NCBI GenBank assembly: GCA_918797485.1
Contig: CAKKNE010000005.1
Location: 3,658,001-3,722,000 of the forward strand
Length of the DNA: 64,000 nt
Direction of reading: 5' to 3'
From: Pelagomonas calceolata
Lineage: Eukaryota > Sar > Pelagophyceae > Pelagomonadales > Pelagomonadaceae
The position numbers were made by a program, and so were the translations under genes. Below, in pieces: positions 1-64,000 of this stretch. Positions within the stretch are counted from its first letter, which is position 1; each line of letters begins with the position of its first letter. Under the pieces are notes generated by a model. That model was not told the origin of the DNA and made no database searches. It saw only the letters and a program-made list of their open reading frames with translations.

Positions 1-45
1 AAGACAGCCAAACCGCGCAATTGCGCAGCGTCGCGCAGCGATGCA

Positions 46-3000
46 ATGAGCGCTCCGCTGCAAGACAAGCAGAACATCGATAGTTCAGTTGTGATGTCGG
101 CTGAAAAAAAGCCACCAGGAACGCCGTCGCGCGCCGCAATGGAGGCCGCAGCGGCAGACACGCCAACGACGCCGCCGCCTGGGATGACCGCGGAAGAGGC
201 TGACGCGGAGACGCCGGTCATGAGCGCCGAGGCCGCGGACGCCGAGACGCCGGAGCCGGCGACGCCCGAGCCCGCGACAACAACAACGCCGGCCACGCTC
301 GACGCGCTCCACAATTACCTGGGCCCGCTCTGCCAGGCGCTGCTCGGCGCGACGCCCGAGGCCCTACGCCGCGCGGATGATAGTAATGTGGCCTGGTTCG
401 CGGGCCAGCCGGCCGGGTCCACGCTCGTGTGCACGACGGACGACGACGGCAATGTAACGTACCACCGCGGCCGGAGTCGTAGCGGCGCGTCGAGGTACGT
501 GGTCGTCGCGTCGACGGCTCCCTTGGGACCGACCATATCGGAAGGAGGGTTAGCGGCGGACGCGTTGACAGTCGTATTAAGTGGCAGAGACGCGGATCCG
601 ATAAACGAGGCGAAGGGCGTCGTGCGCGCGGCACTGGCGCCGCTCGTCGCCGAGGTCGAGGACGAGACTTCGAACGTGGCCGCGGTGAAACGACGGCTGG
701 GCGAATTAGATGCCGCTCTATCTAGGTGCGGTCACAAGGGCGACGCGGCCCTGGTCTCGCTACCACTTACACCTCCACCGAAGATCGCGGACCTCCTCTC
801 GCACATGAAGAGTGATGAAGTCGCCGATCAGATAGGAGAGGACTCTACCATAGCCGACCGCTGCGCCGAGAGCGTCGCGGCGTGGGCCGCTTCTACTCGT
901 GCACTGGCCGAGCTCGTCGAGTCCACACAAGATGACAATAATCCTTTGTACTTCGCTTCCACGCCGTCGGGCTGCGACGCCTTGCACGCCGAAGTGGAGC
1001 GCTGGCGCGCCTATTCAGCTGCCGTTAACAATGCTCAGACGACGCGGAAGAGTGCATCTGCAGTCGCTCTAGGTGCCATCCTCAAGAGAAACCGGAGGTT
1101 CGTGGCTGCTGCCCAATTAGATGACGGCGTCACGGGACCTTTACAGAGAGCGGCGGACGCGTGTAGGGACGCCAAGAGTCTCTTGTCATCTTTACCGTTG
1201 GATCGACTGGAGTCCGCCGCCTCGCTACCCGACTTGACGGAGACGTCTGATAACTTCTTCAAAGCACTAGGCAAGCTCAAAGCCACTAGACGATATGATA
1301 TGTCAAGGGCCGCTCGTTTAGTCGAGTGCGCGTCTTCTGCCATAGGAGAACGAGCCTCGTTCCTACTCGAAGACCAAAAGTCTCTCCTAGATGAGTCAAA
1401 TGAAGACGCCTTCGAGCATGCGGAGCAGTTGTTTCGTGTCACGCGGCAAGGGTGCCGCAAGTTCCGGGAAGTAGCTTTGGACTTAGCGAGGCGAGGCGCC
1501 GACGTCTCCCTCAACCTAGTCTTGGATCATGAGCGCGTCGAAAAGCGATTGACACAAGTCAAGGACTTCCTCCGGCGCCACGCGACCTTCCGAAGAGTCC
1601 TCGACGAGGCTTTGAGTGGAGACGAACGGCCTCTCGCCGAACTCGACGGCGCGTTCCGGGAATTCCGCGAAAGTCTGGGTAGCAAAGTCATCGACGCGTC
1701 GTTCGACGGCGACGCGACCTGGAATGCCGCAGCAGCACATTACCAAAAGCGCGTCACGCACTGCGAGACTTTAGCTGCGCAGCGCATGGCCGAGTCGCTC
1801 GACCAGGCGTCGGGCACGGACGCGGTCTTCGAGGTCTTTAAGGCCTTCCAGCCTTTGTTGGATCGCGTGCCTGTTCGCAGGGCGGCGCAGAGAAGGCAGT
1901 CTGAGTTGATAGAAGCGGTAGCATCTGAACTTGATGCGTTGAAGACGGCCTGTACTCGTAGATATGAAAATTCGGGCTGTCGGTCCCTAGATGTGCTGAG
2001 GGAGGTCCCACCGGTCGGCGGGAAGGCGGCCTGGGCGCGACAGGTCGATGAAAGGCTGCGGGAGCAACTTAGTAGATTAGATGCGGTCATCGGGAAGGAG
2101 CACGTCCAGAGGCATCCTCGGGGCAAGACCCTCAAACTACTAGCGGAGGAACTGCTGAAGCATGTCGATGCTTCACCACTATTTGATCAATGGCTCGAGA
2201 CCTGGACCAATAAATGTGCTTCGGGTCTCAGAGATGGGCCTTTACTGAAGGTCGCGCATGGGCGGTTATGCGCCAACTTCGACCAGCAGCGCATCGAGCT
2301 CGCGCGGGAAGTGGATTGTTTGAGACGGTTGAACTTCCGGGTCCCCGAGACGATCGCACTAGTTGCCGATGAGGCGCGCCAGCGGATCCAGGTCGCGCAC
2401 GCTCTACGATCAGCTTGTAGGTTATATGATCGGTGTTCTTCACACATATCTGACGATGATGCTTGCATGTTACAACCCTGGATTCAGGCTTGTCGAGATA
2501 TCGCTTCAAAAGCGTTCCCGGCCTCGAGGGGGCAGGCCCCTAGAATCGCGTGGACGTCGCCCTCTGAGAGTACAAGGGCCTGGGTCGATTCATTTATGGA
2601 GACCGTCGCTTCCTTGCAGGAGAAGGTCGACGTGTTAAGTAAGGCTCGTTCACAGTGCGACGCGTCCCTCTCATTATTGTCCGCGTCGGACAGTGCTAGA
2701 GATTTGGAAACGATCTCCACGAAGCCGCTGCAGGACGTCGTCGACAGGTTAGCCTTGGAGGGCTTCCAGGGACTCAACCAGTGGGTCGCATCGTTGGATG
2801 AGAGGTGCCGCATTTCACTCAGAGAGCGCACGTCAGATCGGTTGATAAGGTGGGCCCTGGCTCTAGAAGGCGCGCCTATCATCTGTGATGTTGAAGAGGA
2901 AACATCAGTGGATGTCGGGTGTTTGCGGAGCAGGCACTGCCTCGTTACGAGTGAGAGTGGGATCCAATTGGACCCTCCAGTAACAAGTGCACGACTCACT

Positions 3001-6000
3001 CTCCAGGCCCAGGTCTCTCATTTGGTAGATGCCGCTCGACAGTTACCTAGATTACGGGCGTCGCGCTTCGACGCCCTCAATAACGATGACGGCGACGCGT
3101 ACGACGACCTCTTGGTCGAAGAGGATAACTCATCAAAAACATTGACGAAAGCGTTAGATGCCGCTCTACAAGCTATTGAGAGAAGAGTCACCGATGCGCT
3201 AGCGCGCGAGAAACGCTGGGCGCGCCACTCGGGCCTGTGGCGTCTTACTGTTACTGATGTAGCTAGAGCTCTCGACGACAAGTACCCGGAGCACGTCAAG
3301 GACTACACCTACGACAGCGGTTCGAGGTTGGACGCCTGGGCGCGCTGTTTGGAGGGCGCCGGCGCGTCGCGACGGGACGCCGACGCCGACCTGGGCTTCG
3401 AGGAGGAGCGGCGACGGGGCGCGTCGGACGATGTCCTGCGGGCTGTCGTCACGAGACAGCCTGATTCATTTTATTCGTCCACGGACCCTGATAATGGCCT
3501 CGCTGTCGTGATTGACGCTCGAAAAGCCCATACGGCCGTAAAACATCGGCTCGATGCGCGACTAGTGGATTTACGAGCCGAGGCCCGGGAAAGGTATGCA
3601 ACGCATGCTTCTGGGTTGTTAAAACTCGCCAAAGAATCAAGGCACAAATTAGAACGCGTCGACGAGAGAAGATGTAGTTGCAGAGAGGCATTGGCTCAAT
3701 TAGCTTTACATGCTTCGCTCCAAGAAGCATTACCACAATGGAGAGAAACGGTGCAAGGGTTACTGCGGTTAGAATGGAATCTAAAAACGCAGGACGAGGA
3801 CCCGCACGACGACGAGCTCGACCTGTGGACTGAAGCTTCGCTCGTCGAGGGCGCCGTCGACGCGTGCGCCCAGGTGTTGGAGACGCGGAAGGGCCGTTTG
3901 GATGGAGAGAAGGCGGCGCTGCGAGCGGAGGCCGACGCCGAGCTCGTGAAGGCGAGGATGGCGTCGGCCGCCATCTCCGAGTCCTGGCGCGCGTTGAAAC
4001 CAGAACGTTTAGGCGAAGGCGAGAACGCCTGTGCGACCACGGCGCAAGCGCAAGAGCGGCTACAGCAATTCACGGAGCGAGTACAGCGGGCGTTGGACGA
4101 CGCGCGGGACTTCGCGCGAGCTTTGGTGGCGCTCGATGGCTCCGCGCAGGACGCCTCGACCGGTGAGTTAGAGGCCATAGACGTGGAAGCGCGAGCCCTG
4201 GGCGAGGTCTGGGAGGCTTTGTCAGGTCCCATCGCCTCCATCGGTACGCTAGATCGTACGAGATGGGTCGACTTCGAGCCGTCAAGTGCCAAGGAAACGT
4301 TACGCAAAGCTAATGAAGCTCTGCGGACGTGTTCGTCGAAAGTCAGGCAGTACGCGTGCCACGCCGACGCCTGCAAACTTGTGCAAGAGAGGGAAAGATC
4401 AGTAGGGGGCTGGGTCGGTTCCCTACGCTCGGCCGAACTCACGCCACAACTAGAACGCAAGCTCGCCAAGGTTTTGTTCAACTCGCCGCGCTGGGACGCG
4501 CGATCGAGAAATTGCGGCGACTTCCTACGCCTGAAGGTCACTCCAAGTATGAGAAAAGAGCTAGATCAAGTACTGGCCGCGGCGAGGCGCGACGCGTCGA
4601 TGGCGCAGTACCTTGAAGACGTCGACCGGCACTGGTCCGAGCGGTTGTTCGACGTGGCTCCGGGCCGATTAATAAGGGGCTGGGATGCTCTGACCGAGGA
4701 GTTGGACGAACACAGTCAAGCTTTATTAGCTATGAAGGAGGCGCCTCATTTCAAGGACATCGATTCCTCATCAGAAGTCTATCGGCGACGGGAAGTGCTG
4801 TCAAATGACGTAGATGAACTACGAAGAAGGTTGGATCTCTGGTCCGATGCTCAAAGGAGGTGGGTCCACCTCGACGCGATCTTTGGTTCTAATGCGGACA
4901 TCGGCGATCGGCTGCCTCAAGCCAAAAACGCCTTTTCAGACGGTTCTAGAACTTTTGACCGGTGCCGGGACGACTGCCTTGAGTCATGTAGAGTTAGAGC
5001 GTTGTTGGAAGTTGCCGCACTGCCGGAATCCCTAGAAGCCGTCTCCCGACTATTTGGAGACGCGCAGCGGTGGCTCGGCGAGTTTTTGGAAAGCATGCGT
5101 TCCGAGTTCCCGCGGTTCTACTTCGTGGGCGACGATGATTTGTTGGGGATGCTCGGGGGCGGCATCGAGGGTGCTAGGCCGCACCTCACGAAGATGTTCG
5201 CGGCGCTCCGAGACGTGTCGGGCGGACGGATGTTCAGTGCGGATGGTGAGGACGTGCCATTATCAGGTTCATTGGACGAGTCGTCGTGTGTGGCCTGGTT
5301 ATCCTCGCTCGAACGAGCCATGAGAATATCAGTAGCGCAGTCCCTGAAGGACGCTTTAGTGATCGACAGCGACCTCGAGAAATGGTTATCAACACATCCG
5401 ACGCAAGCCTTATGTTCATCGATACAGTGCGACTGGGCATGTAGGATGGACGCAGCCTTGGACGGAGGTTCCTTGGAGGGACCGTCCCAAGTTCTTGTAT
5501 CCAGATTAGCGTCCTTGTCATCAGCTACTTCGTCACCTCTGAAACGAGCTCAATTAATTGTCGAGTTGGCGCAGCAGCGGGACTGCACGCAGTCCTTACA
5601 CGACGCTAATTCATCACAAGACCACCGATGGCTGCGCCAACTGCGGCTGTACTGCAATCCGAATTCAATGGATGTGGTTGAAGGTACGTCGTTCTTAGAG
5701 CAATTGATCAAAGGCACGACGCCGTTAGCCGTGACATGTGTCGCTCGAGTGGCGGGCGCGTCACTCACATACGGCTACGAGTACCAGGGGATTGGAAGAA
5801 GATTAATCAGAACGCAACTCACGGATCGCTGCTTCGCGACGCTCGCGTCTTCTCTCAAATGGAGATTGGGAGGCAACCCCGTGGGACCGGCGGGGACGGG
5901 CAAGACCGAGTCCGTGAGGGCTTTAGGTGCTTTGTGTGGCCGGCACGTCGTCGTCTTCAATTGTGACGAGGCCTTTGATCTAGGGGCTACTGGTCGCTTA

Positions 6001-9000
6001 CTGCGAGGTCTCTGCAGAACTGGAGCGTGGGGTTGTTTTGATGAGTTCAACCGATTGGACGAGGGCGCGCTGTCGGCCGTGGCGCAGCAACTGAGATTCA
6101 TCCAGGAGGGGTTGTTATCGAAGGCTTCCGCCGTGGAGATCTCTGGAAGACCTACGCCCTTGGTACCCACCACTGCTGTGTTTGTCACGATGAACCCGGG
6201 CTATGCTGGTCGATCTCCATTACCAGAAACGCTGAAACGTTTATTTAGGACGGTCGCCATGGCTAAACCGGACAGCAGAGCCATCGCCACGACCACATTG
6301 TACGCTCATGGCTTCTCGGAGGACAGGGCCCGACCCCTCGCCCACGCGTTGGTTGCGCTGTTTGAGTTGTGTGGCTCGCGCCTATCCTCGCAAAGCCACT
6401 ACGACTGGGGTTTGCGAGCTCTGGGCCCTGTCTTGAAAACGGCCGGCAACCTCCTCACCACGACGTCGGAACCGAACGCTTTGCTGAGAGCGGTGCGCGC
6501 GACCGTGGCGCCGCGCTTAGTCCAGGAGGACGCCCAACCTTTTGACGAACTACTACGGGCGGCCTTCCGCGAGGACGCTCTAGTGCAAGACGACGGTTCG
6601 ACGCAACAGGAAGGTACGGATGCGTTGGTAGATGCCATTTCTGTTGATAGACTGGACAAGGCCTTTACGGATGCGGCGCAAGCAAGATCTGTAAATGCTT
6701 CTGCAGCATGGCTCGCGAAGGCCCATCAATTACGAAGTGTATTAGCGTTGTCCACGGGCGCTGTCGTAGTGGGACAAACGGGCTCCGGCAAATCTACGTT
6801 AGTAGAGTGCGTCCTCGCCGCCTTAGAAAGTATAGATGGCGTCAAGGGTGAAGCTCATTGGATCGATCCCAAAGCTCTTGTAAGTGACAGATACAAGGAG
6901 TTGTTGTTCGGTAGACTAGATGCGACGACCCTCGAATGGACCGACGGGGTGTGTACGGCCCTATTGAGGAGCGCATCACAGAAGAAACGGACGTGGCTCT
7001 GCCTCGACGGCGACGTGGACCCCGCGTGGGCCGAGAATTTAAATAGTGCCTTAGATGACAATAAGGTGTTGACGCTGCCGAACGGGGAGAGGATCGCGGT
7101 GCCTGCCGACGTTCGATTTGTTTTTGAAGTCGAGGATCTATCAAGAGCTACTCCCGCAACGGTTTCTCGCTGTGGTGTTTGTCATGTGGATGCCGAGTTA
7201 GTATCACTCCAAGACCGCGTCGAGAGCTGTTATCGACGGTTGCATGCCGACGATGCGGCGTTCGCGGGTGCTGCCCAACAGCTCTTTGCTCACGATGGCA
7301 TTGTGGGTCACGCTGTTGCCTTCTCGATGCGAGGGGGTGTCATGCAGTCGCCGTCGCCGGAACAATCATTAAATGCCTTGACTTCATTATTATTAGCGGC
7401 GAGAGACGACGCGGCGACGCATCGCATAGATCCTACTACTAAAAGAGGAGCGTCTTTCGTCAGAAGAAGCGTCTACGCGGCGCTGTTCTGGAGCTGTGGC
7501 GGGAGCATGGATAATGATGACAGAATCAAGTTAGGCGACCTGCTCAACAAAGCGGCGTCGAAGACCGATGATGGTACAGACGGTGTCATCGGCCTGGATG
7601 TGAGATGCGCCGCGCGGGCGCCGGACTTCTGGGAGGCCTGGGAAAGTCGAGTGCCGTTGACGGAGGAGGCCGACCTCAACTCCGTAGTACCTACTGCCGA
7701 CACAGCTAGACATGAAGCTCTCGTAGAAGCTCTCTGTCGGCGACGGAGCGGTTCTCTGTTGTGCGGCCCGCCCGGGAGCGGCAAGACCATGACCTGCGAC
7801 CACGCGTTGGCGTCGAACCAAGCCTTGTACGCGCGAGCCGCATTAGCTTGTGCGGCCGGCACCAAAGCCTCGGACGTGGCTCGGTTGTTGAGTGAGCACT
7901 GCGAACTCAAAAGGGGCGCCCGCAACGAATTTAGTTTAGTACCAAAGAAAGCTTTACATGGTGAGAGAAGGATACTAGTCGTGTTCTGTGACGAGATCAA
8001 TCTGGTGGAACCCGACGCGTACGGCACGCCGCGAGCCTTGGCGTTTGTGCGGCAATTGATTAGTAGGAAGGGCTTCTGGGCCCTCTCGACGAATAGTGCG
8101 AGGGCAGCTCTCGAGCCGGGCCGCTTCGCGCGCGTCGCTTCCCAGAGATGTTCTCCAAGGTGGGTGTCCTTGGAACGCGTTTCGTTGGTCGCTGCTTGTA
8201 ATCCGCCCACGGACGCTGGACGAAAACCACTCCCCCGACGATTATTAAGGCACCTCCACGTCCTGTCCGTGGGAACACCCTCGAGACCCGCGCTGGAGCG
8301 AGTCTACGCCGCGTATACTAGAAGAGCGACGAAAATAATCGCCACGAATTTCCCGGAGCCTGACATAAAAGAAGTGGTCCAGAACCTCCCGGCGGCGATG
8401 ATCGACGCCTACGAGTTCAATCAGCGAACATTCTCGACGAAGGGACCGCAGTGCGTCTACTCGGCTCGCGAATTGACGCGGTGGTGCCGCGCCTTGGAGC
8501 AGGCTTCTGATGCTTGTTCCAATGCTTCGGCATTGGTGCGACTCTGGCTCCACGAAGGTTTAAGGCTGTTTGCCGACCGTTTGCCGGAAATGACTGATGT
8601 TGCTACTTGTGATGAGGCTCTACGAAGTATCGCCCGGAAGCGCTTCCCTGTATCGTCCGAAGCTCTAGAACCACCATTATTATACGGAAGGTGGCTCTCC
8701 AAACAGTACGCGCCGACGTCTTTATCTAAACTTAGAAGGTTCGTCGCATCTAGATTGAGGACCTTCCACGAGGAATGTCTGGATGTCCCGCTCGTGGTTT
8801 TCGACGATGTGGCGAGACACGCTCTACGCATCGATTCTGTACTGCTCTCAGCGTCTTTCATACAAACGGGGGACACATACTTCAATCTGAGTGCCTCCAA
8901 TATGGACCAGCACTTCGTTCCGCCCCCAAGACTACGAAAGAGCCCCTCTGATGACTTACCTTTGCGAGCCTAGAAGGTAGGACAGTGCGGGGGCTGTCAT

Positions 9001-12000
9001 CAATGACGTTCCGCTCAAGAAGGCCTTCCACACGAGCATTGTCATGAGGTCGATACGGCGAACCTATATATCCTACGCAGGTCCTGCGCGCGGAGTCCGG
9101 CCACTTGCTACTCGTGGGCGAGTCGGGAGTGGGCAAGACCGTTTTAGCGAAATTTGTCGCGTGGCACAACGGCATGGGCGTGAAGGAGATCCAAGCTACA
9201 AGGACGTACACGTTGGCGCACTTCGACGACGACCTGCGGTCGTGCATGAAGCGGGCCGGTGTGGACAAGGAACGACTCGTGATTTTGTTGGACGCGGACG
9301 GTGTGTCCACTAATTTCCTGGAGCGGATGAACGCTTTGTTAGCCGCGGGAGAAGTCCCCGGTCTCTGGCCCGCCGACGACCTGTCGAGGCTGTTGACGCA
9401 ATGCCGCGACGCTAGGAGGTCGGAAAGCGTCGGTGGTGATGCAGACGACGACGCTGTCGTGCTGAAATGGTTCTCTAGTAATGTCCGACGGAACTTACAC
9501 GTTGTGTTTTGTTTGGAGGATTTGAGATCTGCGTCAACGACGGCCTCCCCAGCATTATTCAACAGGTGTGTCGTGGACTGGTTCGGCACGTGGTCTACGT
9601 CAGCGTTGGCTCATGTGGGCGACGCTCTCCTAGCAGATGTCGACGTCGAGCAGTTGGGTGCGTGGGACGAGCAATCAATGTCTGTGGTACAGAGGGCCGA
9701 CAGAGACGCGCTGCTGCAGAAGGCATCATACGTAAGGTACGAGGAGAGCGACTCGGACGAAGAAGAAGAGCAACCTACTACCTTAAAGACGGCGTTAGTT
9801 GCCGCCCTGGTGGAGATCCATGGAGAAAGCAGGGGCACCGCGCGGGACTTCGTGGATTGTTGCCGGAGGTTCGCGAAGGATGTTGTGGAGAGGAGAGAAG
9901 CATTGGAGCAGCGCCAGCAACGCAAGCAGGCCGGCCTCCGGGAACTGGAGGCCGCTTCCAGTGATGTCGCGGCGCGCCAGAAAGTCCTCGCCGAAAAAAA
10001 TGCCGAGCTCGAGGTCCAAGAGGCGGAAGCTTCTCAGCAACTCGAAAAGATGGTCGCCGACCAGCAGGAGGCCGAGGCGAAGCAGCGGCAGGGTGCTTCG
10101 TTGTCTGAGGAATTAGCTGTGAAGAGCGGCGACATCGCTCAAAGAAAAGCCAGTGCGGAGGCTGAATTAGCGACGGCCGAACCCGCACTCATCGCCGCGC
10201 GAGATGCGGTCAAGGGCATCAAGAAGGCTCAACTAGATGAACTAAGAGCGCTCCGGATGCCTCCGATACAAGCTAAAAGAACGATTGAGGCGGTCTCGAT
10301 CATCCTTGGTCTAGTACCGCTCCAGAAGTCCTACGACTGGGATGATGTGAGGAAAGCTCTGCGGGACCGATCCTTCATCCCCAACGTCATATCCTTTGAA
10401 CCGCGGGACATGGACGATGCTGCGGCGGAATTTATCCGGCAACGGTACCTGTACCCTACCCCTGAATTCCTGGAGAAGCTCAACCAGAAAGAAAGGGAGA
10501 AAAACGAGGACTGTAAGGAGATCAAAGCGTTGGACTTTGAGAGCGTGAATCGCTCGTCACAAGCGGCCGGTCCACTAGTTTTGTGGCTCGCGTCGCAGCT
10601 CGACTACGTGGCCATTGAAAGGAAGGTCGAACCGCTACAGCGCGAGGTCGAAGCGTTAGAAGTAGCTACCCGTGATACGCGGGAGCAAGTACAAAGGCTA
10701 GAGGAGGAGATGGCGGTGCTGGCGGAGTCCGTCGAACGGTACAAGGCGTCGTACGGCGTCGCTGTGAGAGCTGCGGAGGGCCTCAAGGCGGACATCGAGA
10801 AAGGGAAGGAACGGGCGGATCGCGCGTCTCGGTTAGTGGCTTCGTTGCGGGACGAGCAGGAGCGCTGGAGCACCGAGGCGGAGGCGTTTCCTTCAGCCGT
10901 ATCAATGTTGCCGGGCCAGTGTTTAAGAGATGCGGTCGACGTGGCTTATAATGGGCCTCGTAGCGAGAAGCAACGGCGACAGCTACGTGAAGTAGTGAGG
11001 AGCGTCTGCGCACGTGTTGGGCTATTAGTTGATGACAAAGACCTAACGGCCTCGGTCTCGCAAACTACTCTCAGAAGATACCACGACCGCCACGGCCTGC
11101 CGAGGGATTCCAGGTGCGCCTTGAACGCGTGCGTCTTCGAGGCGTCGTCGAGGTCGTGCCTCTTCGTGGACCCGACCGGCTCAGCGTTACGCTTCGCGTC
11201 TTCGCTGTTAGCAGACAAGCGCGTCTCTGTGATTTCCGCCGCCGATGCCAATTTTACACGATCCTTATGTACGGCGGCTAGATTTGGCACGGCTCTCATA
11301 GTGAAAGACGTCGACGACGCCTGGGATTCGGTCGCGCACCCTCTGCTCAATCGAGAATTCGCGCGGAAGAGCGGCGGATTGTCCGTGTGCATCCAAGGCG
11401 AGGATGTTGATGTAAGCGAGGACTTTTTGCTGGTCTTGCACTGCCGCAGCACAGAAGGGTTAAGTAGAGGCTTGCTCGGGCGAGTCAACGTCGTTGATTT
11501 CTCCACGACTCCGGACGCTCTGACCGATGCCATTCTGTCGAAGGTCGTGCGACGGGAGCGTCCTGATTTGGAGCATAAACGGCAGGACGCTGCCAGATCT
11601 CTAGAAAAGCAGCAGTTACGCTTAGCGCAGCTCGAGGACGACGTGCTCGAATTAATATCGACTCATACGGAAGGTACGGGTTTACTAGACGATGAAAGAG
11701 CCGTCGAGGCCTTGCAGAAGGCGAAGAACGAGGCAAATGAGGCCCTGGACGCGTCACGAGCGACGGAGACCACTATACAAGAACTGAGGAAGGCTTCGGT
11801 CGTCTACGAGCCGGCGGCCGTCTTTTGCGCGCGTTTATTCGGCACGTTGTCGCAGCTCGAGCAATTCCACGCTTCCTATGCCTATGCTTTAGACGACTAC
11901 CTCTCCAATGCTTTACATGATGCGTTGCGCGATGCGTCTCCCGCGCAAATTGGCGAGACGAGTATCCAGCGCTTCGAGAGGCTCACGGCACCGTTGCTCA

Positions 12001-13895
12001 AGGAGGCTTCAGTGTATGTGACGGGAGCCATTCTAACGCGGGAGCACCGCGCGTCGTGTGCTTTAGCGGTGGCCAGACTCCTCAGCGAGAGCCGGAAGGA
12101 CTTAGGTGGCCCTACGGAAGACGTCGATTCATTTTTAGCGAGCAATGGTTCATTTGATCAAGCCCGGTCACTGATCGAGACGGTGCTCGGCGCCTCGTGG
12201 CTAGATGCGTCAAAATCAGGCGCTATGAGTATTGCACAAGCGGCCTCGAAGTCGGACGAGCGCTTGAGTATTTGTAATGCGGCGCTGGAGCGGCGCAAAC
12301 TGTCTCGACGGAGGCGGCGCTCTTCATTAGTGTCGAGGAAGTCCCTCGCGGACGACGAGGAGGAGGACGAGGACCCGCACCAGTCTTCACTAGATGCCGC
12401 CGCCGTCGAGTGCGACGTCAGTGCTCTGAGGGCTCCCATACTGACCGTTGTGGCCGAAAGAAATGGTGGGCGCGACGGCGCGTCCGACGCCCGGAAAGCT
12501 GCTCAAGAACGTCATGCTTCGGTCGAGGAAGTGGCCCTCGGGTCGCACGAGGGCGAGGTGCTCGCGGACGACGCGCTGCGGCGCGGCGCCTCTTCAGGAT
12601 CCTGGGTGCTGTTGGAGAACGCTCATTTGGCGTCCAAGGCCTTCATCGCATCCCTCGAAAAGAAAATACGCGAGGTCGGCCACGACGCGGCGCCTGGGTT
12701 TAGGGTGATTCTGACCATCGAGGTCACCGCCGACCAGGAGGCTTTACCGAAAAGACTGTTCTCTGCTTCTAGAGTGATCGCGCTGCCGTCGGACGCGGGC
12801 CTGCGGGCTTCATTACTAAGGCACGACGCCCTCGTGGAGCATAATGACACACCCCCGCGGGAACGGGGCCGCGTCCGAGCACTGTTCGCACTCGCGCATG
12901 CCGTGGTCACGGAACGAGCGAGGTACGACGACGGCTGGTCCAAGCCCTACGAATGGGGCGACGTCGATGCCGTGTGTGCCTTACGTGCGTGCGATGCCGT
13001 CCTTGATTCATTATCATCGCAGTCACACGTGGCGCCCTCGGACTTGCCCTGGGTGTCGCTGCGGGACGCCTTCGAGTCGACGTATGGTGCGAGACTGGAA
13101 CGGGAGTCGGATCGACGGTCATTGAAAGCGATCTCCGCATTGTTAATCTCCCAAGAGGCCTTCTCTCAAAATGACAAGGCGCCCCTGCCGTGCGGGGACG
13201 TGCTGGGCCCCTTGCCGGACGGCTTTGAGCTCACGAGGGACACGTGGCGCAGCTGGATCTCTCAACTACCCTCTTCGACGTCGTGCACGGCGCTCGGCTT
13301 GAGTTTAGATGCTGATGAAAGACGGGAGGCGCGCGCCGCGACTACGATGTTAGATGATTGCGCGCGGCTCATCGGTACTTCCAGAAAGACGGCTTCTTCT
13401 CAAGTAAACGACGAAGATATCGACGCTTTGATGGACGAGCTGGCTCAAATACGAACCGGAAGCGGTGGCGCCGTCGCGGACGCGGCCAAGCGCGAGGTCG
13501 CGGCCGCTTTGATAGCCTTGAAGCGGGACGGATCAACGGCCGCGCGCCAGGGCCGCGCGGCCCTTTGTCTCGCCTCGGGCCAGGCCGTGGCTTTGAATCA
13601 CTTGGAGCGGCCGGCTCAATTAATCGCGGCGCTCAAGATCGACGCCGCGGCGGCGCTGAATGCGTCGCTGGACGACCTCGAGCTTGCCGTTGTTGGGGAT
13701 GGTTTGAAATTGGCGGGCGTCGCGTGCCGCGGCCTGGATCCAATAAGGCCGCTGGCCGTCGCGTGGCGGCCGCGGGCGACAAATGGCGTGCTCGTGCCGC
13801 TCGTGCTTGCCAGAGAGCCGCTCGCGCCGCCGCTCGCGGAGGTGCGCGTCGAGGTGGCGGACGCGGTGAGGAATCCGACGTTCGTTGCCGAGTAG
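46..13895 (+). CDS. DYNC1H1: Cytoplasmic dynein 1 heavy chain
   Basis: Minus-end-directed microtubule motor subunit acting in the cytoplasm with intermediate, light and light-intermediate chains. Two exons, 46-8838 and 9081-13895, give about 4535 aa, close to the family length of about 4600. Joining them restores RIDS-VLRAESGHLLLVGESG, the AAA3-AAA4 link. Seen in order: acidic Pro/Thr-rich N-terminus, long tail and linker, AAA1 P-loop GPAGTGKTES (residue ~1947) with FNCDEAFD and MNPGYAGRS, AAA2 GQTGSGKST (~2243), AAA3 GPPGSGKT (~2573), AAA4 GESGVGKT (~2942), stalk coiled coils with the microtubule-binding tip (~3190-3540), AAA5, AAA6 and a C-terminal domain. The AAA1 wording matches cytoplasmic dynein 1 better than axonemal or IFT dynein. 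The 242-nt intron (8839-9080, GT-AG) shows no introner ends. The first Met at 46 is used; the promoter lies outside the window. Confidence 0.93.
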
Positions 13896-13941
13896 GAGTG
13901 GTGGTCGGTGGCGCCCTGTACTAAGTATATCAAGTTACTCT

Positions 13942-15081
13942 CTAGGACGCGGCGCGGCGGGCGCGTGCGAGCGCCTCGCGTGCCTTCTCCAGCGCAATCG
14001 GCGCATTCGCAAAGCCCGGGTGATTGGTCCCGAACACCCGACGCGAGATCCGAATCACGTCCTCGAGCGTCGCCACAGCCTCCTCGCAATCGCTGATTGA
14101 GGCTCCTTCACCACTATAGAGCGATTTCGCAAGCCTCCACCGAAGTTTGAGCGTCTCTACGTGGTTGGCGCCGTGGTGGGACACGGAAAACGCAATCACG
14201 TCGGGTAGAAATGCTTTTGCCTCGGCGAAACGACCGAGGTCGTTGAGCGACTCTGCAACATTACCACCGTATATCACCGCCATTGGGTCATCGGGATGGC
14301 AATGGCCGGCCCGGACGTAAACCAACTGTTTGTTATAGGCGTCATGTTGCATGGCTAGCCCCAGCTCAGGACGGCCTAGATCCGCATAACACACAGCAAT
14401 AGAGTTCATCGTGTTGGCACAGCAGCGTGCGTCATCCCCACAGCGCTGCTGTGCGGATAAGACCGACTTGTAGATTGCGAGGGAGTCTGTTATCTTGCCC
14501 ACGCCATGTAGCCCCGCCGCGACATTGCCCATCGAGTAGATCCGAAGCCTATCCTTCTCTGGCCTGTGAATGTTCGATTTCCAGGCCCCCCACCCGAGCG
14601 CGCACTTCACGACGCCGTGGTACATCTGCTTGCACAGCCGACAATGATCATATTGCAAAGCGCACATACCTACCGCATTCGTACCTCTATTGCTTCTTTC
14701 CGCCTGCTCGACAGAAACCTTCGCCTGCTCCACCAAGCAAGATACGTGCGCGAAACCCGCCGTCCCGCGGCACGCGCATCCGCGCACGAGACCCTCTCCC
14801 GTGCGAAAATGGACGTCTTCCGTGCAGATGTAGCACGTCTGGCCCTTCGTGTCCTCGGCGCACGCCTCGACCGCGACCGCGACGGCCTCCTTGTATTTTT
14901 TGTCGGCGTGGTATTTTTCCGCGTTGCCGCCGCGGTGTATTTCCTTACAAATCTGCTTATGGCCGCGGCGCCAGTGGTCCATCTGGCAAGTCCGATTGCA
15001 GTATCTGACCTTGCACCGCGCACACTTCGGCGCGTCGTGGGCCAGTGGGGCGGCGCAGGCGGCGCAGTTTGTGGGGATCAT
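13942..15081 (-). CDS. MYND finger + RING-CH-like + TPR protein
   Basis: Single-exon 379-aa protein. Residues ~6-45 carry a MYND-type zinc finger (CAACAAPL, then CARCKVRYCNRTCQ and HKQIC). Residues ~80-160 hold a second Cys/His cluster (CYICTED, GCACRGTAGFAHVSC, CRLCKQ) that reads as a RING-CH (RINGv) domain, the kind found in membrane-linked E3 ligases. The C-terminal ~200 residues are TPR-like helical repeats with NxxA and DLGRFAEAKAF signatures. A role as an E3 ligase or protein-interaction adaptor is inference from the domains. Its stop lies 46 nt from the dynein stop on the other strand. No signal peptide or membrane segment is seen. Confidence 0.8.
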   Translation of the reverse strand: MIPTNCAACAAPLAHDAPKCARCKVRYCNRTCQMDHWRRGHKQICKEIHRGGNAEKYHADKKYKEAVAVAVEACAEDTKGQTCYICTEDVHFRTGEGLVRGCACRGTAGFAHVSCLVEQAKVSVEQAERSNRGTNAVGMCALQYDHCRLCKQMYHGVVKCALGWGAWKSNIHRPEKDRLRIYSMGNVAAGLHGVGKITDSLAIYKSVLSAQQRCGDDARCCANTMNSIAVCYADLGRPELGLAMQHDAYNKQLVYVRAGHCHPDDPMAVIYGGNVAESLNDLGRFAEAKAFLPDVIAFSVSHHGANHVETLKLRWRLAKSLYSGEGASISDCEEAVATLEDVIRISRRVFGTNHPGFANAPIALEKAREALARARRAAS

Positions 15082-15289
15082 CTTGCGTTTTGCGGTGAGT
15101 TTTTGCGTTTGCGGGGCGCTTTGACTCGGCTTGAAAAACCCGTTTTTTCACCTCACACGCCGCGACGCGAACGCTCTACAGACGCCGTGGCCTCTCAATC
15201 GAGGGTTGCCGAGTCTTTAAGCTACGCACAACGCCATCGCCGCGCCTAAACTTCGAGTTCAGGAGAGTTAAATACGACGTCCTTACACG

Positions 15290-16525
15290 CTAGTTCGTCA
15301 TGACCTGCGGCCCGTCCGCCGGCACCTGCTGCTGGAAGTGCACGTTCTCCGTGAACTCCAGATAGACGGAGAAGAGCACGTGCAGCGACTCCACGATCGA
15401 GTCATACACCGGCACGTCGAGCAGGCCGCAGGCGATCTTCGCGAATTCGGCCAGAGTGACTTCCAAATTTTCATCAGGTAAAGGCGTCGTCTTGAGCAGC
15501 TCCTCGAACTCGGGCTCCCATTCCTCCATGAGCTTATCAATATCCGGCATAGCTTTTCGGTAATGGACCTGGGGCGGCGGCTTCGATCGGTGCAGGTCCT
15601 CGATGGATTTGATCCACCTATCGATCTCCTGGGGATTCTTGGCGGCATTTTCGATGCTTCTGACAGCCACGTCGCCGTGCTGCTTTTTGGAGACTGCACG
15701 CAGCTGCAATTCGAGCACGGTCGCATCGGACTGCGCCGCCGCCGGCTCGTCGAGAACCTGCAGGCCGAGGTTGTCCTTCTGGCCGTCGGGCCGCGGCACC
15801 TTGAGGAACGCGTCCATCTCGCCGACCGCCGGGATGTAGTCGGGTACGAAACACTTGAGCGTCGACTCGAGCTCGACCTCGTGCGCGGCGTATCTCCCGA
15901 TGTACTGGAACAGGTCGCGCACGTCCGCTGACACATTGAGGTCGGCGTAGTCGTCCGGGTTGTACGCGCCCTCGACTTCGGTCGGCGCCTGCTTCTGGGG
16001 CGGGTCCTCGTCGTCCTCCTCCTCGTCCTCGTCGTCGTCGTCACTGGAAGACGACTGCTGCGCCATCATCCCCATGCCCATGCTGCCGGACTGCTTCGGC
16101 GACGGCCTGGCGGCTTGCGGGCGCTCAGGCGAACTGCGCGCGGGCGGCTGCTTGCTGAAGGCCGCCGCCGGCCGCGCCGGGCTGCTGCTTTTCTCTTCAG
16201 TCGTACTTACAGAATTCTCGGAGTCGTCCAGGTCCTCAGCCTCGTCAAATGGATTGTTGTGGAAGACGGCATTCCCCTTCGACGCCGGCGCGCCGCGCGC
16301 CGCCGCCTTGGGGCTCGGGGCGCCGCCCTTGGCGCCCGCGTCGCCTCCTTTTGCGCCGGCGTAGGCCTTGGGCGACGGCTTGCCGTCCGCGAGCGACGAC
16401 GCCTCGCTCTCCTGCGACAGCTCGAGGGCCTCATCGTACGGCATGTTCTGTATAACGTCGCCACCCCCGCCCCGCCGACCGGGGCTCGGCTCGTACTCAT
16501 CGTCGGACGCAGTGGAGCGCGGCAT
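15290..16525 (-). CDS. IFT46: Intraflagellar transport protein 46
   Basis: Subunit of the IFT-B complex, which carries cargo along flagellar microtubules. Single exon, 411 aa. The N-terminal ~175 residues are low-complexity (Ala/Pro/Ser, then an Asp/Glu run). The C-terminal ~220 residues match the IFT46 core: DVRDLFQYIGRY, CFVPDYIPAVGEMDAFLKVP, LGLQVLDEPAAAQSD, IENAAKNPQEIDRWIKSI, MPDIDKLMEEW and LLDVPVYDSIVESLHVLF. Its presence implies that the organism builds a flagellum at some stage. The upstream 398 nt carry no copy of the palindromic promoter element found near many neighbours. Confidence 0.93.
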   Translation of the reverse strand: MPRSTASDDEYEPSPGRRGGGGDVIQNMPYDEALELSQESEASSLADGKPSPKAYAGAKGGDAGAKGGAPSPKAAARGAPASKGNAVFHNNPFDEAEDLDDSENSVSTTEEKSSSPARPAAAFSKQPPARSSPERPQAARPSPKQSGSMGMGMMAQQSSSSDDDDEDEEEDDEDPPQKQAPTEVEGAYNPDDYADLNVSADVRDLFQYIGRYAAHEVELESTLKCFVPDYIPAVGEMDAFLKVPRPDGQKDNLGLQVLDEPAAAQSDATVLELQLRAVSKKQHGDVAVRSIENAAKNPQEIDRWIKSIEDLHRSKPPPQVHYRKAMPDIDKLMEEWEPEFEELLKTTPLPDENLEVTLAEFAKIACGLLDVPVYDSIVESLHVLFSVYLEFTENVHFQQQVPADGPQVMTN

Positions 16526-16923
16526 CTTGTCTGGCGGCGCGGTGATCTGTTTGGGCGGCGCGTGCGCTCCCCGCGCTCGCGGGCAGGCTGCTTTGTTTTT
16601 GGCAGCGGTGCGGCGTCTCCTCGCGCGGGGGCTGGAGCTCGGCTGCGCTACGTTCAGGCACGTCCGTCTGGCTCTACGGGGCAGCCCCGGCGGGATTTAT
16701 CCGCTTTGTGGGGCAGGCTTTACGGCCTCGCGGCAGGTGCTCAGTTTTGTATTTCTAGCCGTTGAGGAGGGGGAATTGCCCGGCACCCCTCCCGCCCGGC
16801 GCCCGACATACGCCGGGGGACTTATCCTCACGTCTTACTCGCGCACCTTTCCGATGGGAAGCTCACCTGACTGGGCCGCGCGCCCGCGGTGGGCGGGAGG
16901 ACTCAAGATCACTACAACAGGGA
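16526..16923. other. Intergenic, IFT46 upstream region
   Basis: GC-rich spacer between the IFT46 start and the stop of the next minus-strand gene. Open frames on the plus strand here are antisense extensions of the flanking genes. No promoter motif is recognised. Confidence 0.5.
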
Positions 16924-18156
16924 TTACGCAGACTTCGCGAAGACACATGAGAAGCAAGCCGGCGGCGCGTCAACGGGCGGCGGCGGCATCGCCGGGCTTG
17001 CGGGCGTGGTGGGGCTCGGCGCTCGCGAAGAGGGCGCGGCCGTCGAGCCGCCGGCGGGATCAACAGCGCCGCCGAGGCAGCGCGCGATGGAGTCGTCGCC
17101 GAGGGCCGCGCGTTCGAGCGCTGCCACGGTCACGGAGCCCGAGCGCGCGGCGAGGACCGCGGCGCGCGCGACGAGCGACGTGTCTTCGTCGTCACCACCG
17201 AGCGCGCGGGCGGCGTCGAGCGCCTCGGAAGCTTCCAGAACACCATCGCCATCGACGTCATACGACAAGAGGCGCCGGCGAAGTTCGGCGCGCGTCAGCG
17301 TGGCCGCGGTACCCACGGCGTGCCGCAAATCATCACCGAGGAGGGCGCTCACGTCCTCGCGGCGGCTCAGCCGCTCGATCTCGCGCGCCAGCGCCCCCGC
17401 GTCGGCGTCGCGGCACAGATCCGAAACGACGTCGTGGGCCAGTGCACTGGTGTTGTCGCCCTTCTGCCGCCGGCGCGCGGCGGCCACCAGCGTCTCGCGC
17501 GCGACGCCCACACAGGCGACGAGGGCGCGGAGGAGGCCCACTTCGCCCGCCGCGAAGACGTGATCCCAGACCACGACCAGCGCGTCGAGCGGCAGCGTGC
17601 CGGCGAGCGCATCACACAGGAGTCCTGGAGTGAGGGTCTCCATGGCAAACGCCAGCGGCGCGGCACCGACGACGGCCGCGACGTCTGAGTAGGCGACGGC
17701 GACGGCCTCGGCGACGGCGCGGCCCGCCGCCGGCAGGCGCCGACTATCACACGCGTCGGCGAGCGTCCTCACGAGCGCGGCGGCGCCTTCGTCGTCGTCG
17801 ACGAAGAGGCGTACGACGCACGCGAGCGTCGCGAGGTCCTCGACGTCGCCCGGCGCCGCCTCGGAGGAATCGTCCGTCAACACCATGCTTTCGAGGGCCC
17901 GACGTGCGCCGAGCGCGATCGCGTCGTCGTCAGTCGTTCCGCGATGCGATGCGGCGGCACAGGCCGCCTCGAGCGCGTCTCTGCCGCACGGTCCCGCGAG
18001 CGTGCGTACAGCGCCGTCGTCGTCGCACCTCTCCAGCCACCGCCGGCCGACGCGCAGCGCCGCGTCCCGGAGGCCCAGGAGCTCAGCGGTGGTGAGCGGT
18101 TCGGTCGACGCGCCGTCGTCGCGGTGACGGCCCAGGAGTGAGGATATGAAATTCAT
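16924..18156 (-). CDS. TBC-like / EF-hand protein, function unknown
   Basis: Single exon, 410 aa from the Met at 18156 (MNFISSLLGRH); the frame stays open 26 codons further upstream but that part looks non-coding. The middle (residues ~190-250) resembles the end of a TBC Rab-GAP domain: LPLDALVVVWDHVFAAGEVGLLRALVACV is visible in pieces. A single canonical EF-hand follows (DVDGDGVLEASE). The rest is very Ala-rich. Calcium-regulated control of a Rab GTPase would fit this order, but the catalytic Arg and Gln fingers of TBC domains are not recognisable, so it may be inactive or another fold. It is divergent from pyruvate kinase, with a shared palindromic element between them. Confidence 0.55.
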   Translation of the reverse strand: MNFISSLLGRHRDDGASTEPLTTAELLGLRDAALRVGRRWLERCDDDGAVRTLAGPCGRDALEAACAAASHRGTTDDDAIALGARRALESMVLTDDSSEAAPGDVEDLATLACVVRLFVDDDEGAAALVRTLADACDSRRLPAAGRAVAEAVAVAYSDVAAVVGAAPLAFAMETLTPGLLCDALAGTLPLDALVVVWDHVFAAGEVGLLRALVACVGVARETLVAAARRRQKGDNTSALAHDVVSDLCRDADAGALAREIERLSRREDVSALLGDDLRHAVGTAATLTRAELRRRLLSYDVDGDGVLEASEALDAARALGGDDEDTSLVARAAVLAARSGSVTVAALERAALGDDSIARCLGGAVDPAGGSTAAPSSRAPSPTTPASPAMPPPPVDAPPACFSCVFAKSA

Positions 18157-18347
18157 TCGCACGCGTTCGTTTTCGCAACGCTGCGCGTTCGCGTCCCGTA
18201 CAAAAATGCTTCCGGGCGTTTGTCGTGCGTGCAAATTACTGGCTCGTTCAAATTGGTCCGAGATGCAGGCTAAGGCAACGTTGTTGTCGTACTGCTTCAG
18301 TCCACAGCTGGCTGAAGTAATAATGATGCGTACGCAGAGTTGTGATT

Positions 18348-18371
18348 GCTAGTGTCTTACGGACCGCTAGC
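18348..18371 (+). promoter_or_regulatory. Palindromic promoter element, copy 1
   Basis: GCTAGTGTCTTAC, spacer, CGCTAGC. The inverted arms extend to TTGCTAG and CTAGCAA. It lies 201 nt upstream of the pyruvate kinase ATG and 191 nt upstream of the divergent TBC/EF-hand ATG. Confidence 0.65.
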
Positions 18372-18548
18372 AAGATTATTTTTTGCGTCCTGTCCCCTGC
18401 AATCGGCACGCAAACAGCGCGAGTAAAGAGACCCAGCACGCAGCGCTTGTGGTTTGTGCTCTCCGATCCAGATCGCAGCGCTGCACGCCGACGACGCGCG
18501 ACTGCAAGCCGCCTACCACTGCGTTGCAGCGCCCAGCAGCGCGTCACG

Positions 18549-20384
18549 ATGATGCGCGGCGCAAGACCCCTCGCACGCGCCGCGCGGCGCTTATCGACGA
18601 GCTGCGAGGGCAAAGCGTATGCAGGTGCCATGACGAAAGTAGTATGCACGCTAGGACCAGCCACCGAAACGCAGGAACGCGTGCAGGAGCTCTGCGACGC
18701 GGGCATGGCCTGCGCTAGATTAAATTTCAGTCACGTCACGGACTATTCCGAGCCCGCCGCGAAGATGGAGTTAGTGAGAGCCGCAAGAGGCGAGCACGCG
18801 AAGCTCGAGGGCACCATACATGATGCCGGATCTAGACATGCGAATCTCCGAGCGGTTTTGTTGGATACGAAGGGCCCGGAAGTACGGACGGGCACGTTGC
18901 CGGGCAACGCCGACTCCTTTATCATCGAGGACGGCATGGAGGTCATTTGCACGTTCGACGACGTTTCTTCGGATCCCGAAGTGAAGGCAGGAGACAGTAC
19001 GTGCCGGCTGCACGTGGACTACGAGTCCTTGCCTTCTACCGTTGCAGTAGGCTCGAAAATACTGTTGGATGACGGCTTGATCTCGCTCCAAGTCACATCT
19101 ATTGGTTCAGACAGCGTCACCGCCATCGCCGAGAACAGTGGACCGATCAAAGCCAGGAAGGGCGTGAATCTACCCGGGAGTATCTTGGACCTACCCGCAT
19201 TAACCCCAAAAGACAAGGAGGACATCCAGTGGGCCGTGGAGACGGGCGCCGATTTCGTCGCTCTATCTTTTGTGCGAAGCGCGAGGAACGTGCGGAGCTG
19301 CCGAGCTTTTATGGAAAGATGCTGCCCGGACCAGAAGACGCGCATGCCTCAAATAATATCAAAAATTGAGAACCAGGAAGGGGTGGATAATTTCGACGAG
19401 ATCCTCGAAGCAAGCGACGGCGTCATGGTCGCGCGCGGCGATCTGGGCGTGGAGATCGACTTTGAGAAGGTATTTGCGGCTCAAAGATACATGGTCGACG
19501 CGTGCAATAGGGTCGGGAAGCCCGTCATCGTCGCGACGCAGATGCTCGACAGCATGATGAGGCAACCTAGACCTACCAGAGCGGAGGTCACGGACGTCGC
19601 GGCCGCCGTGTTGGACGGTGCGGACGCCGTCATGCTGTCGGGCGAGACGGCCGCGGGCAAGTATCCCATCGAGAGTTTACAGGCGATGAAGTCGATCATA
19701 AGGGAGGCGGACGCGATCATCGACGGGAAGAGTAGGGAGGGCGAGACCTCTGGTAAAAGTTATGCTCGTAGCGCTCAAAAGTCGGCGAACGTCGTGCCTC
19801 TCCAAGATGTCGAATTGGACGCCGTGGCGCGCGCGGCGTGTCGGGCCGCCGACGCGCTCGACGCGAAGCTCATTACGTGCGTGACGCGCTCGGGGCAGCT
19901 CGCCAAGGCCGTGGCGCGGCACCGGCCGTCTATCCCCATCGTCGCGTTCTGCTACACGGCGGAGGTCGGCCGGTCGTTGGCTTTACATAGGGCGGTGACG
20001 CCGATCCTGCTCGACGCGGTCCGTGGCTCGGAGCAGAAAATGGACTTGAACGTGACGCGGTCGCGGCGATGGCGTCTTCATGAGACCGCATCGCCTCGAC
20101 GCCGTCGACGTGGCCGTCAGAGAGTCTACGCGTCTCGTGAATGTACAGAGGCAGTTTCGCGACGCCGTCGTTCCGCGCAGGGCGCCGAGAACCCCTACGA
20201 GAAGGGCACGTCCATGGGTCTCCTGCGGGCGGAATCCATTCGGACGTGCCGCGAGCTCGGGTACGTCACGGACGGCGACCGCGTCGTCTCCGTCGACCGC
20301 GCGCTGGGCAAGGCCCACGACGCCTTCGCCGTGGCGCAAACGCTCAAGATCTACACGGTCAGCGCCGAGGGCGGCGACATCTAG
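18549..20384 (+). CDS. PK: Pyruvate kinase, organelle-type leader
   Basis: Converts phosphoenolpyruvate and ADP to pyruvate and ATP at the end of glycolysis. Exons 18549-20051 and 20181-20384 give 567 aa. Family motifs: ARLNFSH, LDTKGPEVRTG, KARKGVNLPGS, ISKIENQEG with the catalytic Lys, VMVARGDLGVEI, ATQMLDSM and MLSGETAAGKYP; the C-terminal allosteric domain follows. The Met at 18549 is chosen because MMRGARPLARAARRLST is an Arg-rich mitochondrial-type presequence; the frame is open upstream to 18342 but crosses the promoter element. The in-frame 129-nt segment 20052-20180 breaks the C-domain and belongs to an introner-like family, so it is treated as an intron although it has no stop codon. 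Confidence 0.93.
   Translation: MMRGARPLARAARRLSTSCEGKAYAGAMTKVVCTLGPATETQERVQELCDAGMACARLNFSHVTDYSEPAAKMELVRAARGEHAKLEGTIHDAGSRHANLRAVLLDTKGPEVRTGTLPGNADSFIIEDGMEVICTFDDVSSDPEVKAGDSTCRLHVDYESLPSTVAVGSKILLDDGLISLQVTSIGSDSVTAIAENSGPIKARKGVNLPGSILDLPALTPKDKEDIQWAVETGADFVALSFVRSARNVRSCRAFMERCCPDQKTRMPQIISKIENQEGVDNFDEILEASDGVMVARGDLGVEIDFEKVFAAQRYMVDACNRVGKPVIVATQMLDSMMRQPRPTRAEVTDVAAAVLDGADAVMLSGETAAGKYPIESLQAMKSIIREADAIIDGKSREGETSGKSYARSAQKSANVVPLQDVELDAVARAACRAADALDAKLITCVTRSGQLAKAVARHRPSIPIVAFCYTAEVGRSLALHRAVTPILLDAVRGSEQKMDLNVTRSRRWRLHETASPRRRRRGRQRVYASRECTEAVSRRRRSAQGAENPYEKGTSMGLLRAESIRTCRELGYVTDGDRVVSVDRALGKAHDAFAVAQTLKIYTVSAEGGDI
20052..20180 (+). mobile_element. Introner-like intron, GTCAGAGAGTC family
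   Basis: GT-AG intron in pyruvate kinase. Its core, starting GGCGTCTTCATGAGACCG and running to GTCAGAGAGTC, is almost identical over about 55 nt to an intron of the C2-domain gene (59835-59922) and partly to introns at 27019 and 40487. It has no clear terminal inverted repeat or target duplication. Spliced length is a multiple of three. Confidence 0.55.
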
Positions 20385-20648
20385 TAGCGCGCGGCGTCTC
20401 TCTCTTTTCATCGAGAGTGGGGAATGAGGACATCAATCTCTTGGAACACATCGCTGCGTTCTTGTCGAGCCGCGGGGAGTGATGTCTCTTGTGGCGCTGA
20501 GATGCTACGATTCTGCAATTCCGACCCCACGTCGTTCGGACGTCGCGCGCGCTCGTCGTTATTTATTGGGTGTGATGATTGTTCCGCGCAGGCTTGCAAG
20601 CGCACCGCGTTTTTTTGTACTATTGTTCGTAGTGCACATAATCCCCCC

Positions 20649-21464
20649 CTAATTATCTTCTCGCCAGTAGCTCAGCACCGTCCAGCAGGCGCCGTTCGGG
20701 AGACGCGCGATGCGCTCGTTGAGACTATTTGTTTTGGCACGCCCGCGAACGAGCAGGGACCGGAAGCGCAGGAATTCGCGGTGAGGGGCTCGGGCGTACC
20801 GCTTGTAGGAGCCGTGCTCGCGGACGCCGGCCAAGATTTCTTGGCATTTGATGAAGTCCTCGTCGTCGCCGACGTCGCTGTAAATGTAACCATGATCTTC
20901 ATTCAGAACCTCTTCGACCGACAACTCGCCCTCGCACCGATCCGGTGACGCACCGGCCCGGAGCAACGCAACGAAAATCTCTCTAAAACTTGACATTTCC
21001 GCTTGAGATACAGCATTTAGAAGTATTCCGAGGGGGGTGCAGTGACTTGGGTATCCGTGACTGCCTGTTCTCGCATTCACGCTGGCTCCAGCCTGTAACA
21101 GTAGTGAAACCATCTCTGCCGAATGTGGTCCTAGTGGATAGTAGCATGCAAAGTGCAGCGGGGCATAGTCATCCGGGCCAGTTAAATTGACGTCGGCACC
21201 GCGGGAAATCAGGAATCGAGCAAGCTCGACGTGATCGGGGTCGATATCTCCATATAAGGACATGGAACGTTGGAGAGGTGTGTGTCCTTCAGCACAGACG
21301 TCATTGACGGCACCCGGTCCCGCGTCGTCGAGCCACGCCTTTAGCGCGGCATCGCCAAGATCGTACGGGCGATCCAATTCGTCGACGACGTCTACTGGTA
21401 CAACCATCGTGAAAGTGGCAATGCGGTCGCGAGATAACGTGTCGTCGAGGCGCGCGCGTGACAA
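20649..21464 (-). CDS. Ankyrin-repeat protein
   Basis: Single exon, 271 aa (or 252 aa from the Met at 21407, MVVPVDVVDELD). Three to four ankyrin repeats can be read at residues ~55-175: GHTPLQRSM...ARFLISRGADVNLTG, YAPLHFACYY...SLLLQAGASVNA, and CTPLGILLNA...ALLRAGASPD. Ankyrin repeats are protein-binding scaffolds; the partner is unknown. No catalytic domain is attached. It is convergent with pyruvate kinase, with a 264-nt gap, and divergent from the 21836 gene across a palindromic element. Confidence 0.75.
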   Translation of the reverse strand: MSRARLDDTLSRDRIATFTMVVPVDVVDELDRPYDLGDAALKAWLDDAGPGAVNDVCAEGHTPLQRSMSLYGDIDPDHVELARFLISRGADVNLTGPDDYAPLHFACYYPLGPHSAEMVSLLLQAGASVNARTGSHGYPSHCTPLGILLNAVSQAEMSSFREIFVALLRAGASPDRCEGELSVEEVLNEDHGYIYSDVGDDEDFIKCQEILAGVREHGSYKRYARAPHREFLRFRSLLVRGRAKTNSLNERIARLPNGACWTVLSYWREDN

Positions 21465-21630
21465 AGAGCCTCGAGTGAGTGTCGAGTCCGATTTGACGAC
21501 CTGTAGGCCACCACAGGTGGCCTCAACTCGTGACAGTGGTCGTCAGGCCGCCAAAAATATCAGGCTCGTCTCCGCTATCGCAGTTGCGCACGAGTCGACG
21601 CGACGACGCCGCGCCCACCTGGGCTTTCTA

Positions 21631-21654
21631 GCTAGTGTCTTACAGGCCGCTAGC
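21631..21654 (+). promoter_or_regulatory. Palindromic promoter element, copy 2
   Basis: GCTAGTGTCTTAC, spacer, CGCTAGC. It lies 205 nt upstream of the 21836 ATG and 166 nt from the divergent ankyrin start. Confidence 0.65.
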
Positions 21655-21835
21655 CCCTGGTCGCGCGAGGCCTTTACGAGAGCAACAGCCATTCGCACGC
21701 ATTCTTAACCGCTCGTGGCATCCCTGTCCGGTGAATTGCGCAACTAGCCAGGTCCCTGCAGCGCATCATTCGACCCACAGCTGCACTGCTCTTCACAAAA
21801 GCAAAAACCTTCAAAGCCCTCAGGCAATCGCATAA

Positions 21836-22438
21836 ATGGTTTACGCACGCGCAAGACCAGTGGGAATGATCGTCCTGGCTGTCGCGGTGGCGCTGCAGCC
21901 AGTGCGACGCCCTCACATGCGCACACGCGTCATCCGCGGCGCTCTGCCGATGCGGCCCTCCCCGGATTTGGAGCCAATCGAGATCGTGAACGCGTGCTTC
22001 GGCGGCCTCCGAACGCCGGACGATCCCCTGCCCGACGCCGGCTACGAACGGCTGTTCTACTTTTGCACGTACACGTGTCGGAAGGCGATCACGGCGCGGA
22101 TGGGCGCGGACTCGCTCGCGAACTTCACGAAGCATACAGAACTTTCGCCGGCCGTGCAGCCATTTACGCGCGCGGCTCGCATACGCATCGTCGACGAGCC
22201 GACGATCATTGCGGGCACGCCGACGCGCGGTCCGATGGCTACCGTAGGTGTGGACGTATTTATTGCGCCGAGTATCCGCCACGCGAGTGGCTACGAGAAG
22301 GAGTCGGACGCTCCTGAGGCGCTGCGATTTGCCATCCGGCTCCAGCAGGAGCGGCGACCTCCAAAAAATTGGCTCATCACGGAGATTTTAGATACGCGCT
22401 ACGCGTTCGCGGGCGACACGGGCAACGACCTGCAATAG
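21836..22438 (+). CDS. Small protein with N-terminal leader, NTF2-like fold possible
   Basis: Single exon, 200 aa. The N-terminus has a hydrophobic stretch (GMIVLAVAVALQ) followed by Arg-rich residues, suggesting a signal or bipartite plastid leader. The body (residues ~45-185) reads like small NTF2-like/DUF4864 proteins (IVNACFGGLRTPDDPLPDAGY...FTKH...), but that match is from memory and weak. The function is not recognised. Its stop lies 79 nt from the convergent guanidino kinase stop. Confidence 0.6.
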   Translation: MVYARARPVGMIVLAVAVALQPVRRPHMRTRVIRGALPMRPSPDLEPIEIVNACFGGLRTPDDPLPDAGYERLFYFCTYTCRKAITARMGADSLANFTKHTELSPAVQPFTRAARIRIVDEPTIIAGTPTRGPMATVGVDVFIAPSIRHASGYEKESDAPEALRFAIRLQQERRPPKNWLITEILDTRYAFAGDTGNDLQ

Positions 22439-22517
22439 TAAGTTTAGATTTGTGTTACGCCGCGACGACGGGTATATGTATGGTCTTTGGAATGGATCGT
22501 CGGCGACGGGTCGATTG

Positions 22518-23914
22518 TTAGCGCCACCGGCGGGGAGCCTTCTTCTCCTCGACCATCAAGTCCGAGATGCCCGAGTAGAGCTTGGCGATGATGTCGCGCT
22601 CCTTGATGAAGAGGCGCTTCGAGGGGGAGATGTCCACGGTGCCGTCGGCGCCGATGGGCGTGTGCTCGCCGCCCGTGCCGCGCACCGAGAGGCCGAGCGG
22701 TTTGCATACTGCCTTGGCTTTGGTCTCCGTGCCGTCGGCCGTGAGGTTCGGGATCTTGACGTGCACTGACGCGCGCATACCTGTGCCCAGGTTGCTGGGG
22801 CAGGACGTGACGTAGCCGTACTTCGACGACGTCGCGAAGGTGATGCCATCGATCGACTCGATGGTGTCGAGCATCGTCTTGAGCCGGTCGAACACCTCGT
22901 TGAGTTTCGTGCCGCGCTTCATGCACATGATTCTCAATTGATCCTCTTCCCCAAACCACACGATGCACTGCTTGTCATCAGACTGCCAGCACCCCCTCCC
23001 GTAGGGCCAGTCGTCGGCGATGCCCGCGGACGCGAGGTACGTGTCCGCCGCCATGTCCTTGAACATGACGTGCTTCTTAACCTGCGTAGATCGAAGACGA
23101 CGTCGCGCCGATGGCGTCGGAAGGGACTCGGACGCCTCACGAGCTCCGCGTACTTCTCCGGCGTAATTAAGTTGGGGTTCTTCTCGCCGTCCCCAAAATC
23201 TGGGGAGAGTGAATAGACCGTGCCGCCGTAGGCCGGGTCCTTCTTCAATTTGTCGAAGGCCTTGAGCATGGCCTTCTCGAAGGCGATGCGCTCCGATTTA
23301 TCCATGGCGCCGGGCAGGTTGAACTGCGTCAGGTTTCGGCCGACGCGCACGCGCATCGACAGTTCTGAGAGACCGAGCTTGGTCACATCCAGAACTCCTT
23401 TGTCTCCGACAGCCGACGCGTCCCAGTCCGTGACATGAGTGGCATCAGCAGAAGCCTTGTGGTACTCCTGGCAGACGGCGTCGAAAAATGGGGCAAACTC
23501 ATCATAATCACTCGGCGCCATGGCGTAGCACCCCAATCCGGAATCGGGGTTCTCCCAGCCCGTCTTCAGGCATTTCAGGAGGCGCGTCTGCTGTGCCGGG
23601 TCGAGCGTCGCGAAGTACTCAAAATCAAATTTTTGTATGGCTATATTGTCGGGCATCGTCGCCTTGACCTTCGCGATCTTCGCGAGCTCCTCGCCATGTG
23701 CGAGTACAGAGAGCAGTTTCTTCGAGGCCTCGTCGGCTTGGATTGAGGGCGCTGCGGCGTGGCCTTCGTCAGCTCTAGGCGCCATGCAGGCAATGGCAGC
23801 CACTCCGACACCGCCTGCGATCAGGAAGCCGCTGCCATCCCCCGCGGCAGCGGTCGAGAGCTGCCTTGCATGCCGGGCAGCCCGGCGCGACGCCGACGCG
23901 AAGCGGGAGAACAT
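22518..23914 (-). CDS. ATP:guanidino phosphotransferase (arginine/creatine kinase), mitochondrial
   Basis: Reversibly moves phosphate between ATP and a guanidino compound, buffering cellular ATP. Exons 23914-23141 and 23081-22518, 445 aa. The start MFSRFASASRRAARHARQLS is a mitochondrial presequence, followed by a short hydrophobic segment. Family features: RVRVGRNLTQF, the nucleotide-binding signature CPSNLGTG with its conserved Cys, and VRGTGGEHT. The 59-nt intron 23082-23140 (GT-AG) contains the recurrent CGATGGCGT motif; removing it restores AELVKKHVMFKDM. Arginine versus creatine specificity cannot be decided from the sequence alone. It is divergent from the RAD54-like gene. Confidence 0.88.
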
Positions 23915-24344
23915 TTTGTGCACAGATCCCGGGTGCTCTCGATGGCGAGCTTGGCTTCGCGGAGCATGGGCATGCTCCAAACGAGCCCCGCACCGAAAGG
24001 ACGTGTACTAGACGTCCAAATGAGACTTTAGATGCCGCCGACAATGATCTGAAATGCAGTCCTGAAACAGCTCCGTAGACAACTGATTGACCGGTGATTT
24101 TGAAGGTCGAGGCAGACCGACTCCGGGACCGAGACGACGCGGCGCCGCGCGCAACGAACGAGTAGCCAAACACAGCGCAACGCAGCACAGCGCATTCGTT
24201 TGATACGTGCGCGCTGCTCCACGACAGATTGTGCGTTCGCGCCGTCTGCAGCGCTCCCTGAGGCGCTAAGTGCATATCAGCCGCGCTGCCGCTAAGCGGC
24301 GCGAACACGTACGCCGCGCACACGTGGACGCGCAGTACTAAACC
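23915..24344. other. Divergent intergenic region
   Basis: This 430-nt spacer holds the promoters of the guanidino kinase and the RAD54-like gene. No good copy of the palindromic element is present. An imperfect inverted repeat with CGCTAAG arms sits at about 24263-24300 and may be unrelated. Confidence 0.4.
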
Positions 24345-27300
24345 ATGGCCAAATTCCAGCTCCCCACGTCCACAAAAGGCGGCAGCAAGGGCTTCGCGCC
24401 GCCGCGCAAGACCGCGACGAAGACCGCGCCGCGCCCGAAAGCTAGACCTTTGGCGCCCGCGCGCTTCGAGTCGAAGCCGCCGCCGCCGCCTCCCACAGAC
24501 CCCGTGGGCGCCTGGGCCTGCCTCTACGCGAAGAAGGGCCCCAAGAAGAAGATCACGTGGCTCGACGGGGAAGTCGTGCGCGAGCCGTACCCCGGCAACA
24601 TGCACCGCGTCAAGCTCATCGACGCGGACACGAAGGCCCAGGTGACGTCCACCACGAAGCCGGCGTCCTTGGCGCCCTTCGAGGTCGACAAGGACGACGA
24701 GACGTGCTTCTCCGGTTATAGATTACAAATCACGGCGCGGTTGAGAGGAGGCGGGCCCGCGGCCGCGCCGGCGGCGCCGCCGGCGCCGGCCCGCCCGGCG
24801 CCGCGCGCGCCCGTCCGCCCGGCGCCGCCGCGGCCGAAGCCGCGGCCGGCCCCGGCGCCGGCGCCGGCTCCGCCGGCGCCGAGCGGCCGCGCCGCCGAGG
24901 TCGGCGCCTGGGCTTGCCTCTACGCGAAGAAGGGCCCGAAGAAGCGCATCACGTGGATCGACGGCGAGGTCGTCCGGGAGACGTACCCCGGCAACCAGCA
25001 CAAGCTCAAGCTTTTTGATGCGGCGACGCGCGTCATGGTCTCGGGCGCGACGGTGCCGGCGGCTTTTCGACATTTCGAGGTCGACGACGACGACGAGACG
25101 GCCTTCGGCGGCTACCGGCTCCAGATCACGGACCGGCTGCGCGGCGGCCTCGCGCCCTGCCCCGCGCCGCCCGTGCGGCGCGGCGTCCCCTGGCCTTCGC
25201 TTGCGAGACGCGTTGACGGTGGCGCGTCGATGGCGTGGAGGCTCGCGTCGACGGCGTTGAGGCGTCGGCCACGCCATCGCCGCGACGCATCGACACAAAA
25301 CCCATCTCCACACAGGCGCCGCCGGCGCGGCCCGCGCCACCCACGCAACAAGCGCCCGCGCGGCGGGGCCCGCCGCCGGGCTGGGGCGCGACGCCGCCGC
25401 CCGTGGCCCCGCGGGCGCGCCGCCCGCGTCCCGCCAGCACGCCATCGCCGCAACCCGCCACGCGTCAACACACAGGTCCCCGCCCCGAAACCCCGGAGCG
25501 GCCCGCCCGCGAACTGGGCCTCAACCACCACAGTCGCGCCGAAGCAAAAAACGAAGAGACCCTCGACGAAGATGCACGACGGGCCCGTGACTGATTTCGT
25601 CGTCCTAGATCAACCGAGAGTTGCACTACGAGGCCCCGTCGCGCGGAAATTGCGACCGCACCAACGGGACGCCGTCAAGTTTTTGTATGGCTGTCTATCG
25701 GGAAGGCAACCTGAGAGAAGAGAAGGTGCTATACTAGGCGACGAGATGGGCCTGGGGAAGACCCTCACCACTCTAGCATTGTTGCGAACTTTGGTGAAAG
25801 CAGCAGGAAGTTGCCAGAACGACGACCACGGTTTGCAGAAGATCCGGAAGGCCTGTGTGGTCTGCCCGGCGTCATTGGTCGCCCAGTGGCCCAACGAGGA
25901 CGCCAAGTTCTTCGGGCGGGTTTCGTCGAACGTCGTCTGGATCCCTTGTCTAGAGAAGGCGGGCGGGAGTGCGGACGGCACGGTAGAGACGGCCAAGGCA
26001 GCTCTCGAAAGGTGGCGCGCGTTGGATGGCCGACGGTCCTGTGCCGTGCTATCCATTTCGTACGAGGCCTTCGCGCGGCACTGCGAAAGTCTCATTGATG
26101 CGGACCCTCAATTGGACCTGCTGATCATGGACGAGGGCCACCGGTTAAGGGGTGGTGCCAAAGCTAAAACAGCTTCCTTACTCCGAGACTGTCGGGCTTC
26201 CAAGAGGTTACTGTTGACGGGCACGCCGGCGATGAACAATTTGGAGGAGTTCCACTCGTTGGTCGACGTTTGTTGTCCTGGCGCTTTAGGTGATGCGGCG
26301 TCCTTCCGGAGGGATGTCATGAGGCCTATTTCTGCTGGGGCGTTGCGCGGCGCGTCTTCTGCACAAAAGAAGGCGAAGGAGGAGGCGACGCAACAACTGA
26401 GAAGTGCCGTATCTGCATTCTACCTGCGGCGGGCGGCGTCGGACATTGCTAGAGCTTCCCTCCCACCGAAGACCGTCCATATAGTGTGCTGCCGCATGGT
26501 CGACGACCAACGGGAAGCTTATGAAGAGGCCTGCGAGCTGCGGGACGGCGGCGCTCTCGCCACGATCCAGAAGCTGCGAGCCTTAGCTACAAGAGGGCCC
26601 GCTCGGAACCCGCTGCACGAGCCTTCAAGTGGCAAGTTACGCGTCGCCTTCGCGTTATTGCAGCACCTCCGCGAGACGGGATCTGAAAGAGTAGTAATCG
26701 CGTCCGGAAGCACGGCGACGTTGGACGTCATCCAAGCCTGCTGCGATGCGCGGCGGTGGGACTGGCTGCGGGTCGACGGAACGACGCCGCCGGCGGAGCG
26801 GCCTAGATTAGTCGAAAGATTTAAGTCGAGGACCTCGAACGCGTTCGTGTTTTTGCTGTCGACGCGGGCGGGCGGCTGCGGCCTGAACCTGGTCGGCGGC
26901 AGTCGCTTGCTCTTGTTGGATCCGGACTGGAACCCGGCGCACGACGAGCAGGCCATGGCGCGCGTCTGGCGCGACGGCCAGGCGCGGCCCGTCCACGTGT
27001 ATAGGCTGCTCTCCGCCGGTGCTGACGCGGCGTGATTTCCGAACGTTTCCGACACCGCATCGACGCCTTCGACGTGGCCGTCAGAGAGCCTACACATCCT
27101 CGACGCTGTCGTTCGACGCAGGCACGATCGACGAAAAGACGCTCGCGCGCCAGCTCCACAAGCACGACGCCAATGATGGTGCCGTATTAGACGACAACAA
27201 CTGCGCCGCGCGCTTCTCGGCCCGCGCCCGCGTGGACATCACATTTCACGCCATCGACGCGACGTCGTACGAACACAACTCACTGGTCAATTCCCACAGG

Positions 27301-27680
27301 CGGAGGAGCTTGAAAGATTGTTCGCGTACGAGGACACGGCGTCGGAGCTCTACGCGTCGCAGGCGCGCGGGCGCAAGGCCTGGCCCGCGTACGTCCCTTC
27401 TGCGATCTCCGACGGTGCGCTGAAGGCCGCCGCGGCGTTTGGGGTGACGTACGTCAAGTCCGACACTCATACTGCAGACGGTCATCAGGCTTCCTCCGAC
27501 GACGAAGCGTCGGACTCGGAGGCCGAGGAGCCGTCCCGGAAGTCGGGCTCGACGGCGACGCGGTCCTACCACACTGGAAGAACTCCGAACGATGATGATG
27601 AGGAGGAGTTCCAGTTCGACGAGGTCAGCGCTCCGGCGAAGAAGCGGCGCGTCATCACCGAAGACTCGGACGACGAGTAG
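24345..27680 (+). CDS. RAD54-like SNF2 ATPase with two DUF2439-like domains
   Basis: DNA-translocating ATPase of the RAD54/RAD54B type, expected to act in homologous recombination. Proposed exons: 24345-25172, 25316-25402, 25476-27018, 27122-27231 and 27300-27680, giving 982 aa. Residues ~54-136 and ~187-269 are two copies of a DUF2439-like domain (VGAWACLYAKKGPKK...TWLDGEV). A Pro-rich linker follows, then the SNF2 core: LRPHQRDAVKFL, DEMGLGKTLT, DEGH, LLLTGTPAMNN, RVDGTTPP, AGGCGLNL and VYRLLSAGTIDEK. The C-terminal tail is acidic with AKKRRV as a likely nuclear signal. The last intron may instead begin at the GC of 27220, which would give the more family-like FSAEELERLF. Confidence 0.88.
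25173..25315 (+). mobile_element. Introner-like intron with GCGCCGCC duplication
   Basis: GT-AG intron, 143 nt. GCGCCGCC occurs immediately upstream of the donor and immediately downstream of the CCACACAG acceptor, as expected of a target duplication. The interior holds the inverted pair CGATGGCGTGG and CCACGCCATCG. The 3' end resembles the TIR introner family but the 5' end does not. Confidence 0.5.
27019..27121 (+). mobile_element. Introner-like intron, GTCAGAGAGTC family
   Basis: GT-AG intron, 103 nt, between SAG and TIDEK of the helicase C-terminal region. It carries CGACGTGGCCGTCAGAGAG, shared with the pyruvate kinase intron, and ends GTCGTTCGACGCAG, like the pyruvate kinase acceptor. 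Confidence 0.5.
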
Positions 27681-27787
27681 GCACAAGGCCTTTCCCCCTT
27701 TCCCCTGTTCTAAGCTTCGTACGTAACACACATTGCCACCGAAGCGGCCGGCCGCGCCCGCAACGGCGCCGGCCGCACCTACGCGGG

Positions 27788-27811
27788 GCTAGTGTCTTAC
27801 ATGCCCCTAGC
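27788..27811 (+). promoter_or_regulatory. Palindromic promoter element, copy 3
   Basis: GCTAGTGTCTTAC, spacer, CCTAGC. It lies 77 nt upstream of the 27865 ATG, the shortest distance of the set. Confidence 0.6.
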
Positions 27812-27864
27812 TAGCTCGAGCTCGCGAGGCGCGACGCCATCAGCGGCTATCTCGTTGCAATCCA

Positions 27865-28288
27865 ATGGCCAAAACGCCGGCGAAGAAGTCCGCCAAAGCG
27901 CCGGCGATAGCCCTGACCGAGCGCCAGGCGAAAAAGGCGGAGAAATCTGAAAAAGCAAGCGAGGCCGCAAAAAACGCCGCCGCGCTCAAAAAGCGCCTAC
28001 GGAGCTGCGCTGGCCGCTGGCGGGCCCTACAGGTTGGGCCGGGACTTTACCGCCCGCCACGTCGGTTATAACCGGGGCTATTATCGCGAGCACTGGAGCA
28101 TCAAGCCCCTGACGTTCACGCCCTCCGACGACGAGAGGAGGAGCAAGAAGCGCCCCGCGCCCAAGACGTTCACGCGCTCCGACGACGAGACGCCCGTGGA
28201 AGGCGTCGAGGAGGCGACGAGCCAGTGCTTCCGCTGCGGCGGCATCGGCCACTGGGCCCGCGACTGCCCGAAGAAGAGGAAGCCTTAG
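27865..28288 (+). CDS. Zinc-knuckle (CCHC) protein with an apparent +1 frameshift
   Basis: Small basic protein, about 141 aa if one base is skipped near 27988-27995. The first frame gives a Lys/Ala-rich N-terminus (MAKTPAKKSAKAP...KNAAALK). The second frame gives SAYGAALAAGGPYRLGRD, FTARHVGYNRGYYREHW, two PSDDE/RSDDE repeats and a CCHC knuckle CFRCGGIGHWARDC before a KKRKP tail. The two halves join cleanly at an A-run (CTCAAAAAG). No intron with usable splice sites fits. Zinc knuckles bind RNA or single-stranded DNA, so a nuclear RNA-binding role is inferred. A sequencing error in the A-run, or a real frameshift, would explain the break. Confidence 0.65.
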
Positions 28289-29047
28289 ACGGGCGGGGGC
28301 CATGTAAGTATGTGTCTCTTACTGAATCCGGGGAGGGGGAACGGCTGCAGATCAGCACGACCGCGACCGGAGTCGCGGCGACGACGCCTCCGTACTTGGC
28401 GCCCGTGTCCCCGGAGATGCGGTACCGCTACATGGACATCTGCTATCCGCGAGACCGCCACAGGCCACGCCCGCGATAATGCTCGAAACGACCTTTCCCA
28501 CCGCGTCGGCGTCCACGCCATCGACGCGACGTTGACCTCGTGTCTCCTGCGCCTGGCGCGACTGGCGTAGTCGCGCAGGAGTGCGCAGCGCGAACAGCAG
28601 GTGTCGATTTGATGCTCAAAAGTTGTTCAGCCGGCGGCACACGCCCGACCGCCGCCGCGCGCACCGGGAATTATCGCAAGAGTCGCCGCGCGTGGTAGTG
28701 CACGCATCGATCAATGAATCGGCGTTTTTAGCCCGCGCGGTCCGTCCGAGGCTCCCGCGTGCGGAATATCCAAGGACCGTTCCTCGTACGCGCGACGATC
28801 GCATGGATGAACACGGGCTCATTCTTAGCAAAATGAACGACATCACGGCCGCGCGGCAGAAAACCGAGGCGAGTGCGCCGCGCTGCGCGTGCGGCAGTCG
28901 TCCCTATTGCCAGCCTTGCACAGCTGCGGTGCCTGGTTGCGCGGGCTCTTTGGCTCGCCACTGCCAGGAGGGATGCCAGCGATGCGCGAGAACGCTCAAG
29001 CAGTGCGCAACCTCGAAATTTGCGGCCCCTGCTTGCTTTTGCTCTTC
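28289..29047. other. Intergenic, no gene supported
   Basis: About 760 nt with only short frames that lack domain similarity or plausible composition. It contains one copy of the CCACGCCATCG motif at about 28511. It leads into the palindromic element at 29048. Confidence 0.45.
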
Positions 29048-29072
29048 CTAGTGTGTCTTACGTGTCGCTAGC
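29048..29072 (+). promoter_or_regulatory. Palindromic promoter element, copy 4
   Basis: CTAGTGTGTCTTAC, spacer, CGCTAGC. It lies 132 nt upstream of the 29180 ATG. Confidence 0.6.
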
Positions 29073-29179
29073 CCTGAATCCCATCGCGATCGCCCCCAAA
29101 CCTAGCTATTATTGCATCATCCAGCAAGGTTCCAGCGCGGAACAGCTGCAAAAAACATAGTCGTGATCCACTGGCAGCG

Positions 29180-30259
29180 ATGGAAGTCCCCACGCGCCGG
29201 GTGCGCGTGAGGTTTCGAGTGGGAGGGAGTTTGGTGAGAGAGGGGAAGGGCAAGAGGGAGGCCATTTACATCGCGCTGACGGCGGCCGGAGCCGAAACGT
29301 TCTTTCCGACGCCCGAGATCGCCCCCTACGATCGGCAACAAGACAAGGAGACCGACTACTACCTCGCGAAGACCGAGACGGGAGAATTGATGGACGGCAC
29401 GTCCCTGCCCGACGAGGCGCAAAAAAGGATACTGAGCTTCCTCCTCCACGACGTCAACAAACGCAACGGCGACCCGTCGCGCTCGTCTTTACTCATGTCC
29501 GTGAAGCCGCGCGAGCCGCCGAAGGCCATAGTGTGGACCGAGCCGATGCGCTATGCATTGGAGGCCGGCACGCGCCAGCTCCACGGCGCCGAGCTGCCGT
29601 CGTTCGCCGAGATTGCGAAAATGGGCTCCGTGGAAAAGGTTGGCCTGATGGGACTGTGCTCCTATTTGCAAACGTATGCACATGCTACTAAAGCTGCGAC
29701 GCAGATCAGGTTGGCTTCCAAAACCCAAAGGTCATTTGCGGACTTCAAAACTCTACTGTCTCAAGTGATGAAGCGAAAGAAGACGCACAACGGTCCTCGC
29801 GGTTACGGTAGGAAGGAGGGCGAGACGATGGAGCAGTATTGGTTGCGGATAGGGGAGCTATACTCCGACATTCAGGATCCTACGCTTCGTAAGTTAGGAG
29901 ACAGAATTGAGAAGATAATGTCCTGCTCGAACGTGGACGTCGCGCAAGAGGGGCCTCTATGGGCGCGACACCACCGCGATTGGTTTGTCGATAACAAGTG
30001 TCCGTATGCGCCGCCGCGCGAGACGCCGGAGGCGGACGAGCTCGCCTGGATCGGGAGGTGCTACAAGGACAAGGACGGGGTCTGGTGCATCAAGAAGGTC
30101 GAGTTCTCCCAGCAGGATAGGGAGCTCGCCGTGTACGCCTACCCGGCCGACGAGGAGCCGCCGGAGGACGACGACGAGCTGGAGCGCGAGTTACTCGACC
30201 CTTTCAAGGAGGCACTCGATGAGGAGGTTAACGTCTGGGTCGAATCGGACTCGGAGTGA
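29180..30259 (+). CDS. Protein of unknown function
   Basis: Single exon, 359 aa, not recognised. The N-terminus is basic (VPTRRVRVRFRVGG), the middle is helical with TQRSFADFKTLLSQVMKRKK, and residues ~225-260 read YGRKEGETMEQYWLRIGELY. The C-terminal 40 residues are strongly acidic and end in WVESDSE. No signal peptide or membrane segment is seen. The palindromic promoter element sits upstream and codon use matches neighbouring genes, so it is very likely a real gene. Confidence 0.7.
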   Translation: MEVPTRRVRVRFRVGGSLVREGKGKREAIYIALTAAGAETFFPTPEIAPYDRQQDKETDYYLAKTETGELMDGTSLPDEAQKRILSFLLHDVNKRNGDPSRSSLLMSVKPREPPKAIVWTEPMRYALEAGTRQLHGAELPSFAEIAKMGSVEKVGLMGLCSYLQTYAHATKAATQIRLASKTQRSFADFKTLLSQVMKRKKTHNGPRGYGRKEGETMEQYWLRIGELYSDIQDPTLRKLGDRIEKIMSCSNVDVAQEGPLWARHHRDWFVDNKCPYAPPRETPEADELAWIGRCYKDKDGVWCIKKVEFSQQDRELAVYAYPADEEPPEDDDELERELLDPFKEALDEEVNVWVESDSE

Positions 30260-30414
30260 GTAAGTGTTAAAACTAATAGAGAGGCGGCGCGTGATTGATC
30301 TGGACGCTGCCGCCAAAATTAGTGCGTTTGGCGGAGAGCCTGAACTCAACACCGCGCCCCAACGCCTCCCCGGAGCGCACGAGTAACAATCAAGACTCCT
30401 AGAATTACCCCGCC

Positions 30415-30594
30415 TCAATCGAACACCCGGAAGTGCAGGAACTTGAACGTGATGTACGCCGCCGTCGTCAGCGACAGGTACTGGGACGTGAACACGTCCA
30501 ACGCGTCCACAAATTGTCTGGCTAATCCAATAGCCTCGCCCGCCGTCTTCGACACGGTGAAGGCCACGACGGCGGGCTTCGGCGACTCGTCGTT
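30415..30594 (-). other. Orphan C-terminal coding fragment
   Basis: A frame without any Met reads KPAVVAFTVSKTAGEAIG, then LARQFVDALDVFTSQYLS, then LTTAAYITFKFLHFRVFD and a stop. It looks like a real protein end with a membrane-embedded segment, but it has no start and is in a different frame from the helicase fragment just upstream. No acceptor of the CAG type precedes it. It may be the last exon of a gene I cannot reconstruct, or a remnant. Confidence 0.35.
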
Positions 30595-31345
30595 TTACCG
30601 CAACGTTCGACGGTGCGGCTATGAGTATCCTAGGCTTCAAGTGTCGTAACTTCTCGAGCCACTCACATCTCCTAGCACATTTCTTCCAGCCCGCCTGCCG
30701 GACCAGATCGTCCTTGTGGATGGCCTCCCTTAGAACTTCCTGGTAGTAGGTTTGATATTGAGCGTTGTGTAACGCATTCACGCATACTACTAACGTCGTA
30801 GTTTTTCCCGTGCCCGGCGGGCCCTGGATCAGTGTGATATCTTCGCTATCATGCGCAAAGCCGCCGACGGCATGCACAATAGCCTCCAATTGGCTCGGGT
30901 TGCACTTCGTGCGCGCATGGCGGGAGAAGCCGCTCCTTGAAACAAGCGCGTCTAACCGCGCGCAGCAGGCCGCCGCGGCGGCGTCTTCGCCTAGATCCGT
31001 GCGCTTCGTTTGGACGGTGACCGGCCGCGTCTGCTTTGATACTAAAGCTTCGCGTAGCCTCGGACTCAGCAGCGAAACGTGCGCTAATGCATCTAATTCT
31101 CGTAACGACGGCGTCAGCCCCGTGATCGTTTGGAACTGGCACGTCGCCTGGACGCCGCCCGGGCCCAGTAACTTGCGCGCGCCGACGCGGGCCGCGTCCG
31201 CCGCGCCGTCGCGCTTCGTTAGTACACAGAGGATTTTCGTACTCTCCTGCTTGAGCGCTACTAAATCATCCCGCGCCGGGTCGCCGAGTCTTCCATAAAT
31301 TTTCAGAGGCGCGAAGGCCCCTCTATCAGCATCGTGCGCGCCGGC
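30595..31345 (-). pseudogene. SEN1/UPF1-like superfamily 1 helicase fragment
   Basis: About 250 codons match the first part of a SEN1-type RNA/DNA helicase: a LTPSLRELDALAHV segment, CNPSQLEAIVHAV (Q motif), LIQGPPGTGKTTT (Walker A) and RILIAAPSNVAV (motif Ia). Motifs II to VI, including the DEAxQ box, are absent downstream. No in-frame Met occurs before the helicase part except one inside the neighbouring lipocalin intron. It begins directly behind the lipocalin stop codon. It is therefore called a truncated copy; an unrecognised multi-exon gene is the alternative. Confidence 0.55.
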
Positions 31346-31359
31346 GTTCTCCAGGGCGA

Positions 31360-32025
31360 CTACTTCGGGGAGACGTCGACGCCGCGGCGCTTCCAGCCGA
31401 ACTGCGCCGTCGCGTCGCGGTCCCAGCTCTGGGGCACTTCCACGAGGTCGGGGAGGCCCTCGGGGTATTGGTGGTCCGTTACTAAACGCTTCTTGATGTC
31501 GTCCAGGACCGAGCGCGGCATTTCCGGCTTGCGCGCCATGACCCAGACGTAGGCGCGGCTCGGGTAGCCCACCTGTGCGCAACCAACCAGTGTGAGTCGG
31601 GTGCAGCCGATAACTCTTAATCAAGTCCGCGACGCCATTTAACTATTTGATTATGCACTGGTGCCGACGACGAACCACGCCGCGTCGTTGTCCAGTGCCG
31701 TCTTAGACTTTTCTATCACCAAGTAGGGCATCTTCACCGGCCAGAACGGAGATACTTTCCAGCCAGACGTGTTATCGTCGTACCAGGAGCTACCTGTTTG
31801 CGGGAGCTTTTTCAGCGGGCCATCCAGCGAATTTTTATTGTATCTAAAGTCGATGTCTACGGCGCCCTCCGTCTTGCCCGCCGAATACGTCTCGATGGCA
31901 TTGTGCGCGCCCTTCTCGAAGATCGTCGGCATCACGGCGATGACGAACCACGTGCCGAAGAGCTGCCGGACCGGGACGTTATCGACGGGCTTCAGAGGTT
32001 CAAGCTTTGTAGAACTGGCTCCCAT
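31360..32025 (-). CDS. Lipocalin (Blc / temperature-induced lipocalin type)
   Basis: Beta-barrel protein that binds small hydrophobic ligands, often linked to membrane lipid protection. Exons 32025-31669 and 31572-31360, 189 aa. Family signs: the N-terminal lipocalin GxW region (VRQLFGTWFVIAVMP), PVKMPYLVIEKS, and, across the intron, WFVVGYPSRAYVWVMARKP, the conserved third lipocalin region. The start MGASSTKL could be N-myristoylated at Gly2 (inference). There is no signal peptide. A palindromic element lies 188 nt upstream, shared with the divergent SDR. Confidence 0.85.
31573..31668 (-). mobile_element. Introner, orientation 2, in lipocalin
   Basis: GT-AG intron, 96 nt. On the gene strand it begins GTCGGCACC, then AGTGCATAATCAAA, and ends CACACTGGTTGGTTGCGCACAG read in two parts (CACACTGG, TTGGTTGCGCACAG). 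The upstream flank CGTCGGCACC and the downstream flank GGTGGGCTAC match at 6 of 10 positions, a decayed target duplication that supplies the GT donor. Confidence 0.7.
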
Positions 32026-32212
32026 TGCGATTCTCTGGTGTTGAGGAGCGTCGAGCTACACCACGCTGATGACTGAGTGGAGCAGGGCCTCTGTGAATGG
32101 CGAAATTTGTGCGGAATCGATACCGCAATTGCGTAGAGGCCAGCTTATGGACGGGAGACGTAGTGCTGCTGCTTGTAGCGGCCTCTCTGATCTGCGTGGA
32201 TCTGCGCGGATT

Positions 32213-32235
32213 CTAGCGCAGCATAGACACACTAG
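32213..32235 (-). promoter_or_regulatory. Palindromic promoter element, copy 5 (reversed)
   Basis: On the minus strand it reads CTAGTGTGTCTATG, spacer, CGCTAG. It sits between divergent lipocalin (ATG 188 nt away) and SDR (ATG 189-211 nt away). The rest of the 398-nt spacer shows nothing else recognisable. Confidence 0.6.
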
Positions 32236-32423
32236 GCTGCCAGCCTTTGTGGCTGACTATAGCCTGTGTCTGAGGGATCGTTGCGCAGCAGGCGTCGTGC
32301 ACGCCTCTGCACGCATCCCTGCGAACCACTGCGGGCGCTGCAGTCAAGCGCTGTTCGAAGGAGACGCCAAAAAGCAACTGCAGCCGCTGCACTGCAAGCT
32401 GCAGCCGAGGAGCCGTCGCATCG

Positions 32424-33326
32424 ATGCCTGGCAGTCCAATGATCCCGGCATTATTGCTGCTTGGCTGGGTTGCACAAGCATTGGACCGTGGCACCGTCTT
32501 GGTTACGGGCGCCTCGCGCGGCATCGGTGCCGCCTGTGCGAAACGACTCGCGAGAGATGGTTACGTCGTCGCCGTGAACTACTGCAGCGACGCCGACGCC
32601 GCCGCGCGAGTCGTGAACGACATCGTGGAGGACGGAGGCTCAGCGGAGGCCTTCCAGGCCGATGTGTCGACTGAACAGGCCGTCGTCGACCTCTTTAACG
32701 CCATCGACGCGTCCCCGCTGCCACCGTTGACGGGCCTGGTGAACAACGCCGGCATCATAGGCTTCGAAATGCCGCAGACGCTGGATACATGTACGACGGA
32801 CGCCTTCGAGGCGATGATGGCGACGAATTTACTAGGACCGCTGATGTGCTGCCGCGAGGCTGCCAAGCGCATGGCGCCTGGATCCGCGGTAGTAAATCTC
32901 TCGTCGGGCAGCGCGTACCTCGGCAGACCATTATTATACAGCATGTCGAAGGGCGCCCTCAACAGCATGCAGCACGGTCTCATCGAGCCCCTCGCGAAGC
33001 AAGGTGTACGGATCAATACCGTGAGTCCGGGCGTGACCGAGACTGATATGGTATCAATCTGTGTGGAAATCAACCAGTGCGTCGGGTGCGCGATGATTCA
33101 GCACGAACGCGCCGTAGAATTTTTGATTTTCACACAGGTATCAATCATCACGGACAGCCCGGAGCGCCTGAAGAAGAGCGAGTCCGACATCCCCATGGGT
33201 CGATTAGCCAAACCCGAGGAAATCGCCGGCGCCGTCTCATACCTGCTGTCCCCCGACGCGTCCTTCACGCACGGCGCGAATATAAGAGTAGCCGGCGGCC
33301 GCGGGCCGGGGACGACGCTTGGGTAA
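32424..33326 (+). CDS. Short-chain dehydrogenase/reductase
   Basis: NAD(P)-dependent oxidoreductase of the classical SDR family, close in wording to FabG/3-oxoacyl reductases. Exons 32424-33050 and 33138-33326, 271 aa. Motifs: TGASRGIG (cofactor binding), NNAG, catalytic Ser in NLSSGSAYLG, and YSMSK (Tyr-Lys pair), then INTVSPGVTETDM. The N-terminus MPGSPMIPALLLLGWVAQAL is hydrophobic and may be a secretory or organellar signal. The 87-nt introner is in frame and stop-free, so an unspliced product would add 29 residues. The substrate is not known. Its stop is only 8 nt from the NPL4 stop on the other strand. Confidence 0.87.
   Translation: MPGSPMIPALLLLGWVAQALDRGTVLVTGASRGIGAACAKRLARDGYVVAVNYCSDADAAARVVNDIVEDGGSAEAFQADVSTEQAVVDLFNAIDASPLPPLTGLVNNAGIIGFEMPQTLDTCTTDAFEAMMATNLLGPLMCCREAAKRMAPGSAVVNLSSGSAYLGRPLLYSMSKGALNSMQHGLIEPLAKQGVRINTVSPGVTETDMVSICVEINQCVGCAMIQHERAVEFLIFTQVSIITDSPERLKKSESDIPMGRLAKPEEIAGAVSYLLSPDASFTHGANIRVAGGRGPGTTLG
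33051..33137 (+). mobile_element. Introner, orientation 1, in SDR gene
   Basis: GT-AG intron, 87 nt. The element (33060-33136) runs from TGTGTGGAAATCAACCAG to TTTTTGATTTTCACACA, an inverted terminal repeat pair. It is flanked by perfect 10-bp copies of GGTATCAATC at 33050-33059 and 33137-33146. The first copy supplies the GT donor; the element end supplies the AG acceptor. This is the clearest and probably youngest insertion here. Confidence 0.88.
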
Positions 33327-33334
33327 ACTAACAC

Positions 33335-34790
33335 TTAGAAGTCGAGGCCCGAGAACGACGCCAGGATCAGCCCGTAGCCCTCGTCGAGCGGCACCGCCCG
33401 GTCGACGACCGACGCGCAGACCGCGGGCACGAAGCCCTGCCGGTCGAAGATGTCCGGGAAACTCATGAGGAACAGCAGGACCCCGAAATCAGCTAAAGCA
33501 TCGACAAAATTCCCCGTCGCGGACCGCGATTGTTTCAAAAGTTCCTTCAGGTCGTCGCGCGTCTGCGGGACCAGGCGGTTCTCCTTCGGGAATTTGGACG
33601 CATAACATGAAGACTGGTGCTGCTTGACGGGCACGTTGCAGAGGAAGAAGGGCGTGTCGACGGCTTCTGCTCTCTTGCCCTCTACTATGGCCGTGTACGT
33701 CTCGTGCACCAAGACGGACGTCAAATTGTCGTCGTCCGGAGCCAAAGCGCCTTCCGCGACCATGGCCATGCACTGCTTCGAGACCTGGTACGCTTCAAAC
33801 GAGGCCTCGCCCGTCTCCGCGACGGATACTCTCACAGTAACAAAGGGCGTCTCGTTCACACCGTCGGCCGCTTCCAACTGCTCGAGGGCCGCCGTGATGA
33901 CCTCCTCTCCGCTCAGGATGAAGCCCTCCTCGCGCGGCGGGCAGGCGACGATCCAGCCCACCCTTTGTAGGCCTAATAAAGCGGCCAACGCCGCCACATC
34001 TTCGGCGCGGTCGTCCTCGAGGAGCTCGAAGCCGCGCTCGGACCTGCGTGGTGTTCGCGTCGCGTCGATGGCGTCGAGGGCGCGCGCGGTCGCCCCGACG
34101 CCGGCGCCGCGACGGCCAGTCGATGGCTCACCGTCGAGCAAAAAAGGACACAGTCACAGACGCCTCCTGCGGCGGCTCGTAGATCGCCTCCACTGTCACA
34201 TTTTTTTCATCATCAAAAGACCCGTATAGGTACCCTACCCGTTGTCTCCGCCAGCCGAGCTGCTGCACGTAGGCCTGGAACGACACGCAGGCGTTCGAGT
34301 CCAGCGACACCCCATGGCAAAAGGCCTTTTCCTGGCGCTTGATCTTGAAGTTGAACTGGTCGTCCATCTCCAGGAAGTCCGTCAGGGTCCAGGCCTTCTT
34401 GATGTCGCCCAGCGCCGCCTGGCCCGGCCTAAAACCTTTGGACGAGCAGTAGTCGTCATACTCCGTCGCGGTGATCTTCCCGTCGGCGCCTATTTTAACT
34501 CTTGCTGCTCCTTTAATGCCGCGGTCCTCCTTTTGGGGCGGTGGCGGGAGGGCGACGGCCTCGCCCACAATTAGGTGGACCATCGCGCCGTTGTCTCCCA
34601 GTCGGCACTGTTGTAACGTAGCAGCGTCATCTAGAGGTTTGTCTCCTTTCGGATCTTTGGACAGCGTTTGTTGGGCGGCCTGGACGTTCTTTTGCTGTTC
34701 TATGAGTTGTTTGACGGCTCCTATTGTGGTCTGCGGGCCCTCGACCTCGAGGCGCCAGGTGCCGGCCTTCGTTCGAATGCGGAGGATCAT
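33335..34790 (-). CDS. NPL4: NPL4, cofactor of the CDC48/p97 segregase
   Basis: With UFD1 it delivers ubiquitinated proteins to CDC48 for extraction and proteasomal degradation. Exons 34790-34132 and 34043-33335, 455 aa, near the length of plant NPL4. Seen: an N-terminal ubiquitin-like domain (MILRIRTKAGTWRLEVEGP), FNFKIKRQEKAFCHGVSLDS, QRVGYLYGSF and VEAIYEPPQ, and an MPN-like C-terminal core (RVGWIVACPP, GFILSGEEVITAA, SKQCMAMV). The 88-nt intron 34044-34131 has a canonical GTGAGC donor and CACGCAG acceptor and contains CGATGGCGTCG. Confidence 0.92.
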
Positions 34791-35034
34791 GCTTCTTTCT
34801 CGCGGTGTTTCGTACGCGGCGGTGGCGCGCGGCGTCGGTGGCGGTGTGCGGCCTCGGCGGCGTCGACGTGCGGCGTCTTCTTATTGTCCTAGAGGCCCAC
34901 GCACGGAGCGATGGCGTGCGCGCGGCGGACCACTCGCTTCTCGCAGCGCTTTGCTGCGGCTGTCGCGTCCGCGAGACCTGCGCCAACGGCTGTCCAGGAG
35001 CGCGGCCGGACGAGCCGGTCTACTCGATGGATGG

Positions 35035-35058
35035 GCTAGTGGCTTTATGGACGCTAGC
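35035..35058 (+). promoter_or_regulatory. Palindromic promoter element, copy 6
   Basis: GCTAGTGGCTTTATGGA then CGCTAGC, 24 nt, perfect outer arms. It lies between divergent NPL4 (245 nt) and the AlkB-like gene (237-260 nt). The surrounding 500-nt spacer (34791-35294) has a 128-codon open frame that is not credited as a gene. Confidence 0.65.
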
Positions 35059-35294
35059 TTGCTCTTTTGCGGCGCTGCTGTTCAACTCGCGAGTCTGGGA
35101 CGTACGGTAAGGTTGGAACCCAGCAGAAGTGCGGAGCGACTAACCACTACTCGCGGAGAGCACGCTCCCAGTTCGCGGACCGGCTAGAGCTGCTGAGGGG
35201 CTCCTGGTGAAAGCACTGCCACACAGCGGAGCGCGACCGTCTGGACGATCTGGAGGCGCGAACGTCTGGGCGACTGGACTGCCACAGCGCAAAA

Positions 35295-36668
35295 ATGCTC
35301 GCCGGCGTCCTCGTGTTCATCCTGGTGGCGCCCGCGACGCCCCTCGCCCCGGCGACGAAGCCGCCCTCGAGCCGCGACGTCGGCCGCCTCGTGAACGAGG
35401 CTGCGACCGTCGAAGACGCCCTCGCGACGGCGCGACTGCTCCCACTGGCTGGCGAGGAGACGCAGCACTGGGAGACGCAAGACGTCCATATTGCGAGACG
35501 ACGCAAGTCGCTGACGGCGCTGCTCCGACGCGTCACGCGCTGGACGGTCGGTGGCGCCGCGGCGGAGGCGCGACGGGGCGTGCTGGCGAACGACGACTTT
35601 ACACGTTGCATGCATCTGCTGGCCGAACCGGGGCCTGCAGAGGCGTACGCCGCCGAGCGACGCGACGGCCTGCGGCTCGTCGCCGCGCTGGCGCAGGCGC
35701 CGGACGCGCTGGCGCCCGTAGCGCAGGACGTCGACGCCGCCTTCCGCGTGGCGCTCGACGAGCTCGACGGCGCGCCGGGCGCCACGACCGGTTTACATTG
35801 GGCGGCAAAGCGCTGCGCGGCCGCCGGCGCGCCCGTGGCCACGTTGGATGCGCTAGGCGCGGCGGAGAGCGCGCTTCGCCTGCCGTTCCGCGTGCACGTG
35901 AACGCCGTGACCCTGCCCGGCGTCGGAGAGCTCGCGGCGGCCCTGCCGCTGCGCGCGGACACGATCGCGACGAAAAGTGGAGCGCTGGTGCTCGAGCGGC
36001 GGCGGACGGCGTGGCTCGCCGAGCCCGGCATCGGGGCACTGGCCTACAGCGGCAAACTCATGGCACCGGAGCCCATCCCCGACGCCGTCCGAAAGATCCG
36101 TGACTCTGTGCAACGGCAGTGCATAAATCAGATTGTCGCGGCGCGTTGCCACCCGACTCACTGATTGATTTGCGCACAGGTCAATGGCATGCTCGACGCG
36201 CCAAAATTTGACTGCGCTTTGTGCAACCTCTACCCGGCGGGCGAGGACGCGGCGTGCAAGTTCCACAGCGATCCTGAGCACGGGTCGCACTGGCACCTGT
36301 CGACAGCCGTCGTATCATGTGGGGAGCCACGGCGATTCGCCTTCCGAAGGATAGGGGCGGAAGATGACGAGCACGACCGCCACTCCTTCCATTTATTTGA
36401 CGGCGATGTCGTTGAGATGTTCGATAATTGTCAAGACATCTACCAGCACGCGGTGTTGGCGCCCGAGGACGCGACGACGAACCAGGGCGCAAGAGTATCG
36501 CTCGTGTTCAAAAACGCGCTGCTCTTGCCGTCCGGGAAGAAGGGGCACGGGCTCCCGGGCTCCGGCACTCGTAGCGACCGGAGAAAGGCGAAGATCAAAG
36601 TCGCGGGCGACGAGCGGCCGAAGCCGAAGCCTGGACGACGGCGGCGGCGAGCTACTGCGTCGCGGTGA
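35295..36668 (+). CDS. AlkB-like 2-oxoglutarate/Fe(II) dioxygenase
   Basis: Oxidative demethylase-type enzyme using 2-oxoglutarate, Fe(II) and O2. Exons 35295-36107 and 36180-36668, 433 aa. An N-terminal hydrophobic leader (MLAGVLVFILVAPATPLAP) suggests plastid or secretory targeting. Residues ~60-235 are Ala-rich and unrecognised. The AlkB core follows: RRTAWLAEPG, LAYSGKLM, FDCALCNLYPAGEDA, KFHSDPEHG (iron His and Asp), QHAV (second iron His) and RVSLVFK (2-oxoglutarate Arg). The end is basic (RPKPKPGRRRRR). Nucleic-acid versus protein substrate is undecided. Confidence 0.85.
36108..36179 (+). mobile_element. Introner, orientation 2, in AlkB-like gene
   Basis: GT-AG intron, 72 nt, one of the shortest. 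The element begins AGTGCATAAATCAG and ends CACTGATTGATTTGCGCACA. The flanks GTGCAACGGC and GGTCAATGGC match at 7 of 10 positions. Splicing restores RDSVNGMLDAPKF. It contains an in-frame TGA, so retention would truncate the protein before the catalytic core. Confidence 0.8.
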
Positions 36669-36742
36669 TAAGTACCTTGTATGTGTCAAACGCCATCGGC
36701 GCGACAGGATAAGTAAGATACGTTAAAGCCGGGGGAGACAAC

Positions 36743-37681
36743 CTAGGCGTCGTCCATCTTCGCATCCCCATCACCGTCCTTCTCGACGGCCTTCGTGATC
36801 GCGTCGAGGAAGCTCTGGACCGGATCACCAGTGAGAGGCGCCGCCTCCAATCCAAAGTTCGCTAGAATGGACGCGTAGTTTTCGGGGGTGAGTAAAGCGC
36901 TCGTCAGCTGCGATAGGGCCTGGCGGAACTGCGGCGCCCGTATGAGCGTCTTCAACTCGTCGACGTTGCGCTGGGACTCGGGCAGGTGCTGCAATAATCT
37001 CTCAACTACTGTTTGATCATTCAACACACCAGAAGCGTCGACGGCGTCGCCCGTCGCCACATCACCCAATGAAACACGCTGTTGTTGGGAGGACATGGCC
37101 GCCGCGAGCGACCGAGCCAGCGCGTCCGAGTCCACGCTTCCAGCGGGTGCAGGTGCAGCGGCGGGCATGTCTAGCGACGCAAAAACGTCCTGGATGTTGT
37201 CCAAGCTCAAAGGTGCTTGCCCGGCAGGAGCAGGCGCCGGATTGTTCCTCAGAGCTCGCAATGAAGCCCCCAAATCAGCACCATCACCATTTAAAGCTTT
37301 ATTTAACTTCTCGACGAGCTCCTTATCGTTACTATCGTCCGCGTCCTGCATCCAGAAGAAGAAGCGCCGGTCCTCCTGGGCCTTGAACTGGAGGATGTAC
37401 ACTCGATCCTCGTCCCGTCCGGTGGACGTCCTTTGGAACTCGGCGTCCCCGGGGAAGACCATGGTATCAATATTGGGATCCACCGCGCAGGGCATCTCCC
37501 GGCTCCTCCATTGAAAATGGTTCACGTCGTCCTTCTTCACGACTATCACTTCTCCTCGGTCCTTTTGTGGTGTGATCCACAACTTCCCGGCGGCGCGCTT
37601 CGCCTCGTCGCGGTGGGGTTCTACTTTACATTTACCGGCCTTGATGGCCACGATGGGCTCGGGGCCGGAGGGTGCGAACAT
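36743..37681 (-). CDS. RPN13: Proteasome ubiquitin receptor RPN13/ADRM1
   Basis: Subunit of the 19S proteasome that binds ubiquitin and recruits the deubiquitinase UCH37. Single exon, 312 aa from the Met at 37681 (MFAPSGPEPIVAIKAGKCK). Residues ~10-115 form the Pru domain (GKLWITPQKDRGEVIV, HFQWRSRE, DTMVFPGDAEFQ, RVYILQFKAQEDRRFFFWMQD). Residues ~200-300 are the DEUBAD-like domain (QRNVDELKTLIRAPQFRQAL, LTPENYASILANFGLE). The frame is open 81 codons upstream but that part overlaps the promoter element region and looks non-coding. Confidence 0.93.
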   Translation of the reverse strand: MFAPSGPEPIVAIKAGKCKVEPHRDEAKRAAGKLWITPQKDRGEVIVVKKDDVNHFQWRSREMPCAVDPNIDTMVFPGDAEFQRTSTGRDEDRVYILQFKAQEDRRFFFWMQDADDSNDKELVEKLNKALNGDGADLGASLRALRNNPAPAPAGQAPLSLDNIQDVFASLDMPAAAPAPAGSVDSDALARSLAAAMSSQQQRVSLGDVATGDAVDASGVLNDQTVVERLLQHLPESQRNVDELKTLIRAPQFRQALSQLTSALLTPENYASILANFGLEAAPLTGDPVQSFLDAITKAVEKDGDGDAKMDDA

Positions 37682-37877
37682 CTTTGCGCGCTGCGTCGGC
37701 GGCGCTCGGTCACGTCGCGGAGGCGAGGAGCTGGTCTGGCCTTTGGAGGGCCGCGGCGTGCACGCAGTTGCGCGCGCGCGGTCCGGGCGATTGCTGCTGT
37801 GAGCGAAGCTCTTGCAGCGCGTGTTGCAGGCCGCGCAGGCGCCGTAAATCGATGCGCCGCGAAGACCTCTGGTTCCC

Positions 37878-37898
37878 TTAGTGTCCTTAAACGCTAGC
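37878..37898 (+). promoter_or_regulatory. Palindromic promoter element, copy 7 (degenerate)
   Basis: TTAGTGTCCTTAAACGCTAGC: the left arm is imperfect, the right arm exact. It lies 197 nt from the RPN13 ATG and 169-189 nt from the divergent PDI ATG. Confidence 0.5.
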
Positions 37899-38066
37899 TT
37901 TATTTTTTTCGGCAGCTCGCACAAGCCACGTGTCGCTGCCTCCCTGCTCGTAGAAGGACGTGCGGACTCGCACTTGCAGTGCCGGCCGCGGAGAAGCCAT
38001 CGCTGCGAGACTTGGCAGTTCTAAGCAATTCTCAAAAAGACAAGCTGTGCACAGCATCCATCTCTG

Positions 38067-39373
38067 ATGATGCGGCCGCTCCTCGTCTGCGCCCTGGCAG
38101 CCACGGCCGCGGCGGAAGTCGTCCAGGTCGACGCCCCGACCGTCGGCGCCTTCCTCGAGAACGCCGCGGACAAATTAGTAATACTCGACTTCTACGCGCC
38201 CTGGTGCGGCCACTGCCAGCGCCTGGAGCCCGTGCTCACGAAGTTTGCCCTGGACCACCCCGACGTCGCCGTCGCTAAAATCGACGCGACGAAACGGATG
38301 AACGAGAGGCTCGCCGATGCACACGGCGCGGACTCCTATCCCACTCTACGGTTCAGAAGGAGCGGTTCTACTGAGTTCGTCGACTACGACGGAGCGCGAG
38401 ACGCGGAGGGCTTCGCATTGCTCGCGGCGCGTTTACAAAAGCCGGCCATCGCGAGGCTCAAAAAGTACGACGCAAAGGCACTGGAGAAACTGACAGTACA
38501 TAAACCGCGCGTCGCCTTCCTGCTGACGGCGCCCTTTGAGGAAAATCTGAAAGAATTTGAAAGCGTCGCGAACGACCTGGCGCATGTGGCGTCCTTTGCT
38601 TTGGTTGATGATCACAAGAATACAGGATTGTACCCGGGCAAGGTGGGCTGCGTCGCGCCGAACGCTTCCGTGCACCGCTTCCCGGGCGGGGACCTGCGGG
38701 TGTCTTCCAGCGTCTTCGCTCGTCTTCGAAGTCGTCGGCGCGATGGCGTGGAGACGTGCTCTCGTCCTTGGCGTCGCGCCGACGATGCGCCGCCGACGCG
38801 TGACCCCCACCGCAGGACTGGGTCGAGAAGCACAACGAGGAGCTCGTATCGTCTTTAGGACCGCACAACTTCCGGCGCATCGGCCTGAAGAGGATGGTCG
38901 TGGCTGCTGTTGTCGACCCCGAGGAGGACCTCGCAGCTCAAGGCGCCGAGGCGCTCATGCGCGCCGCGGCGGCGGGCTTCCATGCGGACATCCGCGAGGC
39001 CTTCGCCTTCGGCGTGCTCGACGGGAGGCGCTGGGACGAGTACATCGCGACGTTCGACTTGCAGGTGTCGGACCTGCCGCGCGTCCTCGTGCTCGATCGG
39101 CCGGCGGAGCGTTTTTTTGACGAGTACCGGCCGCCGGAGACGGGCGACGGCGAGGTCGCGGCCGCGGCGCTGCGGAACTACCTCCGGTCCATAATGAGGG
39201 GCGAGGCGAAGGCGCGGTACCTGAACTGGCGCGGCTTCCCGGACCGGTTGAAGCGGTTCTGGGCGAGGCGCAAGGGGCTGGTGCTCGCGGGGGCTGTCGT
39301 GGTCGTGTTGCTGTTCGTGGCGATCGGGCGGGCGTGCGCCGGTGGGGATGAGGAGAAGGAGAAGGAGGAGTAG
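38067..39373 (+). CDS. Membrane-anchored protein disulfide isomerase (TMX3-like)
   Basis: Catalyses disulfide formation in the ER lumen. Exons 38067-38711 and 38816-39373, 400 aa. Signal peptide MMRPLLVCALAATAAAE, then a thioredoxin domain with active site APWCGHCQ (~residue 50), further thioredoxin-like sequence, a transmembrane helix (LVLAGAVVVVLLFVAIG) and a short acidic cytosolic tail. The order matches TMX3-type PDIs. The donor could be 38700 instead of 38712; both are in frame. The intron contains GCGATGGCGTGG. There is no KDEL. Confidence 0.87.
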
Positions 39374-39418
39374 CGTATATGGCCTTAAGTCTACGAGAAG
39401 CTGTTTCGGAGGGATGAG

Positions 39419-39439
39419 TTAGCGTAGTAAGCCACTAGT
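39419..39439 (-). promoter_or_regulatory. Palindromic promoter element, copy 8 (degenerate, reversed)
   Basis: On the minus strand CACTAGTGGCTTACTACGCT is readable, matching the left half and spacer well and the right arm poorly. It lies 212-232 nt upstream of the SET-protein ATG. Confidence 0.4.
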
Positions 39440-39650
39440 GAATGACAGGGACTTGATCCACCTTGATTGACGTGTACGGGGCGAGGCACTGGTGAGGAGC
39501 TCCCTGTCAATTATACGCTGTCGACGCGCCCTCGACCATACGCCAACAGCGAGAGCACCAGCGCCGCCGCTCCCAGCCCTCACAGCATCGGAGAGGCTTT
39601 GTGCTGCCACAGGACAAGCCGCCCTGAAGCGCAGCGAATCGACAACGATA

Positions 39651-41359
39651 ATGGCTGCGCGATGGCTAGCCCTAACAGCTGCGGCCACGGCCTACCTCCC
39701 GCCGTCGCAGCCCAGGAGAAGCCTACGCTTGCACATGTCCGACGACAGCTGGGCCCAGGAGCTCGCGCAGGCCGGCGGCGGCTTTGAAAGGCAGGAGGCG
39801 TCGCGCTGGCAGAAGAGCGACAGAGGCAAGGCCGACGCCGAGTCACGGGCAAGAAATGATGCCATCCTCAAGTGGCTCGAGGGCAATGATGTGTGGGTCT
39901 CGGAGCTCTCGGGCTGGAACGAGCCGCCCCATTCGTTAGCGTTGGCGACGTCGACGTTCGACGAACTCGAGGGCGAAGATTCTGGGAGAGGGTTGTTGGC
40001 GAGGAGAGCGATAGCCCAGGACGCCATCCTCGCGCGCTTACCTGTCAGGTTATGTATGACGAAAGAAGCGGCGCTGGAAGCGAGGGAGCTCAAGGGCATC
40101 GTTTCGCAAGACACTAACGAGTACGTTGCTATCGCCTTGCTACTCATCGGCGAGGCCCAGAAGCCGAACTCCTTCTGGAGGGAGTATATTGAGGTCCTCC
40201 CGTCCGTCGAAGACGTCTCGGCGACGTTCACCTGGTCCGAAGACGAATTACAATACTTAGAAGGCTCGCCGGCGAGGCAGGCCACCGCGTCGATGCAGGA
40301 CAAGCTGCGGAGGGAGCATGCGTCTATTTTGGAGCAATATCCTCAGCTAGATAGATCAGTATTCACGCTGGAACGGTGGACCTGGGCCTTTTCTAATTTA
40401 TTTAGTAGAGCTATCAGGCTGAAGGCGGGCCGGGTCGACGAGTTTTTGGCCTTGGTGCCGTACATCGATTTTATAAATCACTCGCCGTTTGGATGCGGCG
40501 TCTTCACGTCGACGCGGTCTTCATGAAGACGTCGACGCGATGCCGCGTCGCCGCGACGCCGTCTTCATGATCACACGAGAGTCTACGCGTCGACGCGGTC
40601 GCCGCGACGCCGTCGACGCGGCCGTCAGAGAGTCTACGCGTCGACGCGGTCGTCATGATCACACGAGAGTCTCAACACAGGTTCAGTTCTTCGTACGTCG
40701 ACGCGCGCGCCATCCCCAAGGCCTTCCCCTGGGAGGCCGAGGAGGACGAGGTTGTTTTGTTCGCCGATAGAGCTTATAAACAGTTCGACCAGATTTTTAT
40801 ATCGTACGGCCCGCGGCCGAATTCGGACTTGCTGCTGCTGTACGGCTTTGCGCTCGATAGGAACCCGTTCAATAGCGTCGATTTGGTCGTGGGCGCGAAC
40901 GCGGACCAGGACCCCCTATTCGACCAGAAGCGGGCCTTCGCGGCGAGTGCGGGTAGAGATGTCGCGAGAGCCGCGTTTCCCTTGTATGCCGATCGCTACC
41001 CCGATGAATTGGTGCAGTTCCTGCGCATGGCCTGCGCCACGATGGAGCACCTCGGGAATTTGCCGCTAAATGCGCCGGAGACGTACGTGGACATTGTTTC
41101 CTTGGACAATGAATTGGCCGTGTTGGAGACGATCCGGGAAGCCGCCACTAGCGCTCTCAATGCGTATCCGCCACCCAATGACGACATCCCGGCGGCGTTC
41201 CTGTCGCGGAACCAGCGCATGGCGCGGCGCCTCGTGCAGACCGAACAGCGCATCCTGCAGAAGACCGTCGCGGCGACGGAGCGGAAGGCGCGGGAGCTGC
41301 AGAGTGCGCCGCCTTCCTTCGAGCGGCGGACGCCGGACCTGCTGTCGAACTTTAAGTAG
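39651..41359 (+). CDS. SET-domain protein methyltransferase (Rubisco LSMT-like), plastid
   Basis: Lysine methyltransferase of the LSMT/SETD3/SETD6 family. Exons 39651-40486 and 40681-41359, 504 aa. The Met at 39651 is chosen because MAARWLALTAAATAYLPPSQ is a signal peptide with an AYLPP cleavage context typical of secondary-plastid targeting; the frame is open 53 codons upstream. SET motifs: GRGLLARRAI, LVPYIDFINHSP joined to FSSSYVDAR across the intron, and VLFADRAYKQFDQIFISYGP. The Rubisco-binding helical domain follows. A plastid target such as Rubisco or aldolase is inference. The 194-nt intron is repeat-rich. Confidence 0.87.
40487..40680 (+). mobile_element. Introner-like intron with internal repeats, GTCAGAGAGTC family
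   Basis: GT-AG intron, 194 nt, with a CAACACAG acceptor. A 24-bp unit starting GAGAGTCTACGCGTCGACGC occurs exactly twice (40577-40600 and 40628-40651). A second unit with TCATGATCACACGAGAGTCT occurs twice (from 40564 and 40653). The GTCAGAGAGTCTACGCGT string is shared with the pyruvate kinase intron. The element looks internally expanded. Confidence 0.6.
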
Positions 41360-41413
41360 TCTCCGTGTATTGTCGCGGCGATGGCGTCTAGGAGCTGTGA
41401 TTTCGCTGTCTTT

Positions 41414-41428
41414 GAGAGAGAGAGAGAG
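41414..41428. repeat. (GA)n microsatellite
   Basis: Short GAGAGA run of 15 nt just after the SET-gene stop codon. Confidence 0.8.
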
Positions 41429-41474
41429 TCGCTTATTGAACCCATCCCCAGGTAGTACGGGACGAACTTTTTTT

Positions 41475-41497
41475 GCTAGCGGCATGTAAGACACTAG
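41475..41497 (-). promoter_or_regulatory. Palindromic promoter element, copy 9 (reversed)
   Basis: On the minus strand it reads CTAGTGTCTTACATGCCGCT then AGC. It lies 151-173 nt upstream of the 41648 ATG. Confidence 0.65.
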
Positions 41498-41647
41498 AAC
41501 CAGCTCAATGGCCCGAATTGTGCTTTGTGCGTGAGCGCTGCGATTCGAAATCCAGCATTTCCTGCATTCTGGAGACGTTCTAACACACAGCTACGCGTTC
41601 AACAAGAAGAGCGGTGACTGAAAGACGTATAACAGCAGTCTGACACG

Positions 41648-42345
41648 ATGCTCCGCCAGCTCTTCTTTTTGACGGCGTGCGCCAGCGCCTTCCTGCCAAA
41701 CAGGCCGCGCTGCGGACCGAAACCGCTCCGCGCCGAGACGGAGGACGACAACCTCGTCGTCGACGACGCCGCGCGCGCGTCGCTGGAAAAGCTCGCGCTC
41801 ATGACGCGGTCGAGGCTGATGAAAGGCCGCGCCCGAAGTCGTCGGGCACCGCGCGGCGGCGGCGCGCGGAGGAGCGCAAGCTCGTCGAGGTCCTCGGCCG
41901 GACGACGGAACCCGAACAGTTCAAAGCTGCGATCGACGGCCTCTGGAGCCTCTGGTTCTCGGAGCGAGGCAGCGAGAACAAGGCGAAGCTCGAGGCCGTC
42001 GACCGGCTCATCTCCGAGGGCGAGGCCTCGCAGTGGGTCGAGGCGTCCGAGGCCGCGCGGAAGCTGGCCGAGGAGCACGACGACTGGCCCGAGGCCCTGA
42101 ACCGGCTAGCTACCGTTGAGTACCTGCGGGGCGAATATGACGTTTCAGTCGAGCTCTGCAAGAAGGTCCTCGCCGCGAAAATCCACCATTTCGGCGCCCT
42201 GTCGGGCATCTGCATGTGCTACCAGAAGCTTGGGGATGAAGAAGCGCTCGCCGAGTGGCGGGAGCGCATGCTGCCGAACGACCCGTCGGCGCGGCGGCGC
42301 TGGGCCGACCGGGCGATTCGTGCGCTAGACCGGTTGGATGGATAA
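41648..42345 (+). CDS. Plastid-targeted TPR-like protein with an apparent frameshift
   Basis: The start MLRQLFFLTACASAFLPNRP is a signal peptide followed by the ASAF motif that directs proteins to secondary plastids. The first frame runs to about MTRSRLMKGRA (near 41836). The rest lies in another frame: RAEERKLVEVLGRTTEPEQF, then FKAAIDGLWSLWFSERGSENK and two TPR-like repeats (WPEALNRLATVEYLRGEYDV, FGALSGICMCYQKLGDEEAL). One missing base near 41836-41850 would join them into about 231 aa; no intron with good sites fits. The partner is unknown. Confidence 0.65.
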
Positions 42346-42402
42346 GATATTTCGTGTGTGCTACAATGAATTAATCTTTATAAACGTGAATTGGCTGGAG
42401 CT

Positions 42403-43530
42403 CTACTCGTCCTTCTTGGAGAACTTGCTCTGGAGCTTGCCGATGAGCTGGAACAGGCGGAAGCGCTTCGAGGGCTTGTACGGCTTCATTTCCGGAATGG
42501 GGAGCGAGCGCCCTACGCCGTAGAAGAACGCAAAGGCGCCGCCGAGGCCGCCCGTGTTGCCTTGTCTGCGGTCGACGGTGTAGAAGCCGAACTCCTTGAC
42601 GAGGCCGTCCGCCGTGAAGTCCATGTGCATGCACTGGGGCGGGTTGATAATCTCCTTGCCCGTGGCCTGTGTGGAAATCAAAATTTTACGGCGCGTTCGT
42701 GCTGAATCATCGCGTCGTCCTCCACGCCTGCTCGATGGCGTGGCGACGCACTGGTTGATTTCCACACAGCCCGTGGCCTTGCCGAAGCGCTTCGAGTCGG
42801 CGACGTGCTTGCCGAGGGTACGCGTGTGGAACCAAACGCGGTTCGTCTGCGTCGGGTCCACTCTGAATAAGTGGTACTGCGCGTTGACGTCGAAGCTCTC
42901 CTCGAGCTTGAAATCCGCGAGGGCCGCCAGGTACTCCTCCTTCGGGAGCGGGCCGACCACGGGAGCGCAGAACTCGAAGCCCTCGGCGAGGCAGGCACCC
43001 TCGTCCTTCGTGCCGATGCCCGCCGTGAGCACCTCCTTGGCGCGCGCGACGAGATCCTCCGGCTTGATCGGAAAGTCAGACGCGAGGAACAGGGCCTCCT
43101 CGTCGACACACCTGTGCGCAAATCAATCGGTCGTGATTCAGCCGTGGGCGAACAAGCGCCGCGGAAGTTTTGATGTATGCACTGCGACGCACTGCGCCGC
43201 GAAGTCGGCCTCGGCGCCGGACGCGAGCTTGACGGGCGCGGCGGCCGCGGCCAGCTCGGCCGGCGTCGGAGTGGGCTTGACGGCGGCCGGCGCGGCGACC
43301 GCGGCTTCGAGCGACGGGAGGCTCTCGAGGTACGACGGCGCGGCGACCGTGGCTTCGATGGTCGGCGACGACGTCTGCGGCAACGACTCCAGGTACGACG
43401 CGCTGTCCTTCGCAACCCTCGCATTGTCCATGGTCGCAGTGTTGGCCTGGACAGCCCGCTTCGCGATGTTGTTGAGGTAGCTGTTCTCGAACGCGGTGGC
43501 GCCGAGCGCCAGGGCCAGTATGCATTTCAT
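42403..43530 (-). CDS. SnoaL-like/NTF2-fold protein with N-terminal leader
   Basis: Exons 43530-43193, 43111-42778 and 42666-42403 give 311 aa. The leader MKCILALALGATAFE is a signal peptide, probably plastid or secretory. An Ala/Pro-rich linker carries two YLESLP repeats. Residues ~115-290 resemble SnoaL-like (NTF2-fold) proteins of algae: ALADFKLEESFDVNAQYHL, WFHTRTLGKH, NPPQCMHMDFTADGLV and GNTGGLGGAFAFFYGVG. The function is unknown; the fold often makes small-molecule cyclases or isomerases. Two introners of opposite orientation interrupt it. The second is best explained by a GC-AG splice. Confidence 0.75.
42667..42777 (-). mobile_element. Introner, orientation 1, likely GC-AG
   Basis: The element 42668-42768 has ends TGTGTGGAAATCAA and TTGATTTCCACACA and is flanked by perfect 10-bp copies of GCCCGTGGCC (42658-42667 and 42769-42778). 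On the gene strand the duplication begins GGCCACGGGC and has no GT. Using its GC as donor removes exactly one copy and restores KATGKEIINPPQ. The only in-frame GT inside the repeat end (donor at 42765) would leave four extra codons. The interior holds a hairpin CCACGCC / GGCGTGG. Confidence 0.8.
43112..43192 (-). mobile_element. Introner, orientation 2, in SnoaL-like gene
   Basis: GT-AG intron, 81 nt. The gene-strand element begins AGTGCATACATCAAAA and ends CGATTGATTTGCGCACA. The flanks AGTGCGTCGC and GGTGTGTCGA match at 7 of 10 positions. Splicing restores DFAAQCVDEEALF. Confidence 0.78.
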
Positions 43531-43820
43531 GATGCAAACGTACGAACTGCTACTGATTTTGCCCTAATTTGGAAGCTGCATGACCGGACTGAGTTGGTCC
43601 CATCGAGCTCACCGAAGTCCGCGCATGGTTCGCCGCTGCGCAGGACTCTTCTCGAACGCCACGTGAGTACAGGCAGATTAGGAACCCACCTCTCCTTAGG
43701 TTGCCTCGACGCTCGGCGGCCCGCGCCCGCCGCCCGGCCGGCAAGGAGTCCGAGGAGCCGGTGCTAGGGAGCGGTCAGCGCACGAATAGAAACACAGGTT
43801 ACTTAAGACACCACAGGCTA

Positions 43821-46127
43821 CTACGCCAGGAACGTCCGCAGCACGAACTGCGTGAGCTGCTCCTTCGAGAGGTACATCAATGTATTGGAAATAACAGTGT
43901 GCACGAGTTTGATGGACAGCCCGTCCCAGACCGACGCATTTCTAGAATGAGTCCCGTGCCCGGCCTGCAACCTTGACCTATACCACTGCAGCGGGTGCGT
44001 CGCGGTGGCCGCGATCAAGGTAGCAAAGGCCGCGCAGACCGTCACCAAGCCGGAAGAAGCATCTAATGTGGAAGCCGACGCACCCCGCAGCAACCCCTCG
44101 TACAAGGTCTGGCGCAACGTCGGGAAGAGCACCAATACCGTATTCGGCAGTATCCCCGCACACGGCCAGCACCAGCGCCGCTTCCGCTCACTCACAGAAG
44201 GTAAGGCAGACAACCCACCCTGCAACCGCGTCACGGCGACCCACAGGGGGTTCGTCGCCAAAACGTTCAGGGCCCCCGCGACGAACGTCAGCAAGAACGT
44301 CTTGGCGCCCTGCCGCGCGTGGCCTCCAGTATGATTCTCGCCACTCAAATGGTTGAGGAACTCGTGGGCCGTCCAGAAGACGGCGCCCGACGCGTAGACC
44401 GCTAGAGCCGCCAAGGCCACCCCTCGGTATAACGATGAACACCCATTGGACAAGCCAAGCGGCTCGCCGAGCATCGCTCTTGTTTGTAAGGTAGACAGAG
44501 GATAGGTGGCCACGAACGACGCCATCATCGAGAAGGCTCCTAAGAATCCAGCAACTAAAGGTGGCGCGCGCTTCTCCGGAGCTTTGGGCTCCGCGCACTC
44601 CCCAAACGTAATGCGCCCTTCTCGTCTGATGACGGCGTCTTCCGGCAGACTAGCGACGTGCCTCCTGAGGGCGTCGACGTCCTTGAGCCACTCGGGCTGC
44701 AGGGGATGTAAACGGGAAGCATTCGCGAGAGAGAAGCCGTCGCCTCCACCAGCAAGCCAGGACGTGACGACGACGTCGATCGGTCCGGTAGGTCGTGAGA
44801 AGCCCCGCTGGGGACAGGCACTCTTTACCTTCGTGTCGTCGAAGGTCAACGTCTGGCCCTTCGTCTGTGTTTGTGCGCAGTCGAAGTGCCGCACAAACAC
44901 GCGAGCTCTATCATCATTCAGGACGATCCTCACGTTATTTGAACCTTGGAGGAAGCCGCCGCCCGTCGTCTTCAAGCTTTGAGCCCCGAACGCCACAAAC
45001 GCCTCTAGAGCATTTACTGATGGAAAGCGCACGACCTCCAATCTATTGGCCCAAGGCAAGATATTGGTGGCCTCGTCCCGCCCGAACTTACCAACTTTGA
45101 CGGCGCCGCGCACCGACCCCGATTCAATTAATGCGATCAACGGCACGCGTCTCTGCGCGTGGCAGGCGGCACTGCGGGCCATGGCGTCGGCCACGAGATT
45201 GCCCATCGCGCACTCTGATGCTCTACAAGCAAGAGCGTCGGCGCCTTGTTTTATCGAGCGCCAGGGCGGCTTGACCGATGGCGCGTGCCTCGAGAGTTCG
45301 CCGTCGATCACCTCATGTTTATGTTTATGTGCATCGAGCGCATGCATCTCGGACCGCGCACTGACCACCGTCACGTTGCCCTTTCGTCGCGCGAGGCTCA
45401 ACCGCAACACGCCAAGATGCGACGCCGCCGCGCCGGCCTGCAACACGACGGGCCCATCATTGAAGGAAGACCGGTGCCTCACGAGGTGCGTGTGTCCCCC
45501 CACGACCGCGTCGATGACATGAGACTTTGCAATTTCCACATCGAAGTCGTAGCCGCAGTGGCCCAGCGCGATCACGATATGAACTGATCTTTTAAGCTTC
45601 ACTGCTTCTTCAATAACTCGATCGGTCATCTTTTGATCACAAGACGTCTTTGGCAACGAAGACCGCCACTCGGCCGGCCCCAGCGCCGACGTGTCGCAGT
45701 AGCCCACAAATCCAATTTTCAGGTCGCCCACTTCTACTATTGAGGAGCATTTTATGGCATCGTAGTGGCCGCAGAGGTTCGTCGAGACGAGCGGCGCTCG
45801 TGCCGTCGCGGAAAAGTTGCGAAAAGAAGAAGCCAGCTCCAAATCGTGGTTGCCCACGCCCAGCACGGCATAGCCGAGCGCGCGCATGACCCGGCCCATG
45901 CCCGCCGGGCCCGCGCGCCGGAAGTAGCCCGTGCCAATATACGAATCGCCGCTGTCGACGAGCAGCTTCGGCTCCGGGAGTGACGCGTAGATTTGTGAAG
46001 CGTGCTTGAGCGGTGCGATCTCTCCATGTAAGTCGCTCGTGAAGGCGATCGTGAGCTCCGTGTTGTTTTTGTGATGCTTTTTGGCATGGCTGCTTGCTAC
46101 TGCTGCTAGGAGCAGGAGCCGTGCCAT
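43821..46127 (-). CDS. 5'-nucleotidase fused to an SLC25-type carrier
   Basis: Single uninterrupted 768-aa frame. The signal peptide MARLLLLAAVASSHA precedes a calcineurin-like metallophosphatase with 5'-nucleotidase motifs: TSDLHGE, VDSGDSYIGTGYF, VGNHDLE, ALGHCGYDFD and GGHTHLV, followed by the 5'-nucleotidase C-terminal domain (ESGSVRGAVK, SWLAGGGDGFS). From residue ~515 come three carrier repeats with PLSTLQTR, NPLWVAVTRLQ and HPLQWYRSRLQ, close to the peroxisomal adenine-nucleotide carrier PMP34. The N-half would dephosphorylate AMP-like nucleotides; the C-half would be membrane-embedded. A fused nucleotidase/transporter is unusual. No splice sites separate the halves. Confidence 0.85.
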   Translation of the reverse strand: MARLLLLAAVASSHAKKHHKNNTELTIAFTSDLHGEIAPLKHASQIYASLPEPKLLVDSGDSYIGTGYFRRAGPAGMGRVMRALGYAVLGVGNHDLELASSFRNFSATARAPLVSTNLCGHYDAIKCSSIVEVGDLKIGFVGYCDTSALGPAEWRSSLPKTSCDQKMTDRVIEEAVKLKRSVHIVIALGHCGYDFDVEIAKSHVIDAVVGGHTHLVRHRSSFNDGPVVLQAGAAASHLGVLRLSLARRKGNVTVVSARSEMHALDAHKHKHEVIDGELSRHAPSVKPPWRSIKQGADALACRASECAMGNLVADAMARSAACHAQRRVPLIALIESGSVRGAVKVGKFGRDEATNILPWANRLEVVRFPSVNALEAFVAFGAQSLKTTGGGFLQGSNNVRIVLNDDRARVFVRHFDCAQTQTKGQTLTFDDTKVKSACPQRGFSRPTGPIDVVVTSWLAGGGDGFSLANASRLHPLQPEWLKDVDALRRHVASLPEDAVIRREGRITFGECAEPKAPEKRAPPLVAGFLGAFSMMASFVATYPLSTLQTRAMLGEPLGLSNGCSSLYRGVALAALAVYASGAVFWTAHEFLNHLSGENHTGGHARQGAKTFLLTFVAGALNVLATNPLWVAVTRLQGGLSALPSVSERKRRWCWPCAGILPNTVLVLFPTLRQTLYEGLLRGASASTLDASSGLVTVCAAFATLIAATATHPLQWYRSRLQAGHGTHSRNASVWDGLSIKLVHTVISNTLMYLSKEQLTQFVLRTFLA

Positions 46128-46829
46128 CTGGCAGCGCAGCGGTGATCTATCGTATTTATGTTGAATTATTAACGCCGTGTGGGGCCTGCTCTATGCATGC
46201 ATTGCTGCGCTTTTTGCATGCCATGCAGCCAAAAAAATTGACCTATTGAGTTTGCGCGGCTCGGCTAAGCCTCCTCCCGAGGCCTGCCGGCGGCTCTGAG
46301 GGGTCCGTGGGTGCTTCATGTTGGCTAGCAAGCGTGGTTTTTGCTAGCGCAAAACACACACACTAGGAAGCGGTTGTTTGAGCAGCCACTTTTGCGACGC
46401 CGCTAGCTCCTGGTAAGTGACTCACCGTGCACCCTCCTGCCCTCCTTAATGCTCAGCGCTGACGTGCAGCCCGTGCTGCGCCGAAAACGGCGTTCCGAGA
46501 GACAGCGGCACGGTAAAAATCGACCGGTGGGCAAAAAGCCGCTGCGCCGGCTTGCGCCGCGCACACGGCGGCGGCCGCCCGTTTAGGGCCGCCGCGACGC
46601 CGCGCTCGGCTGCCACAACTGGCCAGCGCCGCGGCGCGCCCGCAATGTTGCGCTTTGGCCCGCGAACGCCGGCGGCGGCCGCCCAGAGAAAAACAGCCCC
46701 CGGCCGGACCGCCGCGGCGCGCCGACGCGGCCGCGCCGCTCCCAGAGAGAAACCAACCCCTCAGCACGCCGCCGCCGCGCCCCGCCACACCCGCCCGTCT
46801 CACGCAGGCCGCCGGCGCCGCGCGCGACG
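46128..46829. other. Divergent intergenic region, 5'-nucleotidase / CDK
   Basis: 702 nt. It contains a palindromic element at 46343 and, nearer the kinase, a strongly GC-rich part (46540-46800) with no supported ORF. Confidence 0.5.
46343..46366 (-). promoter_or_regulatory. Palindromic promoter element, copy 10 (reversed)
   Basis: On the minus strand it reads CTAGTGTGTGTGTT, spacer, GCGCTAGC. It lies 216 nt upstream of the 5'-nucleotidase fusion ATG and 464 nt from the CDK ATG. Confidence 0.6.
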
Positions 46830-47833
46830 ATGGACCGCTACACGAAGGTCGAAAAGGGCCAGACGCACGGCGAGGGCGCCTATGGCGTCGTCTACAAGGG
46901 CAAGGACCGCATCACGGGCGACTTCGTGGCCATGAAGAAGATTAGACTAGAACTCGAGGACGAGGGCATGCCGTCGACCGCACTCAGAGAAATCTCGCTG
47001 CTCAAGGAGCTGCAGCACCCGAACATCGTGGCGCTGAAGGACGTCCTGCAGAACGACGGGCGATTGTACCTGATCTTCGAGTTCCTCGACAAGGACCTGA
47101 AGCGATTCCTAGACAGCAACGAAGGGCCCTTGGACCGCATGCTCATCAAGTCCTACACGTACCAGATGCTGCGGGGCCTGAACTTCTGCCACGCGCGCGG
47201 GGTCATGCACCGCGACCTGAAGCCCCAGAATTTGTTGGTGACGAAAGATGGGCGGCTGAAGATCGCGGACTTTGGCCTCGCGCGGGCGTTCTGCCCGCCC
47301 ATTCGACCGCTGACGCACGAGGTCGTCACGCTGTGGTACCGGCCGCCCGAGATCCTGCTCGGATCCCAAACCTACGCGCCGCCCATGGACATGTGGGCCA
47401 TCGGCACGATCCTGGTGGAGATCGGTGCATGAATCAAAATTTCACGGCGCGTTCGAGACCACCCGCGGCCTGCATTCCCCCAGACGCCGTCGACGCGCAC
47501 CGGACTCACCGGTTGATTTGCGCACAGGTCGAGATGCAGACCAAGAAGCCCATGTTCCCGGGCGACTGCGAGATCGACGAGCTGTTCAAGATCTTTAGAG
47601 TGCTGGGCACGCCGAACGAGAGCGTCTGGGCCGGCGTGGCGTCGCTGCGGGACTACCAGTCGATCTTCCCGTCGTGGCCGCGGCTCGAGCTGTCCAAGTT
47701 CGCGGCCGGTTTGGAGGACTCGGGCCTCGACCTCCTGGACAAGTGCCTCAAGTACGCGCCGAACCAGCGCATCTCGGCGAAGCAGGCCCTGGACCACGCC
47801 TACTTCGACGACCTCGACAAGGACGTGATATAA
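46830..47833 (+). CDS. CDK1: Cyclin-dependent kinase, CDK1/CDKA type
   Basis: Cell-cycle Ser/Thr kinase activated by cyclin binding. Exons 46830-47414 and 47528-47833, 296 aa, the usual CDK length. The cyclin-contact helix is PSTALRE, a variant of PSTAIRE. Other motifs: AMKKIRLE (catalytic Lys), [35 protein letters not shown], and after the intron [20 protein letters not shown]. The glycine-rich loop reads [13 protein letters not shown], two to three residues longer than the usual KIGEGTYGVV. Thr14/Tyr15 inhibitory sites correspond to Ala-Tyr, so only the Tyr is kept. Confidence 0.93.
47415..47527 (+). mobile_element. Introner, orientation 2, in CDK
   Basis: GT-AG intron, 113 nt. It begins GTGGAGATCGGTGCATGAAT and ends CACCGGTTGATTTGCGCACAG (read CACCGG, TTGATTTGCGCACAG). 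The flanks GGTGGAGATC and GGTCGAGATG match at 8 of 10. The interior AAATTTCACGGCGCGTTCG equals the reverse complement of the SDR introner interior, proving the opposite orientation. An in-frame TGA follows the donor. Confidence 0.85.
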
Positions 47834-48296
47834 ATTCAGGGCGCCGCGCACCGCGCTTGGCTTGCCGCTTTCGTATCGCACCGAGTCCCCCCCCACACCA
47901 CTCCCCACTTAACAAGAGTTCCGTACAAATTCTTTTTGTCTGGCGCGGCGACGAGGCGTCTGCTGTGGCGGCGTTAGGACAGTCTAATAGGACTAGTGTC
48001 ACCGCGCGGGCGGCGTCTTTCAGAACAGCACAATTACGTCTAGCGTTTAGGGAAACAGCCTAGCCTTGCCTTCCTTAACCAAAACGGGTTTTTGCGGATC
48101 CCCGCCCGCCCCAGGGGACTCGTCGCGGAGGTCGCACGGGCCAGTGAGGCTTGCTTTCTAGTGTGTCTAATAGGACGCTAGCTCTGCATGGCCACTCGTT
48201 TTTTTGGCCACAGCGATGCGCGCCGTGGTTGAATTGTCATAAGCAATCAATACCATAAATAACTCATCGTGCTGTCCGCTGCAGTGCAAGCTTGAG
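47834..48296. other. Intergenic, CDK end to SulP start
   Basis: 463 nt. It holds the CDK 3' region and the SulP promoter with a palindromic element at 48158. Nothing else is recognised. Confidence 0.45.
48158..48182 (+). promoter_or_regulatory. Palindromic promoter element, copy 11
   Basis: CTAGTGTGTCTAATAGGA then CGCTAGC. It lies 115-139 nt upstream of the SulP ATG. Confidence 0.6.
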
Positions 48297-51200
48297 ATGA
48301 CTGACGCCACTGCTGGACGCTCGCGAGGTGCTGCAGCCTTGCTGGCTGCTTTCGAGCCACCACGCGAGGAGTCGAAGTCGGAGTCGCAGTCGTTAACTGA
48401 GCAATCCAGTCTCCTGGAGGCAGGGCTGCAGCGGCAGGCGAACGCAGCACACGTGCAAAATGCGCTCTCGGACGACGAAACCACAGACGAAGGCGGCAAG
48501 GATTATGGCAGTCCGTTTCTCGAGCGCACCAAGAGCTACGGCTCGTTCTTCAAGCCGCAGCGGCCTTTAGCGCCTATAACAAAGGACGACGCCTCGCTCC
48601 TAACGGCGGCGATGCGGCAGTCGCCGCCCGCCTCGTCGCAGGGCTCGCCGAAGCCGCCGAAAACGTCGCTGCTGCGCAAGGCGTCGACCGTCGTCATCGA
48701 CGCCGTCGCGCCGCCGCAGACGCGGCGGCGCTACTACGCCGACGTCGCCGTCACGCTAGCGCGGGAAGCGGTCGTCGGCGGCATCGCGTTCTTCTCAGTG
48801 CATAAATCAAGTTAGCGAATGCACCCAACTCACTGGTTGATTTGTGAACAGGTTCTTCTTCGTGACGGTGTTCGCGGCGGCCTTCGCGTCGACGACGTCG
48901 GCGGACGTCTCGTTTTTGCGGCCGCGCGGCGCGGACCTCGTGCGCATCGCGACGCTGGGCTTCGTGGCCGGGGCGCCCTTCGTCTTTTTCCAGAAGCTGC
49001 CCTACGCCATGCCGCTCGGGCCCGACCTCGGCGTCGCGCCTCTCCTAGGATTGGTGGCCGAGGCGATTGGCCGGGCGTATCCCGTGGGCACGAAGCTTCC
49101 TTCAGATGATGACGACGCCTTTGCGGCGGTCATTTTAGCGTGGGCGTTCGCGGCTTTACTGATCGGCGTCGCCCTGACGTCCCTGTCGCGGCTGCGGCTC
49201 CTGCGCTTCGTGGATTACATCCCGTTCCCGGTCATCTGCGGCCTCCTCGCGTCAATAGGCGTCGAGCTGGTGGTCGCGGCGATCGGGCTGGCCGCGCCGA
49301 GCGGGGGCTGGAAGGCGCATCCGTTGCCCGTCGCCGTGGCCGCGTTACTAACGGCCGTCGACACTTTATTAAGAGTGCGCCGCGTGGCGCCCGAATTAAG
49401 ATTTGGCGCCGTCGTCATCCTCCCGACGGCCATCTTCCACGTCGTCGCCTGGGAAACACACGCGGGGCTCAACCACTACTGGTTATTGGGACACGGCGCG
49501 ACGCCGTCGGCCGTGACCTACGCTGGCGTCGACGCGCTGCACGACGCCGCGGCCGGCTGCCGCCTCGAGATCACGCCGCCGCTCTGGGCCTTTCATCAAT
49601 TGTGGAGAGACCTCATCACGGGCTCGGCGCGGGGCAAGCGCGCGCTGGCGGCCTTCTGCGCGATGACGCGGCCGCTGCTGGCCGTCGTGGCCCTCGCGAT
49701 TTTGAAGGCACCCATGGCCCAGGCCGCGATGCGCCGGTCGCTCGCGCCGCCCGAGGAGATCGAATCAAGTGCGCCCGAGGCGCTCACCATGCAAAGACGC
49801 TTCCGGCGGCGCCGCGTCGTCGGCAGTAGCATAGCGACGGACGATCGCTTCGAACTCACTACTCTAGGCTTCTGCAGCATCCTCTCGGCGCTCCTCTCGG
49901 GCTCGGTGCTCGGCCAGCAGATCTCCCTGTCGGCCATCGCGCGGGGTTTGGGATTGGGTAGGTGGCAGCGCGCGCCGGGCGCCATTGCTGTATTGTTAGC
50001 CCTGGTCGCGCTCTGGCGGCCGGACTCGCGCTTCTCGATGGCGCGGGAGTTCGTGCCGCGGTTTGTCTACAGCGCTTTGGTTGCGGGCCAGGGCCTCGCG
50101 AACGTCGACCGATGGTTGATTGAGCCCGGCCGCCAGGTCCTGCCTCCCGCAGAACTCTGCGTGACGGTGCTCATCGTCTGCGTCGTGCGCTTCGCGGGAT
50201 TGGCCACGGGCCTGACGGCGGGCGCCGTCGCGTCCGTGGCGATTTTTGCGTTTGCGAACCTTTCCGCGCCGGTCGTGAAGTACGCCGCGACGGCACTCAA
50301 TGTTAGGTCCTCCGTGGAGCGCGACCGCGACGAGGCGGCTCGCTTAGATGTTTACGGTGATAGAATAGGAATTTTTGCCGTGCAAGGGTTTCTGTTCTTC
50401 GGGAACGGGCGGCGCGTTGTCGAGTTCGTGAGGGCGTGGCTCGACGGGGCGCACGACAACGCGCACTACGCGATTCTCGACCTCGCGCACGCGACGGGCG
50501 CCGACGCGTCGGCGGTCGACGCGTTGCTAGAAGCGGCGCGCCTCGTGCAGGCGACGCATCGACGCGAGGTCCCGGCGCTCTACGTCTGCGGCGCGCACGA
50601 AGACGTTCGGCGCGCGCTCCGGCGGCGACAGGCGTCGGGCGGCGCGGCCGTGAAGCAATCGCTGGACGTCGATAGCGCCCTTGGCGACTGCGAGGCACGG
50701 TTGCTGCGGGACCTTCGCGAGGGCAACTCGCAGACGCCGCTGCGGCGCCTGGGTACAACGGTGGTCTCGTTTGATAAAGCTTTGATCGGCGCCGTCCGCC
50801 GCAGCGCTTTATCAGGCTTCGCCGCCGACGCGGAGATAGACGCGTTGCTGGCGGGGCCCGGCCTGAGTGAATGCGCCGAGGCGAGGAGATTGAAGTCGGG
50901 CGAGGCGTTGTTACCACATGGCGCTGCGGGCGAGCCGACGGGGCACGACGACGCGCTCTACATCGTCGCGAGCGGCCGCATGACGGTGCGGCGCGACCCG
51001 AATCAGTCGACGGGCGCGATACTGCGGAAGGCGCGGCGCCACGCGACGTCGTTCCGCCTCGCCGAGCTGGGACCGGGGAGCATCATTGGGACGCACGAGT
51101 TCGTGCGAAGGACGCGGAGCGTCGGCGTCTTCATGGCCGCAGAGCCGTGCCTGTTGTACAAGCTGCCCTTCGCGGCGCTCGACGCGCTCGCCAGGAGCGA

Positions 51201-51372
51201 CCCGTCCGCGCACGGAGCTCTGTGGCGCCTGATCGCGGGGCACCTCTGCGGCGAGGCCGAGCGGACAAAATGGCGGCTCGGATCAATGGTAGACTTGCTC
51301 CACTCCGTGCCGCTCCGGGAGCCGATCGCGCGGCGGGCCCTTCGGGCGCTCGGGTCGGTGGAGGCGACGTGA
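48297..51372 (+). CDS. SulP-family transporter with STAS and cyclic-nucleotide-binding domains
   Basis: Anion or amino-acid transporter of the SulP (SLC26-like) family. Exons 48297-48787 and 48852-51372, 1003 aa. A cytosolic Ser/acidic N-terminus (~150 residues) precedes 10-12 membrane helices (LRPRGADLVRIATLGFVAGA, PYAMPLGPDLGVAPLLG and others). A STAS domain follows at about residues 675-760 (YGDRIGIFAVQGFLFFGNG, AILDLAHATGADASAVDALL). The last ~130 residues form a cNMP-type domain (ALYIVASGRMTV, LGPGSIIGTHEFV). The same order is known in fungal vacuolar SulP proteins. The substrate is undecided. Confidence 0.85.
48788..48851 (+). mobile_element. Introner, orientation 2, in SulP gene
   Basis: GT-AG intron of only 64 nt. 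It begins GTTCTTCTCAGTGCATAAAT and ends CACTGGTTGATTTGTGAACAG (read CACTGG, TTGATTTGTGAACAG). The flanks CGTTCTTCTC and GGTTCTTCTT match at 8 of 10. Splicing joins GGIAFF and FVTVFAAAF in frame. It is the shortest element of the family here. Confidence 0.83.
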
Positions 51373-51401
51373 TGTGTGCATAAGACATGTTGTTAGTGAC
51401 A

Positions 51402-53306
51402 TTAGCGCCGGCGCTTGCGGGGAGGCTTCGCGTTGTCGTGGACCCACGCGATGCCCTCGGCGAGGCTCATCGGGCGATCCGCCTCGGCGTTCCACGGGAT
51501 TTCCTGCTCCGCTTCCCAGGAGTTTTGGGAGTAGTAGAACGGGGCTGCGTCGTCGGCGAGCATGCGCGTCGGCACGTCTCGCTCCATGAGCGCCTCCGCC
51601 GCGGCGCTCACCATCTCCTGGAGTTCTCGGCGCTGCGACTCGAGGGGCGTGACCATCGAGTCCAGGAGTTCGCCGCGGCTCTCGTGGTCGTCGCGCTCCT
51701 TCGTAACCTTGGCCACGCGGCTCTTGTGGTCGTCTCGCTCCTTCTTGACCTCCGCGACGCGCTTGGTGGTTTCCTTGTCGTGGAGCTCGCGGAGCTTCGA
51801 GCGGGGCGGCGGCGCTTCGTCGTCGTCGCTGTCTTCCGCCGTGAGATCCAGCACGGTGCCCTCATGGCGATCGAGGCGGCGTTTCAGCTTTGCGTTCGCT
51901 TCCTCGAGCAGCATGACGACTACGTCGTAATGACGGCGACGCTTTGCTGCGTCCAGCGGCGTCGTACCGTCCTTATCTGCCCATTCGACGTCGGCGCCCC
52001 GCGCCAATAAGAGCCGCGCCGCGTCGACGTGGCCCTTCTCGCAGGCGACGTACAGCGGCGTAAAGCCGCCCTCCCTTGCCCGGTCGACCTCCGCATCTTT
52101 TTCCAGCAACAGCCGCGCCGCGTCGACATTGCCGTTCTCGCAGGCGACGAACAGCGGCGTCCAGCCGTTCCTCCTTGCCCGATTAACGTCCGCGCCGTTG
52201 TCCAGCAACAGCCGCACCGCGTCGACGTGGCCATCATAGCAGGCGACGTACAGCGGCGTCGAGCCGTACTTGTTCGCCCGATTAATATCCGCGCCGCGCT
52301 CCAGCAGCAGCCGCGCCGCGCCGACGTGGCCCTGATGGCAGGCGATGTACAGCGGCGTCCAATCGTGCTTCTTTTCAGCCCGATCGATTTCCGCGCCGTT
52401 GTCCAGCAACAGCCTCGCCGCGTCGACGTTGCCGTTCTTGCAGGCAAAGAACAGCGGCGTCGCATCGTCCTCGTCCGCCCGATCGACCTCCGCACCTTTT
52501 TTCAGCAGCATCCGCGCTGCGTCGAGGCGGCCGCCCTCGCACGCTACGAATAAGGGCGTCGCGCCGTCCTTCTTTGCGTCTACCTCTGCGCCACCGTCCA
52601 GGAGTTGAGTCATCGCCTCGACGTCGCCGGTCCTTGCCGCAGCGTGAAGTGGGAACTTCGGATCCAAGTGTTCCTCGAGCAGCGCGACGGACGAGTGGCT
52701 GAAGGTTTGTGCGATGGACAGCGGCGTCTGACCGTCCTTTGTCGTCCGAAAAACGTCCGCGCCCTTGTCCAGCAACAGCCGCGCCGCGTCGACGTGGCCC
52801 CCACCGCAGGCGACAAACAGCGGCGTCTCACCGTTCACATCCGCCCGGTCGACCTCCGCGCCTTTATCTAGCAACAGTTGCGCCGCGTCGACGTGGCCTA
52901 TCTGGCAGGCGACGTACAGCGGCGTCTGGCCGTACTTGTTCGCCCGATCGATCTCCGCGCCTTTATCTAACAACAGCCGCACCACGTCGACGTGGCCCTC
53001 CCAGCAGGCGGTGATCAACGGCGTCGCACCGTACTTGTTCGCCCGATTAACGTCCGCGCCTTCGTCCAGCAGCAGCCGCGCCGCGTCGACGTGGCCGTTC
53101 CGACAGGCGATGTACAGCGGCGTCGCACCGTCCTCACCCGCCCGATTGACCTCCGCACCTTCTGCCAGCAGCGACCGCGCCGCGTCGACGTGTCCTTTCT
53201 CGCAGGCGAGGAATAGCGTCTTATTGGCAGCCGGCTTTTTTGCCGCCGGTTTCTTCTTTTTGGGCGGTGCCGCAGCGCCTGATGACTTCTTCGTTTTGGG
53301 CGGCAT
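51402..53306 (-). CDS. Ankyrin-repeat protein with coiled-coil C-terminus
   Basis: Single exon, 634 aa from MPPKTKKSS at 53306; the frame is open 94 codons further but reaches into the neighbouring promoter. About 14 ankyrin repeats of 33 residues fill residues ~28-480 (consensus TPLYVACxxGHVDAARLLLD, GADVNRA). They are highly alike, suggesting recent tandem growth; repeat 6 is degenerate (QTPLSIAQTFSHSSVALLEE). A charged coiled coil with duplicated TKERDDHESR units follows, then a PPRKRRR tail that may be a nuclear signal. Scaffold role inferred; partner unknown. Its stop is 29 nt from the SulP stop. Confidence 0.85.
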   Translation of the reverse strand: MPPKTKKSSGAAAPPKKKKPAAKKPAANKTLFLACEKGHVDAARSLLAEGAEVNRAGEDGATPLYIACRNGHVDAARLLLDEGADVNRANKYGATPLITACWEGHVDVVRLLLDKGAEIDRANKYGQTPLYVACQIGHVDAAQLLLDKGAEVDRADVNGETPLFVACGGGHVDAARLLLDKGADVFRTTKDGQTPLSIAQTFSHSSVALLEEHLDPKFPLHAAARTGDVEAMTQLLDGGAEVDAKKDGATPLFVACEGGRLDAARMLLKKGAEVDRADEDDATPLFFACKNGNVDAARLLLDNGAEIDRAEKKHDWTPLYIACHQGHVGAARLLLERGADINRANKYGSTPLYVACYDGHVDAVRLLLDNGADVNRARRNGWTPLFVACENGNVDAARLLLEKDAEVDRAREGGFTPLYVACEKGHVDAARLLLARGADVEWADKDGTTPLDAAKRRRHYDVVVMLLEEANAKLKRRLDRHEGTVLDLTAEDSDDDEAPPPRSKLRELHDKETTKRVAEVKKERDDHKSRVAKVTKERDDHESRGELLDSMVTPLESQRRELQEMVSAAAEALMERDVPTRMLADDAAPFYYSQNSWEAEQEIPWNAEADRPMSLAEGIAWVHDNAKPPRKRRR

Positions 53307-53611
53307 CGCGACACGCGAGTGGGCAGCCTCGCACAGGTACGCGCTGTGAGATGTCGTGTGCACAGCGCAGAGAGGCGCTCCCGCTTCTGAGACGCCCCGC
53401 ACGCTAGTCGCCCAGGATAGAACCGTCCTCAAACGGACCAGAGAGTACTCTGTGCATGAATCCCGGAGCGCAATTCCGGGACAAGGTGGCGACACAAAAC
53501 TGATGGCGCTGCATATGCTCTCCGGCGGCAAGAGGACCAAAACGCTGCCCATTCGTGGGCCCACGACGCGACAAAGCTGCCCATCCATGACTCGAGCCTA
53601 AACCACCAACC
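53307..53611. other. Divergent intergenic region
   Basis: 305 nt between the ankyrin and IQ/coiled-coil starts. There is no full palindromic element; only CGCTAGTCGCC at about 53402 recalls an arm. Confidence 0.4.
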
Positions 53612-55931
53612 ATGAGCAGGCTCCCCGAGATCGCGAGCCCGGGAGTGAGCGCCAAGCCGTCCGTCTCCAGCACGACGCAGGGCCTCACGACGCTCGCCGA
53701 GCAGTCGTCCATGGGCCTCACGACGCTCGTGGCGCCGCTCCAAGAGGCCGTCACCGAGAAACTCTTCAGCGGTGGTAGTTTGGCCTCTGGAAGTGTGGAG
53801 ACGTCGCCCGAGACCTTCGCTGATAAACTAGTAAGGGCCGCCGCGCACCGAGCCGAGATCATTTCCCAGCGGCGCGAGGCGGCGCGACGGTATACTGCTG
53901 TAAGAGCAGCATCTGCGCGGCAGCGCCGCGACGCGGTCCTGCAAAAGCGAGAAGACGACGTGTTGAGTAAAGTCGAGTTGAAAAGGGACCGGCCGCGGAT
54001 CCTGCGGGAGCAGGCCTTGCAGCGGCTGCGCGGGGCGTTACTACTCACGATCGTGCAGCAAGCTATCCGCGCGAAGGCTTTGTCAGACCAATTGGAGATA
54101 GGCCGCGAGGACATGGCGACGCGGCGGAAACACCGGCGAGCCGCGAAGATGGTCCAGCGGTGCTACCGCCAGAAGCGGACCCAGCGCATGTGGACGAAAT
54201 TTTCGAAGTATGCGCGGCTCATGAAGCGGCATCGCCTGAGGATGTGCTTCACGATACGGTGTTGGAGGAGGGCCTACGCGGCGGGCGTCGTGCGGGACTT
54301 TTTGCGGGCCACGAACAAGGGCGCGAAGCTGCAGCGCGTGGTCATGACCTACACGGAGCGCGTCGTGCTGGGTCAGTCGTTGATAAGGCAGTACGTTTAT
54401 GCGAGGCGGGCGCGGATGAAGATCCTGGACCAAATCTACGTCCAGCTCGAAGGTATTATCATCGAGGAGGAGCGGCGGCGCATCGTGGCGCGCGTGCACG
54501 AGATCCGGAAGCTGTTGCGAGCGAGGTTGGAAGGCAGGGCCGACAGCCGCGCGTCGCTCTCGACGCAGCCCGCGCGGGGCAAGTCCTTCGCCGAGAAGGT
54601 GATGGACGAGGCCGACAAGGTCGAGTTGGACCTGAAATATCAACGATCGAAGGTCCAGAATTTGATCGAGGGCCACCAGGAGCGCTATGAGTTGTGCTGT
54701 AAATATCGGAAGGACACGCCGACGCTGATGGCGGAATACGACGCGTTCCTCAAGCGCGACGAGCCGCCTTCACCACAGAAGCGGCGGCCGACGACGGCGC
54801 CGGCCGCTCTGGATCAGCAGCTCTTGCCCTCGGGCGAGCGCAAGCCCTCGGTCAAAGAAATAATCAGGAGTTCGCGCGCCGCGCGGGCTGGGAAGCTAAA
54901 AAAGGGCATCGAGGTCCAGCGCGGGCGGGCCGCGCTGACGGCGGCGTCCGCTTCCGCGTCCGTTCCACCCATACGCCATCGCCGCGACGTGCGCCCTCGA
55001 CGCTATCGCCGCGACGCCGTCTCCGTGCGGTCGGCGCGGCGATGGCGTCTCGACTGGTGCAGCCTCGACGCCATCGACGCGAGAGGGAGAACGCGTCGCG
55101 TGCCACCTTCGTGATGTCCGACGCGTCGCCCGCGCAGGCCACCGGATCCGCCGCCGCGCGTCGAGCCGAAGCGACGGAGGGAGCTGCTGTCGTGGTTGTT
55201 GGCGCGGCGACTACGCGCGTGGCGCCGGCGGATGGAACGGCGCGCGTTGCGCGCTGTGTGGAAATCAACCAGTGTGGATTCGCCTCGTGTCGATTGGTGG
55301 GGCGCCCGAAATTTGATTTTTCAACACAGGTCGCGCGCGTCGCGCAAAGGCAGATCGCGCTACTCGCGCGGCTCCATCGACACCGCCAATACCTGTGTGG
55401 AAATCAACCAGTGAGTTAGGTTACGACGCTGTCACGGCGAGAACATTGCGTTGATGGCCTGAAAACTCCACGCCATCGAGCAGACGCAGTTACGGGGAAG
55501 ACGTCGCGTCGGGCATCCAAAATTTGATTTCCACACAGGCCACCACCGGCGACGAGTCGACGGCGATGGCGTCTAACGAGGAGATCGCCGACGACGCCGC
55601 GCTCGCGGGCCAGGCGGACGCGTTCTCGATTGGAGACGCCATTCGGTGGCTGAAGCTCGGGCAGCGACGAAGCAGTGGGGACGTCCGAGAGCAAGCGGAG
55701 GCGTCGGCGATGCTCGAGTCGGCGACGCAGGGCATCTATATGTTCTACAACTCGTTTGGGGGCGTCGCCGGCATGTACGCGGCAGTCGAGGACTGCGTCA
55801 GAGATGAGCGCAATCGACAGCAGGCTTTGCAAGATGAAATGGAGGGGACCCTGGAGGCGCGGTACGGCATGGACCCGTCCCAGTTCTCCGGCGGGGTAAA
55901 GGTTGCGCCGCCCGAGTTGACGGAGATATAA
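53612..55931 (+). CDS. IQ-like / coiled-coil protein with two introners
   Basis: Exons 53612-54957, 55138-55245, 55330-55384 and 55539-55931 give 633 aa. Basic helical segments rich in Arg/Lys dominate (RRKHRRAAKMVQRCYRQKRT, RCWRRAYAAGVVRDFL, IRQYVYARRARMK) and look like IQ-type calmodulin-binding or cytoskeletal helices. The third and fourth exons give LLARRLRAWRRRMERRALR and IADDAALAGQADAFSIGDAI. No catalytic domain is seen. A flagellar or cytoskeletal role is plausible but unproven. The first donor (54958) could be 54946; both keep the frame. Its stop is 21 nt from the next gene's stop on the other strand. Confidence 0.65.
55246..55329 (+). mobile_element. Introner, orientation 1, in IQ gene (first)
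   Basis: GT-AG intron, 84 nt. It begins GTTGCGCGC then TGTGTGGAAATCAACCAGTG and ends TTTGATTTTTCAACACAG. The flanks CGTTGCGCGC and GGTCGCGCGC match at 8 of 10. The donor GT comes from the upstream copy. Confidence 0.78.
55385..55538 (+). mobile_element. Introner, orientation 1, in IQ gene (second), likely GC-AG
   Basis: 154 nt. The element begins TGTGTGGAAATCAACCAGTG and ends AAATTTGATTTCCACACAG. The flanks CGCCAATACC and GGCCACCACC match at 7 of 10 and lack GT. A GC donor at 55385 gives SIDTATTGDEST in frame. The alternative GT at 55397 adds four codons. The interior contains CCACGCCATCG. Confidence 0.72.
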
Positions 55932-55952
55932 CTTGTAGACAACACATCATCT

Positions 55953-56594
55953 TTATTTTTTCGGCGGCGGCGGCTGGTACCACCGGTCCTCGTCCGTTGA
56001 TTGGTTTCCGGGCGACGCCCAGTCGTCCGACGGGCCTCCGGGCGACGACCAGTCGTCGGCCGATGGCTGCCCGGCCCAGCCGTCGTCGCTGTTGGAAGCA
56101 GCGCCACCACCGAACCGCTCCGCCCGCGCCTCGCACAGCTCCCAGATGCGCGTCATGGCCCCGGACACCGCCTTGGCGGGCGGCTCCTCGGCCATCATGG
56201 CCTTCAGGTCGAGGAACGTCGGGCACAATAGAGAATCGACGCGGGGCGAGTGCTCCGGCTGCGCGCAGATCTTCTCGAAGAAGGGCTCGACGCGCCGCGC
56301 GAAGACGCCGCCGAAGGTCAGATTGCCCACTAGGATCCCTCCGAGGGTCGACGCCACGACGCCGGCGCGCCGTCTTAGAAGCGCCGCCGTACCGATGCAA
56401 GTCGCGGTCCCGGCCAGCGCGCATTCCCACCACAGCCGGGATCTTAACTCCTTCTCAAGTGGCGTCGACTCGGCATTTTTGATGCGCTCACCGCGCTCCT
56501 TCAAACGCTGCACGAACTGGCGCTGCTTCATCTGGGCTTCGAGCGCTTGGTGGCGCTTCTCACTTGTGGAGCGGGTGTCATCGGAGTCTGGCAT
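55953..56594 (-). CDS. Small membrane protein, OCIA-like region
   Basis: Single exon, 213 aa. A charged helical N-terminus (RSTSEKRHQALEAQMKQRQF) leads to a hydrophobic hairpin at residues ~55-100 (WWECALAGTATCIGTAALL, GVVASTLGGILVGNLTFGG). The Cys next to the first helix and the Gly-rich second helix recall OCIA-domain mitochondrial proteins, a weak match from memory. The C-terminus has three DDW repeats and PPPPKK. The function is unknown. A palindromic element lies 132 nt upstream, shared with the F-box gene. Confidence 0.65.
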   Translation of the reverse strand: MPDSDDTRSTSEKRHQALEAQMKQRQFVQRLKERGERIKNAESTPLEKELRSRLWWECALAGTATCIGTAALLRRRAGVVASTLGGILVGNLTFGGVFARRVEPFFEKICAQPEHSPRVDSLLCPTFLDLKAMMAEEPPAKAVSGAMTRIWELCEARAERFGGGAASNSDDGWAGQPSADDWSSPGGPSDDWASPGNQSTDEDRWYQPPPPKK

Positions 56595-56725
56595 CTTGTC
56601 CCCGAGACTCGCTGTTTTACAGTGCTGCCAGCGCAGCGACTTAGACTGAACTCAGAGGCCACTCTGCGCCTCTTTAAGCGACTCAGAGCACCGCTGTGAC
56701 CAGTTTTTTGGCCTTGGGCACTGAG

Positions 56726-56749
56726 GCTAGTGTCTTACAGGTCGCTAGC
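56726..56749 (+). promoter_or_regulatory. Palindromic promoter element, copy 12
   Basis: GCTAGTGTCTTACAGGT then CGCTAGC, the best consensus copy. It lies 164-187 nt upstream of the F-box gene ATG and 132-155 nt from the divergent small membrane protein. Confidence 0.7.
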
Positions 56750-56805
56750 TCACCGCGTCGAGCAAAAAAAGGCCCTGTGCAGCGCAATCTCTCGTACTCA
56801 CGGCA

Positions 56806-56811
56806 TATATA
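56806..56811 (+). promoter_or_regulatory. Possible TATA box
   Basis: CATATATACAC lies about 100 nt upstream of the 56913 ATG and 57 nt after the palindromic element. A single AT-rich match in GC-rich DNA; no transcript start is known. Confidence 0.3.
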
Positions 56812-56912
56812 CACACGGATCTGTCATTTCGCAGCGCGTTTTAGCCCTGTGCAAGCGCTCCACGCATCGCTCACCACCTTTACTGTACTTTAGCACTTGA
56901 CCCATAAGCCAT

Positions 56913-58052
56913 ATGGCTACAGAGCTGGCAGCCAGCGCTGCGGAACTGGCTGCCGGAGAACAATTCGCGCGCGCCCATCGCGCTCTGCGGACGGACGACG
57001 TGCTGGCATGCGTCTTCTCTCGGCTCGCGCTGCGCGACGGCTGCGTCGTGGCGGCATCAGTCTGCAAGCAGTGGCACGGCGCCTGGCGACGCCGCGCGAA
57101 AGGGCTGTACCGCCCGGTGCGCTTAGGTCTCGGTCCATTTGAATTTGGTGATCACCTTACCCCCCTGGTCGCTGGCGGTGTCATTGTACCCGATTACAAT
57201 GAAGGCTGTCTCCATATGTACACCGCGGAGGGTGAGCATCGAGGGACTGTAGGTGACTGGAATTGCCCAACTGCTGTGGCTCTGGACGACGAGGGTGTGT
57301 CATGGGTAGTCAACCACGACAATCGTGAGGTGGGTCGCCATCCCGTAAATTATGAGACTATGCAACTTCGGGCTCCGTCGTTATCAGAGATAGCATTTTT
57401 CCAAATTGGGCGGCCCATTGATCTCGAGATTTCTGGCGATGCAGTGTTGGTTTTGTTTCACACTGACTGGGGGTATGGTGAAGTTGCTGTGCTCGACCGA
57501 AACTCAGGGGCCGTGCGTTATCGATTTGGCTCGAGCGCTCCCCCCGGCTGCGTCGACGAGCTGCGGGGTGCGATGGGCCTGGCCATTGATGGTGAGTATT
57601 GTTTCGTGGCCGACACCTACAATCAATCCGTTGTAATCTTCAACTGGCGCGATGGGACGTTCGTGCAACGCATTGGCAAGGCGGGTGACGCTCCGGAAAT
57701 GCATGATGATGAATATGGCGAACATTACTGGGATCTCGTAGCGTATGACGACGACCGTAAGTCTGCCGAACAGGGGCAGTTTCACGAGCCCTACGACGTC
57801 GCGGTACGAAACAAGCTCCTATACGTCTCCGAACGAGGTGGTCGCCGAATCCAGATCCTGCGCCTGCCCGATGATTTGAGTGCAGCAGATCCGGAGGTCC
57901 TCCAGATTATCCCCTCGCCGGGTGGAGTGGAGCTCGCTGGTATTTGCTTGGACGGCGAGCGGCTGTGGTGCGTAGGGGCGCCATACCACGCAGGATCTCC
58001 CGCAGAAGACTACGGCCATGCCAGCATCAGCATCTTCGCCCCCATTGTGTAA
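56913..58052 (+). CDS. F-box-like / NHL-type beta-propeller protein
   Basis: Single exon, 379 aa. Residues ~25-60 read as an F-box (RTDDVLACVFSRLALRDGC, AASVCKQWHGAWRR). Residues ~75-370 form a propeller with NHL-like blades (PDYNEGCLHMYTAEGEHRGT, GLAIDGEYCFVADTYNQSVV, GQFHEPYDVAVRNKLLYVSE). The combination suggests an SCF ubiquitin-ligase substrate receptor, inferred. Base composition is lower in GC than neighbours. Its stop lies 41 nt from the C2-gene stop. Confidence 0.8.
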   Translation: MATELAASAAELAAGEQFARAHRALRTDDVLACVFSRLALRDGCVVAASVCKQWHGAWRRRAKGLYRPVRLGLGPFEFGDHLTPLVAGGVIVPDYNEGCLHMYTAEGEHRGTVGDWNCPTAVALDDEGVSWVVNHDNREVGRHPVNYETMQLRAPSLSEIAFFQIGRPIDLEISGDAVLVLFHTDWGYGEVAVLDRNSGAVRYRFGSSAPPGCVDELRGAMGLAIDGEYCFVADTYNQSVVIFNWRDGTFVQRIGKAGDAPEMHDDEYGEHYWDLVAYDDDRKSAEQGQFHEPYDVAVRNKLLYVSERGGRRIQILRLPDDLSAADPEVLQIIPSPGGVELAGICLDGERLWCVGAPYHAGSPAEDYGHASISIFAPIV

Positions 58053-58093
58053 GTTGATCACTAAATTACTCACAAAAACAAATCACTGGAGGA

Positions 58094-61000
58094 CTATCGT
58101 GAGCTCGGAACAGGTTTCGCCCACGTCTTCGACCAGTTCGTCGACCAGTTCGGCGGCGGCGCCACGGGTCGCCTGCGCGCCGGCGCCGACCGCGGACGGG
58201 CAACAGTGTGCCGCGGCGCTGCCTTGGTTGGAGCAACGCGCCGACGCCGAGAGGTCGCCGTCGCCGAAGCAGGCCGTGCGCGCGCGGACGAGGGCGCAGA
58301 CCGCACGACAGAGGCTGAGGATGGACGGGCGACAGAGGCAGAAGACGGCCGCGGCCGCACGGCGCCCGCGGAGGCCGGCCGCGCTCCTAACAGTGACCGC
58401 TTCTGCGAGGAATTGGCGGCGGCCGCGGCGCGCGCGAGGTTAATACTGCGCTTGTCCGGCCGCGGCGGTCGGCCCGCCTTGAAGGCTAGTTTGTGGAGGC
58501 GGCCGCGCGTCGGCGGCAGGTGCAGGTTCTGCTTGATGAACGTAGGTTTCCCGCGTTGCGCGTCGGCCTCTAACAACCCCCGGATGCGCCGGAGCTGGGG
58601 CTCCAAATGCGTCTCGTGAACGTTGTACTCGCCGAGGCCGTGCAGTTCGGAAGCCGGCTTCCCGACCGTCGCCGACTGCGGTCGCCGCTTCAACGGCGTG
58701 ACGTCGAGCCGCTTTGGCGTCGAGCGCTTCGCCGGCGCCGAGCCCGGCCTTTTGAGGACGATGGAGTCCTCGATGGACCGGGGGCCCGAATCCACAGAAG
58801 TGACGTCGTCGTTATGGAACAACAAACGCACAGCATCTGCTTCCTTGTTGCCGGTGAGTGTGGGTCCTTTGTAGTCCGTAAACCCGAGATTCCGCCGCGG
58901 GTCCTGAGCGGGATCGTTATGCCGCTCAAGTGCTTGCCGGATGCGGTACCTCGCTTCGAGGGCCCTCCTATCCTGCCGCTTCGTATCCGGACCGTTCTCT
59001 GAAGAAAAGACCGCGGCGACGCCGTGGCGCGGGTAACGGCGCAATTTGACCCCATACAAAGGGTCGGCCGCGTCCGCTTCGGCGTTGTCCTCGGCTTCAA
59101 GCCTTTCGTCCTCTGCTGTCCAGCCCGTGACATCGCGACGTCTTGCTCTAGATTCCCGCGCCTCGCGCCTCCGCAATAATTCGCGCGCCCGTGCCGCGTC
59201 CGCGCCCGTCAGAGCTAAAAGCGAGCCGCCGTCCGCCGTCGCGACGATGGCCGCCCGGTCGAGCTCCCTCCGTATCGTATCGATGATCGCGTCCGGGACC
59301 TCGCCGCGCGCCGCCTCAAGCACGTCGCGCGCGGAAGCGCCGAGGCAGCTCGCGGCGAAGGGGTCTGCACCTTTCTGCATTAATAGACCGACGCATTTCA
59401 ACGCCCGCGTCATCTGCAAGCGGTTGCGGCCGCGAGCAGCATCGACTGCGAAGCGCACGGCGCGCGACACCGCCGACTCGCCCGCGCCGTTCGCGTCCTC
59501 CGCCGTGGCCTCGCCCGTCTCGAGCAGCTCCGCAACTCGCTCCAAGTCGCCGGCGCCCGCCGCGCGGCAGAGCTCCGCGGCGGCCCGGTCCTCGTCGTTG
59601 TCGACGGGCAGCTGCTTCCCTCCCGACGCTCTCCCGAGGATCGCCCGCCGCACGGCCCAGGCCTCCTCCTGGGTCGCGCAGCAGACGCGGCAGTCGGAGA
59701 CCTTCTGGAGCAGACGCGGCCCCTCTCGCGCAGCAGACGCGAGGCGCACGACGTGGTCTCTTCCTTCAAAACGGCAGACGCGCACGTCGCACAGGTGCGC
59801 GCGTCTTAATGAAAACCGCTTCTCGTCCAGGTACCTGTGTCGAACGATGGCGTCACGACTCTCTGACGCCCACGTCGACGGCGTCGAGGCGGTGCGGTCT
59901 CATGAAGACGCCGTCGGCGCACGGGATCGCCGACTCGAGCGGCGCGGGCACGCCGTGCAGCAGGAAGGGGAAGCCCGTCGCGACCTCCGTGGCGAGGCGC
60001 ACGCGCCGCAATTGCCACCGGGCGCACTGCTCGCCTGCGCGCGGGAGACGCTCTCGACGCCATCATCGCGCCGACGGCGTCGCGGCAGCTGCGAGGAAAA
60101 AGGACGCGGAACGGCACCGGGCGGCGTCACGAAGACCTCGCGGTTCCAGAATCGGTGCACGTCGAACGGATTCACGTACGTGTAGTCCTCGACCAAATCC
60201 AGCGAGGCCCCGTCCTCGTCCTCCTCGGTCGTGATGGCCGGCGCCTCATCTTTCTCAATCTCGGCGAGCTCGGGCACGGCGCGCGCGGCCGCGCGCCGCC
60301 GCGCGCGCGCGCCCGCGGCCGCGGCCATGCCCGCCGCCGCGACGCCAAAAAATACTTTTTTCTGCGTGCTGCCCGAGATGCCGGCGCTGATGCCTGATGG
60401 TGATGGTTTGGCAGGCTTCGGCGTCGTCGGAGGGACGACCTTTGCCACTGTTGCCGGCGAGTGGCACCACTGCACGATCAGCTCGACTTCGCCCCCTAGC
60501 TCGACGGTGATCGTCTCACTGACGTCCGTCGCCTCTCCGACCAGCTTGTGCCAGCCCCGATGGATCTTCCGATCTAGTAATGACGTCAGGTTTATAAGCG
60601 CGTGGCCCATGAGCTCGCCTCTCGACACATCCTCAAGTCTAGCTTTCAGTTGAGGGGAAGCGACGTTCGCGTCGAGCGAGACGGCCCACTGCTGGTGCCT
60701 GTGTGGAACTCAGAATTCGGGCGCCTCACAGCTGCGTCTGCGCGATGGCGTGGCGATTCCACGCCATCGACGCAACTTCGTCCCCGCGGCCGCGTCGGCT
60801 CGATGGCGCGCGGGCTCACGAAGGTTGATTTCCACACAGGCCAGTACCAGACGGGGTGCGGCGTCTTCTTCCGCTCCTGCGACCGCCATCTGTGCAAGAT
60901 CTTGTCCGACGACGACACCTCAAACACTACCAAAGGAGACCCTTCGGTCAAACCAGCCGCCTGGACCAGGGCGATTTTCAGTTGATTCGCGACCTCGGCC

Positions 61001-62799
61001 TTCATGCGGACCGGCTCGGGCGTGAAGGGCGCGTAATCGAGACCGGGGTCGAAGCGCCAACTTAAACGGACGTGGAGGCGGCCCGTTAACGTTGAGCCGT
61101 CATACAGATCGATACGCTCGTCTCGAGCGCGTCGCGCCTTCAGTCGGGCGATATCATAGGTACCTTTACCGACACCCGGGACACTACACTCCAACAAACA
61201 ATCCTCCTTCACTTCAAGTGAAAGCACCTGGCGGAACATGGCGAACCCCGCTCTTAAACCTTCATCTCGCGTCCTCACGACGTCGGCGCGAGGCACGGTA
61301 AACTCGCAGCGAAACATCGGCTGGAAATCGGCAATATGATTCGCGATGCGGACCTTGTGCGCGCCGATCATGAGCGTGTTCGGTTCATGTGAACGGAAAT
61401 GCAAGTCACCGGCAAAGGGCTCATACGTATAAGCCGGGTTGTGGCGCTTTTGAATCGCGACCAATAAAGCGCCGTGCTCCAACGTGCGCCATTCCCTACT
61501 AGGCTCGTCCAACGCCACGGCGCAGCTCCCCAGCAGCTCATCGTCAGACGTCCAGTGCCAGTCATACACGTCAAGCTCTAGATGGCCTTCGCCGTGGTAC
61601 TCGAAGGCGAAGATCTCGTTGAAGACGGGGTGCGTCGTCTTGAGGACCGTCTGCGTGCGATGCGCTATCGATAGGGGGTCGTTCAAGCGCAACGAAACGT
61701 AGGCGTCGCAGGAGTCCCATGTTCCTGGGTGTAAGTCTCGCGCTCGACAGACGGCCACTCTCACCTCATTCGAATGTTGAGTATCCTGTGACTCGTCGAA
61801 GGCGAGGTCCTGATGATGTGGATCCAAACCGGCGACGTACGACAGCTTCGCCGCGATCCGGACCTTTCCTACGGCCTGCTCACCCTTTAGTAATGACAAC
61901 CACATGGCCGCGGCGCCCCCGTCGTCTTCATGCGGACTTGGTAACTCATTCACCGGGAAGCGCGCGACGCCGAGACCATGGTTCAGTTCGACGTGTAAAA
62001 ACTGGTGGCCGCCCTTGCGATAAGGCAGGTCGAAGGCCTCCATCACCAGCACATCCGACGAGCGGTCGATATTCCTGGTCACTCTTTTCTCGTCGCCGAG
62101 CGACGCCGTCAGCTTGATATGAGGCGTGTGCACGATGTGCTCGAGTTTCTGTAACCGCGACTCCTTCTGTAACTCAACGCATCGGACCAACGCCACCCGC
62201 AAACAGTTCGGCTCGCGATGTAAACACGGGGCCACCGCTTCCTCGTCGACGAACCACCGCACACTATCCGCGTCGGGCGCCGCGTGAGTCTCATCATGAG
62301 GAGTCATGGCGATCGTCGCGCAGACCTCGCCCGCCTTCACAGTATCAAGTTTTATCGGCACCGTGATCTCGTTGTCGCCTTCCTCAAGACCGTTTAGAGC
62401 CACCTGCGCCTTGCCCAACAGCCGCGCCTTGCGCAGCGTTCTGAAGGAAAACACCTCGATGCGCAGCTTCGGCAGCTCTTTTATGGATATAGGCGCCTCG
62501 AAGACGAAGCGCTCCCGTGTCCAGACCGGGTTCGACGTATGCTTCGCGACGCGCGTCCTCCTTGCGTCGGACAGGCGGCGGCCGTCGCGCAGCTGCACGA
62601 TCGACAACACGCAAAACGGGTTCGGCGTTCCATGTTCCTCGCTCAGGTCGCGCGCGCGCGTGATGTCCACGACGACGCGGGCCGTCGTCGCCTTGCGCGG
62701 CGGTTCGGGCTGCTTGGCTTCTTCTTCCTCGCTGTCGCTGCTGTCGTGCCGGTGCTGTGGCCTCTTTTTTGGGCTGGCGTCGGAATCGTCATCAATCAT
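58094..62799 (-). CDS. Multi-C2-domain protein with long disordered tail
   Basis: Exons 62799-60848, 60698-60118, 60034-59923 and 59834-58094 give 1461 aa. Five C2-like domains occupy residues ~30-900: TTARVVVDITRARDLSEEHG, LRVALVRCVELQKES, NEVRVAVCRARDLHPG, a region around HKVRIANHIADFQPMF, and NQLKIALVQAAGLTEG. The third has the best calcium-site pattern (DSCDAYVSL, VYDWHWTSDDELLG). An Arg-rich segment, an ankyrin-like stretch (LCRAAGAGDLERVAELLETG) and a basic Pro/Ala/Ser tail with RPASA/RPSSA repeats follow. Membrane or flagellar binding is inferred. Splices restore HPVWHQQWAV, PPGEQCARW and SAIPYLDEK. Confidence 0.78.
59835..59922 (-). mobile_element. Introner-like intron, GTCAGAGAGTC family
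   Basis: GT-AG intron, 88 nt, in the C2 gene. Gene-strand core GGCGTCTTCATGAGACCG onward matches the pyruvate kinase intron at nearly every position for about 55 nt. It ends ATCGTTCGACACAG. The two host genes are unrelated, so the sharing reflects spread of the intron. Confidence 0.65.
60699..60847 (-). mobile_element. Introner, orientation 1, in C2 gene
   Basis: GT-AG intron, 149 nt. On the gene strand it begins GTACTGGCC then TGTGTGGAAATCAACC and ends TGAGTTCCACACAG. The flanks GGTACTGGCC and GGCACCAGCA match at 6 of 10. The interior has three CGCCATCG/CGATGGCG motifs that can pair into a hairpin. Confidence 0.75.
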
Positions 62800-62822
62800 T
62801 GTTGGGCTGCCCTTTTACGTGC

Positions 62823-62830
62823 TATATATA
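62823..62830 (-). promoter_or_regulatory. TATATATA box near C2-gene start
   Basis: TATATATA occurs 24 nt upstream of the C2-gene ATG, a strikingly AT-rich patch. A TATA function would place transcription at or after this ATG, so it may serve a very short leader or be unrelated. Confidence 0.3.
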
Positions 62831-62910
62831 CGCGATTGCTATGTCGGCAGCATGTCCACACTTTCACTGTGGCTGCCCCGCATCCGGCGCTGTAAAAGCG
62901 CTGTTGATTT

Positions 62911-62933
62911 GCTAGTGTGTGTCGACACGCTAG
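62911..62933 (+). promoter_or_regulatory. Palindromic promoter element, copy 13
   Basis: GCTAGTGTGTGTCGACACGC then TAG; the arms pair over CTAGTGT and ACACGCTAG. It lies 112 nt from the C2-gene ATG and 171-193 nt from the divergent 63104 ATG. Confidence 0.55.
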
Positions 62934-63103
62934 GTCTCGCTCGTCTTTAGTTTTTGCATCGCATTGATTGCAGGCGAGGCCCCAGGTGCCCGCATTGACC
63001 GCCAGAGTCACAGCAGTGATCAGAGCTGTCGCAGCGCGCAAGCGATTGTACCCCGTGCCGCGCGAATAGCACCAGCAATAGCATCCGTGCGGCAGCCTGC
63101 TGC

Positions 63104-63283
63104 ATGAGCAGCACGCGCAAGCTAGCAAGACTGGCCGCCCCCGTCGTCTGCGCGGCCTACGTGACCTACGTAGCAATAGATAGAGGCTACTACCACATCG
63201 AGCGCCGCAAGGAGCTCGACGCCGCGACGGCGCGCGCGAAGGCGGAGGCTGCTAGAAGAGTAGCGGCCGACGAGCGGCGATGA
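63104..63283 (+). CDS. Small membrane protein or upstream ORF
   Basis: 59 codons: MSSTRKLARLAAPVVCAAYV, then TYVAIDRGYYHIERRKEL and an Ala/Arg helix. One hydrophobic helix (residues 8-24) followed by a charged helix suggests a small single-pass membrane protein. Its TGA overlaps the ATG of the next ORF (ATGA). Composition and promoter distance support coding. Confidence 0.5.
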   Translation: MSSTRKLARLAAPVVCAAYVTYVAIDRGYYHIERRKELDAATARAKAEAARRVAADERR

Positions 63284-63591
63284 CGCCGATAAAACTCTTG
63301 ACAATCATCGCTCTAACGACCGCGAAGAACCAGAACCGCGACCGAGCCTTCCGCGCGCGGCGCCGCGAGTGCGAGACGCAAACGTGCGCCGGCATGCAGC
63401 CCGGGACGAATATGAACTGCGTGAACGCGTGCATCTCCCAGTCGTGTTTCGATGAGATCTACGCGGAGGAGCCCCTCGAGGACGGCGAGGTCGACTCGAA
63501 ACGATCGAGGTTGTTCCAGAGCTGCGCGCGGAAGTCACTAGTTGCCGAAAGGGAGAAACGAAGGAGGGAGGAGCGCGCCGAGGAGACATAA
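63280..63591 (+). CDS. Small Cys-rich secreted protein
   Basis: 103 aa. A short hydrophobic start (MTPIKLLTIIALTTA) precedes a conserved-looking Cys core: ECETQTCAGMQPGTNMNCVN, ACISQSCFDEIYAEEPLEDG, then FQSCARK and a basic helix. The CAGMxPGxNxNC wording recalls the DUF4787-type small proteins of plants and animals (from memory). The function is unknown. It starts on the last bases of the preceding ORF. Its stop is 11 nt from the convergent EF-hand gene. Confidence 0.65.
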   Translation: MTPIKLLTIIALTTAKNQNRDRAFRARRRECETQTCAGMQPGTNMNCVNACISQSCFDEIYAEEPLEDGEVDSKRSRLFQSCARKSLVAEREKRRREERAEET

Positions 63592-63602
63592 GTTACAGAT
63601 AC

Positions 63603-64000
63603 TTAGACATCGCCCGGCGCCTTCATCATAGGAGGGTGCCAGCCCTCCTCGTCCGGTAAAGCTGACTTCCTCCTTTTAGGATCGGGCACGACGTCGTGGA
63701 TCAATAGGAACGTGTGGTACGTCTGGCAACTTTCTAGATCTTTCCGTTCGCATAGTTTCTGTAAATGCTTCAAGTAATAAGCACAGACCTCGTCCTTCGA
63801 GACCCGCGTCCTATAATCTTTTTTATATGAATCATATAGAGCATCACTCCACTCCGTCAAGGTATCCGAATCGGGCGGTTCGCCGCGCCGCGCGTACTTC
63901 GTTATTCCAGTCAGCGTCGTCCCGAAGAGCACCATGACCTCCGTATGACTCAAACTTTTTTGGTGGTTAAAGTCAAATAAATCAAAGATGAACGACAATT
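63603..64000 (-). CDS. EF-hand-like protein, partial (5' end beyond window)
   Basis: The frame is open to the window edge, so the N-terminus is missing; 131 codons are visible. SFIFDLFDFNHQKSLSHTEV resembles an EF-hand with acidic ligands partly replaced (D-x-N-x-K), and TRVSKDEVCAYYLKHLQKLC may be a second. The C-terminus (DPKRRKSALPDEEGWHPP) is charged. Calcium binding is uncertain. Confidence 0.6.
   Translation of the reverse strand, partial: LSFIFDLFDFNHQKSLSHTEVMVLFGTTLTGITKYARRGEPPDSDTLTEWSDALYDSYKKDYRTRVSKDEVCAYYLKHLQKLCERKDLESCQTYHTFLLIHDVVPDPKRRKSALPDEEGWHPPMMKAPGDV

Follow-up and report, generated by a model that had tools for sequence, protein, structure and literature searches.

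A flexible two-module sequence element in the promoter regions of Pelagomonas calceolata, a candidate binding site for a general regulatory factor

Introduction

What reads a bipartite sequence of about 24 bp that recurs in front of functionally unrelated genes within a short stretch of pelagophyte DNA? The genome of Pelagomonas calceolata comprises 32.4 Mb in 6 chromosomes, with a GC content of 63.6% (PMC9481584). The assembly analyzed here holds 32,445,274 bases in 8 contigs, from which the window (C5:3658001-3722000), that is, the whole 64,000-nucleotide stretch under analysis, was taken. An earlier note on the window had listed 13 copies of a 24-bp palindromic element and had proposed either a general promoter element bound by a dimer or a boundary between divergent units. 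Here, we describe the anatomy, frequency, and placement of this element, and weigh what kind of site it might be.

Results

Sites in the window and anatomy of the element

All 13 listed sites are present in the window, with both arms exact in ten and a mismatch in one arm in three. Canonical copies with exact arms lie at 18348..18371 (+), between divergent genes with pyruvate kinase on the right, at 21631..21654 (+), at 41475..41498 (-) in a tandem context, and at 56726..56749 (+), again between divergent genes. Exact arms also flank a spacer of 12 at 29048..29071 (+) and, in a tandem context, at 48158..48181 (+), and a spacer of 11 at 32213..32235 (-), between divergent genes with a short-chain dehydrogenase on the right, and at 46344..46366 (-; TGTGTGTTTTG), where a 5'-nucleotidase-like gene on the left diverges from a protein kinase gene on the right. 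Two exact-arm copies between divergent genes carry a variant core, namely GCTTTA at 35035..35058 (+), with a ubiquitin/NPL4-like gene on the left, and TGTGTCGACA at 62911..62934 (+), with a gene for a C2-domain protein on the left. The mismatched copies are those at 27788..27811 (+), in which the left half is exact and the right arm reads CCCTAG, at 37878..37897 (+), with TTAGTG and a spacer of 8 between divergent genes, and at 39419..39438 (-), with CGCTAA and a spacer of 8.

The general pattern is CTAGTG-N6-13-CGCTAG, and its commonest version is TTGCTAGTGTCTTAC-NNNN-CGCTAGC. Because the spacer runs from 6 to 13, arm-to-arm length varies from 18 to 25 bp, and the 24 bp proposed previously hold as the modal but not as a fixed length. 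Among 100 genomic copies listed, the spacer measured 10 in 56, 9 in 16, 11 in 12, and 8 in 7, with lengths of 6, 7, 12, or 13 in the remainder; TTAC stood at its standard place in 69. The consensus, TTGCTAGTGTCTTAC[A/T]GG[C/A]CGCTAGC, was built on loci chosen for TGG, so that its spacer bases are biased; in 19 unselected copies these bases were A-G-G-C.

Two further repeats were observed in the window. A dispersed repeat of 45-80 bp ending in GAGAGTCTACGCGTC, possibly a separate gene-end element, lies within or close to the 3' ends of several genes (window 20054-20134, 27018-27098, 40502-40642, and 59850-59920; also L050:8911-8972). At 51889-53250, inside a long minus-strand reading frame, a unit of 99 bp (33 codons) is repeated nine times in tandem fashion, and its period is that of ankyrin-type repeats.

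Copy number and information content

The element recurs throughout the genome, at a density of about one per 8 kb. With exact arms and a spacer of 6-13, it was found 4,103 times (2,072 on the plus and 2,031 on the minus strand), compared to 36 times for a reversed-pattern control, confirming that both orientations occur. A strand polarity along contig C1, with plus copies alone among the matches listed beyond 1.32 Mb, was considered and rejected, given a minus copy at 1.78 Mb and strict-form totals of 703 and 676 on the two strands. The strict 18-base form with fixed spacer occurs 1,379 times and CTAGTGTCTTAC-N0-8-CGCTAG 2,099 times genome-wide, each against 0 in the control, while the strict 24-mer with up to three mismatches gave 7 matches against 0 in shuffles. 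In a sample not chosen for the motif, consisting of the window and twenty 9-kb stretches placed evenly at round coordinates (244 kb), CTAGTG-N6-12-CGCTAG was found 37 times and never in the reversed sequence, and a right arm lay within 20 bases of the left half CTAGTGTCTTAC in 19 of 21 cases.

Allowing one mismatch raised the genome-wide count of the fixed-spacer form only to 2,067, and the roughly 688 one-mismatch copies, spread over 18 positions, amount to about 3% per position (2% of all such copies). From this one-mismatch spectrum the information content is estimated at about 30 bits, compared to the 13.9 bits needed to specify 4,103 places on both strands of 32 Mb. The specificity of the element is thus about twice what its copy number demands, which is unusual for the site of a simple factor.

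Placement relative to genes

Genes were predicted from codon usage, with the long reading frames of the window as the training set. Predicted coding sequence covers 70% of the DNA, and none of 67 copies lies inside it; for the 37 copies sampled regardless of motif, the probability of such absence is about 5e-20. One copy overlaps the end of a predicted gene by 10 bases. The earlier statement that the copies are intergenic is borne out, and an equal frequency in coding sequence, named as a refuting outcome, did not arise. By context, 40 of the 67 copies are divergent and 24 tandem; 2 are convergent, and one stands at the edge of a contig. The median distance from element centre to ATG is 212 bp (quartiles 181-269), where individual distances may be off because gene starts come from our own predictor, and 76% of copies fall 110-290 bp from the ATG, compared to 42% under uniform placement in the same intergenic regions. 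Together with the genome-wide excess over the control, this supports the enrichment upstream of genes that a genome scan had been expected to reveal, at distances that reach somewhat beyond the 80-260 nt first proposed.

The host genes are functionally mixed, as had been noted, and include those for pyruvate kinase, a short-chain dehydrogenase, an NPL4/ubiquitin-like protein, a nucleotidase-like protein, a kinase, and a C2 protein. About half of promoters are without the element. Genes with and without it did not differ in codon bias and gene length, taken as a proxy for expression, and simple, shallow k-mer counting in element-free promoters found no second motif. There is usually one copy per intergenic region. 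Paired elements up to 37 bp apart were observed in the same promoter at L045:8224 and 8259 and at G000 C1:575888 and 575925, one pair being inverted and the other head to tail.

A long, asymmetric site that occurs in both orientations, usually once per intergenic region and mostly in divergent gaps, might also be a chromatin boundary or insulator, comparable to those of CTCF, that parts neighbouring units and does not drive transcription. Such a boundary would have no cause to avoid convergent borders, yet these are nearly empty: counting copies with at most one arm mismatch, the element occupies 25 of 45 divergent gaps and 18 of the 43 tandem gaps that exceed 150 bp, but only 3 of 39 convergent gaps (divergent versus convergent, P=2e-6; P=0.03 when limited to gaps over 150 bp). 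Borders are not, then, marked irrespective of gene orientation, as an insulator would mark them. In addition, the distance to the ATG is constrained, and 24 of 66 classified copies (about 36%) stand in tandem promoters. The divergent setting emphasized previously thus describes many copies but not the tandem ones, no boundary between divergent units has to be invoked, and we regard an insulator function as quite unlikely.

Orientation, arm asymmetry, and the core

Relative to genes, orientation across all copies is nearly balanced (55 sense, 45 antisense); within tandem promoters, the sense direction is weakly favoured (17 copies against 7; P=0.06). Flexible spacing and roughly random orientation make a transcript signal unlikely, and a likeness of GTAAG on the reverse strand to a 5' splice site was dropped since orientation is random.

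The arms are inverted repeats but for one base, the left reading CTAGTG and the right CGCTAG (complement CTAGCG). They could in principle pair, with one G.U wobble and a loop of 6 to 13 as is usual for hairpin loops, into a structural element, either an RNA hairpin in 5' leaders (with the U.G wobble) or a cruciform extruded from the DNA. The mismatched T on the left and G on the right are, however, nearly invariant. Symmetrised, fully paired arms were found genome-wide 0 times as CTAGCG..CGCTAG and 10 times as CTAGTG..CACTAG, the latter perhaps products of CpG decay, against 1,379 copies of the strict form, so that compensatory or more stable pairs are not tolerated. Moreover, the core TCTTAC is conserved although unpaired between the arms. 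The arms are not conserved as pairs and do not keep a consistent orientation to the transcript, as those of a structured RNA would, and a hairpin of either kind appears highly improbable.

The near absence of symmetrised arms argues against arms kept for base pairing and equally against a fully symmetric dimer. One arm base showed no change at all, while four spacer bases vary freely; the T/G asymmetry is strict and the core asymmetric, which do not fit two interchangeable half-sites of a perfectly symmetric homodimer operator. The spacer also varies by up to 7 bp, which is large for a rigid dimer. Of the proposal that a dimer binds the element, the related inverted arms remain in favour, but any such dimer would have to be asymmetric or heterotypic.

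Flanks, relatives, and origin of the copies

The flanks of different copies share no homology of any length beyond the element, a few local cases excepted, and the element is thus a site and not a piece of a larger repeat. In the 25 bp or so next to the element, AA/TT steps occur about twice as often as at greater distance, a pattern like that of open promoters. CpG decay was not used as a sign of nucleosome phasing, as a dip at 140-180 bp that looked significant came mostly from motif-selected loci and was weak or absent in the unselected subset; a CpG step near 180 bp, seen in both subsets, was left aside too, since it cannot be separated from the onset of coding sequence. A separate dispersed repeat of 41-92 bp with a CGCCG..CGGCG hairpin was observed directly upstream of promoter elements in the intergenic gap (L035:1954-2045 and L043:3542-3633, 86% identical to each other; also near L035:3854).

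Copies that are over-specified and near-identical, with inverted ends, could reflect recent spread of a mobile or selfish short repeat, of the REP or MITE type or an introner-related footprint, into open promoter DNA. In support of such a repeat, introners in the related pelagophyte Aureococcus favour nucleosome linkers (PMC9860276). Against it, constraint differs strongly by position, a distance to the ATG is preferred, the flanks are unrelated, and the element itself makes up the entire repeat. The element is present in both orthologous loci available for comparison, on two Tara Oceans contigs filed under bacterial MAGs, L051 (CAJWEZ010000013.1) and L052 (CAJWOS010000634.1), which contain the strict form. 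Both align with the alga across the element at 89-96% identity, the element being unchanged and small indels lying beside it, a conservation that is weak evidence because both cases were found via the motif itself. Pelagophyte DNA is present in public bacterial MAGs from Tara Oceans, and as only about 1.6 kb of the 8 kb of L051 matches the alga, this contig may be chimeric. No viral copies were found in IMG/VR with the two patterns searched. Overall, we consider a mobile repeat very unlikely.

Finally, the element might mark replication origins or another form of DNA handling, its place in promoters being due to their open state. In favour of this, a location in promoters and AT-rich flanks would fit origins as well, and elements seem absent from a low-GC stretch of about 378 kb on C1. 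Against it, origins would hardly be expected in several thousand copies, or about one every 8 kb, and strand polarity is absent; of the readings considered, this is the least probable. In the C1 stretch (C1:2585303-2963179), no plus-strand elements occur among the matches listed, which are mostly of one strand, compared to about 14 expected, and two 10-kb samples of it (L055, L056) have 49% GC and no exact-arm copy. It probably represents the low-GC centromeric region described for P. calceolata. Genes are present there, including those for an S-adenosylmethionine synthetase and a DNMT5-like protein, the latter encoded by an open frame of 2,232 residues that combines C-5 DNA methylase and SNF2 domains in the DNMT5 architecture (L055:1677-8375, G000 C1). 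DNMT5 accompanies linker methylation in Aureococcus (PMC9998398).

Discussion

The position, frequency, free orientation, and mixed host genes of the element fit the site of a general promoter factor. Indeed, it is confined to promoter regions across many unrelated genes, and being a long, exact signal held to about 200 bp upstream of genes, it is most likely the dock of a putative general promoter protein. We therefore share the earlier view of a general promoter element, which position, frequency, and absence from coding DNA back, and judge it probable that the element is bound by an abundant, sequence-specific general regulatory factor, particular to the lineage, which marks promoters and most often bidirectional ones. 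Beyond the established sequence, copy number, promoter confinement, spacing, near-random orientation, and strict asymmetry, we infer from sequence that a protein binds the element and that the element opens promoters or initiates transcription.

The reader could be one asymmetric factor, a heterodimer, or a multi-finger protein whose linker is flexible. It would contact the left module GCTAGTGTCTTAC and, over a variable spacer, the inverted and slightly different right module CGCTAGC, and would sit near the middle of a promoter region of about 430 bp, some 200 bp from either start codon. Once bound, it may hold the promoter open and give transcription its starting point, for both genes where these diverge.

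The open literature searched contained the motif string in no relevant context and nothing on pelagophyte promoter motifs, in line with the earlier statement that no equivalent had been described, although functional analogues exist. By analogy, the proposed factor would work like Abf1 and Reb1 of yeast or like ZNF143/THAP11 of animals. The yeast Abf1, Reb1, and Rap1 sites are, like the element, frequent in promoters of unrelated genes, present in both orientations, and often placed in divergent promoters, and those of Abf1 are likewise bipartite; unlike the element, however, they are shorter, much less specified, and fixed in spacing. The REST/NRSF RE1 and CTCF sites resemble the element in being long and two-part, with multi-finger readers and somewhat variable half spacing, but are mostly distal or outside core promoters and differ in sequence. 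Bacterial REP elements and DNA uptake sequences also comprise thousands of short, near-identical, over-specified copies, those of REP being intergenic, but they are bacterial and keep no fixed distance upstream of genes, and the conservation of REP copies tracks hairpin pairing, contrary to what is found for the element. At ZNF143/THAP11 sites, bidirectional promoters are prominent. The ZNF143/THAP11 site (SBS) is, like the element, a long, asymmetric, hyperconserved promoter sequence of thousands of genes (for THAP11, PMC5695914), and ZNF143 stimulates initiation (PMC11118474). The SBS differs in having another sequence, no inverted arms, and proteins of animals.

The excess of information may stem from two proteins on one site, from a very demanding multi-domain factor, or from spread by copying. 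Unrelated flanks and position-specific constraint make simple copying less likely. A bolder reading, which we hold to be unlikely, is that a single over-specified, flexible two-module site and a lineage-specific master factor define half of promoters and form the main pelagophyte promoter code in place of TATA/Inr-type signals, the factor possibly being a domesticated transposase and the bipartite promoter site a descendant of its inverted terminal repeats.

For these algae, a single motif that predicts where about half of all promoters lie, with an error of a few tens of bases, would offer an anchor for gene models, maps of transcription starts, and expression tools, and the element would be a direct biochemical handle for purifying its putative binding protein. 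The gap between about 30 and 14 bits, in turn, presents a testable puzzle on the evolution of regulatory sites.

Follow-up and report, generated by a model that had tools for sequence, protein, structure and literature searches.

Introners were reportedly described from Aureococcus anophagefferens and Micromonas pusilla by Huff et al. in 2016. As set out in the relevant parts of PMC7789003, PMC10228655, and PMC9860276, introners of these two genera resemble the elements studied here in being short non-autonomous DNA transposons with terminal inverted repeats (TIRs) and target-site duplications (TSDs) that obtain one of their splice sites from the target duplication, which supports the original prediction's statement that introners of this mechanism are known from both; a review, at least in the part that concerns them, also credits them with insertion in both orientations. 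Another pelagophyte introner, family 4 of Aureococcus sp. (TARA_AOS_82_MAG_00129; PMC9860276, Fig. 2F), has an 8-bp TSD as here but, as that figure portrays it, brings both splice sites with it and lengthens the transcript by 12 bp, whereas the splice proposed here would add nothing. For P. calceolata RCC100 itself, the pertinent sections of PMC9481584 give six nuclear contigs (32.4 Mb), of which 1 and 5 share a duplicated end, and an intron-length peak near 210 bp, likened there to the Introner Elements of Aureococcus. This peak matches the 202-206 bp elements described below plus one 8-bp TSD copy, and our elements are very likely the Introner Elements of P. calceolata of that paper. Introner-length introns in this species have thus already been reported (PMC9481584, in the same sections), and the most useful feature of the present data is the direction lock of one subfamily, B, which sets these elements apart from the Aureococcus and Micromonas introners as far as the descriptions above go; introners were absent among the matches listed for a literature search on orientation phrases.

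The window analysed here is a 64,000-nucleotide stretch of contig 5 (C5:3658001-3722000), and the genome searched consisted of 8 contigs and 32,445,274 bases. Ten introns with shared inverted ends had been proposed in the window; all ten segments were found, the intron limits give the proposed lengths of 64-154 nt, and all ten look like introner insertions, but the shared ends held for only five of them. These five (33051, 42667, 55246, 55385, and 60699; type A) carry CTGTGTGGAAATCAA or a near variant at both ends, whereas the others (31573, 36108, 43112, 47415, and 48788; type B) have a CAGTGCATAAATCA-like sequence at one end and a TTGATTTGCGCACAG-like or CTGTGCGCAAATCAA-like sequence at the other. 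In window coordinates, the ten are as follows.

31573-31668, minus strand: type B introner intron; GT donor (GTCGGCAC), TSD 5/8, element 31573-31660; coding phase 0 positive on both sides.
33051-33137, plus strand: type A introner intron in the SDR gene; GT donor, TSD GTATCAAT 8/8, element 33059-33137, End1 on the donor side.
36108-36179, plus strand: type B introner intron; GT donor, upstream TSD copy with one extra base, element 36117-36179; Pfam 2OG-FeII_Oxy_2 match across the junction.
42667-42777, minus strand: type A introner intron; GC donor, TSD GCCACGGG 8/8, element 42667-42769.
43112-43192, minus strand: type B introner intron sharing its gene with 42667; GT donor, TSD 7/8, element 43112-43184.
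47415-47527, plus strand: type B introner intron in the CDK gene; GT donor, TSD 7/8, element 47423-47527; gap-free junction against CDK1 chain 4yc6.
48788-48851, plus strand: type B introner intron; GT donor, TSD GTTCTTCT 8/8, element 48796-48851.
55246-55329, plus strand: type A introner intron; GT donor, TSD 7/8, element 55254-55329; weak coding signal.
55385-55538, plus strand: type A introner intron; GC donor, TSD 6/8, element 55393-55538; coding signal clear only downstream.
60699-60847, minus strand: type A introner intron; GT donor (GTACTGGC), TSD 5/8, element 60699-60839; Pfam C2 match across the junction.

Read in gene sense, the upstream TSD copy begins with GT in eight of these introns and with GC in two (42667 and 55385), and the far element end is CACAG, or AACAG at 48788. 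Between the two TSD copies, 5 to 8 of the 8 positions agree; the match is perfect in 3/10, and 36108 has one additional base. A 55-nt exon (55330-55384) is squeezed between the introners at 55246 and 55385. The density of introners is uneven, with ten in about 29 kb (31573-60847) versus ten in 200 kb of contig 1 (C1), and none was recognised by paired ends in the first 31 kb of the window (1-31572).

Allowing up to 3 mismatches, the window contains 15 occurrences of the terminal 14-mer TTGATTTCCACACA, compared to a mean of 1.91 and a maximum of 6 in 100 shuffles. The whole genome contained 1,596 exact copies (789 + 807; about 0.06 expected), so that other genomic copies exist, as the original prediction required; the reversed control pattern of the 14-mer had 0 copies in the genome, and GYNNNNNN (GY being GT or GC) stood directly before an A end 987 times. 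The full-length element is about 204 bp (8 of the 21 exact-ended elements on C1 measured 202-206 bp), and shorter copies are internal-deletion derivatives. Type A ends read CTGTG...CACAG, while one end of type B is CAGTG, whose complement CACTG is without an AG. Many alike copies thus lie at unrelated intron positions (1,596 exact ends, and different genes within the window), they have terminal inverted repeats and TSDs, and, by sequence only, one splice site comes from the element and one from the TSD at 354 of 361 ends. Judged on these features, the elements are a large, real introner family of known kind.

We read genome-wide flanks at ends that are first flanked by a base other than T (632 for A End1, 693 for A End2, 83 for B1, and 78 for B2), a filter that loses some acceptor-side ends. 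The 361 ends listed are the first 100 each of A End1 and A End2 (all on C1) plus all of B1 and B2, and counts refer to ends rather than independent elements, some B2 entries possibly being duplicated copies of one insertion (e.g., C1:228461 and C5:228359). Of these, 354 had GY at their outer edge, RC at their inner edge, or both, compared to about 34% expected from the window sequence, and 7 had neither (66% expected). Among these seven exceptions, one (L183) has GT two bases farther out and another (L187) has GT one base farther in; the other five look degraded or without a clear TSD by eye. For 78 of the 100 14-mer places listed (those on C1 up to 1582938), pairing gave 21 exact-ended pairs, of which every one had GY on one side or the other and 6 had it on both, and 36 unpaired places, 24 of them with GY. 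These counts bear out the expectation that the upstream target copy usually gives the GT donor and the element end the AG (GT in 8 and GC in 2 of the ten, with 354/361 listed ends fitting).

We put the probability at about 88% that a non-autonomous transposon, a donor from the TSD, an AG from the element, and selection for splicing together explain the pattern. Miniature elements (MITEs) of about 204 bp and their internal-deletion derivatives would insert with an 8-bp TSD; in the sequence, the gene-upstream TSD copy starts with GT or GC, the opposite element end reads ...TTGATTTNCACAG or similar, and the frame usually continues. GY would then serve as the 5' splice site and the element end as a compact 3' splice site (branch-like TTGAT, pyrimidines, and AG), and loss of one TSD copy together with the element would restore the old mRNA. 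Selection for splicing after insertion, acting along with a mild palindromic target bias (GY....RC), would produce the observed pattern. Type A would work either way because it has an AG-giving end on both sides, and type B insertions would mostly survive in one direction because only one side has such an end.

Direction of use was called from the flanks, with GY-only ends taken as the donor side and RC-only ends as the acceptor side. Among the matches listed, type A was used both ways (donor to acceptor side 39:29 for End1 and 34:32 for End2; p 0.27 and 0.90 against 1:1), whereas type B was nearly one-way (5:45 for B1 and 46:0 for B2), and the A and B counts differed with p 9e-8 and 9e-10. 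A guess that type A is one-directional, End1 being donor-side in all five A introns of the window, was rejected on these larger lists, which are near 1:1. The original prediction had held that the interiors of the SDR and CDK elements, read in opposite gene senses, show one family tolerated in both directions. The common interior is real (against a 204-bp copy, identity is 96.2% across 78 positions for the SDR element and 91.0% across 89 for the CDK element in reverse complement), and two-way tolerance holds genome-wide for type A; the pair itself is not of one subfamily, however, since the SDR element is type A and the CDK element type B, and it thus mixes a two-way with a nearly one-way type.

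If a missing AG locks type B, an AG is to be expected opposite the five exceptional B1 ends (L178-L182), and CACAG was found there in all five: three are exactly TTGATTTATGCACAG, which is one base off the complement of the common B2 end, one is TTGATGTACGCACAG (L180), and one is the A-type TTGATTTCCACACAG (L182). Opposite ends were read for these exceptions, for copies in the window, and for 12 control B1 ends facing a nearby exact CAGTGCATAAATCA end, among which there were 0 exceptions. Type B could instead be one-way owing to internal signals or other end bases, such as the branch point or cryptic sites, rather than to the missing AG, and A and B ends do differ at further bases besides the AG base; we consider this unlikely, as type A elements with the same interior are used in both directions and as CACAG stands opposite every exceptional B1 end. 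Among 16 type A elements sampled by eye (L008 and C1:157284, which has a shortened 3' end, keeps its AG, and reads CAGTG on the donor side, were left out), the acceptor AG was kept in 16/16 and its donor-side mirror in 11/16 (p 0.043). A single terminal letter appears, from these comparisons of ends, to decide between two-way and one-way splicing of the element. One of the exceptions (L182; C4:5021390-5021670) combines a B1-type end with an A-type end, which suggests mixing between subfamilies A and B.

At unambiguous listed ends, GT donors numbered 166 and GC donors 64, i.e., 28% GC (64/230), whereas Aureococcus introners always have canonical splice motifs according to the relevant part of PMC7789003, which also places non-canonical introns at 1.2-2.1% in animals, fungi, and plants, with GC-AG the most frequent. 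For B2, GC donors made up 27/77 (CTTCATCA was dropped from the B2 target-site counts). GC is twice as common as GT among the window dinucleotides, so GT donors are over-represented (65% vs 33%, p 8e-9). The GY at the TSD edge might nevertheless reflect transposase target preference alone, unrelated to splicing: the non-donor edge is biased as well, with RC in 31/77 B2 sites vs 17.6% expected (p 3e-6), and GT:GC at the donor edge (50:27) does not differ significantly from AC:GC at the non-donor edge (14:17; p 0.083). We regard this reading as improbable, because 98% of listed ends obey the rule, far more than the 40% found at the non-donor edge, and because the GY strand is the coding strand in most scored cases. 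A palindromic target bias (GY....RC) would still raise the chance of a GY donor on one strand at the landing site. TSD position 7 was A in 27/77 B2 sites vs 17.7%, and T at position 2 was enriched but confounded with the splice donor.

A single coding phase was positive on both sides of 8/10 window introns (55246 and 55385 failed) and continued across 9/12 elements outside the window (C1:7277, C1:157284, and C1:157525 failed), so that the frame signal fails in 5/22 elements examined in total. At C1:157525, the higher score belongs to the opposite strand, which is without a GY donor, and at C1:185201 both strands score well. Some of the window introns, at most four of the ten, would leave the frame visibly unharmed when retained: at 33051 and 55246, the segment length is a multiple of 3 and the tested frame runs through without a stop. 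Frame alone is therefore not proof of splicing for every copy. At the protein level, the spliced CDK gene aligned to CDK1 without a gap at the junction, and the ferredoxin-thioredoxin reductase obtained by splicing C1:40642, with its GC donor, matched a solved chain gap-free over 103 residues (CPCVP|MRERHECHC), while the SDR gene alignment had a one-residue gap adjoining the junction. Pfam matches ran across the junction in 36108 and 60699 and lay outside it in C1:45901, and the search returned no family for 3/6 proteins. That the segments are MITEs kept in mRNA or in pseudogenes is very improbable, for while some elements are without a clear frame and the introns are predicted here from sequence, the GC/GT and AG edges, the frame continuity, and the gap-free junctions in conserved proteins speak against it.

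The family had also been described as active-looking, which the data bear out only in part. The intron at 42667 is identical to the 204-bp copy at C1:6976 at 103/103 aligned positions, internal deletions aside, and its own TSD is identical, which marks it as young, while the other 15 copies aligned to the 204-bp copy are 80-97% identical; by this measure, recent copies exist. On the other side, no autonomous partner was found, and all 10 C1 introners in the duplicated ends of C1 and C5 are common to both. No introner-sized difference was seen between the two at 98.5-99.9% identity (33.5 kb of C5 vs C1:1-200000), a C5 sample that covers the stretches around C1 elements and C5:1-5000, such that C5-only insertions elsewhere would escape it. 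At their starts, C1 and C5 share 99.8% identity over 5 kb. C1:1-10000 and C5:1-5000 are without telomere repeats, in contrast to the first stretches of C2, C3, C4, and C6, in agreement with the relevant section of PMC9481584.

As to the mobiliser, the genome had no match to the transposase domains MULE (PF10551), KDZ (PF18758), or P-element RNase H (PF21787), and for the latter two the control genomes were likewise without a match, so that these two negatives do not demonstrate absence. For hAT (PF05699), a single locus was reported (about C4:4499549-4503199; L149, L177), a complete-looking transposon with a 721-aa open frame, ends CAGGGCAGCAGAAGG unlike the introner ends, and an 8-bp duplication TTGCTCGC; its protein, used as a query, matched only itself. 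Upstream of its open frame lies a stretch that by eye resembles the introner interior. Long gaps between exact ends (C1 1581222-1582951; 549066-552524) were rejected as autonomous elements, as they hold ordinary genes and separate elements, and no autonomous hAT with ends matching the introners was found in the genome. hAT ends follow a CANNG-like consensus, and the TSD preference is nTnnnnAn. hAT is the likeliest guess for the mobilising superfamily, given the TSD length of 8 bp and the CAGTG at one end of type B. hAT-superfamily MITEs likewise have an 8-bp TSD; the enrichment of A at TSD position 7 and of T at position 2 may agree with their preference, the T being confounded with the splice donor, and the B2 end CAGTG fits the consensus, but the CTGTG with which A and B1 ends begin does not. 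Our literature search found nothing joining introners with the hAT superfamily. In IMG/VR, the 14-mer occurred in at least 120 stretches, with one match apiece among the 80 matches listed, which we take for chance; the 21-mer and 19-mer ends matched no stretch in that database, where records very near this genome may be missing.

We tentatively propose, at somewhat less than even odds, that a hAT-like MITE was turned into an intron maker by one TIR base, CAGTG becoming CTGTG (and CACTG the 3' splice site CACAG), with B half-converted and one-way and A fully converted and two-way; with a palindromic target (GY....RC), intron birth would then be orientation-independent. The reverse order, in which the AG was lost from a two-way ancestor, also fits the data. 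The question of how transposons initially acquire their splice sites is still open in the study of intron evolution, and here, over a thousand copies in one genome, the AG at the element tip tracks the direction of use, so that the causal base is directly testable in a reporter. The 28% share of GC donors, if confirmed by RNA, would let this alga serve as a natural assay for the use of GC donors, and this share and the direction lock tracking one terminal base are the points worth taking further.
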